Shown here: piece by piece, positions 1 through 64,000 of the stretch
Layout: each line of letters starts with the position of its first letter
How positions within the stretch are numbered: position 1 is the first letter of the stretch
From: Nautilus pompilius
Taxonomy: Eukaryota; Mollusca; Cephalopoda; Nautilida; Nautilidae
Direction of reading: 5' to 3'
DNA: 64,000 nt
NCBI GenBank assembly: GCA_018389105.1
Contig: JACATO010001579.1
Span: 1 to 64,000 of the forward strand
Program-made: the position numbers and the translations under genes
Notes under the pieces: model-generated
What the model saw: the letters and a program-made list of their open reading frames with translations, nothing else
The model's database searches: none
Told to the model about the DNA's origin: nothing

Positions 1-1144
1 TTTTCTTTTACCAATGGAATGTTCTTTGAGGGTATATTGTTGGTTTTGCTAACTTCCATTAAGCTGGTTATCATTCAAGATGCAAGATTTTCCTTTGCTT
101 TCCTCCTCCAACAACAAACTGTTGATGTCCATACATGACTCTAATATTTTTCTGGAAGCTGATCATGCCATGCCCAAAAGGTTAGCTTATTGGCTATGAA
201 AGCAGAAATACATTGTAATTTTGCTTTGAAAATTCACTGTATTTATTTTTACTGCGTGTAATGGCTTCAATAGGGTTAGTGAGGAATTTGAAACTATCTG
301 ATATCTGTTTACACATGATATCACAATACACAAACCTTCATATGGTCAACATGCCTAGCAGATGGCCACCTTACTACTATGCTGGGGGCTCACTTTCATG
401 TATACAGTCGAGAGAATGCATGTTCACGTGCTGATATTGAGCTATTAGTCTGTGTTGTGGTGATTGTGTCATTCCTCATCCTGTGTATGCTGAACATAAT
501 CTAGCTTGTTGATGAACTTTGCTTCTCCAAAAGATGTCCACATCTGATAGTAAGAAGTGCACAAACTAAATAGAGAAGAGAAAATGTTAAGCTGTTTTTA
601 TATGACCATAGTTCAAAATTTCAAGTCTTCAAGCAGACATCATATGGAAAACAGCTTTGGAGTTTGTTTAATGTATAGAAATAAATTATTGAAGATGCAT
701 GGAGGGAAATGTTGCTGAGATGAAAATAACAAAATGAGAAGGTGTTGGTAGCAGAAATTATCTATAAACAAAATGCTTACATCAATGTTGGAGGACCTAC
801 TGAGAATACCAAAGAGTTTGATTATCTCAACATGTTCAAAACTTCCACGTTTTGATATTTTCACTTCTATTCCACTGCTAATATATTTTGAACAAAAGAT
901 CACTTAGGTTGTCAGTGATCCAAATGGTCTTTTAATGCAATTATTTGATATCAGTGAAATGCATTTCAGTTATGAAATAGAATTTTATTTAGTTTACATA
1001 TGTAAAATGTTTCTTTATTTAATGAAATTTTATGGTGAGGTTTACTTGATGTATACTTTGTGTTGTTGGTGATTTATATTTTAAGTCAATTAACAATATT
1101 ATATATACTTTAATTGTCAGTAGTTGATTTTACTTTTGTTGCAG

Positions 1145-1422
1145 ATGCTCCATATGATCCCCCAGTGATTTCCGGAATAAATAGTAACAAATTTGTTTAT
1201 GAGAATGATAAAGTTAAGGTGTATTGTTCATGGAGAGGTGGGAATCCTGACAATGCTCGTGTGACTTTGAAGTGTCCAGGAAACTCTCCTACCACAGACA
1301 CGCTAACAGTCAGTAAATACATGACAGTATCAAAACTGATGCATAGAAAACATTGCATTTGCACTGGATTGCACATACTTAAACGGTGATTGGTACATCG
1401 ACACAAGTCTTCAAAGTTTCTT
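1145..1422 (+). pseudogene. Gene A exon Ig4, one-base frameshift
   Basis: The exon runs from an acceptor (ttttgttgcag) to a donor (gtaagttc), both identical in unit B. It encodes the start of an Ig-like domain (APYDPPVISGIN, then VKVYCSWRGG). It is 278 nt against 279 nt in unit B. Near 1370-1390 unit A reads cacatacttaaacgg where unit B reads cacacacataaaacgg. The lost base puts TGA in frame shortly before the end of the domain. The lost part includes the final strand, so the product would be truncated or the exon skipped. Skipping keeps frame in the normal gene, because the exon is phase 1-1. Confidence 0.85.
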
Positions 1423-2282
1423 GTAAGTTCAGTCAAAGAATCTTTTTGCATTTGTATAGTAAAACACCATTTATCCACATTATTTGAGTTAGAAATCTTA
1501 GTGAATCAGCAAAGACGTAGATAATTAGATAAATAAACATCCCAAAAGTAAGACCAGGAGTTAAGAAATTTGAATCAGCTGAAAATAACCAACTAATTTA
1601 TTCTCTAAATGATGAGACAATCTGGCAATTTTCTCTACTTCCATTGAGTTTTATATGCATTAAGTGTATCCACTAATAAAGAAAATTTCAGTGGCACCAT
1701 TTTCTAGGCAGTCTTTCCCCAGCTTGATTCATTGGTACCAACCAAATTATGGAAGGTCATAAGTTACCAAGGTAAATAGTCTGTTCTTTAATCGTTAAGT
1801 AAAAGTCACCCATACAGCGACAGTGTACACCTGTTTTTGTCTCTGGAACCGCAAGTATCTTTTACCCTGTGGACAATGTCATCAAAGATCATATATTTCC
1901 TTGTAGCTACTTTACTGTGCTGTTTTCAAATTTTCATTGAAAAAATAAGTAATCTTTCTTTATGGTGCAGGACAGGTAACACATTCTAATGGTTAGTTGA
2001 CACATTATCCTCCTCCAGCAGGGTTTCCTCAAATTTGAGAAGTTCTCTCTGTTATTGCAAGCAGTGCAGTACACAACCACAGTAACAACAAGAAATGTGA
2101 TCAATCTGTTAGTAAATCACCTGACAATGTTTCTGTGACATAATGGCAACATAATGCGATGAATTGATTGTTATGTAGCATAAATATAATTCTTTATTCA
2201 TGCCATTGGCTTTCCAATGAGCTATTTTTGTTTAACTGTAATTACTATGTTACAACAAATAATATGATGCAAAAGGGAAACA
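1423..2282. other. Intron shared by both units, no gene seen
   Basis: This stretch is intronic by position and matches unit B (43233-44095) closely. I see no exon with paired splice sites and no repeat. Confidence 0.5.
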
Positions 2283-5200
2283 TACATGCAAATATTTTCT
2301 TTTTATTGTGTATTTATTGTCTAATACCTTTGCTGCTGTAATAGTCCATTGGTACATTCATTAAAACTCAATTTGGAGTGGTTGAATGTATGTTGCATGT
2401 AGAAGAAAAGCAATCTAATAAACCTAAAAGAACAAGAGAAATGTGGACTCTCTTGTACATGCCTTCCCTTTACTTTGTATTATCAAAACGGAAGAATCTT
2501 AACGGTAAAGTTAAGGAGTAAAACAATTGATATCATTAAGATTAATATTGTTGTGAGAGGTATACCTGCTGGGTATTTATGTTTGTTTCATTTATGGAAT
2601 CTGACTCGTTTTTCCTTTTTTGTTTTTCGTATCATGCGAAAGTTTGGTGTGTATGTAAAGTTGCATATGTGTGTGATGGAGCTGGGTCGATTCCACGACC
2701 GGCTGCCACGATTAGCCAAGGGCATCATAAATGTTGCCAAAGTGCTGGTGGTAATTCTCAAGGAAAGTAAATTGGTTTGAAAGCAAGTGTAGAACCATCA
2801 TTACTAGTTTGTGTCCCCATTAAGGACTAAAGGTGGTAAAACAATCTGGATGTGCTGCGTTGGGCAGCCAAACAGCTGCACAATTGCAGCAGCTCATTAG
2901 CATGACTGACTGGTAAGTTTAGTAATCGAATTCGTCAGAATAGGGGAAAAGAAACTGAACTTAATGAGGAATGATTACCATTTGTTGTCTGGTTGTGGCT
3001 GCTGTTTGTATTTAATTAATCCATTAATTAGTCACGTTTTTAATATAAAAATTTCCTACCCAATGGCAAAATTTACTGGCGATGAGTTACTCGTTTTAGT
3101 AATAAGAGCAGAGGATTGACTTTAGCAGCACAGAAGGTACTCGGACATTGCTGCTTGTACAGTTACTATTCTTGTTTGCCACAACATAATTATAAAGAAA
3201 ATGTAGAACCTGGTTGGTTGTAATTAGTTTGTACTTTTAATTGCTTTTTATTACTTGAATGTACAGTGTGGGCAATATGGAATAATATCAGCTGATGTGG
3301 AGTGAGGGGTGTCTGAGGTAGAATATGCTCTGCATGACACAGAAGCCAAGAGCCCATGAGTGCTCTGGGATTGATGATTATCACTACAGACCGATTAATG
3401 GAAACTAGGCTGGTCATCCCAATATTAAATTGTTTTTAAATATAATTTCTATTTGCACGTTATCTTTAAAGTATGTTTGGAATAAAGAGGATTTATTATA
3501 CTTTCAATAAAGAAAATTAGTTCCAAAACATTAAATTAATTGAATTCATGTAACCAAATGCAAAAGCAAAAAAGGAAATTTTGAAATTGTAAGATTCTTT
3601 AATCACTTTTATTGGTTTGGTGGTAAAGTTAGTTTTTAATTAAAAACTGACTTCTTTTTGTTTTCAATAATTTTAACCAGGGGGTGCATTTTTTCCCTTT
3701 ACATATAAGATCATATTGGTCAATACACGAGCTGGCATACAAGTTATTGTAAATAATTTTATTTGGAATATACAGTTTGAATACAAGGCTCTTCATAATA
3801 CATGGTTGGGATGAGACAAAAACTGGAGGTAAACATCAGGAAAACAGTAAAACTATGCTAAAGTCTGGAACCTGGTTTGAAATTTGAGTTATTAGCATGT
3901 ATAGTCTTAATATTTTGAAAAAGCATGTTAATTTTTTAAAGTCTGCTATGTTTGTATTTACCATGGTTAAGGAGGAAGTGCACAATTTAATGCTGTTAGC
4001 TAGCTGCTGCCATTTGTGGCATGATAGCAGCATAGGGAGAAAAGACCGAAGATGCTTTATATGGGTAGATCTACACTTTAGAACAATTGTTCATCAATTT
4101 GTCATTTGGTCAAGAGAATCCAAGAAGCTGTAAATAGACAGGGTTTTGTAAACATATTTAAAGATGTAATGAGTGTGTGTTTGCAGGAAGCATTTGATAT
4201 TGAAATCTTTATTCATAGTGAGAAGAAGAAAATCAATGTGGGGATAAACTATCAGCAAAGTTACTAGACAGGTAAATGTGTGTGGATACTGAATGGGCGC
4301 TACTACTCCTGAAGTGGAGAAATACAGTCCAGGGGACAAAATGTTCAAAAGACAAACCCTATGAACGATCACATTATTGTCAAGTTATATATCTACACCT
4401 ATTTAATATTTTAAATGGTTCTACAGATTTTTGATACCAGTTAGTTTGCTACTAGGTCATATCACTACCATCTTTTACTTCAGGATCTATTGATTTATAT
4501 TTTCTGCTTGCTTTATTCAAGAACGTTAATGGTTGGTTGTGTGGAGCAACCATCTTCACTAAGCCAAAACGACCTCTTCAACAGAGCTTGCTTTTAGAAC
4601 ATTAAGCATCGTTGTAGTAGTGATGTTTTGAACGGTTCTCAGGGTATTCTAAAACGGTTTTATTATTATTCAAAGCTTTAAAATCAAAATACAAAACAAA
4701 TTTTAGAAATTCTTTCATGCTCCAGTCAATTCTACAAAGAAAATTAATTTCATCTGTAGGCTCCTATCTCCTGTAACAAATTTCTGACACACTGTTCAAC
4801 GTGTCTGTATTTCTTTCCTTGCATCAGTGTTTCCAGGAGTACAGTGTACCATTTGGTTCTTGTCAGGATTTCCATTTTCAAAGCAGTTATCAAAGTCCAA
4901 ATGTTGGGATGGTTATTTGTTCCTGTACTTCAAAGGGCAGTGTGAAACTGCTCAATGTTGTTTGTGGATGACATGCTATTTTCAGTGCATTCATGAACAT
5001 TCCAGGAAGTAATACGGAAAATGGGATCATCATGTCTTCTTCTCTGATGTAACACACCTCAAAGTATGAAACTATTTTTTTGGGAGGAGGAGAATCATCT
5101 TCCGCAGTCTCCTCAAAACCATCCATTACATTGTTTCTCTGCACTTGTTGCATTCCTTTCTGTTAGCATCTAACTTTTAGATTAAATTGATAATCTTGAC

Positions 5201-7818
5201 GGTATCTTGGCCTCATGTTTATTTTGACCACTTTTTTGTAAACATTCTTCAAAGATGGAACAAGTGATGTTACTGATGCACCAGGAAAATGGGAAGAGAA
5301 ACTGACGACCACAGATTTTTCAAAATCTATCGAGGAATCTGGTCTTATGTTAGTTCTGAGCTCTTTGAGTTTGGCAAATAATTGATCATAAGTAGCTTGT
5401 CTTTTGTCCGGGGCTAAAGCAAAACATGGATCACTCAGGATGTGTTTGAATGCAGGGTGTACAATTGATACTAAATGCATGAGTTGCATTTAAACATTCC
5501 ATCCCCTGCCCAACTCCTGATCTGTTCAATATCGACCATTCCAACATGTTTTGCAAACATCAAAGTTTGTGTGGGGTCATCTTCACCACTATCAATCTAC
5601 AGGAATTGTCACCATAGACAAAATTGCAATATTGTTCCTTAGGAACAGCAGGAGCATTTTTCTTTCCTGCCACCAATTCTGAATATTGCAACTCATTGAA
5701 GAGATAGATAGCAATTCTGCCAAAACACAATCATTCAAGTTAATGGAAGCCTTGGAAATGTCAGATCGAGGTGCATTTTATCAGAGAGTTCATACTATTT
5801 CCATGTTGGCAATTTCTTTCTTAGGGTTCTTGCAGTAGTAGCATGATTGTGCTCACTTACTATCTTAACGTTGTTTTCTTCATCTGTCCAGGTATGGACT
5901 GTTGCTTTACAAGGATGCTTTTCGTGCAGCCACTATTGCTTTGATCTTTCAGCATTTCTTTTATGCTCCTCCTAGATGTAGTTGAAATCATCATCAAAGA
6001 TTTTCCCATTATGTAATGAAATGATTTCTCACATTTAGCAACTGAGTTTTAAAATGTTTTCTATCACAATGTTCACTTGTTGCTTTATCGTGATTTTATT
6101 AGTTTGAAAATAAATTCCACTCAAATATGCATATAAGACAGATGCATGGTAATAAAATGTGGTTGCTCAGTAAGTAAGTTAGTTTTTTTCAGAAATCGTG
6201 TTTCATATGTTATAATCCTAATATATTCTTTGTAATTTGTTTATAGACAATAATGGAAATAGTGCAGTGTTTTAAGTTGTATGTATATGGTTAACTTAAT
6301 GGAAGAGGTACTCAGTAGTTTTGTTGAAGTATTCATGATACAAGCAAAGCTTCTCATGGGAAGAATTAAATTCAGATTGATTGCTGGATGTAAATGAAAG
6401 TTTAGTTCACATTACAACAAGAATCCGTCATCTGACAAGTCCATAAATGGTTGAATTAAATAAAGTAGCTAAATGAATCAGCCTCAGTTGATAATACAAC
6501 ACATTCTGGTAGAACAGAAACCACTCGCCATACAATTGCAGTTGTCAAAGAAACTTTTTCAGGAAACCCAAAGAAATCAGATTGGAATATTTTAGAAAAA
6601 CTCAGCTTTCACCTTTCACCCCTCCATAAAATATGGAAAGGGAGATTGAATATGATGCGTTATATCCAATTATCTGGAGGGATGGTTTGAAATATTGGCA
6701 AATTTGACACAGCATTGGTTGTTTCACTCAAATATTTTCCATGTATAGCTTTGTAATAGAATGTGTTCAATCTTACATAGTTGAACAGCTACTACATATT
6801 AACTAACTTAGATACTTTATAAACACCCGAGATATACACAAACTCAGCTGCTAACTTGGAATTTCAGAATTTTGTTTAGAAAGTTTTCTTAGTAGTTGTA
6901 GCTGAAGGATTAGAGTAGAATGTGAAAGAATGATGGTTATATCTGTCTGAATCTGTTTTGCTTTGTCACTACCATGGTCCATGTGCACATCTGGTTCTGA
7001 AATTAAAGATGTTCAGTAAAAGTGGTTGGTAGTGGATTCTTTCCCCTTCAGAGACCCCTCAGCAAGAATGTGGTCTGTCTGTTTCTTAGTTCAGAACACT
7101 GAAATGTACTCAGTAAATATTTTAAAACTCCCTCTTTGAATTTCAGTCAGTTTAAAATCAAAAGAGAAAGAGAGAGAGTATAGGTAATGGAAGTAACAAT
7201 GATTTGGAAATTAAATTACTGTGTGATTGAATAAACCTAATCACTGGAATTTTAGCATCAATGGAAGAACAAACAGTCAACAAAGGCGAATGATTTTCAA
7301 TTCAGTTTTTAATTAAGGTTCAAAAGTGATCATTGTCTTGAAGTTGACTTAGAAAAAGTTTATTTTGGCAGTTTGCAAAGTTGAGGAATAAGGTGGAGGA
7401 TATAACAAGAGATCATCCAACCATTTAGATGAAAACAAAGTGGTTTTGACAATTTTAATATAACATCAATTGGATTGTTCTCTATCTGGCGGGGCCACCC
7501 TTCAATCTATAGACTCTGAAAATATGTTAATCCAACCCAATGCATTACAAAAAACGGTTTACAAATGAAACATCTGTCCATAGATTTTGTTTTGGTGCTA
7601 CATGGCAACTGCTGCCTGGGGAAGCTAATAAAACAGCTCTGATTGGGGCACGGTTTGGACCATTGGCCATTTGCACAAACTTTGTCTTTAGTGTGTTGCA
7701 GCTCCCTGATTTTGACCACATTTACTGACTGCTTTTTAAAATGCTGTTTCATTGTCATTGTTGGTTCCTTTCACTTCTTTCCATGGCTACATCTCTACTT
7801 CTGTACAAAAAGAGAAAG
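2283..7818. other. 5.5-kb segment present only in unit A
   Basis: Unit B jumps from gatgcagaagggaag to gttggattctgaatg over a few filler bases, while unit A has about 5.5 kb here. The segment contains a badly decayed MULE transposase (see 4890-6000). No terminal inverted repeats or target duplication were seen at the edges. Since the MULE is far more decayed than the A/B divergence, a deletion from unit B is likelier than an insertion into unit A. Apart from the MULE remnant I recognise nothing; the short open frames near 2475-2780 and 7507-7858 have no supporting features. Confidence 0.75.
4890..6000 (-). mobile_element. Decayed Mutator-like (MULE) transposase with FLYWCH-type finger
   Basis: This is read on the minus strand across several frames. 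Near 5829-5934 it encodes CKATVHTWTDEENNVKIV followed by EHNHATTA, the cysteine and HNH end of a FLYWCH-type zinc finger, the usual N-terminal DNA-binding module of animal MULE transposases. Downstream (5489-5163) comes TYDQLFAKLKEL and SIDFEKSVVVSFSSHFPGA, matching the MULE transposase core where a DFE motif follows the YxxLFxxLKEL helix. Next is NVYKKV, where intact copies have HLSQxVYRKI. The frame continues at 5153-4890 after a stop, with a FEE stretch and YFEVCYI. Stops and shifts throughout make it non-functional. It is absent from unit B. Confidence 0.7.
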
Positions 7819-8651
7819 TTGGATTCTGAATGTCATGTTTATGATCAAAGTTGACTGAGCAATATTTGCACTTTATCCAAGAAGCAACAATATGTGCTTT
7901 GTCTTGTTAAAGTCCATCGCAGGAAACCAAAGCTTCAACTTGTAACAGCATGATGAGAAGATGGAGGCAGAGAAGCTCGCCATGATTTGAAGGTAGTTAA
8001 TCTTTGAATTAATATGAAGTTGTATTTTTTCTTTCATATTCGTTTGTAAATCAGGGAGGAAAAACCTTTTATTGTTCCTCTCATCTTTCAGTTTGTTTCC
8101 TTTGACCAAGATCTTATGGTTAATCTGTTTTTGAAATTCCCTTTTATTTTATTGATCTTGGGGTTTACAAAAACCTGTGATGTCTGACTGTTTAGGAGCA
8201 GCTCAGTGAAGATGTCATCATCTACTTTCCATTAATGTCTCAATGTTGGATTCTACTTAGCTGTTGTTTGTTAATTTTTATTGCAAGATTTTGTTTGTCT
8301 CTTTTAGCTCCAAGACAATTTCAAATATGTATTTGTTTGTTCATCCTATTTCTTGACTGGAAACATTGACACATCACGTGACCTCAGGTCTTCTCTCCAA
8401 TATTTTTTTTTGGTCCAGGTAAATGACATTGGTACAACAGTAAATTTTGTGTGATTTATACCTGGACAAGTGAAATTGGAATAATTGTGGGATTTATTGA
8501 GAAATAAATGTAACACAAACTTTTTAAAGAAACAGCACAGTATGATACCAATGGTAAACCTAGTATTCAGGACAAGAATGTGATTAGTATGAATCAGCCC
8601 TGTTCATTTTGTAAATATTGTTAATATTTTCTTTTTTATTTTCTTATTTAG

Positions 8652-8956
8652 TCAGACCAGTGGTAAAAATGATATTATCTACACAAAAATCCAGGGCCGT
8701 CGTCAAAGCAACATAACTTGTTACATCCAATCTGATGGAAACCCACCAGAGTACATATTTAGACCATGGGAGCACTGGTGGGGTCAAATCCATCTTCGGA
8801 CTCTCTCTGGTACCAGCCACCCAAGATTCACAGAAATTGTTTCTTTCTCATCAACGCACCAAGACAGTGGCACCTACAAATGTACAGTAACAAATGGGAA
8901 TGCACAAACTGGACGCATTTTTTTTCAGTCATCTGAACTAAAAGTGAAGATACCAT
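8652..8956 (+). pseudogene. Gene A exon Ig5, one-base frameshift
   Basis: The acceptor is ttcttatttag and the donor gtacgttg. The exon codes for a canonical Ig domain, with first cysteine in NITCYIQSDGNPP, the tryptophan region PWEHWWGQ and the closing DSGTYKCTVTNGN. It is 305 nt, one less than unit B. Unit A has tctacacaaaaatcc where unit B has tctacaacaaaaatcc, and the resulting frame meets TAA a few codons later, before the first cysteine. The rest of the exon stays almost identical to unit B, so the break is recent or a sequencing error in an A-rich stretch. Confidence 0.85.
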
Positions 8957-9885
8957 GTACGTTGTGAATTTTCATTTTCTTTTCTCTCTCTCACACGGCA
9001 TCTGACAGCTTAGTTTTATTGTTAACATGACTAATCTGCTGAGTTCCGCATGCTTAACGTAAGAATAATCTGTAGTATTTCCTGCACAATTTTACCACAG
9101 CTAAATGATTATAATGCTGCTTAGTAATGATACAAGTCACTTTTGTGTCTAAGAATGCAGACAACTTTTATTCAGTTTAATCTGTTGATTATAACCAGGG
9201 AAATTAAATAATTACATTTTTAATGTATGGTCTGGGAACAAATACCTGCCTTATAAGTAAATATAAAGAAATTGGCAGAAGTCACATGATTTGTAATGTT
9301 TTCTATATCCCGTATATTTAATGAAATGGAAATATTAGTTTTGTTTTATTTTTGCTTGCTCTCTCTGCAGATTATTGTTGTAGTAAAAATTATTTATTTG
9401 TACTTGATGTCAATTTATTCTCTATTTCTATTTGTTTTTTGTGCAATAATCCACAATCCACCATTTCACATCAGAAGTTATTCATTTATTCATATTTTTG
9501 TTTATTAGTATTCAAATTTCCTATTGAATTGTTTGGTAACAAGTGAAATTTTATACTTCTAAAATCCATTTTTCGGTTACTTGCCAAACAAACTCTTCAT
9601 CTGTGACCTTTAATCCTAGAATGAAAGTATCCAGTAAATGGGAATGTTGACAACTTCAGATCCCCAAATTGTTTGAAATTCAGGAATGCTGTTAACTGAT
9701 ACAAATATTTATACATTTTATGCCAATAGATTTTCACTACATCTACTTCAATTTTCTTTGCTGGTTCTACTCTGAAATCTACATCTTAATGAGATAAGAA
9801 TTATTTGTGATGTGGATGCTGTTTGAGGATAATTTTCTAATACTGATTTGCTCAAAATCTCTCCCATATTTACTGTTTATTTCAG

Positions 9886-10212
9886 CAAAACCAGTCATTG
9901 CTTTGCAAAGATTTACTATCAAAGCTGCTGAAGGCGCAGATGCTTTGCTGAGTTTAAAGTTCTATTCGTACCCTAATTATTCAAGTATTACCTGGCTGAA
10001 GGTGAACAGAAAAATCAACCCTGAGTACCATTTTGTCAAGGAGAATGTTGTGACCTTCATATCCTACAAAAATATCCTGAAAAAATCTGGTTTTAAGGCT
10101 CTGGCTATTATAAAACATCTGAGTCTTGATGATTTTGGAACGTATAGAGTCAACATTAGTAATGCTGAAGGCTGGGTAATACAGCCAATTGTCATACTAT
10201 TGGGAAGGAGAG
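9886..10212 (+). CDS. Gene A exon Ig6, membrane-proximal Ig-like domain lacking the canonical cysteines
   Basis: This is a 327-nt phase 1-1 exon, open throughout, from acceptor ttatttcag to donor gtaattta. It encodes an Ig-like fold: KPVIALQRFTIKAAEGADA, the central tryptophan in SSITWLKVNRKI, then SLDDFGTYRVNISNAEG. The last motif is the classic DxGxYxC ending, but valine-asparagine stands where the second cysteine is expected. The B-strand cysteine is also replaced (LLSLKFYSYP). A disulfide-free membrane-proximal domain is known in some Ig receptors. This exon is the intact counterpart of the broken copy at 47197-47520. Confidence 0.85.
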
Positions 10213-12025
10213 GTAATTTAAATACAATAAGAGGTTTGTTAATAAGGTTAGTGTGTTCTTTAACATTTGAGCACCTTTATAATTATTTTATATTTGTGAG
10301 CTCAACTAACTTGGACTTTGATGCTAAAAGGTGTCAGATCATAGAATAGGTTGGTTTGGATTTACAATCAGTGTTTGTGCTTCATGGCGATTCTGCGAAC
10401 CCCACACGCATCACAGGTGTAAATGTCACTCGCTGTCTATCAATTGTATGATCAGTTTACAAAATGATGTTCAAGCTGTAATTAAATGTTTGTCACCGTT
10501 CAGGGTTACAGCACAATTTCTCTTTTCAAACATTCTGTTGTGGAGCTTCAAAATTGCTGCTGCTGCTGCAAATGAAACGACAGACAGACAAGAATTTTTC
10601 TAAAATGATACGGTTATCTAGTATGGATACAGCAGCATTCCAGCATGAAAATTTGTCTTGGCCATCCCAGGAATGGTATCACTGTGGCAGATTCATTGCA
10701 GTGCTGCTTTATTACCATCTGCTGAAACTGAAGTATGTATACAGAAGCACAGAGTGAATATGCTTATAGTAAACTTGGCTGGAGGTGTACCGCATGAATG
10801 ACCAGGAATTGAATGCCAGGTGATTTTGATGCCACAGCTGAAGGATTGTAGCCTCTGATGCTAAACCTATGGAAATTTACAAAGCAGCATTTTTATCGGA
10901 GGTGGGGACGAGTTCACTGTAATTTTTAAGGGTAAAAGGAATGCGTCTGGCATAGATGAATGCCTGCTTAATTAGCTTAGTTAACATTCAGCCCTTTGAT
11001 GAATTACTTAAAATACTAGTATTGGAGCAGTCTACACGGATGTACCAACGATAGACCAATTTGCTGTTGAATGTTTGGATAACAGACATTTTGTACTTTG
11101 CTAGACAGGTGAACAGCAAACCCTGGGGGTGGGCTGAGGCAGTGATTTACTAGATTCCACATAGCTATGGAAATAATAAAATGAATAAATATAATTATAT
11201 TTTAATGATACTGATCTAACTGAAATGTTTTGAGTCTTTGACACTATCAATTTAATTTGTAGTAGTGTAATAGCATTAGTTTACCTTTTCAGTGATGAAA
11301 TGTTTTAAACTTCTTTTGTACACACAATTGTTCCATATTCAATAACGTCCATGGATTCCATTACTTCTGTGTATATACTTAGGTTTGATCACCCATTTTG
11401 ATGTTGGACATATACAGAGATTAGAAAGAAGGTCATTGTGGGTAAGAAATAGCTGTAAAACACTATACATGGAGTTTGTGGTTTACAGTAGGAGTCTAAA
11501 TCCTTTCAAGAGTCACTTGTTGGGAGTTACAGCTTCTCCCCTTTTGATTATTTCTTGTAATCAAGCACCTGTATTACTCGTCTTCACCCAAGGTTTACAG
11601 AATCGATCAAATGATATGGTACGCTATATTTTGTCCAAAAGTTGACTTGAATGTTACGAATGTAAAACAAAAAATATTCCAAGCTTGCAGCGTTGTTAGT
11701 TATGTTTGTTTAGTGCTTCAAAGATCACCTGTATGTTTTTGTACAGTCACATTACAACAAGGGAAAGCTGTTTCTGACAATATTGTTACTTAGAAAACCT
11801 GGCCTGATATCAGTATTGTACTGTTCTCTGATTCTATAAAATAATTACAGTTATGTATTATTCTGTACTATATGTATAAATGAGAAGTGTGATACCTATA
11901 GCTTAGTGCAGAAGAATCAATGGATTAATCTTAACTTGTGACATACAGCTTGAAGATTTAGTTTTCTATAAAGTTCAGTGGCCAACACAGTTCAATAAAC
12001 TGATGTTTAATTATTTATCTTGCAG
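10213..12025. other. Intron between Ig6 and transmembrane exons
   Basis: The stretch is near-identical to unit B 47521-49318. Short open frames occur (10331-10757, 11385-11793) but lack matching splice sites in phase 1 and show no domain. I see no extra Ig exon. Confidence 0.5.
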
Positions 12026-12175
12026 AACCTGAAGCAATTGTAGGAGTAGCTGGGGACTTGCCTATTGGAATACCTATTGCAGCCTTTTTTGTTGGACTTG
12101 TTCTGACAGTAGGTGTTGCTGTAATTACCAGATATATTTACAGAAGGATGCTTTTAAAGCAAATAGCAGAACATG
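12026..12175 (+). CDS. Gene A transmembrane exon
   Basis: This is a 150-nt phase 1-1 exon, from acceptor atcttgcag to donor gtgagatt. It encodes a short stalk (EPEAIVGVAGDLP), a hydrophobic helix of about 22 residues beginning IGIPIAAFFVGLVL and ending VAVI, and a stop-transfer cluster TRYIYRRMLLK. This gives a type I topology with the Ig domains outside. Unit B differs by a few substitutions only. The frame is open in both units. Confidence 0.92.
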
Positions 12176-13317
12176 GTGAGATTTTTAAAATTAATACATG
12201 TGAGTAGAGGAACCATTGACCAGGAAAACATTTAGAAATGATTAAACAATATTAGTATATCTGATTGTGATTAATAGTATTGGACTATAAGTAATCACTA
12301 GTACAGATAATACATTTATTCAGTATGTTAAGTTATATTTGAATCCTTGTGATTTATTGGTTCTTAATGACTTTTTCACAAAGGTAATTACAATACAGAT
12401 TTTCTGGTTGAGTTTAAAGTGTCTTTCTAATTTGCACCCATTTAGGATCTTAAGGTAACGTAATTGGATAAAGGGACAAGAAGCTTTAAATCCTATATTA
12501 GCCCATTTTATGCATTATAGATGTGTACAGCCAAATAGTTATGTACATTTCATTCCTAACAGCAGAGGAAGACGCCATCACAACATAGAGACTCTTATCA
12601 TTCCTTAGTTTGAAGGGCAAAAGGCAGAATGACCAGTCTGCCAGCCACATCATAGTGTCATGCTACTATTGTACAATGTCTGTTTCACACAGTCTTGCAA
12701 AGTTTATGAATAGCCAAATAAACTGGAGGGGAAGGACTCTCTCACATAAACAAAAACAGAGTGGAAACCTCAATGGGAGCCATTCTGTCTCATGGAAAGC
12801 TTTGTTTGATACAGCTGGTACCTGTTAATAACATCATCAAGAGGTAGATGTGTAACACAGGCAAAGCTCGTCTCCATTGCCTAGTTTAAGTTGATAATAC
12901 TGGTGTTGTCAATTCTGTAAACCTATACACCAAGGGAGGAAAAAAGATCAGATGTCACATTACATGTGTTAGTGGCATCTCCCACTGACAAACTCTGCAA
13001 TCTCGGCAGTTTGTTCTCCATGATCTTCTGTGTATGCATAGTTTTTCCATTAAGACATTCAGAGTGATAAGGAAGTAACTGAATGGTCTGTGTATACAAA
13101 TCTTTAATTTTTAGTTATCAATTGATAATGATTGAATAGCAAATTGACTACATTATAGCAATACTGTCATGTACAACTGATGGAGGTTTATTGTAATTTC
13201 TGAATCATACAAGTACCTTGTTCATGTATTAATCAAATCCTGTCCAGAAAATGTGTAGAATGCATTGTTCAAGCTTTCGACACCCAGACCATTCTGTAGA
13301 TCGTATTGCATTTTCAG

Positions 13318-13415
13318 GTTTTTCACCAGGTTCCAGCTACAATACTGCTACAGTCGGTGTTGATGTTACCCTACTGTGTGTGACTTTTGTTGTTTTGTGG
13401 TTGAAATTGAAGTAA
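13318..13415 (+). CDS. Candidate alternative terminal exon with hydrophobic end (gene A)
   Basis: An acceptor-like ttgcattttcag is followed by an open phase-1 frame of 32 codons ending in TAA. It begins GFSPGSSYNTATVGVDV and ends TLLCVTFVVLWLKLK. If joined to Ig6 or to the transmembrane exon (both end in phase 1), it would give a protein ending in a hydrophobic stretch and three basic or aliphatic residues. That could be an alternative membrane end or a GPI-signal-like tail. It is identical in frame in unit B (50623-50720). Because introns are equally conserved between the units, conservation does not prove coding. This is a candidate only. Confidence 0.3.
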
Positions 13416-14034
13416 CCTTAGTTTATGGAAAAAAACAACTCGTGAAGTCTTCTGGTGATGAGGGAATGCTGCTGCCACTGTTGATGGATCAAGTGTTTAC
13501 ACTCAATACAGAAGTTTGGTGCTGAAATTAAAAAAGGCTGTCAGAAGAATGTACATTTTTTCTAAATTTTCTAGACGTTCACAACAGTCATGGAAGAATT
13601 ACAAAATTAGATATGGATCTCGATGATGGATTTGTTTGGTGTGTAGCTTGATAACAAACAAGTCAGTATCCAGTATGAACAATATGCTAACTCCTAGTTA
13701 CACAACTTGTCATTTCTCCTGCTATGTTATCGTTTGATCTCAGAAGAGGAATGTGATCGCTATAATACCAACTTTGTGGGCTCTAATGCACAAGGATATC
13801 ACATTCTTCTACATTGATATCTTATATCTAAAATTAAAGTAAGTAAAATTATCATCTTGTGCAGAAATTCAATGTGACAAACAAATGAGGGAGATTACTC
13901 TACAATAGTGTTTATGAATTTGAATATATCATCAGACGGTTACAATAGATTAAGATTGTTTTACTGCAAATCATTTTAGCTTTAATATACTATTTTGGTA
14001 GAAGAATTAATTACTGTGATCTTTTTTCTTATAG

Positions 14035-14070
14035 AAGAGGAGGTTGAGGATTAGAGATTTTAAAGTGATG
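14035..14070 (+). CDS. Candidate 36-nt tail exon (gene A)
   Basis: Good splice signals (ttttttcttatag and gtaagttt) bound 36 nt. In the phase set by the transmembrane exon it reads EEEVED then stop, giving a very short tail. In phase 0 it is open and basic (KRRLRIRDFKVM), but no phase-0 partner is known. The unit B copy is 51341-51376. It could be a short-tail isoform switch or a fortuitous pair of signals. Confidence 0.35.
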
Positions 14071-15501
14071 GTAAGTTTTTAAATTAGTTTGTTTCCTTTT
14101 GAAAAATCCTTTTGTTCCATGAACCTTGACACAGCTTACCTTATGCTGAATTACTTTTATTTCAGTTTGTGTGCACACTGCATTAGCTAGCTGCTTGTTT
14201 GTTTGATGACAGGGGTATGGCAGAGGATCTGGTAAGGGCTCACAGGTATTCTCAGTACTGGGAATTAACATTATCACGGCAAAATATGTGCTACCAAAAT
14301 TTCACGGACAGGGTCTTTGCTAAATGTGGATGAACATGTTTGTTTAGTGCTTTTCGATATTTTATCAAATCATTGGACAGCTTTTACTTCCTGGTTGTAA
14401 ATTCAGGGGAAATAGTACTGTACTTTTCATGAATTAAAATCCTTGACTCTTGAAATTTTCTTTTCGTTCAAAGACCATCTGTGACCTCCATCATATAAAT
14501 GTGACTCTTGGCCATTATTTCACTGATTTTACTTGTTTATTAAAGTTCTGAAGTGCAAAATGTCTGAGTATTTAAAGGTCAAAACTGTGGGACCATTTTA
14601 TAAATTTGTTTTGACTTCCCGTTGATGGCACGAAATACGTGATACTGTTTTAGAATTCCACCATATGTTTGTATGAGCAGCTTCAGGTATATTTACGTAT
14701 TTAACCTGGACAAAGGTATTTGATTATGACGAGAATCTTGACAGGCAGTCAAGGGTCTGTAGAAACGGACAAACAGAAATATGAAATTTTAATCACTTTT
14801 TCGTTAATTATCTCTTTCTAGGTTAAGAAATCTTCAGACATTTGGTGCTTCGTGTCTATTTAAGTTTCATAAACTGGGAGTTTATGGTACATCTTCTCAA
14901 ATTAATTGAGTTACCATGTTGTAGATTGGTTTCAGTTGTTAGCAGATGTGAACATTTACTGACTTAATTATGATGGACATAAAAATGAACTATTTTGTAA
15001 TCAGCTTTTGTTTTGATTCTGCAGAGTTCAAGGATGGGTTTTGACCATTGGGGAAAGAAAGTGACCAATCCGGTCAATACAGACTGATGTGATTACAGTA
15101 TTTGTTCAGTAAATCCATTTTGGAGAAGAGAGGCCAAATTAATGATTAATTCCTGCTTATAAATGTAAATGAACCGATTATATATCTCAACTTTTGAAAA
15201 GATTCAGTTAATAAACATTTTAGTTTTCTGATTTACTGTTTTAATTAACTTTGCAATCGTAGTCATTACTGAAGTCAATTGCCTATGATTTTGAAGAGGT
15301 TGCAAATTGTATCAGTTGGCACAATATGTTGTATATTTGTTCTTTTAAAATAGAAATGACTGAAATAGCAAAAATGTTTGAGATTTCCTATGATTACACC
15401 AGGCTAATAAAATCCCATTTCATAGTCATCTTCTGTTGTCACCATTAGGATTAACTTGAGAAGGAATACTGATGTATAAATATCATTGTTGTCTTCTTTA
15501 G

Positions 15502-15519
15502 TGGTGCAAACAGGTCCAG
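15502..15519 (+). CDS. Gene A tail microexon, 18 nt
   Basis: The acceptor gtcttctttag and donor gtaagatg bracket 18 nt, phase 1-1, coding VVQTGP. The same exon occurs at 52776-52793 in unit B with a different upstream intron sequence but an intact acceptor (aattttcag), which supports selection on splicing. It lies in the cytoplasmic tail. Confidence 0.6.
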
Positions 15520-16334
15520 GTAAGATGATCGAATTATTTCATGTCAGGTATATAACCTACTCTGACCCATTTTGATTTCACTGATTTAGACTGATACTCA
15601 TTGTGGTTACCCAGATGTTTCTGATCTCAACACTGTGCATACCTATTGTGTTAGGTTCGATGTCGATATATTTTGATTTCCTTTCTTAACGGCTCTGCTC
15701 AGGATCTTTGAAGCAAAAAAGGTCAGTCACTAGAACATGATTATTCAGATCTCTATAAGCCTATGACTCCAGCATGATCAAGGGAATAAAGATATCTGAA
15801 CATCTCTCTTCAACATAAATCAAGAAATTCTTCATAGCAAAGTAAGACAACAGTGTTGATGACACTCATCTTTCTTGATTGCTAAAATACCTTTGTGATA
15901 CAGTTTGGGAAGGCCGGGACCACCGTCACTTGTGCGAGATATGCAAACATCCTCAAGCATGTGTCACAAGAAATCCACAAGCAGCAGTTGGAAATTCTAC
16001 AGATCATCTACAGTGTTGGAACAAAACTCTTAGTGTATTAATCCTATTCTTTGATCCTTTTCCATAGAACACTTCATTATTCCTGATTCTAAAGTTAAAA
16101 AATAAAAGACGTCATTTTTCTACTCACTGAAGAAGTTACTTACTATGTACCGTATCAAAAGATGGACTCTCTTTATTAGCTAGTTGATGCTTGGCATCAT
16201 CTTTGAATGGAGTATGTAACTGCAGTCAAAAGTGCTTTGCTACAACCCCATTTATAATAGCTTTTCACTATGATTTCTGTCTGGTGGAGCCAGTCATTGA
16301 ATTTTTGAAAAGTCTAGTAATATTTTTTAAATAG

Positions 16335-16361
16335 TCCTTGAGAGAACTGCCCCTGAACCTG
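16335..16361 (+). CDS. Gene A tail microexon, 27 nt
   Basis: The acceptor tttttaaatag and donor gtaagtac bracket 27 nt, phase 1-1, coding VLERTAPEP. The unit B copy is 36 nt (55112-55147) through a 9-nt insertion that keeps the frame and recreates the donor. A length change in multiples of three within an intron-rich tail supports a real coding exon. Confidence 0.6.
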
Positions 16362-17389
16362 GTAAGTACACAGAAATTTTATAACAATAAGAAACACTGA
16401 ATGAACATTACTTCCAATACTTTTCTAATATCTGCCATTGTGATTGTGTAGATTCAACTCTATATTAAAAAAACCATTTAGTTTGTTCTTACAGCTTTAC
16501 TATGATTATAGTGACAAGAAAAAATAGTTTGTGTTTGTTGTTGGAAACTCTCTAATATCTTCCAGAATTAATTAAGCATTTTTGAAATTTTGAAATCAAT
16601 TTAACGAAATTACAGGAATTTTGTGATTAAGCTTACTTAACAATTTAACATATCTTTACATCAATAATTGGGTATGATTCACTTTAATCTATTTCTATAT
16701 ACGATGAGGCAAGAAGCTTATTGAAGAGACATCTTAAGTATATTTATCTACACAAATGGTTAGTAGTATAGCAATCTTATCTTATTAAAGATTCAATTTC
16801 TCATTAATATAATTCATAATTGTTTCATATTAATACCTGAAAACACTCCTCTATCAGCCATTCCAACCCACCAATTCTAAATACTCAATACGTTCTCTTA
16901 CACATCAAACAACTAAAGTAAAAGTTTCTCATCTGAATGAATAATTCTTTAAAACATGAAAACTAGTAAAATCAGTATCTTCACGGGTAAGGATTTCATG
17001 TGTTCAACATGTAGTTAAACCTGCACTTTACACAGTGCTGTCTGCCTCCTTTTTAGTATATGTTTATCACCCATAGCTTTATTTTAGTTTCATAGCAGCA
17101 GCTGCTTATTTCTGATTTTGTATGCCCCTTAACAGCAGTAGGGAGTTTGTGCTTACTGCCAAATTGCATGGCTAGAGAGGGTCTTGGGTTGCACTACAGT
17201 CGCCCGTATTGAAGCCATTCTTAGAAAGCTAAATTGGCTGGCATGAACAGTATTCTGCACATACTTGTTGCATCAATCAGGACATTAATGAGAAGTATGA
17301 AAACGTTACCTTTCGGTCATCATCCTGTAAAACACTGGGTCTCATGCTGGTAGAAGCAATCCTCAGGGAGTCTTGTAGATGCTGACCTG

Positions 17390-18800
17390 TCAGTGCATTC
17401 CTGTTTCCTGACTTGCAATACTTTGTATTGCTGCAGAACTGCTCACAGATATCAGTTTCAAAACTTGACTACAAAGCTTTGGATATTTGGTTTTTGCCAG
17501 AAATAACTTGTAGAAATCCACCAGGTCCGTTGATCTGAATTGTTGTTTGTGATCCATGCTGCATTGCAGGTCAATCACCTCTAATTGAAACTTTACTGGA
17601 GCATCTTCAGGTTGACTTTCAAAAGACACGAAAAACAACTGAAACTGCCACTCATAAACACACAACTCGTGGAATCTTCGTTCAAAATCCACTCAGTTTT
17701 TTTATCTCAGCTGGATACATCTCCCTATCATATTTTCTTACACATGTCTTGAAGACATGAAAATGTGTTAAAACATTGGTTCCAAGCTAATTCTCCAAGA
17801 GCAGCAGTTTAGTCTGAAAAGCTGTGATTTCTCTGTAGAGTTGATTAATTAGTTGGTTCTTTCCTTGTCATTTGTTGAACAAGACATTTAGGTAGTCTGT
17901 GTTGCCTACCAGGAAAGCAAAATCAGAGATCCATTGGAGATCAGAAAACTCTTTCGTGTCTTTTCCTTTCTCTGTAAGGTACAAAACAATTGCTTTACGG
18001 AGGTACCATTCATGGCCTGGAAGAAGTTCACAAAGCTGCTGATGCGTCAATGAAGTTTTACACCTAATAAACTTGAACCACCTGACTTTTCATGACATCA
18101 GCAAAAGCAATAGATTTTGCAGCAAGAGACTCTTGATGAATGATAAAATGACACCAGAGTGGAGGTGTATCAAAGTTGCAACTTTGCAGCTCCTTTATCA
18201 TTCACCCTTGAAATCCTATTCACTCATTGGTTATCTGACCATTTTCTCATGAGACAAGCATAAAGCTAGAAGCTCATTATCAAAGGGTTGGAAATATTGA
18301 AGAGTTCTCCTGTATCTATCTCTTGCTTCAAGGCCAGCATCTCTTGTTATTTGAAACCTTGCACTGAGTCATCCTAATAAAGATGGCCAGTTGAGAGGAG
18401 TCACAGCACAATCACTCCAGGTAAGATTCTTAGGAGCAGACTTCTTTCTTGGACAAACAAAATTGGCAAAGATCTGAATGCACTTTACTGAAGCTCTCTC
18501 TCTCCCTCATTTAATGGCTTTATTTTCTTTCCAATAACTTTGGCTATCCTGTAGTTTGCTGTTATGGAGTCTTTGGCCTCTGCATCACGGTTCCTGAAAA
18601 TGCTCTGCCTCACTCTGAAGCTGTTAAGAAAGATTACTCACTTTGCATGGCGAAGGTCTCATCACAGACAAGGCAAACAATGTTTCCATTCCATATTGAA
18701 AATTCTGTTTTCCGACTCAATTTTCTCTCTCCTTTTGATGAACCATTGCAGAAATGATCCTTGGTCTGTTGAATTTTTTTCAAAAAATGGCATCAAAAGT
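17390..18800 (-). mobile_element. GTF2IRD2-like hAT transposase remnant (unit A copy)
   Basis: This is a decayed minus-strand transposase. The N-terminal part (about 18770-18640) reads IESENRIFNMEW, then after a frameshift IVCLVCDETFAM, the zinc-finger-like start of the hAT group related to vertebrate GTF2IRD2. Next come IAKVIGKKIKPLNEGE, then the middle part EKGKDTKEFSDLQWISDFAFL (18050-17868). The C-terminal part is FERRFHELCVYEWQFQLFF and LVDFYKLFLAKTKYPKL (17692-17390), the region before hAT dimerisation. Several stops and shifts interrupt it. The same remnant sits in unit B, so it predates the duplication. Confidence 0.8.
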
Positions 18801-19802
18801 ATTCTCCTGCCACTCCAGCCTCTATGGAAACCTACAATGCAAGATCATAACCTCAGTTACTGTAACAAATAGCAATAGGATGGCCAGAGAGGAAAAAGAA
18901 ATTGCAATTATAATTTTTTTCAAAATTAAGAAATAAGACAACTGATCATCATATTATCCTCACATTCAAATGAATTTTCATTCCAAAAGATGACCATGAG
19001 AATTTTATTTTCGGGAAATGAATAAACAAAACTGCTGGTCCAAGTTTGAACACATGAATGTATATTGCCAGCTCTTAAGGAGAATACTGGTAAGAGCTTC
19101 CAAAGTCCAGAATTTTCCCAGATCTGCCATGTGCCATGTCCCAAGGTGACCAAGCTATATTTGATTGTTTTGATACTACCTATTCAATTAAAACATTATG
19201 CTTTAAAAATGCTTCAGGGGTTGTCTATTGCCTACCACTGCCATAAATAATCATCTCCCCATATGATGAATATAATGTGTTTTCCAAATATGAATAACCT
19301 TTTATTACCAATGTCCAAATGTCGGTTGATTTGTGAAAGAAATAACAAAATAAATCTTTAATCAGGTTGACAACAGGAATTGATGGAGTGCTCTCATCGA
19401 GATGACAATGATGAAACTGTGTCGTCATTGAATTTTCTGGTAAACTGTATTATTTAAAATGACTTTAATTATTGTCCTGTTTGTGTATTTTCATTACATA
19501 TTAGTCAAGTCGGTCTCAATATATAAACGCGTGTACATTTCAAACGCAGATAACTTTCATTCAAAAGGCAGTAAGACGTATTACAGGTCTCAGCTGCATC
19601 CCTGAGGCGATGTTACTGCACTCTATCTTGAATTGATCATTATTACTAACACAGGATATTTTCTCAGTTGTCTCCATCGCACTAAACTCAGTGATTGGGG
19701 AGCTCATTTTTCATCCAGCATCATTCAATGGCCAAAATCAGTTGTTGTTGATAAAGAATGAAATATTTTGCTGTTTTCCATTTCTACTGATTTCACTCCA
19801 AG

Positions 19803-19830
19803 CCACCACCACCACCACCATACATATGAG
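19803..19830 (+). CDS. Candidate 28-nt tail exon with histidine run (gene A)
   Basis: The acceptor ctgatttcactccaag is followed by (CCA)6 and a strong donor (atgag|gtaagtag). If it ends in phase 0 the exon codes HHHHHHTYE, and the next acceptor at 20160 would continue VYTEVQ and stop, giving the join TYE-VYTEVQ. Entry must then be phase 2, for which I found no upstream partner. The same sequence occurs at 58600-58627. Confidence 0.2.
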
Positions 19831-20160
19831 GTAAGTAGTTTGTGTACCTGTGATCTAACAGAACAGAAAATATATCTCCCATGTTCTATTGATTACTGAA
19901 CATGATTTTTTAAATTTAATCATAGAAACCCAACGAAAATACCATGGGGGGGGGCGTTGAGAGGCTGTGTTAAATCAAAACATGCGAAATGCCTACTTCT
20001 GGGTAACTCGTGGTCAGTCAGGTACAAAATGATTGTAGGTTCCAAACAATGGAGTCCCTTCATTGCCAAAGCTCCAAGAAAGCCAGACTGCTTGTCATCT
20101 GCCTAAATATTGAGGTTTCTCTCTTTACTATGGAATCCTACCCAGCATTCTTTCTCTCAG

Positions 20161-20181
20161 GTTTATACTGAAGTGCAGTAG
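20161..20181 (+). CDS. Candidate terminal tail exon with tyrosine motif (gene A)
   Basis: A pyrimidine-rich acceptor (cattctttctctcag) precedes, in phase 0, VYTEVQ then TAG. YTEV fits the Y-x-x-V half of an ITIM-like signal. Phase 2 instead gives a longer open frame ending KDIVKF. The phase is unproven. The unit B copy is 58960-58980. Confidence 0.2.
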   Translation, partial: VYTEVQ

Positions 20182-20800
20182 GTGCCTGTCATCCTTTGAT
20201 TTTCAACGAGTTACTGCTAAAATTCCTCGATGTGCTACCTTTCCAAAAGATATTGTTAAATTCTAAAGACCCTGTTCTAGTGGTTAAATGATAAGAAGCT
20301 AGAAGTAATCTCGCTGATATTTGTTAACACAATATTAGACATTTTCATTGGTAGTTGATTTTTCAAGCATTTTAAATTATTTATCTGCTTTGTGTTTGCT
20401 ATAAGAATACAAATAATTCTTGAAATTACAATGCTTAAGGGTAAAATCAAAATACAAAGAATACCTGTATTTCTAGGTTGCATCATGTAAACCATCGGAC
20501 TAACAACATGTAATATATTACACATTGACAGTACATTTCAACCTACGAATGATTGTTAAAATCATTCTACCTGTAGCATTGTCTAGAAATTTTCAAACAT
20601 AATATATACTAAATATGGCAAGATTTCAAAGCTTCCACTGATGAATGATGGGTTTATCAGAAAGACAAGCTAGTGAATTTAGTAACTGATCATCGTTTGT
20701 TCTCCAGTTGACTTCAGGAATGAGAATGAAAACGCAGTTGCCTCATCATACGATTAAGAGGATTTCATGTATTTTAAATTTGTATCTACCTGTGTGTCAG

Positions 20801-20874
20801 ATGACTGGGAGAGAAGAACACATTCACAACACAAATGGAGTCACAGAGATCCAGAAAACAACCTTTGGTTAAAG
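20801..20874 (+). CDS. Candidate tail exon, 74 nt (gene A)
   Basis: The acceptor cctgtgtgtcag and donor gtgaggtt bound 74 nt. Entered in phase 1 it is open and hydrophilic: DWERRTHSQHKWSHRDPEN, then LWLK, leaving in phase 0. The unit B copy (59604-59677) has only substitutions and is also open. The phase change at its 3' end is unlike the other tail exons, so a different donor or a terminal role is possible. Confidence 0.4.
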
Positions 20875-21127
20875 GTGAGGTTACCTTTAAGATTTCAGGT
20901 ACAAAGATCTAATTTAATTTCTTTTCTTTGAACTTGCATGAAAAGTAATAGTTTCATAGAAATGTTTTCTGAAGTGTGATTTTTATGATCTCAAAGCTGA
21001 GGCACTTGACATTCCCGCCAGCCATGGGTGATAAAGTGATAATCACATAACACATTCTAATTGTTAACTGCAATAAAAGAAAACACAAAACGTCTGACAT
21101 TCTCAAATAATATTTTTGATGTTACAG

Positions 21128-21546
21128 ACACTTTTCAAACATCTACCCGTGTTGGCGCTCAGTATGCAGAAGGGAAGCTACAGAGGTCCAGCACATTTAC
21201 TAACAATATATCGTGTCAAATATTTTTTGTCACAAATAGCAATTACACTAAACATAATACCAAAAGGCTATTGATTGAAACAGACAGTAGTGCAAAGAAC
21301 CTTTGTAAAATTAGGAGAATAAAATGGGCTAAATTTCCGTTTAAAGGGACACAGCTGAATTATGTTCTAATGTTAAACATGCACAAACTGGCATCCATAT
21401 TAGGAGGTCACTATACAGAAACCTATCTGCTTTTCACCATCAATTACTCTCGAGAAAAGTGGGTTATAAAATTTGCTGAACCATGTATCAAACTATTAAC
21501 CATAACTTGTGACAGCAAGCATCTGTATGATTGCACACCCAGCTAG
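21128..21546 (+). CDS. Candidate tail or terminal exon (gene A)
   Basis: An acceptor (gatgttacag) is followed by a phase-1 frame open for about 139 codons, beginning DTFQTSTRVGAQYAEGKLQ. Unit B (59931-60274) has an in-frame 3-nt insertion early (QYAEEGK) but a frameshift near its end. So only the first part may be under coding constraint and the rest may be 3' untranslated. No family was recognised. Confidence 0.4.
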
Positions 21547-21703
21547 TTATTTCTATAATACGTTATTTCGTTTTGTTTCCTGGATGTTTTACAAGAGTTG
21601 TCTACCTGTGGTTCCCAGTAGATTACAGAACCTCCAGTTAACCTACCGATCAGTGTACAGAAGGACGTACTTCTCCACGAGATGAGATGGAGCCAAGGAC
21701 TCC

Positions 21704-23757
21704 TGAAGAAATTCAAAAGTTGTCTTGCCAGTCAGTGCTAGTCAGAGAGATTCTAAAGCAGAGCCCCATAAAGTAACTACATTAAATTTGTGAAAGTTGC
21801 TTGTCAAAAAACAAAAGTCATGGAAAGTTTTCTTCACAGATGTTAGATTATTCAGATAAATACAGGTCTGCTTTCTTCAAACAAAAAACTGCTGAATTCA
21901 TTTCAAGTTCCAGGTTTCGCTGTCCTTGCTAGAATTCCCAGTATTCATAGCAATGCTTGAACGTTTATGATTCATGCATAGATGTGCACTTCACCTGCCT
22001 ACCACCATTTTCTGTGATTACCACTCTCAGGATTCAGTCTTTTTGCTTATTCACTTATCAGTATCATGGAATGTGTAAATGATACTCACCAAAGGCAATG
22101 ATGTGAAGAGTATTCAGGTCAAACAAATGGCAAAGACAATTTAAGGATTCAAGTTTCCACCTTGGGCATAGTGAGGGAAAAAAACATGAATTCAATTTTC
22201 CTACTAAATAAACTACTAGAAAAAAGATGATTTAACAGGTAACAGAGCCAAGCTGACGTCTGAAGGCCAGTAGGGTGCTAAGGATGCTGAGTCATGTAAT
22301 TATCACTAAAACTTTAGTAATATTCATTTTCACCTATAAATCATTAATCAGACTCCCGTTTGAATATTTTGTTCAGTCCATCGGCATACCTGTGGGGTGG
22401 AGTGTACAAGAACCGGTGGAAATATCCCCCGGATATTTCTGGTAAATTTTGTTAAATTTAAAGATTTTAAAAACTCTATTAATTGTGAAAACACAGAAAC
22501 TTCAACTGCATATATCAGCCTATACCCACTTTCTTCTTGTCATGATGCAATTCCAAGTTTTCAGTTCATTCAGGGAAGCAGTGCACGAAGATCTAGACAG
22601 TATCTGATACAGCGGGGACATCACATCACTAAGGTTGCCTAATAAAATGCATGAAAAACATCTTCAATTAGGAAATAGAAACATCATGTATTAATCAGAT
22701 ATCTATTTGGAATGCCTTACTATAGCAGGTTGTGATGGAAGCCAAGGGGCTTTACCTCACTTTTAAAACATTTCTGTATACAAAATATCTGCCTCTTTTG
22801 TAATATCTTGTTTCATTTCTGATACACCCTTATGCTGAATAGAGACAAGTTAACATAAATATCAACAAGATTTCAGATCTGACAGAAAAAGTATGCAATA
22901 CAGTTTATTTTATGGATGAACCGATTAAAGCCATCCACTTCCATTATTGGCCTCACAGAAGAACTGCTCTCAAGTGCACTAACCCATCACCACAAGGGAC
23001 ACGGACTTACTATGTAGGGGAGAGTGGGACACTGAAACAAAGCTGATAAATTCATAGGTGTGTTCATATCACCCTTGATGAAGAACTACCGAACTTGTGA
23101 TGGCAATTTGTGTCTGTCGTACGTGGCATGGGTATGTGTAACACTTTATAGAAACAGGGACTGAATGAAGAATATCCCCGTGTGGACTTCATATACCTGT
23201 TACTGTAATACCTCGATCACCACACCGTGGCATAGTGGGTGAGGTGGCATAATAAACAAGGTTGGCATAGTAATTGAAATGGAATTTTTTCATGAGGACG
23301 TTTGAACACCATGGCACATTGTGCAAGGTCTTCATGTAACCCCTGACTTGTCCCTTCCAGTGACATGGGGCACCACATCACCACTGCAGCTGAATGGGTG
23401 AATTTATCGTATTTTTGTGAAACTGTTACGTACGTCCCATAAAATGTCTCTACATTTAGTCTAATCCAGATGGCACCACAAAGGAAAAATGTTGTAATTT
23501 CTCAGTTGATTTCAAATTGGAGATGGCCATTTATCTGTTGTATATGGCCCGTTCTCCTTCAGGTTGGCCCACTCTAACGGTGACTGAAATACGAACTGAA
23601 TATGCCTACATATGGGAACTATATGTTTTTGAGGGTTTTTACAGATCAAAACTGGAATGTGTATTATGCACAACAGTGCAGAAGACATGGCATGTTTCAG
23701 TGGTTTCTGTGATTTATTAGTCTTAAATTAAAATCTTTAATGAATTGGATATCCAAT
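21704..23757. other. 2.05-kb segment present only in unit A
   Basis: Unit B joins ccaaggactcc directly to caagagtttatact, whereas unit A has 2.05 kb between. The bases tcc occur at both edges, consistent with a deletion from unit B by short homology. I see no recognisable gene inside; open frames at 22397-22642 and 23517-23720 carry no known motif. Confidence 0.7.
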
Positions 23758-24419
23758 TCCAAGAGTTTATACTGTGCTAATTTAGTAAATTCAAATAATC
23801 TATCTGAAAAATATTTTGCAAACAAATTAGTTTATTGCAGACAACAAACTCCAACAAGTCTCAATGAAATAAAATTATGATATCAAATACTTTAAATGAT
23901 GCGATAAAAGTCTTTGTTAAGCTCGCACGACTTGTCAAATGTTGGGAAGACAACAATTATTCTGGAAATTAGATGAAATGACAAATTTATTTAATAGAGC
24001 CTAAATGAGAACAAAATATGTTAACTTAGAATAATTATAATTAAACACTGCCTTATCAGAAAAAACCTTTTGTCGTTATAACCACCAAGCAAATTCTAGG
24101 CATTCTATCAATTAAATTTTCAGAGTAGACTGGTATTAGTGAGTTCTGAGAAATATTCAGGTACTGCCCCAACTGTTGTATCGTACGTCATGTGTCATTT
24201 TTCTGTTCAACAATTCCAAAGGTAACACATCTCGGCATCATGCAGACAAAGAAAACATCTGCTTATGAAGTCGTCACATCAACAAATTATTGCCTGTGAT
24301 CGTAGAATAATGCAGTAACTGTAATACGCTAATCACTTTAGCGTTATCAAAGCTGCCGATTACCGAAAAATGGTCACAAATCACCTTAAAGAGTAAAATA
24401 TCAAATGTGTTTCACGATC

Positions 24420-24590
24420 TATTTCTCCCCAACCCCGACGTCACCTAAACCCTATAGAACATGTCTGGGATGAGCTCTCTTGGAGCACAGAACAATGGAT
24501 ACATGCATCTGGAACCATTTCTGCACTGTGCCAGATATCAGGTGTATAGTATGAAATGCAGGTGTAATGCTGCAGTGAAGCATAGAAATA
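24420..24590 (+). mobile_element. Tc1-like transposase C-terminal remnant (unit A copy)
   Basis: The + strand reads LNPIEHVWDEL (24445-24477), the hallmark of the third catalytic region of Tc1-like DDE transposases (normally SPDLNPIEHxWDxL). It is followed by SWSTEQWIHASG and, at 24548-24583, SMKCRCNAAVKH, matching the usual SMxRRCxAVI end. The residues before LNPIEH are shifted. Only about 60 codons remain and no terminal repeats were found. It is present in unit B as well. Confidence 0.8.
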
Positions 24591-25256
24591 TCAATGCACA
24601 CTACTAAAGGTCATGTGACTATAGGAGAGGCAGACTATGACTTATTCCCTGTAATTAAGATATATCTAGATATTCTGCAATTGAATTCTATGTCACACTT
24701 TCTGATTAGGTTTGAACCCTGTGCAGGTTTTAAAATCCTAAATGGCTATGTACAATTTATTTCCCTATATAGTTTAAATCTTTTGTCAAGTTGTTATGGT
24801 TGCAAGACCAATGTGTGTGAACCATAATATTTCTTTTACATCCATTCTCAAGCAGCTGGTAAGTGTAGCCTAGAGTGAGTGAGAAGTACTACTGCAGCCA
24901 GTCGAGTCAAACAGATAACTAATACTGAGGTAATGACAAACAAACTGATAATCTAGAATACTGATTACAGATATCTGTGTATTTCCCTCCTCTTATTCCA
25001 TAATATTAGTAAATCCACAAAATAGGAATTTAAAAAAAACAGAATAATCATGTCTACCCCCCATTGTACCTCTAATCCAAACTGACAACCTGCTTCATCT
25101 TCAGCTGTTTTCTTGTCATGGTTGAGTCTGATCTGTTCCCTTTTCTTACATTTACTTTTCTCTGCCTGTCCTCCTATTTCTGATTCAAAGTCTGAACAAC
25201 GAATTGCACTGTTTATCAAAAACAAAATTTTAGCAAAATTGTTTACACGTTTTCAG

Positions 25257-25406
25257 TAGCAGGAAAAGCAAACAAACTCCTCCCATCAGATTTGTTACAG
25301 CCAAACCAAACAACACTCTTCAGATCATCAATCAAATTAAACCCATGTTCAGATCATCAGATAGAAAGTATAGATCAACTTACTGCAGAGACAAGTAAAA
25401 TGACAG
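25257..25406 (+). CDS. Gene A tail exon, 150 nt
   Basis: From acceptor tacacgttttcag to donor gtgagctt, this is exactly 150 nt in both units, phase 1-1 and open in both despite several substitutions. It codes AGKANKLLPSDLLQP, a serine-rich middle and IESIDQLTAETSKMTG. It is hydrophilic with no tyrosine motif. It lies in the cytoplasmic part if spliced to the phase-1 exons above. Confidence 0.55.
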
Positions 25407-25874
25407 GTGAGCTTAGTCCAGAAAGAACAGAAGTTAGAAATGAAATGAAATTTCCTATATAGTAAAAAGAGATCAGATGTATGATTCAAGAAAATGTTCA
25501 ATTGTTAATACAGTTCCTCTCTGTGTAAGCATAAAATGGAAATTTTTTAAAATTTCACTGGAGCATTCTTAAATCATAGACAATGCTTTCCATTAAATTA
25601 TAAACAAACATTAATATTCAATAAACCTACCTTAACAGAAATGTCTTGCTACTATGAAAATTGTGCTTCTTTGAAGAAAAGGTATCTTTATCTCTACCAA
25701 TGAGAAACCTTACCTCCAGCCTGGTTGAGGTGCCATCTCTGACGTAATACTGTCACTGGACAAAAACATCTTTCACTGCCTTGCACAAGGACCACACCTT
25801 CTTGGTAACAGAAAGACTACATGAATTCACCAAGGTTTCTTAAAGCAAGGAGTAATATCCAGTACAGAATCACT

Positions 25875-28800
25875 TGTAACAGCATGTGCAGTCAACCTGA
25901 TCTATGACAGCCATCTTCTGCATGAAATCCAACTGTCCACATTCCACAGGTAAAGCCGCCTTACACAGAAAGTACAAGGTCAATTAACAAACACAAGGAT
26001 ACTGTAAATCAGTCGTGTGTCTACATAAGCAGTGTTCCTGGGTGCAGTCTAAGAAACATATGTATCTAATGGAACTAATCTTTACCTGTAAACTTACCCT
26101 AACATGCATATTTGATGTTAAACATTCTATATAAAAATAAATTGTTGTACTATTTTGTTTATTATGCATGCATACAACATGGAAGTGAATGAGTGGTAAC
26201 ATACATTACATGACAATACAAGGACTGACTGTAATACCAATTTCCACTTACTAATGCTACTTTTACCCCAGTAGTTGAAAACCATAGCCTTGATAAGCAC
26301 TTCATTACCATAGCTGCACTGTCTTCATCCACAGGCATGCTATCTAATTGATCACCACCAAGAGGGATGGTTCCCTTACCAGAAAATCTTAGTGTTGACT
26401 TTCAACACTGACTATGTTGATGTGACAGCCTATGTTATCATGGCACCAGTAGTTTGGGTTAATATTTTCATTTCTAGTTTTTCTGCTCTTCACTGACAGT
26501 TTCCATCCATTTTGTTGCAATGATTTTGGCTGTACACCTTAAAGTGTTATTAATTTGCATTCAGCCAACTTCTACTTCTTTGGAAACTTTTCGTTCTGAC
26601 CCGTTGCTTTCACACACATGCAGTGTTCTTGGAACTTCCATTCAAGAGGTGAGGACAGACGTTTTGCCTCTCGTGGCCAATTTCAAGCAAAGTTTCTGTG
26701 GCAAGCTACCTTGGCTCTTAAAACGTGATGTGCCACAAAGTCACCAAAGTTACTTTCATGAAAAAGTATTATAAGATGTAAGCATGAGAACAATTTACTA
26801 AAGCTTTAAAAAACACACCTCATTTACTATAAGCGACAGTTGAAGAATGTCAGGGTACTGTGGCTGAGACGTTTAATCACTCAGGTCAAAAGTAAACAAG
26901 TCTTTGTGAATTTCATTTTGTCCCTCCAGTTGGCCACGACTGAAACGCCACCTGAAACGTAGCGCCCTTGAAGTCAAAGGCCATAAACTCACAGCCCCAC
27001 TAATCTTACACAGGCAAATAATTAAATTGCCCAAACCCAATGCAATCAAATTGAAAAGGTACATCCTTAAGTTTCCATATCTAGCCATTCTAAGGGGCCC
27101 ATAAGTGCTTTTGGGATACAGAAAGACTGGCTGCTGCCCACAGATACAAATGGCTGCCTGTACAGTTGGAAAAGAGAGAGTACAACATCATAGTGAGATA
27201 AAAGCCATGAGAGCTGTACTTAGCATTTAAGTTAGTGTTAACTGATAAATTTAATTAAATGAAAAAAGGAAAATGGATTAATGGTGAACAAACAGGGATG
27301 TAATGAAGGAATACTATTCTTTAATTTTATGAACTCTACCAAACAATGAAGTGCCATCTTTTATCATTTAGTAACTCGCCACAATACAAACCTTTTGTTA
27401 GTTTAAAACCTAAAGGTTCGAAGCCATACTTCAGGATGTCGGTAAACTATACTTGACAGACCATGTGATCTTTAACCAATGGGATCAATGACATGAATTT
27501 TGAAAAAGATACATATATGGACCTGTTATTTTCCATATATCAACTGACCACAATTTTTAATATTTGAATTCAAAACTTTCATGAGAATATTTGAGAATCG
27601 TTAAATTAGTTACATCTATAAAGATGTTTAGCAGAACAAAAACACAGCATGGCAACTAAACATACCCAGGATTGTATAATCTGCAGTCTTCTGTCCATGT
27701 TGGGTATCATAAAATGGTGCATGCCATGGTCTCTGATCCATTTCCATTATTCCTTAACCATACAGTGAAGTGTCACGTTTCCTGAAAAAGATATGGCTTG
27801 TTATTTCTTCATTAATTTGTTTTACCTACAAATAAAATCTCCTGATCATAAATTATTCATGTATTTATAAAACTTGTGTAAATTATTTTTTAAAATTGCC
27901 ATTAATATGCAATGTAAGTTTACTTGTTTCAATTTATTTTCTCCATCTTTTAGGATTACTTAACGCCTCCATGCCAGTGGTAGTTTTAATTTTAGCTTCT
28001 ACCAAAATTTTTCCTTCCAGAATAAAACCAGTTTGCAACACCCTTTGCTGAAACTGGAAGCGGATTTGGCAGTCACAACATACTTTTTTAAGTAAGGGGG
28101 AAACAAACAATCTTCTGTCTTCTCTACAGACCCCGTCATGACTTCAAGATCTTGAGGAAATCTTGCAGAAGTAAGCTAGAAAGGGGAGAACAAGAGCATC
28201 AGCTTTAGTGACCAAGAAAGTTATCTGGGTACAGTTTGGCCATGCCAGTCAATAGTTATTTGCAGAAACACCACCACAAGTAGCTGAAAAATTCATATTA
28301 TAAATCCTCTGTATAACTGAAGGAAGAAACCTATGCAGTTGGACTGGCACACAAGGCAAAGAAGAAACCACGTCAGAAAGATAATCAAAACAAGTCAGAT
28401 ACCAACAGGATTCAAACTCTGGGCCTTATCCACAATAGGCTTTTGCAGTATGCACACAAACCATGGACGGTAACTTTTTCTTCATCAATTCCATTACCCA
28501 CAGTAAAAGTGTAGCTTTTGTCGCCTGGTCTGTCTGTTAATGAATTGGGGCTGGAACACTTAAATGTAATCAGTAAGTGATACTTCGTACAGAAGAAATC
28601 CACATTCAGGTGACCATGCTAGTCAAGTCTAGTTGAGTGAGAGTGCGTGCAAAATTCCTTATTTGTATTGATGGTCAATGACTAATGTTCTGTCTGTGTG
28701 TCCTGTAGTCAACCTATTGGAAATTCACTAAATGTTTTGGTCAGTACATCATCATCCTAAACATTTTCTTTCCTTACTAAAAAATGGACTTCATGGTTAG

Positions 28801-28900
28801 AAGCTCATGACATAGCCTCACATCCAGTTGGGTAAGTTTCTTGTCTTCTTCATACTCACTTCAAATCTATTGGCATGGAATGGTTCTTGGCCATGAAGAT
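25875..28900. other. Unique spacer, no gene recognised
   Basis: This is the start of the DNA between the two units, AT-rich. The only item of note is an acceptor-like sequence at 27930-27953 (tctccatcttttag) followed by GAT TAC TTA ACG, which in phase 0 reads DYLTPPCQW then stop. It could be a terminal exon for gene A but has no support. Confidence 0.4.
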
Positions 28901-28929
28901 CTCAGGAAGCTCAATTTCATCATCAGAGA

Positions 28930-29800
28930 CCACACAATCATCGTCATCTGGACTTCTACCTGGAAGTATATACACCGTTTTTACAGTGTTTCTTTTCCTA
29001 TCTCTCTCAACATAAGATCTGTTGTCACGTTTGACATCCGTTACATCCTATTTCCATCTGGAATCAAAACGTATGTTGAAATTAACTGACTGCTCTTGTC
29101 AGGTTATGTACCAACTTTTCATGGTGCTTCTTTACTGTCTACCTTTACTCGTTTTCTGATTATTCTGGTCCAATTCTCCTCTTTTCATGGACAGAAGCTT
29201 GAACATGTCATCCTTTCATACATCTGCTGAGCAGGGTATACCCCAGCATCTTGCTTTCCTATGTAACTCAGCAGCAATAGTGCCAATTGCACATCATAGC
29301 AATTTTCCATTGTCATATAGATGGCATTTTTCACCAAATTCACGCCAGATTCCCATTCGATTTTGGATAAACAGAAAATAATATCTAAAGCCCAATTTTC
29401 GTTCTCATGCAAACTTTTAAGTTTCTGCTGCTAAAATCGGTGACCTGTTGTCACTAATCAGATTCAATTAATGCCTTATTGAACGAAATGAGCTTTCAAT
29501 TCCAAGATGATCTAAACTCAAAGTGTTATGGCCATGCAGTGACCTTCAGTAAACCAAAGTAGCAGCCAAATACTATAAAATAATTGACTGAATTTCCACC
29601 ATTATCGTCATGAAAATTTTCAATGTTTATTTCAAACTTTTTCAGTTTCCAGCATTAACAGATCATACAGTCGTCAACAATTTGTTTCACTTCATCTGAC
29701 ATCTTTAGGCAAAAAATCCACTCTAATTCTTGCAAATTTATGATGTTTTACTCACATATAGGTTTCTGTTCATCACTGACTTCAGTTCTCTCCATATCAT
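28930..29800 (-). mobile_element. Decayed Gypsy-type retrotransposon integrase
   Basis: On the minus strand, fragments in order match the Gypsy pol integrase. A zinc-binding CxxC remnant near 29690 (KQIVDDCMIC) comes first. It is followed by a catalytic-core remnant (ELKAHFVQ, then the FSSRNLK stretch where intact copies have GPQFSSxEFK), then DVQLALLLLSY and QDAGVYPAQQMYERM (about 29300-29200), equivalent to LALLxYRNTP and SPAQRLMGRR. The C-terminal tail DNRSYVERDRKRNTVK lies near 29030-28970. Many stops and shifts interrupt it. No long terminal repeats were identified. Confidence 0.6.
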
Positions 29801-31230
29801 GACTGTGTCCATCAAAGATCACACTCACTTACTGGCAATGTCAATGTTTTTAGTAACCTTTGTTAATACCATTGTATTTTCTCAGGCCATCCATGATCAG
29901 ATATAGTATTTTCTGTATGTCTCCTTTATTTTGATAGTTTCTAACACAACCATTTGGTCAGTATTGACTTTCACAGACCTGACTTGACTCTTAGACACTT
30001 CCACAGTATTTGCTAGAAAGAGTTCCTCATCCTCCATGTACTAAAACTCAACATCATTGCCTGTCATCATTTGGATGCATCGCTCAGCTTCCTTTACAGG
30101 AACCATGCAACTGAGATTTATAATTGTTCTGGATATGTCCTGCTTGACCCATTCTAGCTCAAACACCACAAAAATGATACCTTTTAATCTGTGTCCATCT
30201 AAATACAGTTTTGTTCAGCGATTACCAAACATGCTCAATCAGCTTCTCATCTTATCAATGTAGTTAGTAGCATCATCTACTTAGCAAATTCAAATTATGC
30301 TACTACAGATGCACTGTTCTTTACTCTGTTGAATTATCCACACAACACTTCAGCCAGTTAACCTCTGTTGAGGCAAAGTTCCTGCTGATTCTGGATCATT
30401 TCAAGATTCTGAATCATATCACACAATTGCTTAACACCACATAAATCAATCTCTAAATTCTACTTGATGTTTTTATCATCTGCCTGGGTGCCCTGTGGTT
30501 AACATGTCACCCATGAGTGTCGCCCCGTCTTGTTTCACTAGTTTTGTCATCATGTAGCTCGCTTAGCTTTCATTTTAGTCATGATCAGTAATCGCCTCAT
30601 TGTTATCAAATCCAATCACCATGATGATGGTTGCTACAAAGATGACAAAAATTGCAGTACATTGTTGGTTTTTTATTGCAACTACTTTGAAAGTAAGCAG
30701 CAATCTTCATATCAGCCAAACAAACCAATCATTTCAGTCAGCTTGCTGGACTCTGCATCAGGTCCATATATGACCCCACACTTCTTTCTCACCAAGTTTG
30801 CTAAAAGCTTTGGCGTCATTAAGTCTCAGCAACAAAGCATAACCGCAGCATGCCACTGTTTTCAAACAACTGCAATCTGCTTGACCCAGAGGTTGGGTCA
30901 TCACCAGGGACTAGCACACTCTACTTTACTAGGATGTCCAGCTTAACCGTTACGGTGTTTATTGCAAGATTATCAGTAGCTTCATCCATCACGAGACCTC
31001 TGGCAAACTGGGATCACTCAAGCGTTGTCATTCCTAGATTTCCCAGGTGATCACTCTGGTTCACTCGGCATGGGCTTGCTTGGTAGATGAACATGTATCC
31101 TTGGAAGATCAACAAAAACATCTCCAGTACCATCATCAAGCGCATCAGAAAACATGAGGCACACACAACAAGTTTGTCACAGCCAAGATTACCACACCTA
31201 TAGAGCCATTTCTTGACCAATTTCTTCTGC
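29801..31230 (-). mobile_element. Possible further part of the decayed retroelement
   Basis: Minus-strand fragments continue upstream of the integrase, including KCGVIYGPDAESSKLTEM and RGLVMDEATDNLAIN, which look like protein-coding DNA in decay. I could not place them in reverse transcriptase or gag. They may belong to the same retroelement or to another gene remnant. Confidence 0.25.
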
Positions 31231-31269
31231 TAGGCGGTTTCTTTGTGGATGAATCTTTGTTGTTGAATC

Positions 31270-31297
31270 TTTGTTGTTGTTGTTGTTGTTTTTAGGA
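31270..31297 (+). repeat. Short TTG/GTT microsatellite
   Basis: About seven GTT units follow a duplicated tgttgaatctttg. Confidence 0.8.
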
Positions 31298-31299
31298 AG

Positions 31300-32128
31300 C
31301 ATATGTGACAATCAGTGCCTGTCATCACCTCAATGGCCAGCTTCGTCGTCCAATCGCCAGTCACACCAAGGGCCACTTCACGTGTCTCAAACCACTCGAT
31401 GTCGCCACCATTGTCTTCATGGAGCAGAAGGATGTAGTTGGAAGATCTTCTTCGTGAATTCTGTCTGCTGTGACAGTAGAATTTCATCTGGCTCCTTGCT
31501 GTATGGTTTCCCTATTGGGGCTTCTGAGACAAGCATAATTTGCTCACCTACTTCTCGTGGCCACCAGCATTCAGTCGTAGCTCTGGTCTTGGCACCAGTC
31601 TCTTGGTGTCTGCATGATTCTGAACTTCTCCATTTCACCTGCTTAGTCACCACCCACCTCTCATGGGTAGCAGCTCGGGCTGTTTTCTTTCTGCTCCCAT
31701 ACCCGCACAACACAGCCACCGTGTCTTAGAAAAGCAACTAAAGACTCCTTCCGTCTGCATTCCAAGAGCAGAAAGAGTTGATGAATCTCTGTTCCCCACC
31801 TGCGTCCATGTACCGCTGAGTGACGGACGAGAAAGTGCGTTATTCGCGTCGGGGGGTCAAAGGTCATCATCGCTGTGTCCGTGTGTCGTGGAAACGAGCT
31901 GCAGGCGACTCGCCAGAACGGTGTAGGCCTCAACCTTTTCTCCCTTTTCCTAGACTTTCCTTCTTCACCCTTCTCCTCTCCCACGCCTGCTTCCACCTGT
32001 ATTTCTTCCCCTCGCCGACGGACAGAAGGCGGGGCCCCCGCGTTGCCGTTTATTCACTCGGGGAGAACGTTAGCGTTCGGTGGAGAAAATACCGTTGTGA
32101 CTGGCGGGCGGGTCTCTTCCATCGACAG
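31300..32128 (+). promoter_or_regulatory. GC/CpG-rich promoter-like block and non-coding first exon of gene B
   Basis: The base composition rises abruptly from AT-rich surroundings, with many CG dinucleotides between about 31,790 and 32,460 (for example ttcgcgtcgggggg, ccccgcgttgccg). At 32,121-32,135 a textbook donor cgacag|gtaagg occurs. The next acceptor in the + direction that leads to an ATG is at 33,830. The simplest reading is the promoter and a 5' untranslated exon ending at 32,128 for the receptor gene downstream. The transcription start is not determined. Overlapping open frames on both strands are what GC-rich DNA gives by chance. Confidence 0.5.
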
Positions 32129-32899
32129 GTAAGGAAGCAGATCCCTCTGCCCCTCCTCCTCCTCCTCCCCCCCACAATCTCTGGGCCAGAGTTTCCTTTA
32201 ACCCTGACTTCTCCGTGTCAGGTGGCCCGGCACGGAGAGAGGGAGGACACCGTCCGACTTTCCCTCCCCTGTACCATGTCGGGGTCTCCACTGCTGCCTC
32301 CAGACCCTCCTCGGTCGGGTAGAGAGAGATGCTCGCAGGGACCTGTTCTGAACTGGGGCTGTCGCAGAGGAAGCTGGGGGCTCATTGCAGACAAACGACG
32401 CCTTTCAGTTGGGTGCCGGCAGGGTTCTCTCCCTTGATTTTACGGTGGTGGACCTTCTCTTTTCTTGGCAGGTTTTCCTCACCTGGAAGAGGCAGCAAAA
32501 GATGGATAATAAGTGCCAGGCTGAATGGTCGGTGGATCTGTCGACATTAACACAGGAAGAGAGTTGAGTAACTTTACCCCTGACATCCCACATCCTAATG
32601 CTCAGTGTACAATTCCAGAACCTGGCGTACAAATACAGTTTCGATGCCAGTTCTATTCATCTTTTCTCTTCAACTGCATAGAATTTGTTGTATATATTCG
32701 CCAAGTTATTTGCTAAACTACTGCATTCCTACAGCCATTTGTCCCTTTGTTAGGAAACCCTGAACTCGGATATTCGCTTCGTGTCTGTTGTAGCCAAGCG
32801 GTCTTACGAGCTGGTACCGTTTTTCTTTACAGGCCGGATATGTTTGGAAATGCATGTGTTTCATTCATTGTTTGCACTATTATTTTTAGAGGTAAGTAT

Positions 32900-32902
<3 letters not shown>

Positions 32903-32932
<30 letters not shown>

Positions 32933-32935
32933 TTG
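32903..32935 (+). repeat. (GAT)n microsatellite
   Basis: There are ten or more consecutive gat/atg units. Confidence 0.95.
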
Positions 32936-33101
32936 TCTTGAAGAATTTCCAATGTAGTCAGTAATGTCGCTAACAGAATATTTTCCTACATTTACGCGGG
33001 TGTACCTGAGTTTTTCAATTACAGTCTAGAAATGAGTAACAGCAATAGAGCCATCAGGGTCCTCCCATCACACTGCAGGCCCGCTGTATATGACTGAATG
33101 C

Positions 33102-33123
33102 ACTCTCTCTCTCTCTCTCTGTC
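33102..33123 (+). repeat. (CT)n microsatellite
   Basis: An uninterrupted ctctct tract ends in gtctattg. Confidence 0.9.
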
Positions 33124-33830
33124 TATTGCGGAATCCCTTTATTTGACTTCTGCTTTTGTTATTCTGTTTTTGAATACTTCACTAAACTTTACTACTAACA
33201 ACTGTAGGCAATTTATTCACAGCAATACTTTTCAAAGGCCAGTCAGAAATAATTATCACAAATGGAGAAGCGGATAATTCCTAAAATGGGAATTGCATTG
33301 TTGTACTTATTTTAAATGTAATTATTACAAAGAGAAATTATACCTTTTGTACAACATTCTGCAGAATGTTGCTGTGGTGGGCGTGGGCAACTCCAGGTAA
33401 GGACCTTAGAGGTAACATTTCTTCACTGCAAATCTTAAATGTTACTACTTTACAATAAATTCTTACATTTGGTTCACACTGTTCCTATATTTAATGGAAT
33501 GGCTGCATTTCTATTATTACAATTTTTAATGTTATTTGTGTATTGATTTGATGCCTGGATTTTCCCTTTGAAGTATAAATATGTTGCGATAGTAACATCA
33601 GTGGATTTCCAAAATGGAGAGGTGTAACGATTAATGCTATTTGAATAAATATTTCTCATTAATTCTTTTGTTTATACAGTTCCAAATCAGTGATATGAAA
33701 GGAGGTTTTCGAATTTGTTTTGATATTATTTAACGAACAAATGTTGTACACTTATTACCTTGAAATGTAAGATATTTTGACGGTGATTATTATTTGATTA
33801 TCCTTTATTTAAATCCTCTTCTGTTTTCAG

Positions 33831-33901
33831 ACTAATGATGTTGAACAAATTACTTCAGTTTGCAGTTTTGTTGCATGTACTACTACATGTAAGGAAAATT
33901 G
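33831..33901 (+). CDS. Gene B signal-peptide exon
   Basis: The acceptor tctgttttcag is followed by four bases and ATG ATG at 33835. The exon codes MMLNKLLQFAVLLHVLLHV, then RKI, and ends in phase 1 at a strong donor (gtaagtgt). The hydrophobic core after a lysine is typical of a secretion signal; cleavage would fall near the exon end. The first ATG is chosen because it follows the acceptor directly; the second is adjacent and equally possible. Confidence 0.8.
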
Positions 33902-36900
33902 GTAAGTGTCTGTACATAGTCCTGGTAGTGATTTGTATTTGATTGTAAGATCATGATGATATTATTCTTGAACGGTGATTGTTTACGGTAGAGGTTTTGT
34001 GTTCCTGTGAAGATGTTGGATGTTTGTATGGAATTATCATCAATGATTCTTTTTTCTTGCAGAAAATAAGTCTATTCTCTGTTAGCTGGTTTGTAGTATT
34101 ATACTTGTGATCTATTGTCTTCCGTTCTCTATCAAAATAGTAGTTATTACAAGAAGCCATTATTTTATCTTTGACGTTTATCACCTTGGTCCTGTATGTT
34201 TGTACTCATGTACTTGACTCTCTTGTTTTGAAATGAAATCTGTATTTTTTATTTCCATCAATGTCACTGGGTGGATGGTTGCGCTGGATAACTAACTACG
34301 TTGCTGATGTTAAATCTAGGATAGTTTCTTTCAGTGTTGTTCTGAATTTCCACTTTTAAGGGATTCCAGCTTGGACAAAGCATCTGAAAGAAATACTGGT
34401 TATATCATCAGTAAAACCCGCAAGTAAATTGTTTGCCATTGTTTTGAGACCATCATTTTATCTTTTGATTACAAATGGAACCTGAAGAAATCACTTGATT
34501 TTCAGTTGCTTCAAAAAACTTTTGTCTGCTTTCATGTAATAGAAGTAGAATTCGTTGTTTCATCTGTTTGTTAAATCTGGAATTGTAAACAAGTTTTTTT
34601 TCACCAGTTTTGTCCAGCAGTTATTTTTAGTTTGTCACTATTTTGTTACTTATGGATGTGCTATGCATGCATCACTGTAACAGATAGCAATACTGAGCAT
34701 CCACTGATACATAACCGTGGTTTTACCTAATTGTTTGTCACAAGTGTATGTAGTCTGCTGGATTCTGAATACAAGCGTACTTAGCAATGTATGATTGGTA
34801 TCGTTTGTATGCTCTCACTAATAAAAATTGGCAGATGTGCTGACACTTGCGAAAGAAAACTGCATATAACCTTTTATGGTTTGAAATCTATTATTTTACT
34901 GTGAATTTCTACTTTTACTGTTGGATTATCAAATAAAATCCATTTGTAAAGTGTAAATCTCTGCTATGGAACAAAAGTTCTGATTTATTAATCATATGAA
35001 ATATTGACTAAATTCGTTCTTCACAAAAGATGCATGGATCATGGAGGTAGTGGATTGTCAGGGTCTGTACTAACTTAATTTTCTTTCCCAATCCTTTATC
35101 TTACTGTTAAACTGTCAATCACATATTAGAGGGATGTAAGGTAGAAAAGTGTTTAACCCATTTCATTCCATAAGCCCCATTTGGGGATCTCCCTTTAGAG
35201 TGAAATTTACACTTTATTTGAAGATTTTACGAAATATAAATTAATTTAAATCACTGCAGAGACATTATATTTTAATTGCGCATTGATAGGCTTTTAATTT
35301 GCATTTTTTTTCTTCTAAATTTCATCTCAAATTTGTACTATTTTCCAATTTTCGACTTTATAACTTCAAGGTAAGATTTTTTTGTCTTTGCTTTATTTGT
35401 AAATTTCAGCATGCCTATCAAATATAAAGTAAATGTATATATTTACCATAGTGTATGTATTTATTCTCTCGCTTACCTTATTCATTTTTGGGCATGTTGA
35501 ATAATGAAGGTCCCATTGGGGATGTGGTATTTTGCCTATATTTTTACCTTTTTTCAGATGAGTAAACCTAGAAAGTTTATGAACATTGACAAGGCTGTAG
35601 AGTTTTTAGAAACCATGGAAGATGAAATACCAACAAACTGTCAACATGAGTCTGTTGATATCATAGAACTTCCACCAGAAACTGTTGATGAAATGAGTGA
35701 TGCCGAAGAATTTGATGTTGAAGAAATAGGTGAAACTCAAATTGTGGATGTGCCAGGAAATGTTGAAGTTTATGTAGGTACAGATGATGAAAGTGAAGAT
35801 GATGAAGAGTCTTACAGAACTTGGTATCAAGGCTTCTGGTACTGTCAGACTCAACAGACTTCCTGGAAATCCTTTTGGAGCAAAGAAGGACCTGATGAAG
35901 AAAGAAAAGGGATTCCTGAAAACTTCTGTTGATACAATTTCTGGGTTGTTTGCTTGCACTTGGAAGGACAATAGCATTGTCAGTGTATTGTCAAATGTTG
36001 ATGGAGTAAATCCAATGAAACAGGCAAATCGTCGAGGCCAGCCAGTTTCAGTACCAAACTGCTGCATCACGGATATAATGCTGGTATGCTCGGGGTAGAT
36101 TTAGCTGATTGGAAGACTCAGAAGTACCGAGTGGGCATAAAGAGTAAAAAAATGGTATTTTTCATTGGTGACTCACTGTCTGGATGTGGCTGTTGTTAAC
36201 AGTCACATATTGTACAGCCTTCTTCATCCGGAAGAAAAATGGACCTCCTCGATTTCAGAGTGTACGTAACAACAGCACTGCTGAAGACTGACCTCAATTC
36301 GAAGCCCAAGAAGCCCGGTGTCAAGGTCCCGAGATTGCCACAGCCACTCAACCTTATTGGTGAAAACATTTTTTAGAAAGAACCGATGATGGGAACAGAA
36401 AATGCAAGGTGTGCAAGAGGAATGCCAGGAAGCAATGTGGACAATGCAACCTTGGATTTCATGTACAGTGTTTTGAAGCATACCATTCTAACTAAAATTA
36501 ACTAAAATATGTGACTTTGTGTGGTAATTTTCTAATTGTAATGAATTATTATGATAAAGTTTTGAATAAATGTTTTCTAATTTGAATATAACAATTTATA
36601 AGTAATACGCCTACATTCCATGATCCCCAAATGGGACTAGTCCTAAAATCACAGTAAATATTTTTTAATTTTTATGAAACTTATTCATAGTCTTAATAGG
36701 TCCTATATCAACTATTACACACTAAGTAAATCAAATTTCTTTGCCCTCTTGAATTCTGGAATGAAATGGGTTAATGAGAATGTCTGCAATTTTTATTCAA
36801 CAAATATTGGGTTTCTTATGTAGTACTGATCATAAAATTACATGAAAGTTTGTTCGTTCATTTCTTTGATGGTTAAGAAAAATTACCCTTGTTGATTTGG

Positions 36901-39900
36901 CTTCTCAGTAAAAATAAAATGGTAATTGACATCTTCCTGTTTCAAGATCTATAATGGTTAAATGGGTAGCCTCGTTCAACGTACAGGTTCATTTACCTGA
37001 AACCATAAATGTCAAACAGGTTGCGAAATCATTCTTGTGTCCTTGTCTTTCCTTGTTTTGACAATCACTCTTTAGTGGGATTGAGTCCTTTGCTTAGTCT
37101 GTTATGAGCCTTATTTTGGTCATCTTTGTCAGAGTATGAAAAAAGGGATTCTTCGATTTAAAATATTTCTGGATTGGCAGAGCCTTTACCAGAAAAATTG
37201 CAGAGAATTCCACAAAGTTGTCTTTTTACATCTTGTGTGCAGTTACCCATACAAGGGAGGAACACACTTGATAATTACATTAAGCATCACATTTTTGTTT
37301 TCATAAGAATAAATGTTAATTTGACTATAAATAATTCATCATACCCCTAACAGCTGTGCAGTACAAAAATGTTTCTTCTGAGAGCCAGTTTCTACCTTTG
37401 CCTGCCATTTTACAATGTGTTGAGTAATTCTGGAGAATAAACAGGTGGTGATTTTTTCTTCTGTTTAAAGTATTGACATTTTGTCACATTGTGTAATATT
37501 TTAGTGATGAATGCATTTTGCTGAAGTATAAAATTGTTCTTAATTTGAAACTTCTTTTAAAATTTTTAGAGGCTCTTAAAATGTTTTGGCAATCTGAACC
37601 ATCAATTGTTGGGAGCAAGATTTGGATTACGTGTTTTACACACACTGGTGGTGAAATAGAGTGGTGGCTGGGTGGTTATAAAGTTGCAGTGGCCAACCAA
37701 ACCTTCATGAAAAATATTTGGAGACAACCTTTTTGGGGCAGATGTATAGTACTAGATATGGTTCACATTGAGGTATCAGCAAAATTGATTTTAAAACCAA
37801 TAAAGCGATCTGATCATGGTATAAAGATTTATTGTGAATCTGGTGGAGTTAGTCTGCTTTACACAATGTCAGTTTACGGTGAGTTCCTTCTACATATTAA
37901 TTGTGCAGTTTGATTTAATTTTAAATATAAATATGTCGTAACTATTAATTTTGTGTTATTAATCTGTGAGAGCAAATTAATTTGGCAAAAATTCAGATTA
38001 ATCAAATACGATAAGAATACACCAGCAAGATTTGTGTGTTATGTGATTATATTTTATTTTGTTCATTTTGAATAAATTTATAAATTAGCTAACTTTCCAT
38101 TTCTCATTAGCTATCAATTTGTATGTCTTAATGAGAGACCCATGTTTAATGTTACTTATCCATTTTCTTCCCAATTATTTTTAAGATTTTTGGTTTCTCT
38201 TTCATTAGAATAATTTTGCAAGAACAAAAACATTGTAATGTACATCGATGTTTTGCTACCTTGGCCAAATTAGCATTTTAACCTTATACCTGTCTCCTTT
38301 TATCTTTTACAGCTCCGGTCAAGAATTTATATATTGGCAACTATTATGGAGAAATTCCTTTTATCCTAGGTTATTCTAGATCTTGTCATTGTACAGCAAC
38401 ATATGTTAAACCTTCTGCAATCATTAAGTGGTATTGGATCAAAGATAGGGAAGTGTTCCTTACTCAAGGAGTATATAAAGAATCTCAGACAGGACATGGC
38501 TTTGTAAACATTACTAGCACAATGACAATGAGATTTAGTAATGCAGATCATAGGAGAATAATATATTGCAAAGGCTACAATAAATATAATTCTAGAGGAG
38601 TAATAGTTTCCAGACGTGTTCAAATAATGAAAAAGCGTAAGTATTTTATATGCACCTAAAATAAAATTTGATAGGTAAAATAGCAGAGATTCAGATTTTA
38701 GTGTTTGCATTCGTGCACAATATTAAATACAAGAGCAGTACTCTGATTTTCACAAAGAAAACTCAACAAAAATGCTGTAATTATAAAACATGATTTTTCC
38801 AGATGACATGGATTAGTCTTATTAGAATATATAGTTGAAAGGTAAGTACATGCTTCCTTTTCATAGAAGAAAATAGGATTCTACCATGTTACTGGAATTC
38901 ATAGTTTACAGTTTACACAACTTTTTCTTTTTGAAATATTTAATGTTTCATTTGAGATAAAAGTGATTGCATGTCAAATAAATCCCTGTCTAGAGATTTC
39001 CCGGCTCCACGTCTAATTTTTTTTACTTATTTTTGTTTTTATTTTGTATATGTAATAAAGGAAGAAACCAAACACAATTTCTGTCCACTCACTCATTAAC
39101 AGTGAATCAACCCTTCTCTTCTAGTGTTCCAGCCATGATAAGGGCTGTGCCACCGACTTTCTAAATCACTTCTTCATTCAAAACTCAAACAAATGAAGAT
39201 GCATGTGTCCATTTTGGTTTATGTGAAATTTTCAAACAGCATCTTGAAAATGGTATAAAGAATGAATGAATCTAAGATATTTTACAAGTTACTATAGATA
39301 GGAGTAAAAAATTGGGAACCAGAATTTGGACCCTTTAAATTTCATTGGATCAGGTACTACGGGACCAAAACTCTGATAATGTGTCCGTCAATAGGAAACA
39401 CAATTCAGGACCAAAAATGGTTAGAATTTTCAGCCTAACATGAGAATAGATTTTTGAACTAAAAGTTGCTAAGAGAACCAGTGAGGTATATTATGTTAAT
39501 TTATTCATGTCCAGCACACACAACTTGTGCATACAGTATATGCATATATCTATGCAGCACGGCAGTTACTTGGTAATAGGACAGTGTTATTATTAAATTT
39601 ACGTCTGCTAAATCTGATAATTTAATGAACTTGTTCTGCAGGTTTCATTATCAGCACAGCTGTTGATTCCTCTCACACATTTACGTTACTTTTTACATGG
39701 ACAGACAAATTTTCATCTTATCAGTAATTCCCGATGTTCTCAACATTCTTTGTAGGCAGTTTGTTAAATACAATTCTGATTAAGACTAGATAAATATCCT
39801 ACAAGAGATTCCTAGTTTCCTTGAACTTTTCACTAGTTCTGGTTACTCTACATACTCTGGAAACACTCTCCATTTTTCCACCATCTGTCCTATAGTTATC

Positions 39901-42900
39901 TCTAATGTGAGTATCCATGCATTCTACCCAGTAGTTGCACCTCACTTATTCAAGGTTTACTCATGGACATATTCAGTTGATCACAGCCATTACGTGCCTT
40001 CTACATTCCTATCACTAATTGTGGGTATCTGTTCTTGCCCTTTCAGGACATTAGCCCACAGACTGCTCTAATTTTCAGTATTGTCACATTTTCACCTCTC
40101 ATGCCATTGAAAATACTTTGCTGTCAGCCCATGCGGTTTGACAGGTGAAACAAACACTATAAAATTTATTCAGTTTCTCTTTCTTTTAAAGAAAAAAAAG
40201 ATGGTATTTATTATTTATGGCAGCTACTGGTAGAACCTTTAGGCTATTGAGTGAATGCTTAGCTCCTTTTCAGGCATGATGGACTTGTTTGGACACCTGG
40301 GGACCAAAATATTTCTGTTTGCTTGATTTATCTTGGATAAGCTTTTGAAGGTTTATTAAATTATCTCAGGTCAACTGGAACTTAAGAAAATCTTAAACAT
40401 TTATGACCAGAAGCCAAATTGGCCTAAAGAGAAAATGAAGCTGGCAGAATAGCCTTTGTTATGCAAGTTAGTACATCAGCCAGTGCCTTGGTCAGCTTCT
40501 CTCCCATCACAGAAACTCCCTGAGACAAAGTTATTCTCCACAAACTGATTTGCATAATTAGATCATACCAGATAAACTGATATTTTCCTCCTGGTTTAAA
40601 TCGTAACATTCCTACTGTAAAATGTATTTAATAATTTTCGTACAGATGGATTTTGGCATGTTCTCTCCGCATCTTGAAATTTCAACAGGAAATTAAAAGT
40701 ATGCAGAACAAATTCTCTAAACTCAAAATGTCAACCCAGACATTTCAGAGACAAGGTCACTTGGCTGGTTCCACCTTTTAGTGGGGATTGCACCAAAATT
40801 TCAAGAATAAATTGTATTGAAGAAATCTCAACAGAACAACGATATTATTACCACTAGATAGTATGGCTAACTTATTGGTTATGTAATCAAAGGTGCGGCA
40901 TGGAGTGATTAATGAAATGTCTTTTTTACAACTTAGTTTTTCTATGAATAAGGGGACTTCGTGAACTGTGTTTCTGAAAATAGTTGTAAATAACCTTTTG
41001 AACATGATGTAATTGTGTGAAAACCTTCATTTACAAATTCTGTTTTCTGTATTTAATAAATCTTTGTTTTTCAGTAAAAGTGAATAAAGTTTATATTTCA
41101 AATAATGTCACTGGTAAATCAGCTTTGATTAAAGTGAGAGAGAATGTGGCAACAGATATTTACTGTTCAGCAAATAAAACTGATCCTAAAACTATCATTA
41201 CTTTCTGGGAAGTAAGACAAAATGGACAACAAAAAATGCTACGCCGTATGCAGCAAAAGATCTTAAAGCACAGCGGACTTTACACCACTGAATCTATGAC
41301 ACGCATTACTCCGGATAGACGAGATGATGGAGTTAAAATATACTGCCATGGTAGAAATATTTTTGCTCCTGATTTGGATTTTCCAGGTGTCGATTCTAGA
41401 AATTTGGTGGTGGAAATTCTACGTAAGTATTTTTGACTTTCTGTAAATTTTTGTAAACAATAGTTTTTTTTATATTTTAAAATAATTTGTACTCTAGGTT
41501 CTGAGAGTTAAATCTATTTAAGCCACAGTAGCAAAATGGGTGAAAGATTCATGTTTATACAATGGTGCAGCTATCCAGAGCCTGCTTGGATAATTTAGAA
41601 TTATGCACCTTGGCACAGTATTTTCTTTATCAGCCTACCATAAACTAAGCCTTTGTTAATCTGGTTAAACTCTCTTTGTTTGATTTACTGTCCATTTCCA
41701 GTTTTGCTCTTTCTTGCTGATGTAAATTACACATTTGTTTTCTGCATTGACCATTTGTTGTCACTCCTTCATTGGTTAGTATATGTTGACCGTTTTGTTA
41801 ATTTGATCAATCTTTTTACCACGGAATGTTCTTGAGGGTATATTGTTGGTTTTGCTAACTTCCAATTAAGCTGGTTATCATTCAAGATGCATGATTTTCC
41901 TTTGCTTTTCCTCCAATAACAAACTGTTGATGTCCATACATGAATCTAATATTTTTCTGGAAGCTGATCATGCCATGCCCAAAAAGTTTAGCTTATTGGC
42001 TATGAAAGCAGAAATACATTGTAATTTTGCTTTGAAAATTCACTGTATTTATTTAATTACTGCGTGTAATGGCTTCAATAGGGTTAGTGAGGAATTTGAA
42101 ACTATCTGATATCTGTTTACACATGATATCACAATACACAAACCTTCATATGGTCAAAATTCCTCGCAGATGGCCACCTTACTACTATGCTGGGGGCTCA
42201 CTTTCATAAATATAGTCGAGAGAATGCATGTTCACGTGCTGATGTTGAGCTATTAGTCTGTGTTGTGGTGATTGTGTCATTTCTTAGCCTGTGTATACTG
42301 AACATAATCTAGCTTCTTGATGAACTTTGCTTCTCCAAAAGATGTCCACATCTGATAGTAAGAAGTGCACAAACTAAATAGAGAAGAGGAAATGTTAAGC
42401 TGTTTTTATATGACCATAGTTCAAAATTTCAAGTCTTCAAGCAGACATCATATGGAAAACAGCTTTGGAGTTTGTTTAATGGATAGAAATAAATTATTGA
42501 AGATGCATGGAGGGAAATGTTGATGAGATGAAAATAACAAAAATGAGAAGGTGTTGGTAGCAGAAATTATCTATAAACAAAATGCTTACATCAATGTTGG
42601 AGGACCTACTGAGAATACCAAAGAGTTTGATTATCTCAACATGTTCAAACCTTCCTCATTTCGATATTTTCACTTCTATTCCACTGCTAATATATTTTGA
42701 ACAAAAGATCACTTAGGTTGTCAGTGATCCAAATGGTCTTTGAATGCAATTATTTGATATCAGTGAAATGCATTTCAGTTATGAAATAGAATTTTATTTA
42801 GTTTACATATGTAAAATGTTTCTTTATTTAATGAAATTTTATGGTGAGGTTTACTTGATGAATACTTTGCATTGTTGGTGATTTATATTTTAAGTCAATT

Positions 42901-45900
42901 AACAATATTATATATACTTTAATTGTCAGTAGTTGATTTTACTTTTGTTGCAGATGCTCCATATGATCCCCCAGTGATTTCCGGTATAAATAGTAACAAA
43001 TTTGTTTATGAGAATGATAAAGTTAAGGTGTATTGTTCATGGAGAGGCGGGAATCCTGACAATGCTCGTGTGACTTTGAAGTGTCCAGGAAACTCTCCTA
43101 CCACAGACACGCTAACAGTCAGTAAATACATGACAGTATCAAAACTGATGCATAGAAAACATTGCATTTGCACTGGATTGCACACACATAAAACGGTGAT
43201 TGGTACATCGACACAAGTCTTCAAAGTTTCTTGTAAGTTCAGTCAAAGAATCTTTTTGCATTTGTATAGTAAAACACCATTTATCCACATTATTTGAGTT
43301 AGAAATCTTAGTGAATCAGCAAAGACATAGATAATTAGATAAATAAACATCCCAAATGTAAATCCCATGAATTAAGAAATTTGAATCAGCTGAAAATAAC
43401 CAACTAATTTATTCTCTAAATGATGAGACAATCTGGCAATTTTCTCTACTTTCATTGAGTTTTATATGCATTAAGTGTATCCACTAATAAAGAAAATTTC
43501 AGTGGCACCATTTTCTAGGCAGTCTTTCCCCAGCTTGATTCATTGGTACCAACCAAAATTATGGAAGGTCATAAGTTACCAAGGTAAATAGTCTGTTCTT
43601 TAATCGTTAAGTAATATTCACCCATACAGAGACAGTGTACACCTGTTTTTGTCTCTGGAACCGCAAGTATCTTTTACCCTGTGGACAATGTCATCAAAGA
43701 TCATATATTTCCTTGTAGCTACTTTACCTGCTGTTTTCAAATTTTCATTGAAAAAATAAGTAATCTTTTCTTTATGGTGCATGACAGGTAACACATTCTA
43801 ATGGTTAGTCAACACATTATCCTCCTCCAGCAGGGTTTCCTCAAATATTGAGAAGTTCTCTCTCTTATTGCAAGCAGTGCAGTACACAACCACAGTAACA
43901 ACAAGAAATGTGATCAATCTGTTAGTAAATCACCTGACAATGTTTCTGTGACATAACAGAACATAAAGGGATGAATTGATTGTTATGTAGCATAAATATA
44001 ATTCTTTATTCATGCCATTGGCTTTCCAATGAGCTATTTTTGTTTAACTGTAATTACTATGCTTACAACAAATAATATGATGCAGAAGGGAAGCATTACT
44101 TACAAAGTTGGATTCTGAATGTCAACTTTATGATCAAATTTGACTGAGCAATATTTGCTCTTTATCCAAGAAGCAAGCCTATATGTGCTTTGTCTTCTTA
44201 AAGGCCATCACAGGAAACCAAATCTTCAACTTGTAACAGCATGAGAAGATGGAGGCAAACAAGCTTGCCATGGTTTGAAGGTAGTTAATCTTTGATTTAA
44301 TCTAAGAAATAAAGTTTAATATATTTTAAATTAACTAATGAAATAACAGCGTTTATAACCTTGTTCACGGGTATCTATCTGAGCAGCAAACATGTTTGGG
44401 TGGAGTCTTGCTAATGCCAAGAATACCATTCATTCAAACTAGAAGTCAGAAGGCTAATTTCCTAACATTTCAGGGATTTGATTGATTGCACCATTCTCAA
44501 AACATTCTTTTATTTTGGATGTAGACAATTCTTGTCTAAGGATGTGAATACTTGGAAGTAGGCACAGAGACTTCTTTGAAATCATTTCTTTTCAGTGAAA
44601 TCATAGAATTGAAATAATTGGACCACTTTTCTTTTACCTATGGCACTGATGCAGATATTTCAGTAACAGAATAAAAGATGTCTATCTATTGTTCTGAAGT
44701 TCAAAACTACTAAAAACTGTTAGAGATATTGAAAGATCCCTGAAAAATAGTCTTAAAATTTGTGTGTGCAATCATTACCGACAGAGCAGCATAGATGTTT
44801 GACAACCCAAATGTTTGTGTTGATAGAGGAAGGAAAAGAAAGGTTCTTTGATAAAGACAAGTCGGGTGGGCACCTACTATCATTTAGGAAGAGAACTTAT
44901 TGCATAGACAGTTTAGCTGCATTATGCTATTAGCAGTTTATCACTGCTTGCAATGATATAGTATGCTGACCTACAATAGCAAGATGGACAGGTTGAATAA
45001 TGATGATCTTGGCATTGAAAATTCAAATGGTCACCTCAATAAGCAACTCAGCTTGTCATTGTGACCTAGCTTTCTTAGTTGATGTAACATAATCTCATCT
45101 TTGAATTTGATACTGACAAATATATAACTATTGGCTGCACATAGCCACACCAGTTAATACAGATGTTTTGAGAGCTCCAGGCATAAAGCATGTTTAACCT
45201 TGTACAAAGTGGAATGTTTGAAATCTATTTTACCATCAAATCAGCTGGCATAAAAGGTGATGTCTTTTGGGGAAAAGGAAAAAAGAATTGGTTTGGGCCC
45301 TTATGACTGGAATAACTGTAAAATCAGCAAAGTTATATACATAAGGAAGTTTTTTTCAGAAACAATATTTATATATATATATATATAAGTTGTATTTTTT
45401 TCTTTGTCTCGTTGACATCGCGTAATAAAAAGACGTTTTCAATTCTCACGTCGTTGTTTTTAAATCAGAGAGGAAAAGCCTTTTATTGTTTCCTCTCATC
45501 TTTCGGTTTGTTAACTTTGACCAAGATCTTACGTTTAATCTGTTTTTGAAATTCCCTTTTCTTAATTGATTTTGGGGTTTACAGAAACCTGTGATGTCTG
45601 ACTGTTTAGAAGCAGCTGAGTGAAGATGTTATCGTCTACTTCTTAGCTGTTGTTTGTTAGGTTTTATTGCAAGAATTTGTTTGTCTCTTAGGTCTTCTCT
45701 CCAATATTTTTTTTTGGTCCAGGTAAATGACATTGGTACAACAGTAAATTTCGAATGATTTATACCTGGACAAGTGAAATTGGAATAATTGTAGGATTTA
45801 TTGAGAAATAATGTAACACAAACTTTTTAAAGAAACAGCACAGTATGATACCAATGGTAAACCTAGTATTCAGGACAAGAATGTGATTAGTATGAATCAG

Positions 45901-48900
45901 CCCTGTTCATTTTGTAAATATTGTTAATATTTTCTTTTTTATTTTCTTATTTAGTCAGACCAGTGGTAAAAATGATATTATCTACAACAAAAATCCAGGG
46001 CCGTCGTCTAAGCAACATAACTTGTTACATCCAATCTGATGGAAACCCACCAGAGTACATATTTAGACCGTGGGAGCACTGGTGGGGTCAAGTCCATCTT
46101 CGGACTCTCTCTGGTACCAGCCACCCAAGATTCACAGAAATTGTTTCTTTCTCATCAACGCACCAAGACAGTGGCACCTACAAATGCACAGTAATAAATG
46201 GGAATGCACAAACTGGACGCATTTTTTTTCAGTCATCTGAACTAAAAGTGAAGATACCATGTACGTTGTGAATTTTCATTTTCTTTTCTCTCTCACACAG
46301 CATCTGACAGCTTAGTTTTATTGTTAACATGACTAATCTGCTGAGTTCCGCATGCTTAACGTAAGAATAATCTGTAGTATTTCCTGCACAATTTTACCAC
46401 AGCTAAATGTTTATAATGCTGCTTAGTAATGATACAAGTCACTTTTGTGTCTAAGAATGCAGACAACTTTTATTCGGCTTAATCTGTTGATTATAACCAG
46501 GGAAATTAAATAATTACATTTTTTAATGTATGGTCTGGGAACAAATACCTGCCTTATAAGTAAATATAAAGAAATTGGCAAAAGTCACATGATTTGTAAT
46601 GTTTTCTATATCCCGTATATTTTACTGTAATGGAAATATTAGTTTTGTTTTATTTTTGCTTGCTCTCTCTGCAGATTATTGTTGTAGTAAAAATTATTTA
46701 TTTGTACTTGATGTCAATTTATTCTCTATTTCTATTTGTTTTTTGTGCAATAATCCACAATCCACCATTTCACATCAGAAGTTATTCATTTATTCATATT
46801 TTTGTTTATTAGTATTCAAATTTCATGTTGAATTGTTTGGTAACAAGTGAAATTTTATACTTCTAAAATCCATTTTTCGGTTACTTGCCAAACAAACTCT
46901 TCATCTGTGACCTTTAATCCTAGAATGAAATATCCAGTAAATGGGAATGTTGACAACTTCAGATCCCCAAATTGTTTGAAATTCAGGAATGCTGTTAACT
47001 GATATTCTGATACAAATATTTATACATTTTATACCAATAGATTTTCACTACATCTACTTCAATTTTCTTTGCTGTTTCTACTCTGAAATCTACATCTTAA
47101 TGAGATAAGAATTATTTGTGATGTGGATGCTGTTTGAGGATAATTTTCTAATACTGATTTGCTCAAAATCTCTCCCATATTTACTGTTTATTTCAGCAAA
47201 ACCAGTCATTGCTTTGCAAAGATTTACTATCAAAGCTGCTGAAGGCGCAGATGCTTTGCTGAGTTTAAAGTTCTATTCGTACCCTAATTATTCAAGTATT
47301 ACCTGGCTGAAGGTGAACAGAAAAATCAACCCTGAGTACCATTTTTCAAGGAGAATGTTGTGACCTTCATATCCTACAAAAATATCCTGAAAATATCCGG
47401 TTTTAAGGCTCTGGCTATTATAAAACATCTGAGTCTTGATGATTTTGGAAAATATAGAGTCAACATTAGTAATGCTGAAGGCTGGGTAACAGCCAATTGT
47501 CATACTATTGGGAAGGAGAGGTAATTTAAATACAATAAGAGGTTTGTTAATAAGGTTAGTGTGTTCTTTAACATTTGAGCACCTTTATAATTATTTTATA
47601 TTTGTGAGCTCAACTAACTTGGACTTTGATGCTAAAAGGTGTCAGATCATAGAATAGGTTGGTTTGGATTTCCAATCAGTGTTTGTGCTTTATGGCGATT
47701 CTGCGAACCCCACACACATCATAGGTGTAAATGTCACTCGCTGTCTATCAATTGTATGATCAGTTTACAAAATGATGTTCAAGCTGTAATTAAATGTTTG
47801 TCACCGTTCAGGGTTACAGCACAATTTCTCTTTTCAAACATTCTGTTGTGGAGCTTCAAAATTGCTGCTGCTGCTGCAAATGAAACGACAGACAGACAAG
47901 AATTTTTCTAAAATGATACGGTTATCTAGTATGGATACAGCAGTATTCCAGCATGAAAATTTGTCTTGGCCATCCCAGGAATGGTATCACTGTGGAAGAT
48001 TCATTGCAGTGCTGCTTTATTACCATCTGCTGAAACTGAAGTATGTATACAGAAGCACAGAGTGAATATGTTTATAGTAAACATGGCTGGAGGTGTACCA
48101 AATGAATGACCAGGTGATTTTGATGCCACAGCTGAAGGATTGTAGCCTCTGTGATGCTAAACCTATGGAAATTTACAAAGCAGCATTTTTATCGGAGGTG
48201 GGGACGAGGAGTTCACTGTAATTTTTAAGGGTAAAAGGAATGCGTCTGGCATAGATGAATGCCTGTTTAATTAGCTTAGTTAACATTGAGCCCTTTGATG
48301 AATTACTTAAAACTAGTATTGGAGCAGTCTACACGGATGTACCAACGATAGACCAATTTGCTGCTGAATGTTTGGATAACAGACATTTTGTACTTTGCTA
48401 GACAGGTGAACAGCAAACCCTGGGGGTGGGCTGAGGCAGTGATTTGCTAGATTCCACATAGCTATGGAAATAATAAAATGAATAATATAATATATTTTAA
48501 TGATACTGATCTAACTGAAATGTTTTGAGTCTTTGACACTATCAATTTAATTTGTAGTAGTGTAACAGCATTAGTTTACCTTTTCAGTGATGAAATGTTT
48601 TAAACTTCTTTTGTACACACAATTGTTCCATATTCAATAACGTCCATGGATTCCATTACTTCTGAGTATATACTTAGGTTTGATCACCCATTTTGATGTT
48701 GGACATATACAGAGATTAGAAAGAAGGTCATGTGGGTAAGAAATAGCTGTAAAACACTATACATGGAGTTTGTGGTTTACAGTAGGAGTCTAAATCCTTT
48801 CAAGAGTCACTTGTTGGAGTTACAGCTTTGCCCCTTTTGATTATTTCTTGTAATCAAGCACCTGTATTACTCGTCTACACCCCAACGTTTACAGAATCGA

Positions 48901-51900
48901 TCAAATGATATGGTACGCTATATTTTGTCCAAAAGTTGACTTGAATGTTACGAATGTAAAACAAAAAAATATTCCAAGCTTGCAGCGTTGTTAGTTATGT
49001 TTGTTTAGAGCTTCAAAGTCACCTGTATGTTTTTGTACAGTCACATTACAACAAGGGAAAGCTGTTTCTGACAATATTGTACTTAGAAAACCTGGCCTGA
49101 TATCAGTATTGTACTGTTCTCTGATTCTATAAAATAATTACAGTTATGTATTATTCTATACTATATGTATAAATGAGAAGTGTGATACCTATAGTTTAGT
49201 GCAGAAAAATCAATGGATTAATCTTAACTTGTGACATAAGGCTTGAAGATTTGATTTTCTCTAAAGTTCAGTGGTCAACACATTTCAATAAACTGATGTT
49301 TAATTATTTATCTTGCAGAACCTGAAGCAATTGTAGGAGTAGCTGGGAACTTGCCTATTGGAATACCTATTGCAGCCTTTTTTGTTGGACTTGTTCTGAC
49401 AGTAGGTGTTGCTGTAATTTCTAGATATATTTACAGAAGGCTGCTTTTTAAGCAAAGAGCAGAACATGGTGAGATTTTTTAAATTTTAATACATGTGAGT
49501 AGAGGAACCATTGACCAGGAAAACATTTAGAAATGATTAAACAATATTAGTATATCTGATTGTGATTAATAGTATTGGACTATAAGTAATCACTAGTACA
49601 GATAATACATTTATTCAGTATGTTAAGTTATATTTGAATCCTTGTGATTTATTGGTTCTTAATGACTTTTTCACAAAGGTAATTACAATACAGATTTTCT
49701 GGTTGAGTTTAAAGTGTCTTTCTAATTTGCACCCATTTAGGATCTTAAGGTAACGTAATTGGATAAAGGGACAAGAAGCTTTAAATCCTATATTAGCCCA
49801 TTTTAGGCATTATAGATGTGTACAGCCAAATAGTTATGTACATTTCATGGCTAACAGCAGATGAAGATGCCATCACAACATAGAGACTCTTATCATTCCT
49901 TAGTTTGAAGGGCAAAAGGCAGAATAACCAGTCTGCCAGCCACATCATAGTGTCATGCTACTATTGTACAATGTCTGTTTCACACAGTCTACTAGCCATT
50001 ATTTGCAAAGTTTATGAATAGCCAAATAAACTGGAGGGGAAGGACTCTCTCACATAAACAAAAACAGTGGAAACCTCAATGGGAGCCATTCTGTCTCATG
50101 GAAAGCTTGTTTGATACAGCTGGTACCTGTTAATAACATCATCAAGAGGTAGATGTGTAACACAGGCAAAGCTCGTCTCCATTGCCTAGTTTAAGTTGAT
50201 AATACTGGTGTTGTCAATTCTGTAAACCTATACACCAAGGGAGGAAAAAAGATCAGATGTCACATTACATGTGTTAGTGGCATCTCACACTGACAAACTC
50301 TGCAATCTCGGCAGTTTGTTCTCCATGATCTTCTGTGTATGCATAGTTTTTCCATTAAGACATTCAGAGTGATAAGGAAGTAACTGAATGGTCTGTGTAT
50401 ACAAATCTTTAATTTTTAGTTATCAATTGATAATGATTGAATAGCAAATTGACTACATTATAGCAATACTGTCATGTACAACTGATGGAGGTTTATTGTA
50501 ATTTCTGAATCATACAAGTACCTTGTTCATGTATTAATCAAATCCTGTCCAGAAAATGTGTAGAATGCATTGTTCAAGCTTTCGACACCCAGACCATTCT
50601 GTAGATCGTATTGCATTTTCAGGTTTTTCACCAGGTTCCAGCTACAATACTGCTACAGTCGGTGTTGATGTTACCCTACTGTGTGTGACTTTTGTTGTTT
50701 TGTGGTTGAAATTGAAGTAACCTTAGTTTATGGAAAAAAAACAACTCGTGAAGTCTTCTGGTGATGAGGGAATGCTGCTGCCACTGTTGATGGATCAAGT
50801 GTTTACACTCAATACAGAAGTTTGGTGCTGAAATTATAAAAGGCTGTCAGAAGAATGTACATTTTTTCTAAATTTTCTAGACGTTCACAACAGTCATGGA
50901 AGAATTACAAAATTAGATATGGATCTCGATGATGGATTTGTTTGGTGTGTAGCTTGATAACAAACAAGTCAGTATCCAGTATGAACAATATGCTAACTCC
51001 TAGTTACACAACTTGTCATTTCTCCTGCTATGTTATCGTTTGATCTCAGAAGAGGAATGTGATCGCTATAATACCAACTTTGTGGGCTCTAATGCACAAG
51101 GATATCACATTCTTCTACATTGATATCTTATATCTAAAATTAAAGGAAGTAAAATTATCATCTTGTGCAGAAATTCAATGTGACAAACAAATGAGGGAGA
51201 TTACTCTACAATAGTGTTTATGAATTTGAATATATCATCAGACGGTTACAATAGATTAAGATTGTTTTACTGCAAATCATTTTAGCTTTAATATACTATT
51301 TTGGTAGAAGAATTAATTACTGTGATCTTTTTTCTTATAGAAGAGGAGGTTGAGGATTAGAGATTTTAAAGTGATGGTAAGTTTTTAAATTAGTTTGTTT
51401 CCTTTTGAAAAATCCTTTTGTTCCATGAACCTTGACACAGCTTACCTTATGCTGAATTACTTTTATTTCAGTTTGTGTGTGCACACTGCATTAGCTAGCT
51501 GCTTGTTTGTTTGATGACAGGGGTATGGCAGAGGATCTGGTAAGGGCTCACAGGTATTCTCAGTACTGGGAATTAACATTATCACGGCAAAATATGTGCT
51601 ACCAAAATTTACGGACAGGGTCTTTGCTAAATGTGGATGAACATGTTTGTTTAGTGCTTTTCGATATTTTATCAAATCATTGGACAGCTTTTACTTCCTG
51701 GTTGTAAATTCAGGGGAAATAGTACTGTACTTTTTCATGAATTAAAATCCTTGACTCTTGAAATTTTCTTTTCGTTCAAAGACCATCTGTGACCTCCATC
51801 ATATAAATGTGACTCTTGGCCATTATTTCACTGATTTTACTTGTTTATTAAAGTTCTGAAGTGCAAAATGTCTGAGTATTTAAAGGTCAAAACTGTGGGA

Positions 51901-54900
51901 CCATTTTATAAATTTGTTTTGACTTCCAGTTGATGGCACGAAATACGTGATACTGTTTTAGAATTCCACCATATGTTTGTATGAGCAGCTTCAGGTATAT
52001 TTACGTATTTAACCTGGACAAAGGTATTTGATTATGACGAGAATCTTGACAGGCAGTCAAGGGTCTGTAGAAACGGACAAACAGAAATATGAAATTTTAA
52101 TCACTTTTTTCGTTAATTATCTCTTTCTAGGTTAAGAAATCTTCAGACATTTGGTGCTTCGTGTCTATTTAAGTTTCATAAACTGGGAGTTTATGGTACA
52201 TCTTCTCAAATTAATTGAGTTACCATGTTGTAGATTGGTTTCAGTTGTTAGCGGATGTGAACATTTACTGACTTAATTATGATGGACATAAAAATGAACT
52301 ATTTTGTAATCAGCTTTTGTTTTGATTCTGCAGAGTTCAAGGATGGGTTTTGACCATTGGGGAAAGAAAGTGACCAATCCGGTCAATACAGACTGATGTG
52401 ATTACAGTATTTGTTCAGTAAATCCATTTTGGAAAGAGAAACCAAATAAATGTAATAAATGAACCTATTAGTCTCATTCAATTAATAAACATTGGAGTTT
52501 TCTGATTTACTGTTTTATTTAACTTTGCAATCGTAGTCATTACTGAAGTCATTTGCCTTTGATTTTGAAGAAGTTTCAAATTGTATCAGTTGGCACAATA
52601 TGTTATATTTGTTCTTTTAAAATAGAAATGACTGAAATAGCAAAAATATGATTTTTCCTTTGATTAGATCAGGCTAATAAAGCCCCATTTGATAGTCGTC
52701 TTCTGTTGTCACCATTAGGATTAACTTGAGCAGGAATACCGATGTATAAATATTATCGTTGTTTTTAATTTTCAGTGGTGCAAACAGGTCCAGGTAAGAT
52801 GATCGAATTATTTTCATGTCAGGTATTTAACCTACTCTGACCCATTTTGATTTCACCGATTTAGATAGATACTCAACATGGTTATCCAGATATTTCTGAT
52901 CTCAACACTGTGCATACTTATTCAGGGCCATCTTAAGAATATTTGAGGACCCCTGCCCCACCCCTGAACACATTAAAATTAAGTTTTTAAACTGGGAAAT
53001 TTGTGGCATTTCATTACAGAAAATTGCTTTATAATTGATTGAAAGTCTGTTTTTGAGTATGTCGCTTTCAATGCACATGAGGAAAAGCAAATTCAACCAC
53101 TGCTGTTCCATTGTGCTGCGAAGATGATTCTTTGTAAGTTTCAACCTGGAAAATGAATGCTCCCCGGTACAGTTGGTCACCATCATGCACACACATATTC
53201 TGAGTGTGATTTCAACATTTGGAATCACAGTTTTCAGCTTATCTGAAATGAGTTTGCTGTACGTGTCTGGAAGAGTCTTGCATTCTTCATCGTTGACAAT
53301 GTAGTGCTTGAATTGCTTGCATTCATTGAGTAATTCATTGTAATCAAGATCTTCATGATAAGCATTAGCCAATTTTTCACACCTTTGACTAAGCTCATTA
53401 CAGTCAATTGTTTTTAATTGACTGAAGGAGGAAAACAGATTTCCAATACTTTCGTAGGCTTCTGCACGTTTAGTCAGGTGAGAGTCCAGAACAGGAAAGT
53501 ATGTTTCCACCTTGAATTTTTCAATTTCGTGGAGAAGTATCTGTTCTGCTGACCCATCATATCTGGTAAGACACACATTTCACTCTCTTGCACATTTGTC
53601 TCCATCACTATATTTCAAATCTGCACACCTGCTTTTAGCCTTTGCTTCATACTCACTGAATTTGTCTCTCATTTCCTGAAGATAAGCTTTCAGAGACTTC
53701 CGGAGATCAATGGCAACGATTATGTCCACATCTTTTGACTGCAAAATTTTACTTGTTTTTGTTCACTCTTTCCAGAATGTCATTCCAAAGAATTGTCAAA
53801 AAGATGTTTTCTAGCTTCTCCATTTTCTTGCTCAATCTTTCTGACACACGTCTTGTGTTCCACTCCTGATCAGCATCAACTGCGAGGGCATCCAATGCAT
53901 TTTGAATTTCCTCAAAACCTCCATGAAGAGCAGTGACGGCATCGAAATGTGCTGACCGTCTCATGTCAGAGAGACACTTGACTACAATATGATTCTTTCC
54001 CAAGGATGTCGTCAAAACATTCTAGCGATGTGTGGAAGCCAAGAAAAAAGGAATACAAACACTGAACAAAGTTAAAGCAGATGATCTGTGGAGCACACTC
54101 TGCCGCTTTTACTCCCACCAAGTTCAGACTGTCCAGCACAAGGGATATATATAGCAAATTCATTTAGTTCAAGGATCCATGTTTGCAATCCAGTGCAGCA
54201 TCCTGCCATATTTCATTTTTTATGAGTTGTTGGGTTATTGTCTGGCAACCGGTGATACAGGCATATTGGATGTAAGGTAATTTTTGTATACTCTCTTCCT
54301 TATAAAAAGTGCTTCTTATATGCCGGCAAACATGGTTAACCTTAATTTTTATTTTTCAAATTGAATTTTGTGTCCCCTAATATCACGGGGACCCCAGGCA
54401 ACTGCCCGGTGTGCCCATGCGATAAGTTCCAAAGACATGTGGATATATTTTGATTTTGTTTCTTAATAGCTTTGCTCAGGATCTTTGAAGGGATAAAAAG
54501 GTCAGTCATTAGAACATGATTATTCAGATCTCTATAAGCCTATGACCCCAGCATGTTCAAGGGAATAAAGTTATCTAAACATCTCTTTTCAACATAACCC
54601 AAGAAATTCTTCATAGCATAGTAAGACAAGCAGGTGATGGCACTCATCTTTCTTGATTGCTAAAATACCTTTGTGATACAGTTTGGGAAGGCTAGGACTA
54701 CCATCACTTGTGTAAGATATACAAACAACCTCAATAATATGTCTCATGAAATCCACAAGCAGCAATTGGAAATTCTACAGATCATCTACAGCGTTGGAAC
54801 AAAACTCTTAGTGTATTAATCCTATTCTTTGATCCTTTTCCATAGAACACTTCATTATTCCTGATTCTAAAGTTAAAAAATAAAAGACGTCATTTTTTCT

Positions 54901-57900
54901 ACACTGAAGAAGTTACTTACTATGTACCGTATCAAAAGATGGACTCTCTTTATTAGCTAGTTGATGCTTGGCATCATCTTTGAATGGAGTATGTAACTGC
55001 AGTCAAAAGTACTTTGCTACAACCCCATTTATAATAGCTTTTCACTATGATTTCTGTCTGGTGGAGCCAGTCATTGAATTTTTGCAAAGTCTAGTAATAT
55101 TTTTTAAATAGTCCTTGAGAGAACTGCCCCTGAACCTGGTAGTCTTGGTAAGTACACAGAAATTTTATAACAATAAGAAACACTGAATGAACATTACTTC
55201 CAATACTTTTCTAATATCTGCCATTGTGATTGTGTAGATTCAACTCTATATTAAAAAAACCATTTAGTTTGTTCTTACAGCTTTACTATGATTATAGTGA
55301 CAAGAAAAAATAGTTTGTGTTTGTTGTTGGAAACTCTCTAATATCTTCCAGAATTAATTAAGCATTTTTGAAATTTTGAAATCAATTTAACGAAATTACA
55401 GGAATTTTGTGATTAAGCTTACTTAACATTTACATATCTTTACATCAATAATGAAAATTAATTATTGGGTATGATTCACTTTAATCTATTTCTATATACG
55501 ATGAGGCAAGAAGCTTATTGAAGAGACATCTTAAGTATATTTATCTACACAAATGGTTGGTAGTATAGCAATCTTATCTTATTAAAAATTCAATTTCTCA
55601 GTAATATAATTCATAATTGTTTCATATTAATACCTGAAAACACTCCTCTATCAGCCATTCCAACCCACCAATTCTAAATACTCAATACGTTCTCTTACAC
55701 ATCAAACAACTAAAGTAACAGTTTCTCATCTGAATGAATAATTCTTTAAAACATGAAAACTAGTAAAATCACTATCTTCTTGGGTAAGGATTTCATGTGT
55801 TCAACATGTAGTTAAACCTGCACTTTACACAGTGCTGTCTGCCTCCTTTTTAGTATATGTTTATCACCCATAGCTTTATTTTAGTTTCATAGCAGCAGCT
55901 GCTTATTTCTGATTTTGTATGCCCCTTAGCAGCAGTAGGGAGTTTGTGCTTACTGCCAAATTGCATGGCTAGAGAGTGTCTTGGGTTGCACTACAGTCGC
56001 CCGTATTGAAGCCATTCTTAGAAAGCTAAATTGGCTGGCATGAACAGTATTCTGCACATACTTGTTGCATCAATCAGGACATTAATGAGAAGTATGAAAA
56101 CGTTACCTTTCGGTCATCATCCTGTAAAAACTGGGTCTCATGCTGGTAGAAGCAATCCTCAGGGAGTCTTGTAGATTCCTGTTTCCTGACTTGCAATACT
56201 TTGTATTGCTGCAGAACTGCTCACAGATATCAGTTTCAAAACTTGACTACAAAGCTTTGGATATTTGGTTTTTGCCAGAAATAACTTGTAGAAATCCACC
56301 AGGTCTTTTGACCTGAATTGTTGTTTGAGATCCATGCTGCATTGCAGGTAAATCACCTCTAATCGAAACTTTACTGGAGCATCTTCAGGTTGACTTTCAA
56401 AAGACACGAAAAACAACTGAAACTGCCACTCATAAACACACAACTCGTGGAATCTTCGTTCAAAATCCACTCAGTTTTTTTATCTCAGCTGGATACATCT
56501 CCCTATCATATTTTCTTACACATGTCTTTGAGGACATGGAAAATGTGTTAAAACATTGGTTCCAAGCTAATTCTCCACAAGCAGCAGTTTAGTCTGAAAA
56601 GCTCTGATTTCTCTGTAGAGTTGATTAATTAGTTGGTTCTTTCCTTGTCATTTGTTGAACAAGACATTTAGGTAGTCTGTGTTGCCTACCAGGAAAGCAA
56701 AATCAGAGATCCATTGGAGATCAGAAAACTCTTTGTGTCTTTTCCTTTCTCTGTAAGGTACAAAACAATTGCTTTACGGAGGTACCATTCATGGGCTGGA
56801 AGAAGTTCACAAAGCTGCTGATGCGTCAATGAAGTTTTACACCTAATAAACTTGAACCACCTGACTTTTCATGACATCAGCAAAAGCAATAGATTTTGCA
56901 GCAAGAGACTCTTGATGAATGATAAAATGACACCAGAGTGGGGGTGTATCAAAGTTGCAACTTTGCAGCTCCTTTATCATTCACCCTTGAAATCCTATTC
57001 ACTCATTGGTTATCTGACCATTTTCTCATGAGACAAGCATAAAGCTAGAAGCTCATTATCAAAGGGTTGGAAATGTTGAAGAGTTCTCCTGTATCTATCT
57101 CTTGCTTCAAGGCCAGCATCTCTCGTTATTTGAAACCTTGCACTGAGTCATCCTAATAAAGATGGCCAGTTGAGAGGAGTCACAGCACAATCACTCCAGG
57201 TAAGATTCTTAGGAGCAGACTTCTTTCTTGGACAAACAAAATTGGCAAAGATCTGAATGCACTTTACTGAAGCTCTCTCTCTCGCTCTCTCTCCCTCATT
57301 TAATGGCTTTATTTTCTTTCCAATAACTTTGGCTATCCTGTAGTTTGCTGTTATGAAGTCTTTGGCCTCTGCATCGCGGTTCCTGAAAATGCTCTGCCTC
57401 ACTCTGAAGCTGTTAAGAAAGATTACTCACTTTGCATGGCGAAGGTCTCATAACAGACAAGGCAAACAATGTTTCCATTCCATATTGAAAATTATGTTTT
57501 CCGACTCAATTTTCTCTCTCCTTTTGATGAACCATTGCGGAAATGATCCTTGGTCTGTTGAATTTTTTTCAAAAAATGGCATCAAAAGTATTCTCCTGCC
57601 ACTCCAGCCTCTATGGAAACCTACAATGCAAGATCATGATATTTCATAACCTCAGTTACTGTAACAAATAGCAATAGGATGGCCAGAGAGGAAAAAGAAA
57701 TTGCAATTATAATTTTTTTCAAAATTAAGAAATAAGACAACTGATCATCATATTATCCTCACATTCAAATGAATTTTCATTCCAAAAGATGACCATAAGA
57801 ATTTTATTTTCGGAAATGAATAAACAAAACTGCTGGTCCAAGTTTGAACACATGAATGTATATTGCCAGCTCTTAAGGAGAATACTGGTAAGAGCTTCCA

Positions 57901-60900
57901 AAGTCCAGAATTTTCCCAGATCTGCCATGTGCCATGTCCCAAGGTGACCAAGATATTTGATTGTTTTGATACTACCTATTCAATTAAAACATTATGCTTT
58001 AAAAATGCTTCAGGGGTTGTCTATTGCCTACCACTGCCATAAATAATCATCTCCCCATATGATGAATATAATGTGTTTTCCAAATATGAATAACCTTTTA
58101 TTACCAATGTCCAAATGTCGGTTGATTTGTGAAAGAAATAACAAAATACATCTTTAATCAGGTTGACAACAGGAATTGATGAAGTGCTCTCATCGAGATG
58201 ACAATGATGAAACTGTGTCGTCATTGAATTTTCTGGTAAACTGTATTATTTCAAATGACTTTAATTATTGTCCTGTTTGTGTATTTTCATTACAATATTA
58301 GTCAAGTCGGTCTCAATATATAAACGCGTGTACATTTCAAACGCAGATAACTTTCATTCAAAAGGCAGTAAGACGTATTACAGGTCTCAGCTGCATCCCT
58401 GAGGCGATGTTACTGCACTCTATCTTGAATTGATCATTATTACTAACACAGGATATTTTCTCAGTTGTCTCCATCGCACTAAACTCAGTGATTGGGGAGA
58501 TCATTTTTCATCCAGCATCATTCAATGGCCAAAATCAGTTGTTGTTGATAAAGAATGAAATATTTTGCTGTTTTCCATTTCTACTGATTTCACTCCAAGC
58601 CACCACCACCACCACCATACATATGAGGTAAGTAGTTTGTGTACCTGTGACCTAACAGAACAGAAAAATATCTCCCATGTTCTATTGATTACTGAACATG
58701 ATCTTTTAAAATTTAATCATAGAAACCCAACGAAAATACCATGGGGGGGCAGCGTTGAGAGGCTGTGTTAAATCAAAACATGCGAAATGCCTACTTCTGG
58801 GTAACTCGTGGTCAGTCAGGTACAAAATGATTGTAGGTTCCAAACAATGGAGTCCCTTCATTGCCAAAGCTCCAAGAAAGCCAGACTGCTTGTCATCTGC
58901 CTAAATATTGAGGTTTCTCTCTTTACTATGGAATCCTACCCCAGCATTCTTTCTCTCAGGTTTATACTGAAGTGCAGTAGGTGCCTGTCATCCTTTGATT
59001 TTCAACGAGTTACTGCTAAAATTCCTCGATGTGCTACCTTTCCAAAAGATATTGTTAAATTCTAAAGACCCTGTTCTAGTGGTTAAATGATAAGAAGCTA
59101 GAAGTAATCTCGCTGATATTTGTTAACACAATATTAGACATTTTCATTGGTAGTTGATTTTTCAAGCATTTTAAATTATTTATCTGCTTTGTGTTTGCTA
59201 TAAGAATACAAATAATTCTTGAAATTACAATGCTTAAGGGTAAAATCAAAATACAAAGAATACCTGTATTTCTAGGTTGCATCATGTAAACCATCGGACT
59301 AACAACATGTAATATATTACACATTGACAGTACATTTCAACCTACGAATGATTGTTAAAATCATTCTACCTGTAGCATTGTCTAGAAATTTTCAAACATA
59401 ATATATACTAAATATGGCAAGATTTCAAAGCTTCCACTGATGAATGATGGGTTTATCAGAAAGACAAGCTAGTGAATTTAGTAACTGATCATCGTTTGTT
59501 CTCCAGTTGACTTCAGGAATGAGAATGGAAACGCAGTTACCTCATCATACGATTAAGATGATTTCATGTATTTTAAATTTGTATCTATCTACCTGTGTGT
59601 CAGATGACTGGGAGAGAAGAACACATTCACAACACAAATGGAGTCACAGAGAGCCAGAAAACATCCTTTGGTTAAAGGTGAGGTTACCTTTAAGATTTCA
59701 GGTACAAAGATCTAATTTAATTTCTTCTCTTTGAACTTGCATGAAAAGTAATAGTTTCATAGAAATGTTTTCTGAAGTGTGATTTTTATGATCTCAAAGC
59801 TGAGGCACTTGACATTCCCGCCAGCCATGGGTGATAAAGTGATAATCACATAACACATTCTAATTGTTAACTGCAATAAAAGAAAACACAAAACGTCTGA
59901 CATTCTCAAATAATATTTTTGATGTTACAGACACTTTTCAAACATCTACCCGTGTTGGCGTTCAGTATGCAGAAGAAGGGAAGCTACAGAGGTCCAGCAC
60001 ATTTACTAACAATATATCGTGTCAAATATTTTTTGTCACAAATAGCAATTACACTAAACATAATACCAAAAGGCTATTGATTGAAACAGACAGTAGTGCA
60101 AAGAACCTTTGTAAAATTAGGAGAATAAAATGGGCTAAATTTCCATTTAAAGGGACACAGTTGAATTATGTTCTAATGTTAACCCCGCACAAACTGGCAT
60201 CCATATTAGGTGGTCACTATACAGAAACCTATCTGCTTTCACCATCAATTACTCTCGAGAAAAGTGGGTTATAAAATTTGCTGAACCATGTATCAAACTA
60301 TTAACCATAACTTGTGACAGCAAGAATCTGTATGATTGCATCCCCAGCTAGTTATTTCTATAATACGTTATTTCGTTTTGTTTGCTGGATGTTTTACAAG
60401 AGTTGTCTGTGTGTGGTTCCAAATAGATTACAGAACCTCCAGTTAACCTACCGATCAGTGTACAGAAGGACGTACTTCTCCACGAGCTGAGACAGAGCCA
60501 AGGACTCCCAAGAGTTTATACTGTGCTAATTTAGTAAATTCAAATAATTTATCTGAAAAATATTTTGCAAACAAATTAGTTTATTGCAGACAACAAACTC
60601 CAACAAGTCTCAATGAAATAAAATAATGATATCAAATACTTTAAATGATGCGATAAAAGTCTTTGTTAAGCTCGCACGACTTGTCAAATGTTGGGAAGAC
60701 AACAATTATTCTGGAAATTAGATGAAATGACAAATTTATTTAATAGAGCCTAAATGAGAACAAAATATGTTAACTTAGAATAATTATAATTAAACACTAC
60801 CTTATCAGAAAAAACCTTTTGTCGTTATAACCACCAAGCAAATTCTAGGCATTCTATCAAATAAATTTTCAGAGTAGACTGGTATTAGTGAGTTCTGAGA

Positions 60901-62250
60901 AATATTCATGTACTGCCCCAACTGTTGTATCGTACATCATGTGTCATTTTTCTGTTCAACAATTCCAAAGGTAACACATGTCGGAATCATGCAGACAAAG
61001 AAAACATCTGCTTATGAAGTCGTCACATCAACAAATTATTGCCTGTGATCGTAGAATAATGCAGTAATCTTCAATGCATGTTGTTCAGTTTGTTTTGAAC
61101 AATTCACCAACGTAGTTTGCTTCAAACATTATGATACCACCCAACCCCTAACGATCTACCGTAACTGTAACACACTAATCACTTTAGCGTTATCAAAGCT
61201 GCCGATTACCGAAAAATGGTCACAAATCACCTTAAAGAGTAAAATATCAAATGTGTTTCACGATCTATTTCTCCCCAACCCCGACGTCACCTAAACCCTA
61301 TAGAACATGTCTGGGATGAGCTCTCTTGGAGCACAGAACAATGGATACATGCATCTGGAACCATTTCTGCACTGTGCCAGATATCTGGTGTATAGTATGA
61401 AATGCAGGTGTAATGCTGCAGTGAAGCATAGAAATATCAATGCACACTACTAAAGGTCATGTGACTATAGGAGAGGCAGACTATGACTTATTCCCTGTAA
61501 TTAAGATATATCTAGATATTCTGCAATTGAATTCTATGTCACACTTTCTGATTAGGTTTGAACCCTGTGCAGGTTTTTAAAATCCTAAATGGCTTTGTAC
61601 AATTTATTTCCCTATATAGTTTAAATCTTTTGTCAAGTTGTTATGGTTGCAAGACCATTGTGTGTGAACCATAATATTTCTTTTACATCCATTCTCAAGC
61701 AGCTGGTAAGTGTAGCTTAGAGTGAGTGAGAAGTACTACTGCAGCCAGTCGAGTCAAACAGATAACTAATACTGAGGTAATGACAAACAAACTGATAATC
61801 TAGAATACTGATTACAGATATCTGTGTATTTCCCTCCTCTTATTCCATAATATTAGTAAATCCACAAAATAGGAATTTAAAAAAAACAGAATAATCATGT
61901 CTACCCCCCATTGTACCTCTAATCCAAACTGACAACATGCTTCATCTTCAGCTGTTTTCTTGTCATGGTTGAGTCTGATCTGTTCCGTTTTCTTACATTT
62001 ACTTTTCTCTGCCTGCCTCCTATTTCTGATTCAAAGTCTGAACAACGAATTGCACTGTTTATCAAAAACAATTTTAGCAAAATTGTTTACACGTTTTCAG
62101 TAGCAGGAAAAGCAAACAAACTCCTCCCATCAGATTTGTTACAGCCAAACACAACAACACTCTTCAGATCATCAATCAAATTAAACACATGTACAGATCA
62201 TCAGATAGAAAGTATAGATCAACTTACTGCAGAGACAAGTAAAATGACAG
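33831..62250 (+). CDS. Gene B: Ig-superfamily transmembrane receptor, multi-exon model (frameshift in Ig6)
   Basis: The model is signal peptide (33831-33901), Ig1 (37570-37878), Ig2 (38313-38636), Ig3 (41075-41422), Ig4 (42954-43232), Ig5 (45955-46260), Ig6 (47197-47520, frameshifted), transmembrane (49319-49468), and tail microexons 52776-52793 and 55112-55147. Further tail candidates extend to 62250. All main junctions are GT-AG and phase 1, so each Ig domain is one exon. The product would be a type I surface receptor with six extracellular Ig-like domains, of the kind used in adhesion or immune recognition. Function is inferred from layout only. An internal stop in Ig6 means the gene as given encodes a truncated, membrane-less protein unless that exon is skipped or the sequence is wrong. 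Confidence 0.75.
33902..35152. other. Intron 1 of gene B, left part
   Basis: AT-rich intronic sequence, with no supported feature seen before the piggyBac element. Confidence 0.5.
35157..36770 (+). mobile_element. piggyBac element with intact ends and internally deleted transposase
   Basis: Both ends carry a perfect 14-bp inverted repeat, CCCATTTCATTCCA (35157-35170) and its complement (36757-36770). They are flanked by TTAA on each side (35153-35156, 36771-36774), the defining piggyBac target duplication. A second, subterminal inverted repeat (ccccatttggggatc near 35175, gatccccaaatggg near 36622) lies further in. The body, 1.6 kb, holds transposase pieces but lacks the middle, so it should be non-autonomous. 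It sits in intron 1 of gene B. Confidence 0.95.
35558..36495 (+). pseudogene. piggyBac transposase, core deleted
   Basis: From ATG at 35558 comes an acidic N-terminal region (NIDKAVEFLETMEDEIP, then many Asp/Glu), as in piggyBac proteins. After about 90 codons the sequence passes, through a frame change near 35810, directly to the late part of the family: GIKASGTVRLNRLPGN, then DLADWKTQKYRVGIKSKK (the region of the third catalytic aspartate). It finishes with a C-terminal cysteine finger CKVCKRNARKQCGQC plus HVQC (about 36397-36475) ending at TAA 36493-36495. Roughly the central half, with the first two catalytic aspartates, is gone. Other frame breaks occur. Confidence 0.85.
37570..37878 (+). 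CDS. Gene B exon Ig1
   Basis: This is a 309-nt phase 1-1 exon, from acceptor taaaatttttag to donor gtgagttc, open throughout. It has a first cysteine in KIWITCFTHTGG, a core tryptophan in EIEWWLGG, and an ending SDHGIKIYCESGG, the DxGxxYC variant of the Ig F-strand motif. An N-glycosylation sequon (NQT) occurs in the middle. It lies outside the duplicated block, so no second copy is in the window. Confidence 0.85.
38313..38636 (+). CDS. Gene B exon Ig2
   Basis: This is a 324-nt phase 1-1 exon, from acceptor tcttttacag to donor gtaagtat. It starts APVKNLYIGNYYG. The first cysteine region is SRSCHCTATYVKP, the core tryptophans lie in IIKWYWIKDRE, and the ending is NADHRRIIYCKGYN. An NIT sequon is present. 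Two cysteines close together at the B strand are unusual for a simple Ig domain. Confidence 0.85.
38637..41074. other. Intron between Ig2 and Ig3
   Basis: Nothing recognised; open frames on the minus strand (40424-40609, 40778-41005) have no supporting motif. Confidence 0.5.
41075..41422 (+). CDS. Gene B exon Ig3
   Basis: This is a 348-nt phase 1-1 exon, from acceptor gtttttcag to donor gtaagtat, open. It starts KVNKVYISNNVTGKS. The first cysteine is in TDIYCSANKTDPK, the tryptophan in ITFWEVRQNG, and the ending is DRRDDGVKIYCHGRN. NVT and NKT sequons are visible. It is longer than the neighbouring Ig exons, with a basic loop (KMLRRMQQKILKHS). The left edge of duplicated unit B lies about 390 bp downstream. 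Confidence 0.85.
42954..43232 (+). CDS. Gene B exon Ig4 (intact)
   Basis: This is a 279-nt phase 1-1 exon with the same splice sites as 1145-1422 but without its deletion. It codes APYDPPVISGIN, VKVYCSWRGGNPD, TLKCPGNSPTT, then HRKHCICTGLHTHKT and TQVFKVS. The order Cys, loop Cys, then CIC near the end fits an Ig-like domain with an extra cysteine pair. The usual DxGxYxC ending and an obvious core tryptophan beyond that in SWRGG are not seen. Confidence 0.85.
44303..45388. other. 1.1-kb segment present only in unit B
   Basis: Unit A reads ttaatatgaagttgt where unit B has 1.1 kb ending in a (TA) tract at about 45367-45388. The boundary falls at a TA dinucleotide. No inverted ends and no coding remnant were found. 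It could be an insertion or a unit A deletion. Confidence 0.6.
45955..46260 (+). CDS. Gene B exon Ig5 (intact)
   Basis: This is a 306-nt phase 1-1 exon, from acceptor tcttatttag to donor gtacgttg, open. It starts RPVVKMILSTTKIQ; the first cysteine is in NITCYIQSDGNPP, a PWEHWWGQVHLRTLSG stretch follows, and the ending is DSGTYKCTVINGN. The W..H....G......L.G pattern followed by DxGxYxC resembles Ig domains common in mollusc receptor genes. It is the intact counterpart of 8652-8956. Confidence 0.88.
47197..47520 (+). pseudogene. Gene B exon Ig6, frameshifted
   Basis: This has the same splice sites as gene A 9886-10212 but is three bases shorter through two separate losses. One base is lost near 47345 (ccatttttcaagg against ccattttgtcaagg) and two near 47488 (gggtaacagcc against gggtaatacagcc). 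Frame is restored after the second, but the first shift meets TGA at 47361-47363. As given, gene B stops here before the membrane span. Skipping the exon would keep frame. A base-calling error at the first site alone would not repair the second. Confidence 0.85.
49319..49468 (+). CDS. Gene B transmembrane exon
   Basis: This 150-nt phase 1-1 exon is near-identical to 12026-12175: stalk EPEAIVGVAGNLP, helix from IGIPIAAFFVGLVL to VAVI, and basic stop-transfer SRYIYRRLLFKQRAEH. Amino-acid changes against gene A cluster in the cytoplasmic flank (M to L, L to F, I to R). Confidence 0.92.
50623..50720 (+). CDS. Candidate alternative terminal exon with hydrophobic end (gene B)
   Basis: This is the unit B copy of 13318-13415, with the same acceptor, frame and stop and no coding difference seen. 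It begins GFSPGSSYNTA and ends FVVLWLKLK. The same caveat applies: intronic conservation around it is just as high. Confidence 0.3.
51341..51376 (+). CDS. Candidate 36-nt tail exon (gene B)
   Basis: This is the unit B copy of 14035-14070 with unchanged splice sites. It gives EEEVED then stop in phase 1. Confidence 0.35.
52776..52793 (+). CDS. Gene B tail microexon, 18 nt
   Basis: The acceptor taattttcag and donor gtaagatg bound it; phase 1-1, coding VVQTGP as in gene A. The hAT insertion lies 130 bp downstream in the following intron. Confidence 0.6.
52923..54163 (-). pseudogene. hAT (ZMYM1/DUF4371-type) transposase, 5'-truncated
   Basis: Three minus-strand frames (54163-53966, 54015-53749, 53576-52923) together form the C-terminal half of a hAT transposase. 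The first has LLYISLVLDSLNLVGVKAAEC; the second VVKCLSDMRRSAHFDAV, DALAVDADQEWNTRR and SERLSKKMEKLE. The third ends in the hAT dimerisation signature CTGEHSFSRLKLTKNHLRS followed by LLFLMCIESDIL. The TTF-type zinc finger and N-terminal catalytic region of ZMYM1-like proteins are missing, and at least two frameshifts break the rest. The long clean third frame suggests recent arrival. Confidence 0.85.
52923..54426 (-). mobile_element. ZMYM1-like hAT element, unit B only
   Basis: Unit A has an uninterrupted intron here, so this is an insertion. The left end begins cagggccatcttaag, typical of hAT terminal repeats (CAGGGC...). The right part ends ccaggcaactgcccggtgtgcccatgcgataag, after which about ten terminal bases appear missing, so no clean 8-bp target duplication can be shown. 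The element is shortened compared with full-length relatives and carries only the 3' half of a transposase gene on the minus strand. Confidence 0.85.
55112..55147 (+). CDS. Gene B tail microexon, 36 nt
   Basis: The acceptor is ttttaaatag and the donor gtaagtac. It codes VLERTAPEPGSL, three residues longer than in gene A because of a 9-nt insertion just before the donor. The original donor position (ctg|gtagtc) still has GT, so an alternative 27-nt form is conceivable. Confidence 0.6.
56159..57650 (-). mobile_element. GTF2IRD2-like hAT transposase remnant (unit B copy)
   Basis: This is the second copy of the remnant at 17390-18800. It has the same FERRFHELCVYEWQFQLFF C-terminal piece and the IAKVIGKKIKPLNEGE piece, with a slightly different pattern of short indels. 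It has been inherited with the duplication. Confidence 0.8.
58600..58627 (+). CDS. Candidate 28-nt tail exon with histidine run (gene B)
   Basis: This is the unit B copy of 19803-19830, with the same acceptor, the (CCA)6 run and strong donor. Confidence 0.2.
58960..58980 (+). CDS. Candidate terminal tail exon with tyrosine motif (gene B)
   Basis: This is the unit B copy of 20161-20181; VYTEVQ then stop in phase 0, with an unchanged acceptor. The phase is unproven. Confidence 0.2.
   Translation, partial: VYTEVQ
59604..59677 (+). CDS. Candidate tail exon, 74 nt (gene B)
   Basis: This is the unit B copy of 20801-20874, open in phase 1: DWERRTHSQHKWSHREPEN then LWLK. Differences from gene A are substitutions only. 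Confidence 0.4.
59931..60274 (+). CDS. Candidate tail or terminal exon (gene B)
   Basis: This is the unit B copy of 21128-21546, beginning DTFQTSTRVGVQYAEEGKL. An in-frame codon insertion near the start is tolerated; a later shift ends the frame 24 codons earlier than in gene A. Confidence 0.4.
61265..61435 (+). mobile_element. Tc1-like transposase C-terminal remnant (unit B copy)
   Basis: LNPIEHVWDEL (61291-61323) and SMKCRCNAAVKH (61395-61430) are as in unit A. The roughly 90 bp at about 61070-61155, upstream and absent from unit A, may be a further piece of the same element that unit A has lost. Confidence 0.8.
62101..62250 (+). CDS. Gene B tail exon, 150 nt
   Basis: From acceptor acacgttttcag to donor gtgagctt; 150 nt, phase 1-1 and open, coding AGKANKLLPSDLLQP to LTAETSKMTG. 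It differs from gene A by a few missense changes and no indels, while the flanking introns do contain indels, which favours a coding exon. Any exon after this lies beyond the duplicated block. Confidence 0.55.
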
Positions 62251-62721
62251 GTGAGCTTAGTCCAGAAAGAACAGAAGTTAGAAATTAAATGAAATTTCCT
62301 TTATAGTAAAAAGAGATCAGATGTATGATTCAAGAAAATGTTCAATTATTAATACAGTTCCTCTCTGTGTAAAGCATAAAATGGAAATTTTTTAAAATTT
62401 CACTGGAGCATTCTTAAATCATAGACAATGCTTTCCATTAAATTATAAACAAACATTAATATTCAATAAACCTACCTTAACAGAAATGTCTTGCTACTAT
62501 GAAAATTGTGCTTCTTTGAAGAAAAGGTATCTTTACCTCTACTAATGAGAAACCTTACCTCCAGCCTGGTTGAGGTGCCATCTCTGACGTAATACTGTCA
62601 CTGGACAAAAAACATCTTTCACTGCCTTGCACAAGGACCACACCTTCTTGGTAACAGAAAGACTACATGAATTCAACCAAGGTTTCTTAAAGCAAGGAGT
62701 AATATCCAGTACAGAATCACT

Positions 62722-64000
62722 GTACTTGGTATCCTATAGATTATGTATCTGCATTCATTAGTAACCTATCATTTATAAATATATTAGTAATTCCTACCTG
62801 TAATTTTGCTGCAATCTAATTCAAAGAACTGCTGACAATTTCCTGATAACACTCCATGTTTGACTGTGGCATAACCATATTCTCGTCAGGTTAATTCATG
62901 ATTGTCCCCACACTGGCCTTTAATGAAAATATAAATTTAATTTGGTAACAATGCAGAAAATATATTAGGTACAGTTGAAAATCATCTGAAACTTGCCCAA
63001 CTGTGTACCATAGTATCCATGAAGTACATACTGGGAAGAGACATAGAAATGAAATGTCTAACCAAGGATCAAGTGTGAGAGGGAAAAGTCCAACTGAACT
63101 GTGGGGCTGGTGTCTCATTCCATAAAAAAAACGAAGTTGTCTTTTGTATCTGTACATAATAAACTAAGTCTGACAACTAAGAGTCACTAACTAGTGTGTC
63201 AAAAACTATAATTGGCCATTTGTTTGCATTGACTCAGGAGAGTGTTTGTCAACTTAGGGTCAGTTACATATTTATCTTTTCAAAGGTAAATGTGCAGCCA
63301 AGGAGTTCTCTGGATATCCATTGGTTAATAACTAGCAGGTCAGTTATTTTAATATTATTTTATTGACTCAATGGCCTTGTAAAGAAGGTGTCTAATTATG
63401 CATGTATAAAATCTTTCATTTTCTGATAATTATATAAATACATGAAAACTCTCTGAATCCATTGCAAGTGACAACTGGCAGCTTTCATGTTTCTCATTCT
63501 TAACTTGTATACTAGGGTGTACATGCCACAAAAGTTACCAGAACATGGTTTTTATCAACTGGCTTGATTGCCATGTCACTTCACTAAAATTCACTCATTG
63601 ATACTGTTGCAGTGCACAACTTTAATCTATTTTGTATAATTCTGAGAGATCCTCATCTTTAATTGAACTTTACATTCACAATTATTCGTTTAGAAATTTT
63701 GTTTTGTTTTTATTTTCCTCTGGTAAAGTGGCCTGGTGTCACCATCTTCCTTCAGCACCTTCCAGAAAAGATCCTGGCTGCATGAGAAAAGGGTAATGAT
63801 GAAGTATGTACTCTGTAGTAAATACTGAAGATTAAAGAATAAGAGTTCTGTGACTAGTATCAGCGATTGTAATAATTTACTTTTTTTACTCTCACCTTGA
63901 ATGTCAATTTCCAGAAAGGACTATTACAAAGAATAAAAACCATTTAGTAAGTTAGTAAAATTAGTATGCAGACTTCTGATGTTGTACAGTTATCGATAAC
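62722..64000. other. Unique DNA right of unit B, no gene recognised
   Basis: AT-rich. A minus-strand open frame at 62891-63157 has no motif. The 3' end of gene B may lie here or beyond the window. Confidence 0.4.

Follow-up and report, generated by a model that had tools for sequence, protein, structure and literature searches.

A tandem array of near-identical immunoglobulin-superfamily receptor genes with variable outer domains, probably a germline-diversified repertoire

Mammalian KIR and LILR are tandem, near-identical receptor genes of the immunoglobulin superfamily (IgSF) with distal-domain diversity, spread by unequal exchange. The locus described here resembles them in its tandem near-identical IgSF genes and distal diversity, with no sign of homology beyond the Ig fold. 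In the part of the account compared here, the Alr family of the Hydractinia allorecognition complex is a cluster of IgSF genes whose products cross the membrane once and are highly polymorphic in their outer domains (PMC11067881). The locus shares with Alr the clustered IgSF genes, the predicted single-pass membrane proteins and the variable outer domains; in contrast to the low overall mutual identity given for Alr in that part of the account, its units are 93‒100% alike in stalk and introns (PMC11067881). The homology comparison covered Pfam and PDB. In Biomphalaria, PTC and GRC, as partly described, are clusters whose diverse proteins each cross the membrane once and in which large indels occur (PMC7494358), and the present locus is likewise a mollusc cluster of predicted membrane proteins with large indels. 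The portion of that description compared does not mention an Ig architecture, and it reports synonymous above non-synonymous change among PTC/GRC alleles, whereas here the order is the reverse in Ig1, with pN above pS when units from a single genome are compared (PMC7494358). The gastropod FREPs, in the passages compared, are also diversified mollusc recognition molecules with Ig-like domains, but they carry a C-terminal fibrinogen domain, whereas here six Ig-like exons are followed by a transmembrane exon and the known exons end at a tail exon (PMC11999971). The same passages describe oyster CgIgIT2, a microbe-recognizing protein with five extracellular Ig domains, a membrane anchor and a tyrosine motif (PMC11999971). 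The Ig ectodomain and predicted membrane anchor are common to both; unlike CgIgIT2, which those passages do not describe as an array, the units here have a first tail exon without tyrosine (PMC11999971). A limited search of the open-access literature found no diversified receptor array of this kind in cephalopods, and the word "immunoglobulin" is absent from the main text of the Nautilus genome paper. We consider that the locus is probably a germline-diversified IgSF receptor array of tandem whole genes, working in the manner of Alr, FREP or KIR.

The window, the whole 64,000-base stretch of DNA that was analysed, corresponds to positions 1‒64000 of contig C1505 (97,240 bases). Self-BLAST of the window bore out the two direct copies recognized in the first-pass annotation, A and B, aligning 6‒25874 with 41814‒62721 in seven blocks: five long blocks of 560‒7308 bp at 96.8‒98.6% identity and two short ones (201 bp at 90.5% and 263 bp at 81.4%). 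The five presence/absence blocks reported between the copies were recovered as well; 2293‒7814 and 21704‒23758 in A are without a counterpart in B, and 44302‒45455, 52923‒54436 and 61068‒61160 in B are without one in A. The claim that a receptor gene was recently duplicated, with its own history of indels, stands. The features of the two units are as follows, in window coordinates.

1145‒1422, + strand: unit A Ig4 exon, homologue of B Ig4; 278 bases, one short of frame
2293‒7814, no strand: block of 5.5 kb, shared by A with 20 other places and missing in B
8652‒8956, + strand: unit A Ig5 exon; 305 bases, one short of frame, end placed from length
9886‒10212, + strand: unit A Ig6 exon, frame open
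12026‒12175, + strand: unit A transmembrane exon
25263‒25406, + strand: unit A probable first cytoplasmic tail exon
25875‒35156, no strand: intergenic spacer, repeated at C1505:64259‒73495 (98.1%)
31501‒32750, no strand: stretch rich in GC and CpG, presumed to be the promoter of gene B
32833‒32891, + strand: unit B exon probably encoding the leader, with an ATG at 32840, a hydrophobic core and a GTAAGT donor in phase 1
37570‒37878, + strand: unit B Ig1 exon, which varies most from unit to unit
38313‒38636, + strand: unit B Ig2 exon, C2-set_2 match
41075‒41422, + strand: unit B Ig3 exon, C2-set_2 match
42954‒43232, + strand: unit B Ig4 exon
45955‒46260, + strand: unit B Ig5 exon
47197‒47520, + strand: unit B Ig6 exon, frame broken by two indels (1 and 2 bases)
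49319‒49468, + strand: unit B transmembrane exon, hydrophobic
52923‒54436, no strand: block in B, absent from A and C; contains a hAT dimerisation-domain reading frame
62107‒62250, + strand: unit B probable first cytoplasmic tail exon; 144 bases, phase 1 on both sides

The duplication holds up, but the limits drawn around it were those of a contig end. Since copy A is cut off by the start of C1505, its match with B begins at 41814, and the proposal that duplication begins within the Ig3‒Ig4 intron mistakes this cut for a breakpoint. The copying of the membrane-proximal half and tail as a module is an artefact of the same contig start; what is repeated is the entire gene together with its spacer, about 37‒42 kb, and a module boundary at 41810 was rejected. 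The 16-kb spacer, described as unique, is not: 25875‒35156 recurs at 98.1% just past the window, and comparison with the rest of C1505 matched 36771‒44106 to C1505:73492‒80796 at 95.4% identity. Ig1‒Ig3 do not lie in unique DNA either, as at least 3.2 kb of the 4410-base query 37400‒41809 was found in nine other places at 93‒96%, one of them C1505:74122‒78530. C1505 therefore carries three units, one full and two cut, the third (C) being truncated by the contig end. A single two-copy duplication of the membrane-proximal half, with Ig1‒Ig3 and the spacer unique, matches what the 64-kb window shows by itself, but the rest of C1505, with the spacer and Ig1‒Ig3 repeated and the boundary falling on the contig start, refutes it and makes it virtually untenable. 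A segment of the spacer region, 35157‒36770, is missing from the next spacer copy on C1505 and contains a transposase fragment at 35778‒36095 (+ strand; PF13843, E = 2e-05).

Instead of two copies, the genome (727.6 Mb in 2558 contigs) contains at least 21 near-identical units, spread over 17 contigs; the match counts of these searches are lower bounds. The Ig4-region query gave 27 matches, 21 of them near-identical at 93‒100% (the query itself included), and 21 of the 24 matches to the Ig6-region query were near-identical at 96‒100%, the others being two divergent matches on C1311 (D and D2) and one on C119. In a whole-protein search, array copies and close paralogues were found among the best 66 of 268 candidates, the ones scored, a count that does not take in distant relatives. 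C1505 and the other 16 contigs thus present a tandem cluster of many similar receptor genes. The block 2293‒7814, of which 3.5 kb or more is held by 21 places including A, is missing from B rather than gained by A since it is this widespread, and its reading as a gain by A was rejected.

Many of the 17 contigs are short, and several begin or end within a unit; the number and order of units are therefore unsettled. These contig ends would also be expected if alternative haplotypes or misassembled repeats had inflated the copy number, and a hemocyanin locus found on two contigs with similar spacing hints that some haplotypes may be kept apart in this assembly. However, three units share the single contig C1505, and among 15 Ig1‒Ig2 regions no pair exceeds 97.7% identity, so that two haplotypes of one gene are insufficient; even two haplotypes throughout would leave about eight or more different genes. 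In Ig5‒Ig6, pairs of units reach 99.8% identity. Any single pair of units may represent uncollapsed haplotypes, but an assembly artefact as the source of the array is quite improbable.

Two further observations concern the genome at large. The hemocyanin beta-sandwich domain PF14830, which is typical of molluscs, gave 14 matches, seven each at C557:780470‒791999 and C1362:511129‒522124, and none in 14 named control genomes; the seven units fit Nautilus or octopus, and the two similarly spaced loci are paralogues or separately kept haplotypes. There were also 117 COX1-like matches genome-wide, many with shared breakpoints and internal stops. Because of their number and stops, many of them are probably repeated nuclear copies of mitochondrial DNA. 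In the COX1-like stretches AGR stands for serine, and ND2 precedes one of them; the control genomes in the COX1 list are prokaryotes.

In a full unit of the tandem array, a presumed CpG-rich promoter and a leader exon come before the six Ig-like exons, and a transmembrane exon and a probable tail exon after them. The seven exons Ig1‒Ig6 and TM of gene B have AG/GT borders, are in phase 1 on both sides and have lengths divisible by three. A signal-peptide exon scan of 25000‒37570 returned a single match, with its ATG at 32840; this leader exon is also present in unit C with a three-base difference, and in B it adjoins the edge of the GC-rich stretch (GC up to 0.59; CpG observed/expected up to 0.84 versus 0.32 for the window). 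The segment 31812‒32900 occurs in 17 places at 98‒100%, with no substantial match outside the array contigs. At the other end of the gene, the tail-exon peptide was found in 16 places, on array contigs only, and is of full length without a stop in 12 of them. Its 48 codons include no tyrosine, an ITIM- or ITAM-type motif having been sought in this first tail exon. The longer open reading frame 61923‒62288 was rejected as an exon since its length varies among 10 copies, and only 62107‒62250 was kept. The leader-like and hydrophobic exons are judged by composition to encode a putative signal peptide and membrane span, and from these we infer that the genes encode type I membrane receptors.

The composite protein matches the Pfam families Ig_3 (48.6 bits, cut-off 30) and C2-set_2 (36.8 bits, cut-off 21), and the Ig2 and Ig3 exons each pass C2-set_2 alone, which places the genes in the immunoglobulin superfamily. 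The Ig1 exon alone matched no Pfam family, and the six Pfam families that the composite protein matches up to E = 1 include no fibrinogen family. Six relatives were found in the PDB up to E = 1, namely SYG-2, FCRL5, two titin chains, NCAM2 and unc-5, all of them generic Ig matches. The best match is SYG-2 (E = 3e-06, residues 409‒574), followed by Fc receptor-like protein 5 (FCRL5; E = 9e-04). A single-sequence structure prediction of Ig1 had a mean pLDDT of 39.9 and was left unused, and the loops and segments of Ig1 are named by the Cys and Trp landmarks of Ig folds.

The block 52923‒54436 overlaps a reading frame at 52905‒53579 (- strand) for a hAT dimerisation domain (PF05699, E = 7e-07), and approximately 4413‒6031 within 2293‒7814 is a dispersed repeat with 67‒76% relatives on many contigs among the best 38 of 717 candidates, those that were scored. 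Inspection by eye and simple matching revealed no convincing terminal repeats or target duplications of the blocks.

The units differ from one another most in their outer domains. We calculated pN/pS from pairwise counts with a codon bootstrap, using 15 units for Ig1 and Ig2, 18 for Ig3, and 20 for Ig4, Ig5 and Ig6; D, D2 and C119 were excluded from every array rate, and C1311b was excluded from pN/pS, from the reruns with frameshift-free units or without unit B, and from the site-compatibility test. The values are listed by domain.

Ig1: pN 0.138, pS 0.082, pN/pS 1.68
Ig2: pN 0.085, pS 0.054, pN/pS 1.57
Ig3: pN 0.039, pS 0.047, pN/pS 0.83
Ig4: pN 0.029, pS 0.032, pN/pS 0.91
Ig5: pN 0.015, pS 0.024, pN/pS 0.63
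Ig6: pN 0.012, pS 0.013, pN/pS 0.94

Amino-acid change is in excess in the distal domain Ig1 (one-sided bootstrap P = 0.005, the assumptions of the simple bootstrap being violated by recombination and by the relatedness of units; minimum-change binomial p = 0.014), and the excess in Ig2 is marginal (bootstrap P = 0.049, binomial p = 0.3, 95% interval of pN‒pS spanning zero). With frameshift-free units only, pN/pS is 1.66 for Ig1 (11 units, P = 0.005) and 1.49 for Ig2 (7 units, P = 0.054); Ig1 without unit B remains at 1.68 (P = 0.011), and Ig2 with C1311b added is at 1.33 (16 units). Mean entropy in Ig1 peaks in the FG-like segment (1.12 bits), followed by D-E (0.78), BC-like (0.77), C'-D (0.60) and the rest (0.17‒0.50). 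Intron divergence is 0.037 for intron 1 (15 units), 0.015 for intron 3 (18 units) and 0.010 for intron 5 (20 units), so that pN of Ig1 is 3.8 times its neighbouring intron. Since pS of Ig1 is also 2.2 times this intron, part of the Ig1 contrast may be due to homogenisation of the introns or to old lineages and not to new amino-acid change. What the assembled sequence itself shows is the repetition, the arrangement of exons, variation that rises outward and the amino-acid excess of Ig1.

The same outward-rising pattern distinguishes paralogue D from unit B, with amino-acid identities of about 41% in Ig1, 39% in Ig2, 64% in Ig3 and Ig4, 90% in Ig5 and 84% in TM; D is thus close to the array in Ig5‒Ig6. 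D (about 112000‒92000) and D2 (148500‒139300) are divergent inverted paralogues on the - strand of C1311, beside array units. Over about 112000 down to 76001, D supports the exons Ig1‒TM, and a tail exon was sought in D and D2 and was not found. A lone relative of the Ig6 exon (91%) lies at C119:85420‒85876, in a 1.9-Mb contig outside the array contigs.

Recombination is indicated in Ig1‒Ig2, where compatibility between nearby informative sites is higher than after shuffling (p = 0.0005, 15 units). No effect of distance on site compatibility was found in Ig3‒Ig4 (p = 0.40, 19 units) or Ig5‒Ig6 (p = 0.33, 20 units), where incompatible site pairs make up about 45% and 43%, respectively, and could be caused by exchange, recurrent change or errors. 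Among the 10 units with all three regions, Ig1‒Ig2 distances are uncorrelated with those of Ig3‒Ig4 (rho = 0.05) or Ig5‒Ig6 (rho = -0.09), and Ig3‒Ig4 and Ig5‒Ig6 distances correlate with each other (rho = 0.69, p = 0.003), which weakly suggests separate histories for Ig1‒Ig2 and the rest of the gene. However, without the five divergent units, the latter rho falls to 0.10 (p = 0.34, 11 units). Because the correlation hinges on these five units, the scrambling by exchange seems to run along the entire gene and not to be confined to a single module, and the case for a separate Ig1‒Ig2 cassette is weakened; a special cassette is possible. A more specific picture, in which the units of a cephalopod germline repertoire swap blocks, chiefly Ig1‒Ig2, but have their stalk and spacers homogenised, and in which the repertoire gives each individual an immune or allorecognition system of its own, is accordingly put forward only tentatively.

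Many exons of the array have broken frames. We counted 84 frameshifting indels in 34,720 bp of array exon (2.4 per kb) over 23 unit labels, of which 71 are single-base, 63 are deletions and 29 fall outside homopolymers; two are in Ig6 of unit B, and unit A has one each in Ig4 and Ig5. This load, shared by A and B, would suit an array of pseudogenes in which one or a few genes are live and the other copies decay. Yet only three of 11,669 reference-frame codons are stops, two of them adjoining an alignment gap. With equal mutation rates, about 22 should accompany the 325 minimum amino-acid changes, so that stops are some seven times rarer than decay predicts, although conversion from live genes could also keep dead copies stop-free. 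The preponderance of single-base indels and of deletions and the similar 1‒2-bp indels in introns (3.2‒8.8 per kb against unit B) are as expected of an unpolished repeat consensus. Since frameshifts are common and nonsense codons rare, the majority of the frameshifts seem to be errors in the consensus. Some units may be dead, and A and B both carry frameshifts, but a mostly pseudogene array is unlikely.

If the array consists largely of working genes, a type I membrane protein from each unit would display six Ig-like domains at the cell surface. The outer domains (Ig1, Ig2 and a patch of Ig3) would contact diverse or changing ligands, such as pathogens, parasites or self/non-self markers. Unequal exchange and gene conversion would keep the stalk and spacers alike, selection would keep the outer domains different, and the array would hold, in the germline, a repertoire of recognition receptors built on one shared base, with many variants per genome. 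Surface display, ligand binding and a role in immunity or self-recognition are what we infer beyond what the sequence itself shows. A neural or tissue-recognition adhesion family, acting in wiring or self-avoidance, would fit the PDB comparison, where the best solved-structure match, ahead of FCRL5, is SYG-2, a synaptic adhesion protein. However, the SYG-2 and FCRL5 matches are generic Ig matches to the stalk, and the divergence between units is concentrated in distal loops, a pattern more typical of host-parasite or allorecognition receptors. We regard an adhesion family as rather doubtful and favour recognition receptors of the immune or allorecognition type.

Diversified receptor arrays are known from few animals, with cnidarian Alr, snail FREP and PTC, and vertebrate KIR as the examples. 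A further array, from a mollusc that shows cephalopod-like traits, would extend this list. The homogenised introns and stalk, set against the diverging outer loops, would offer a natural contrast for how tandem exchange builds recognition repertoires.
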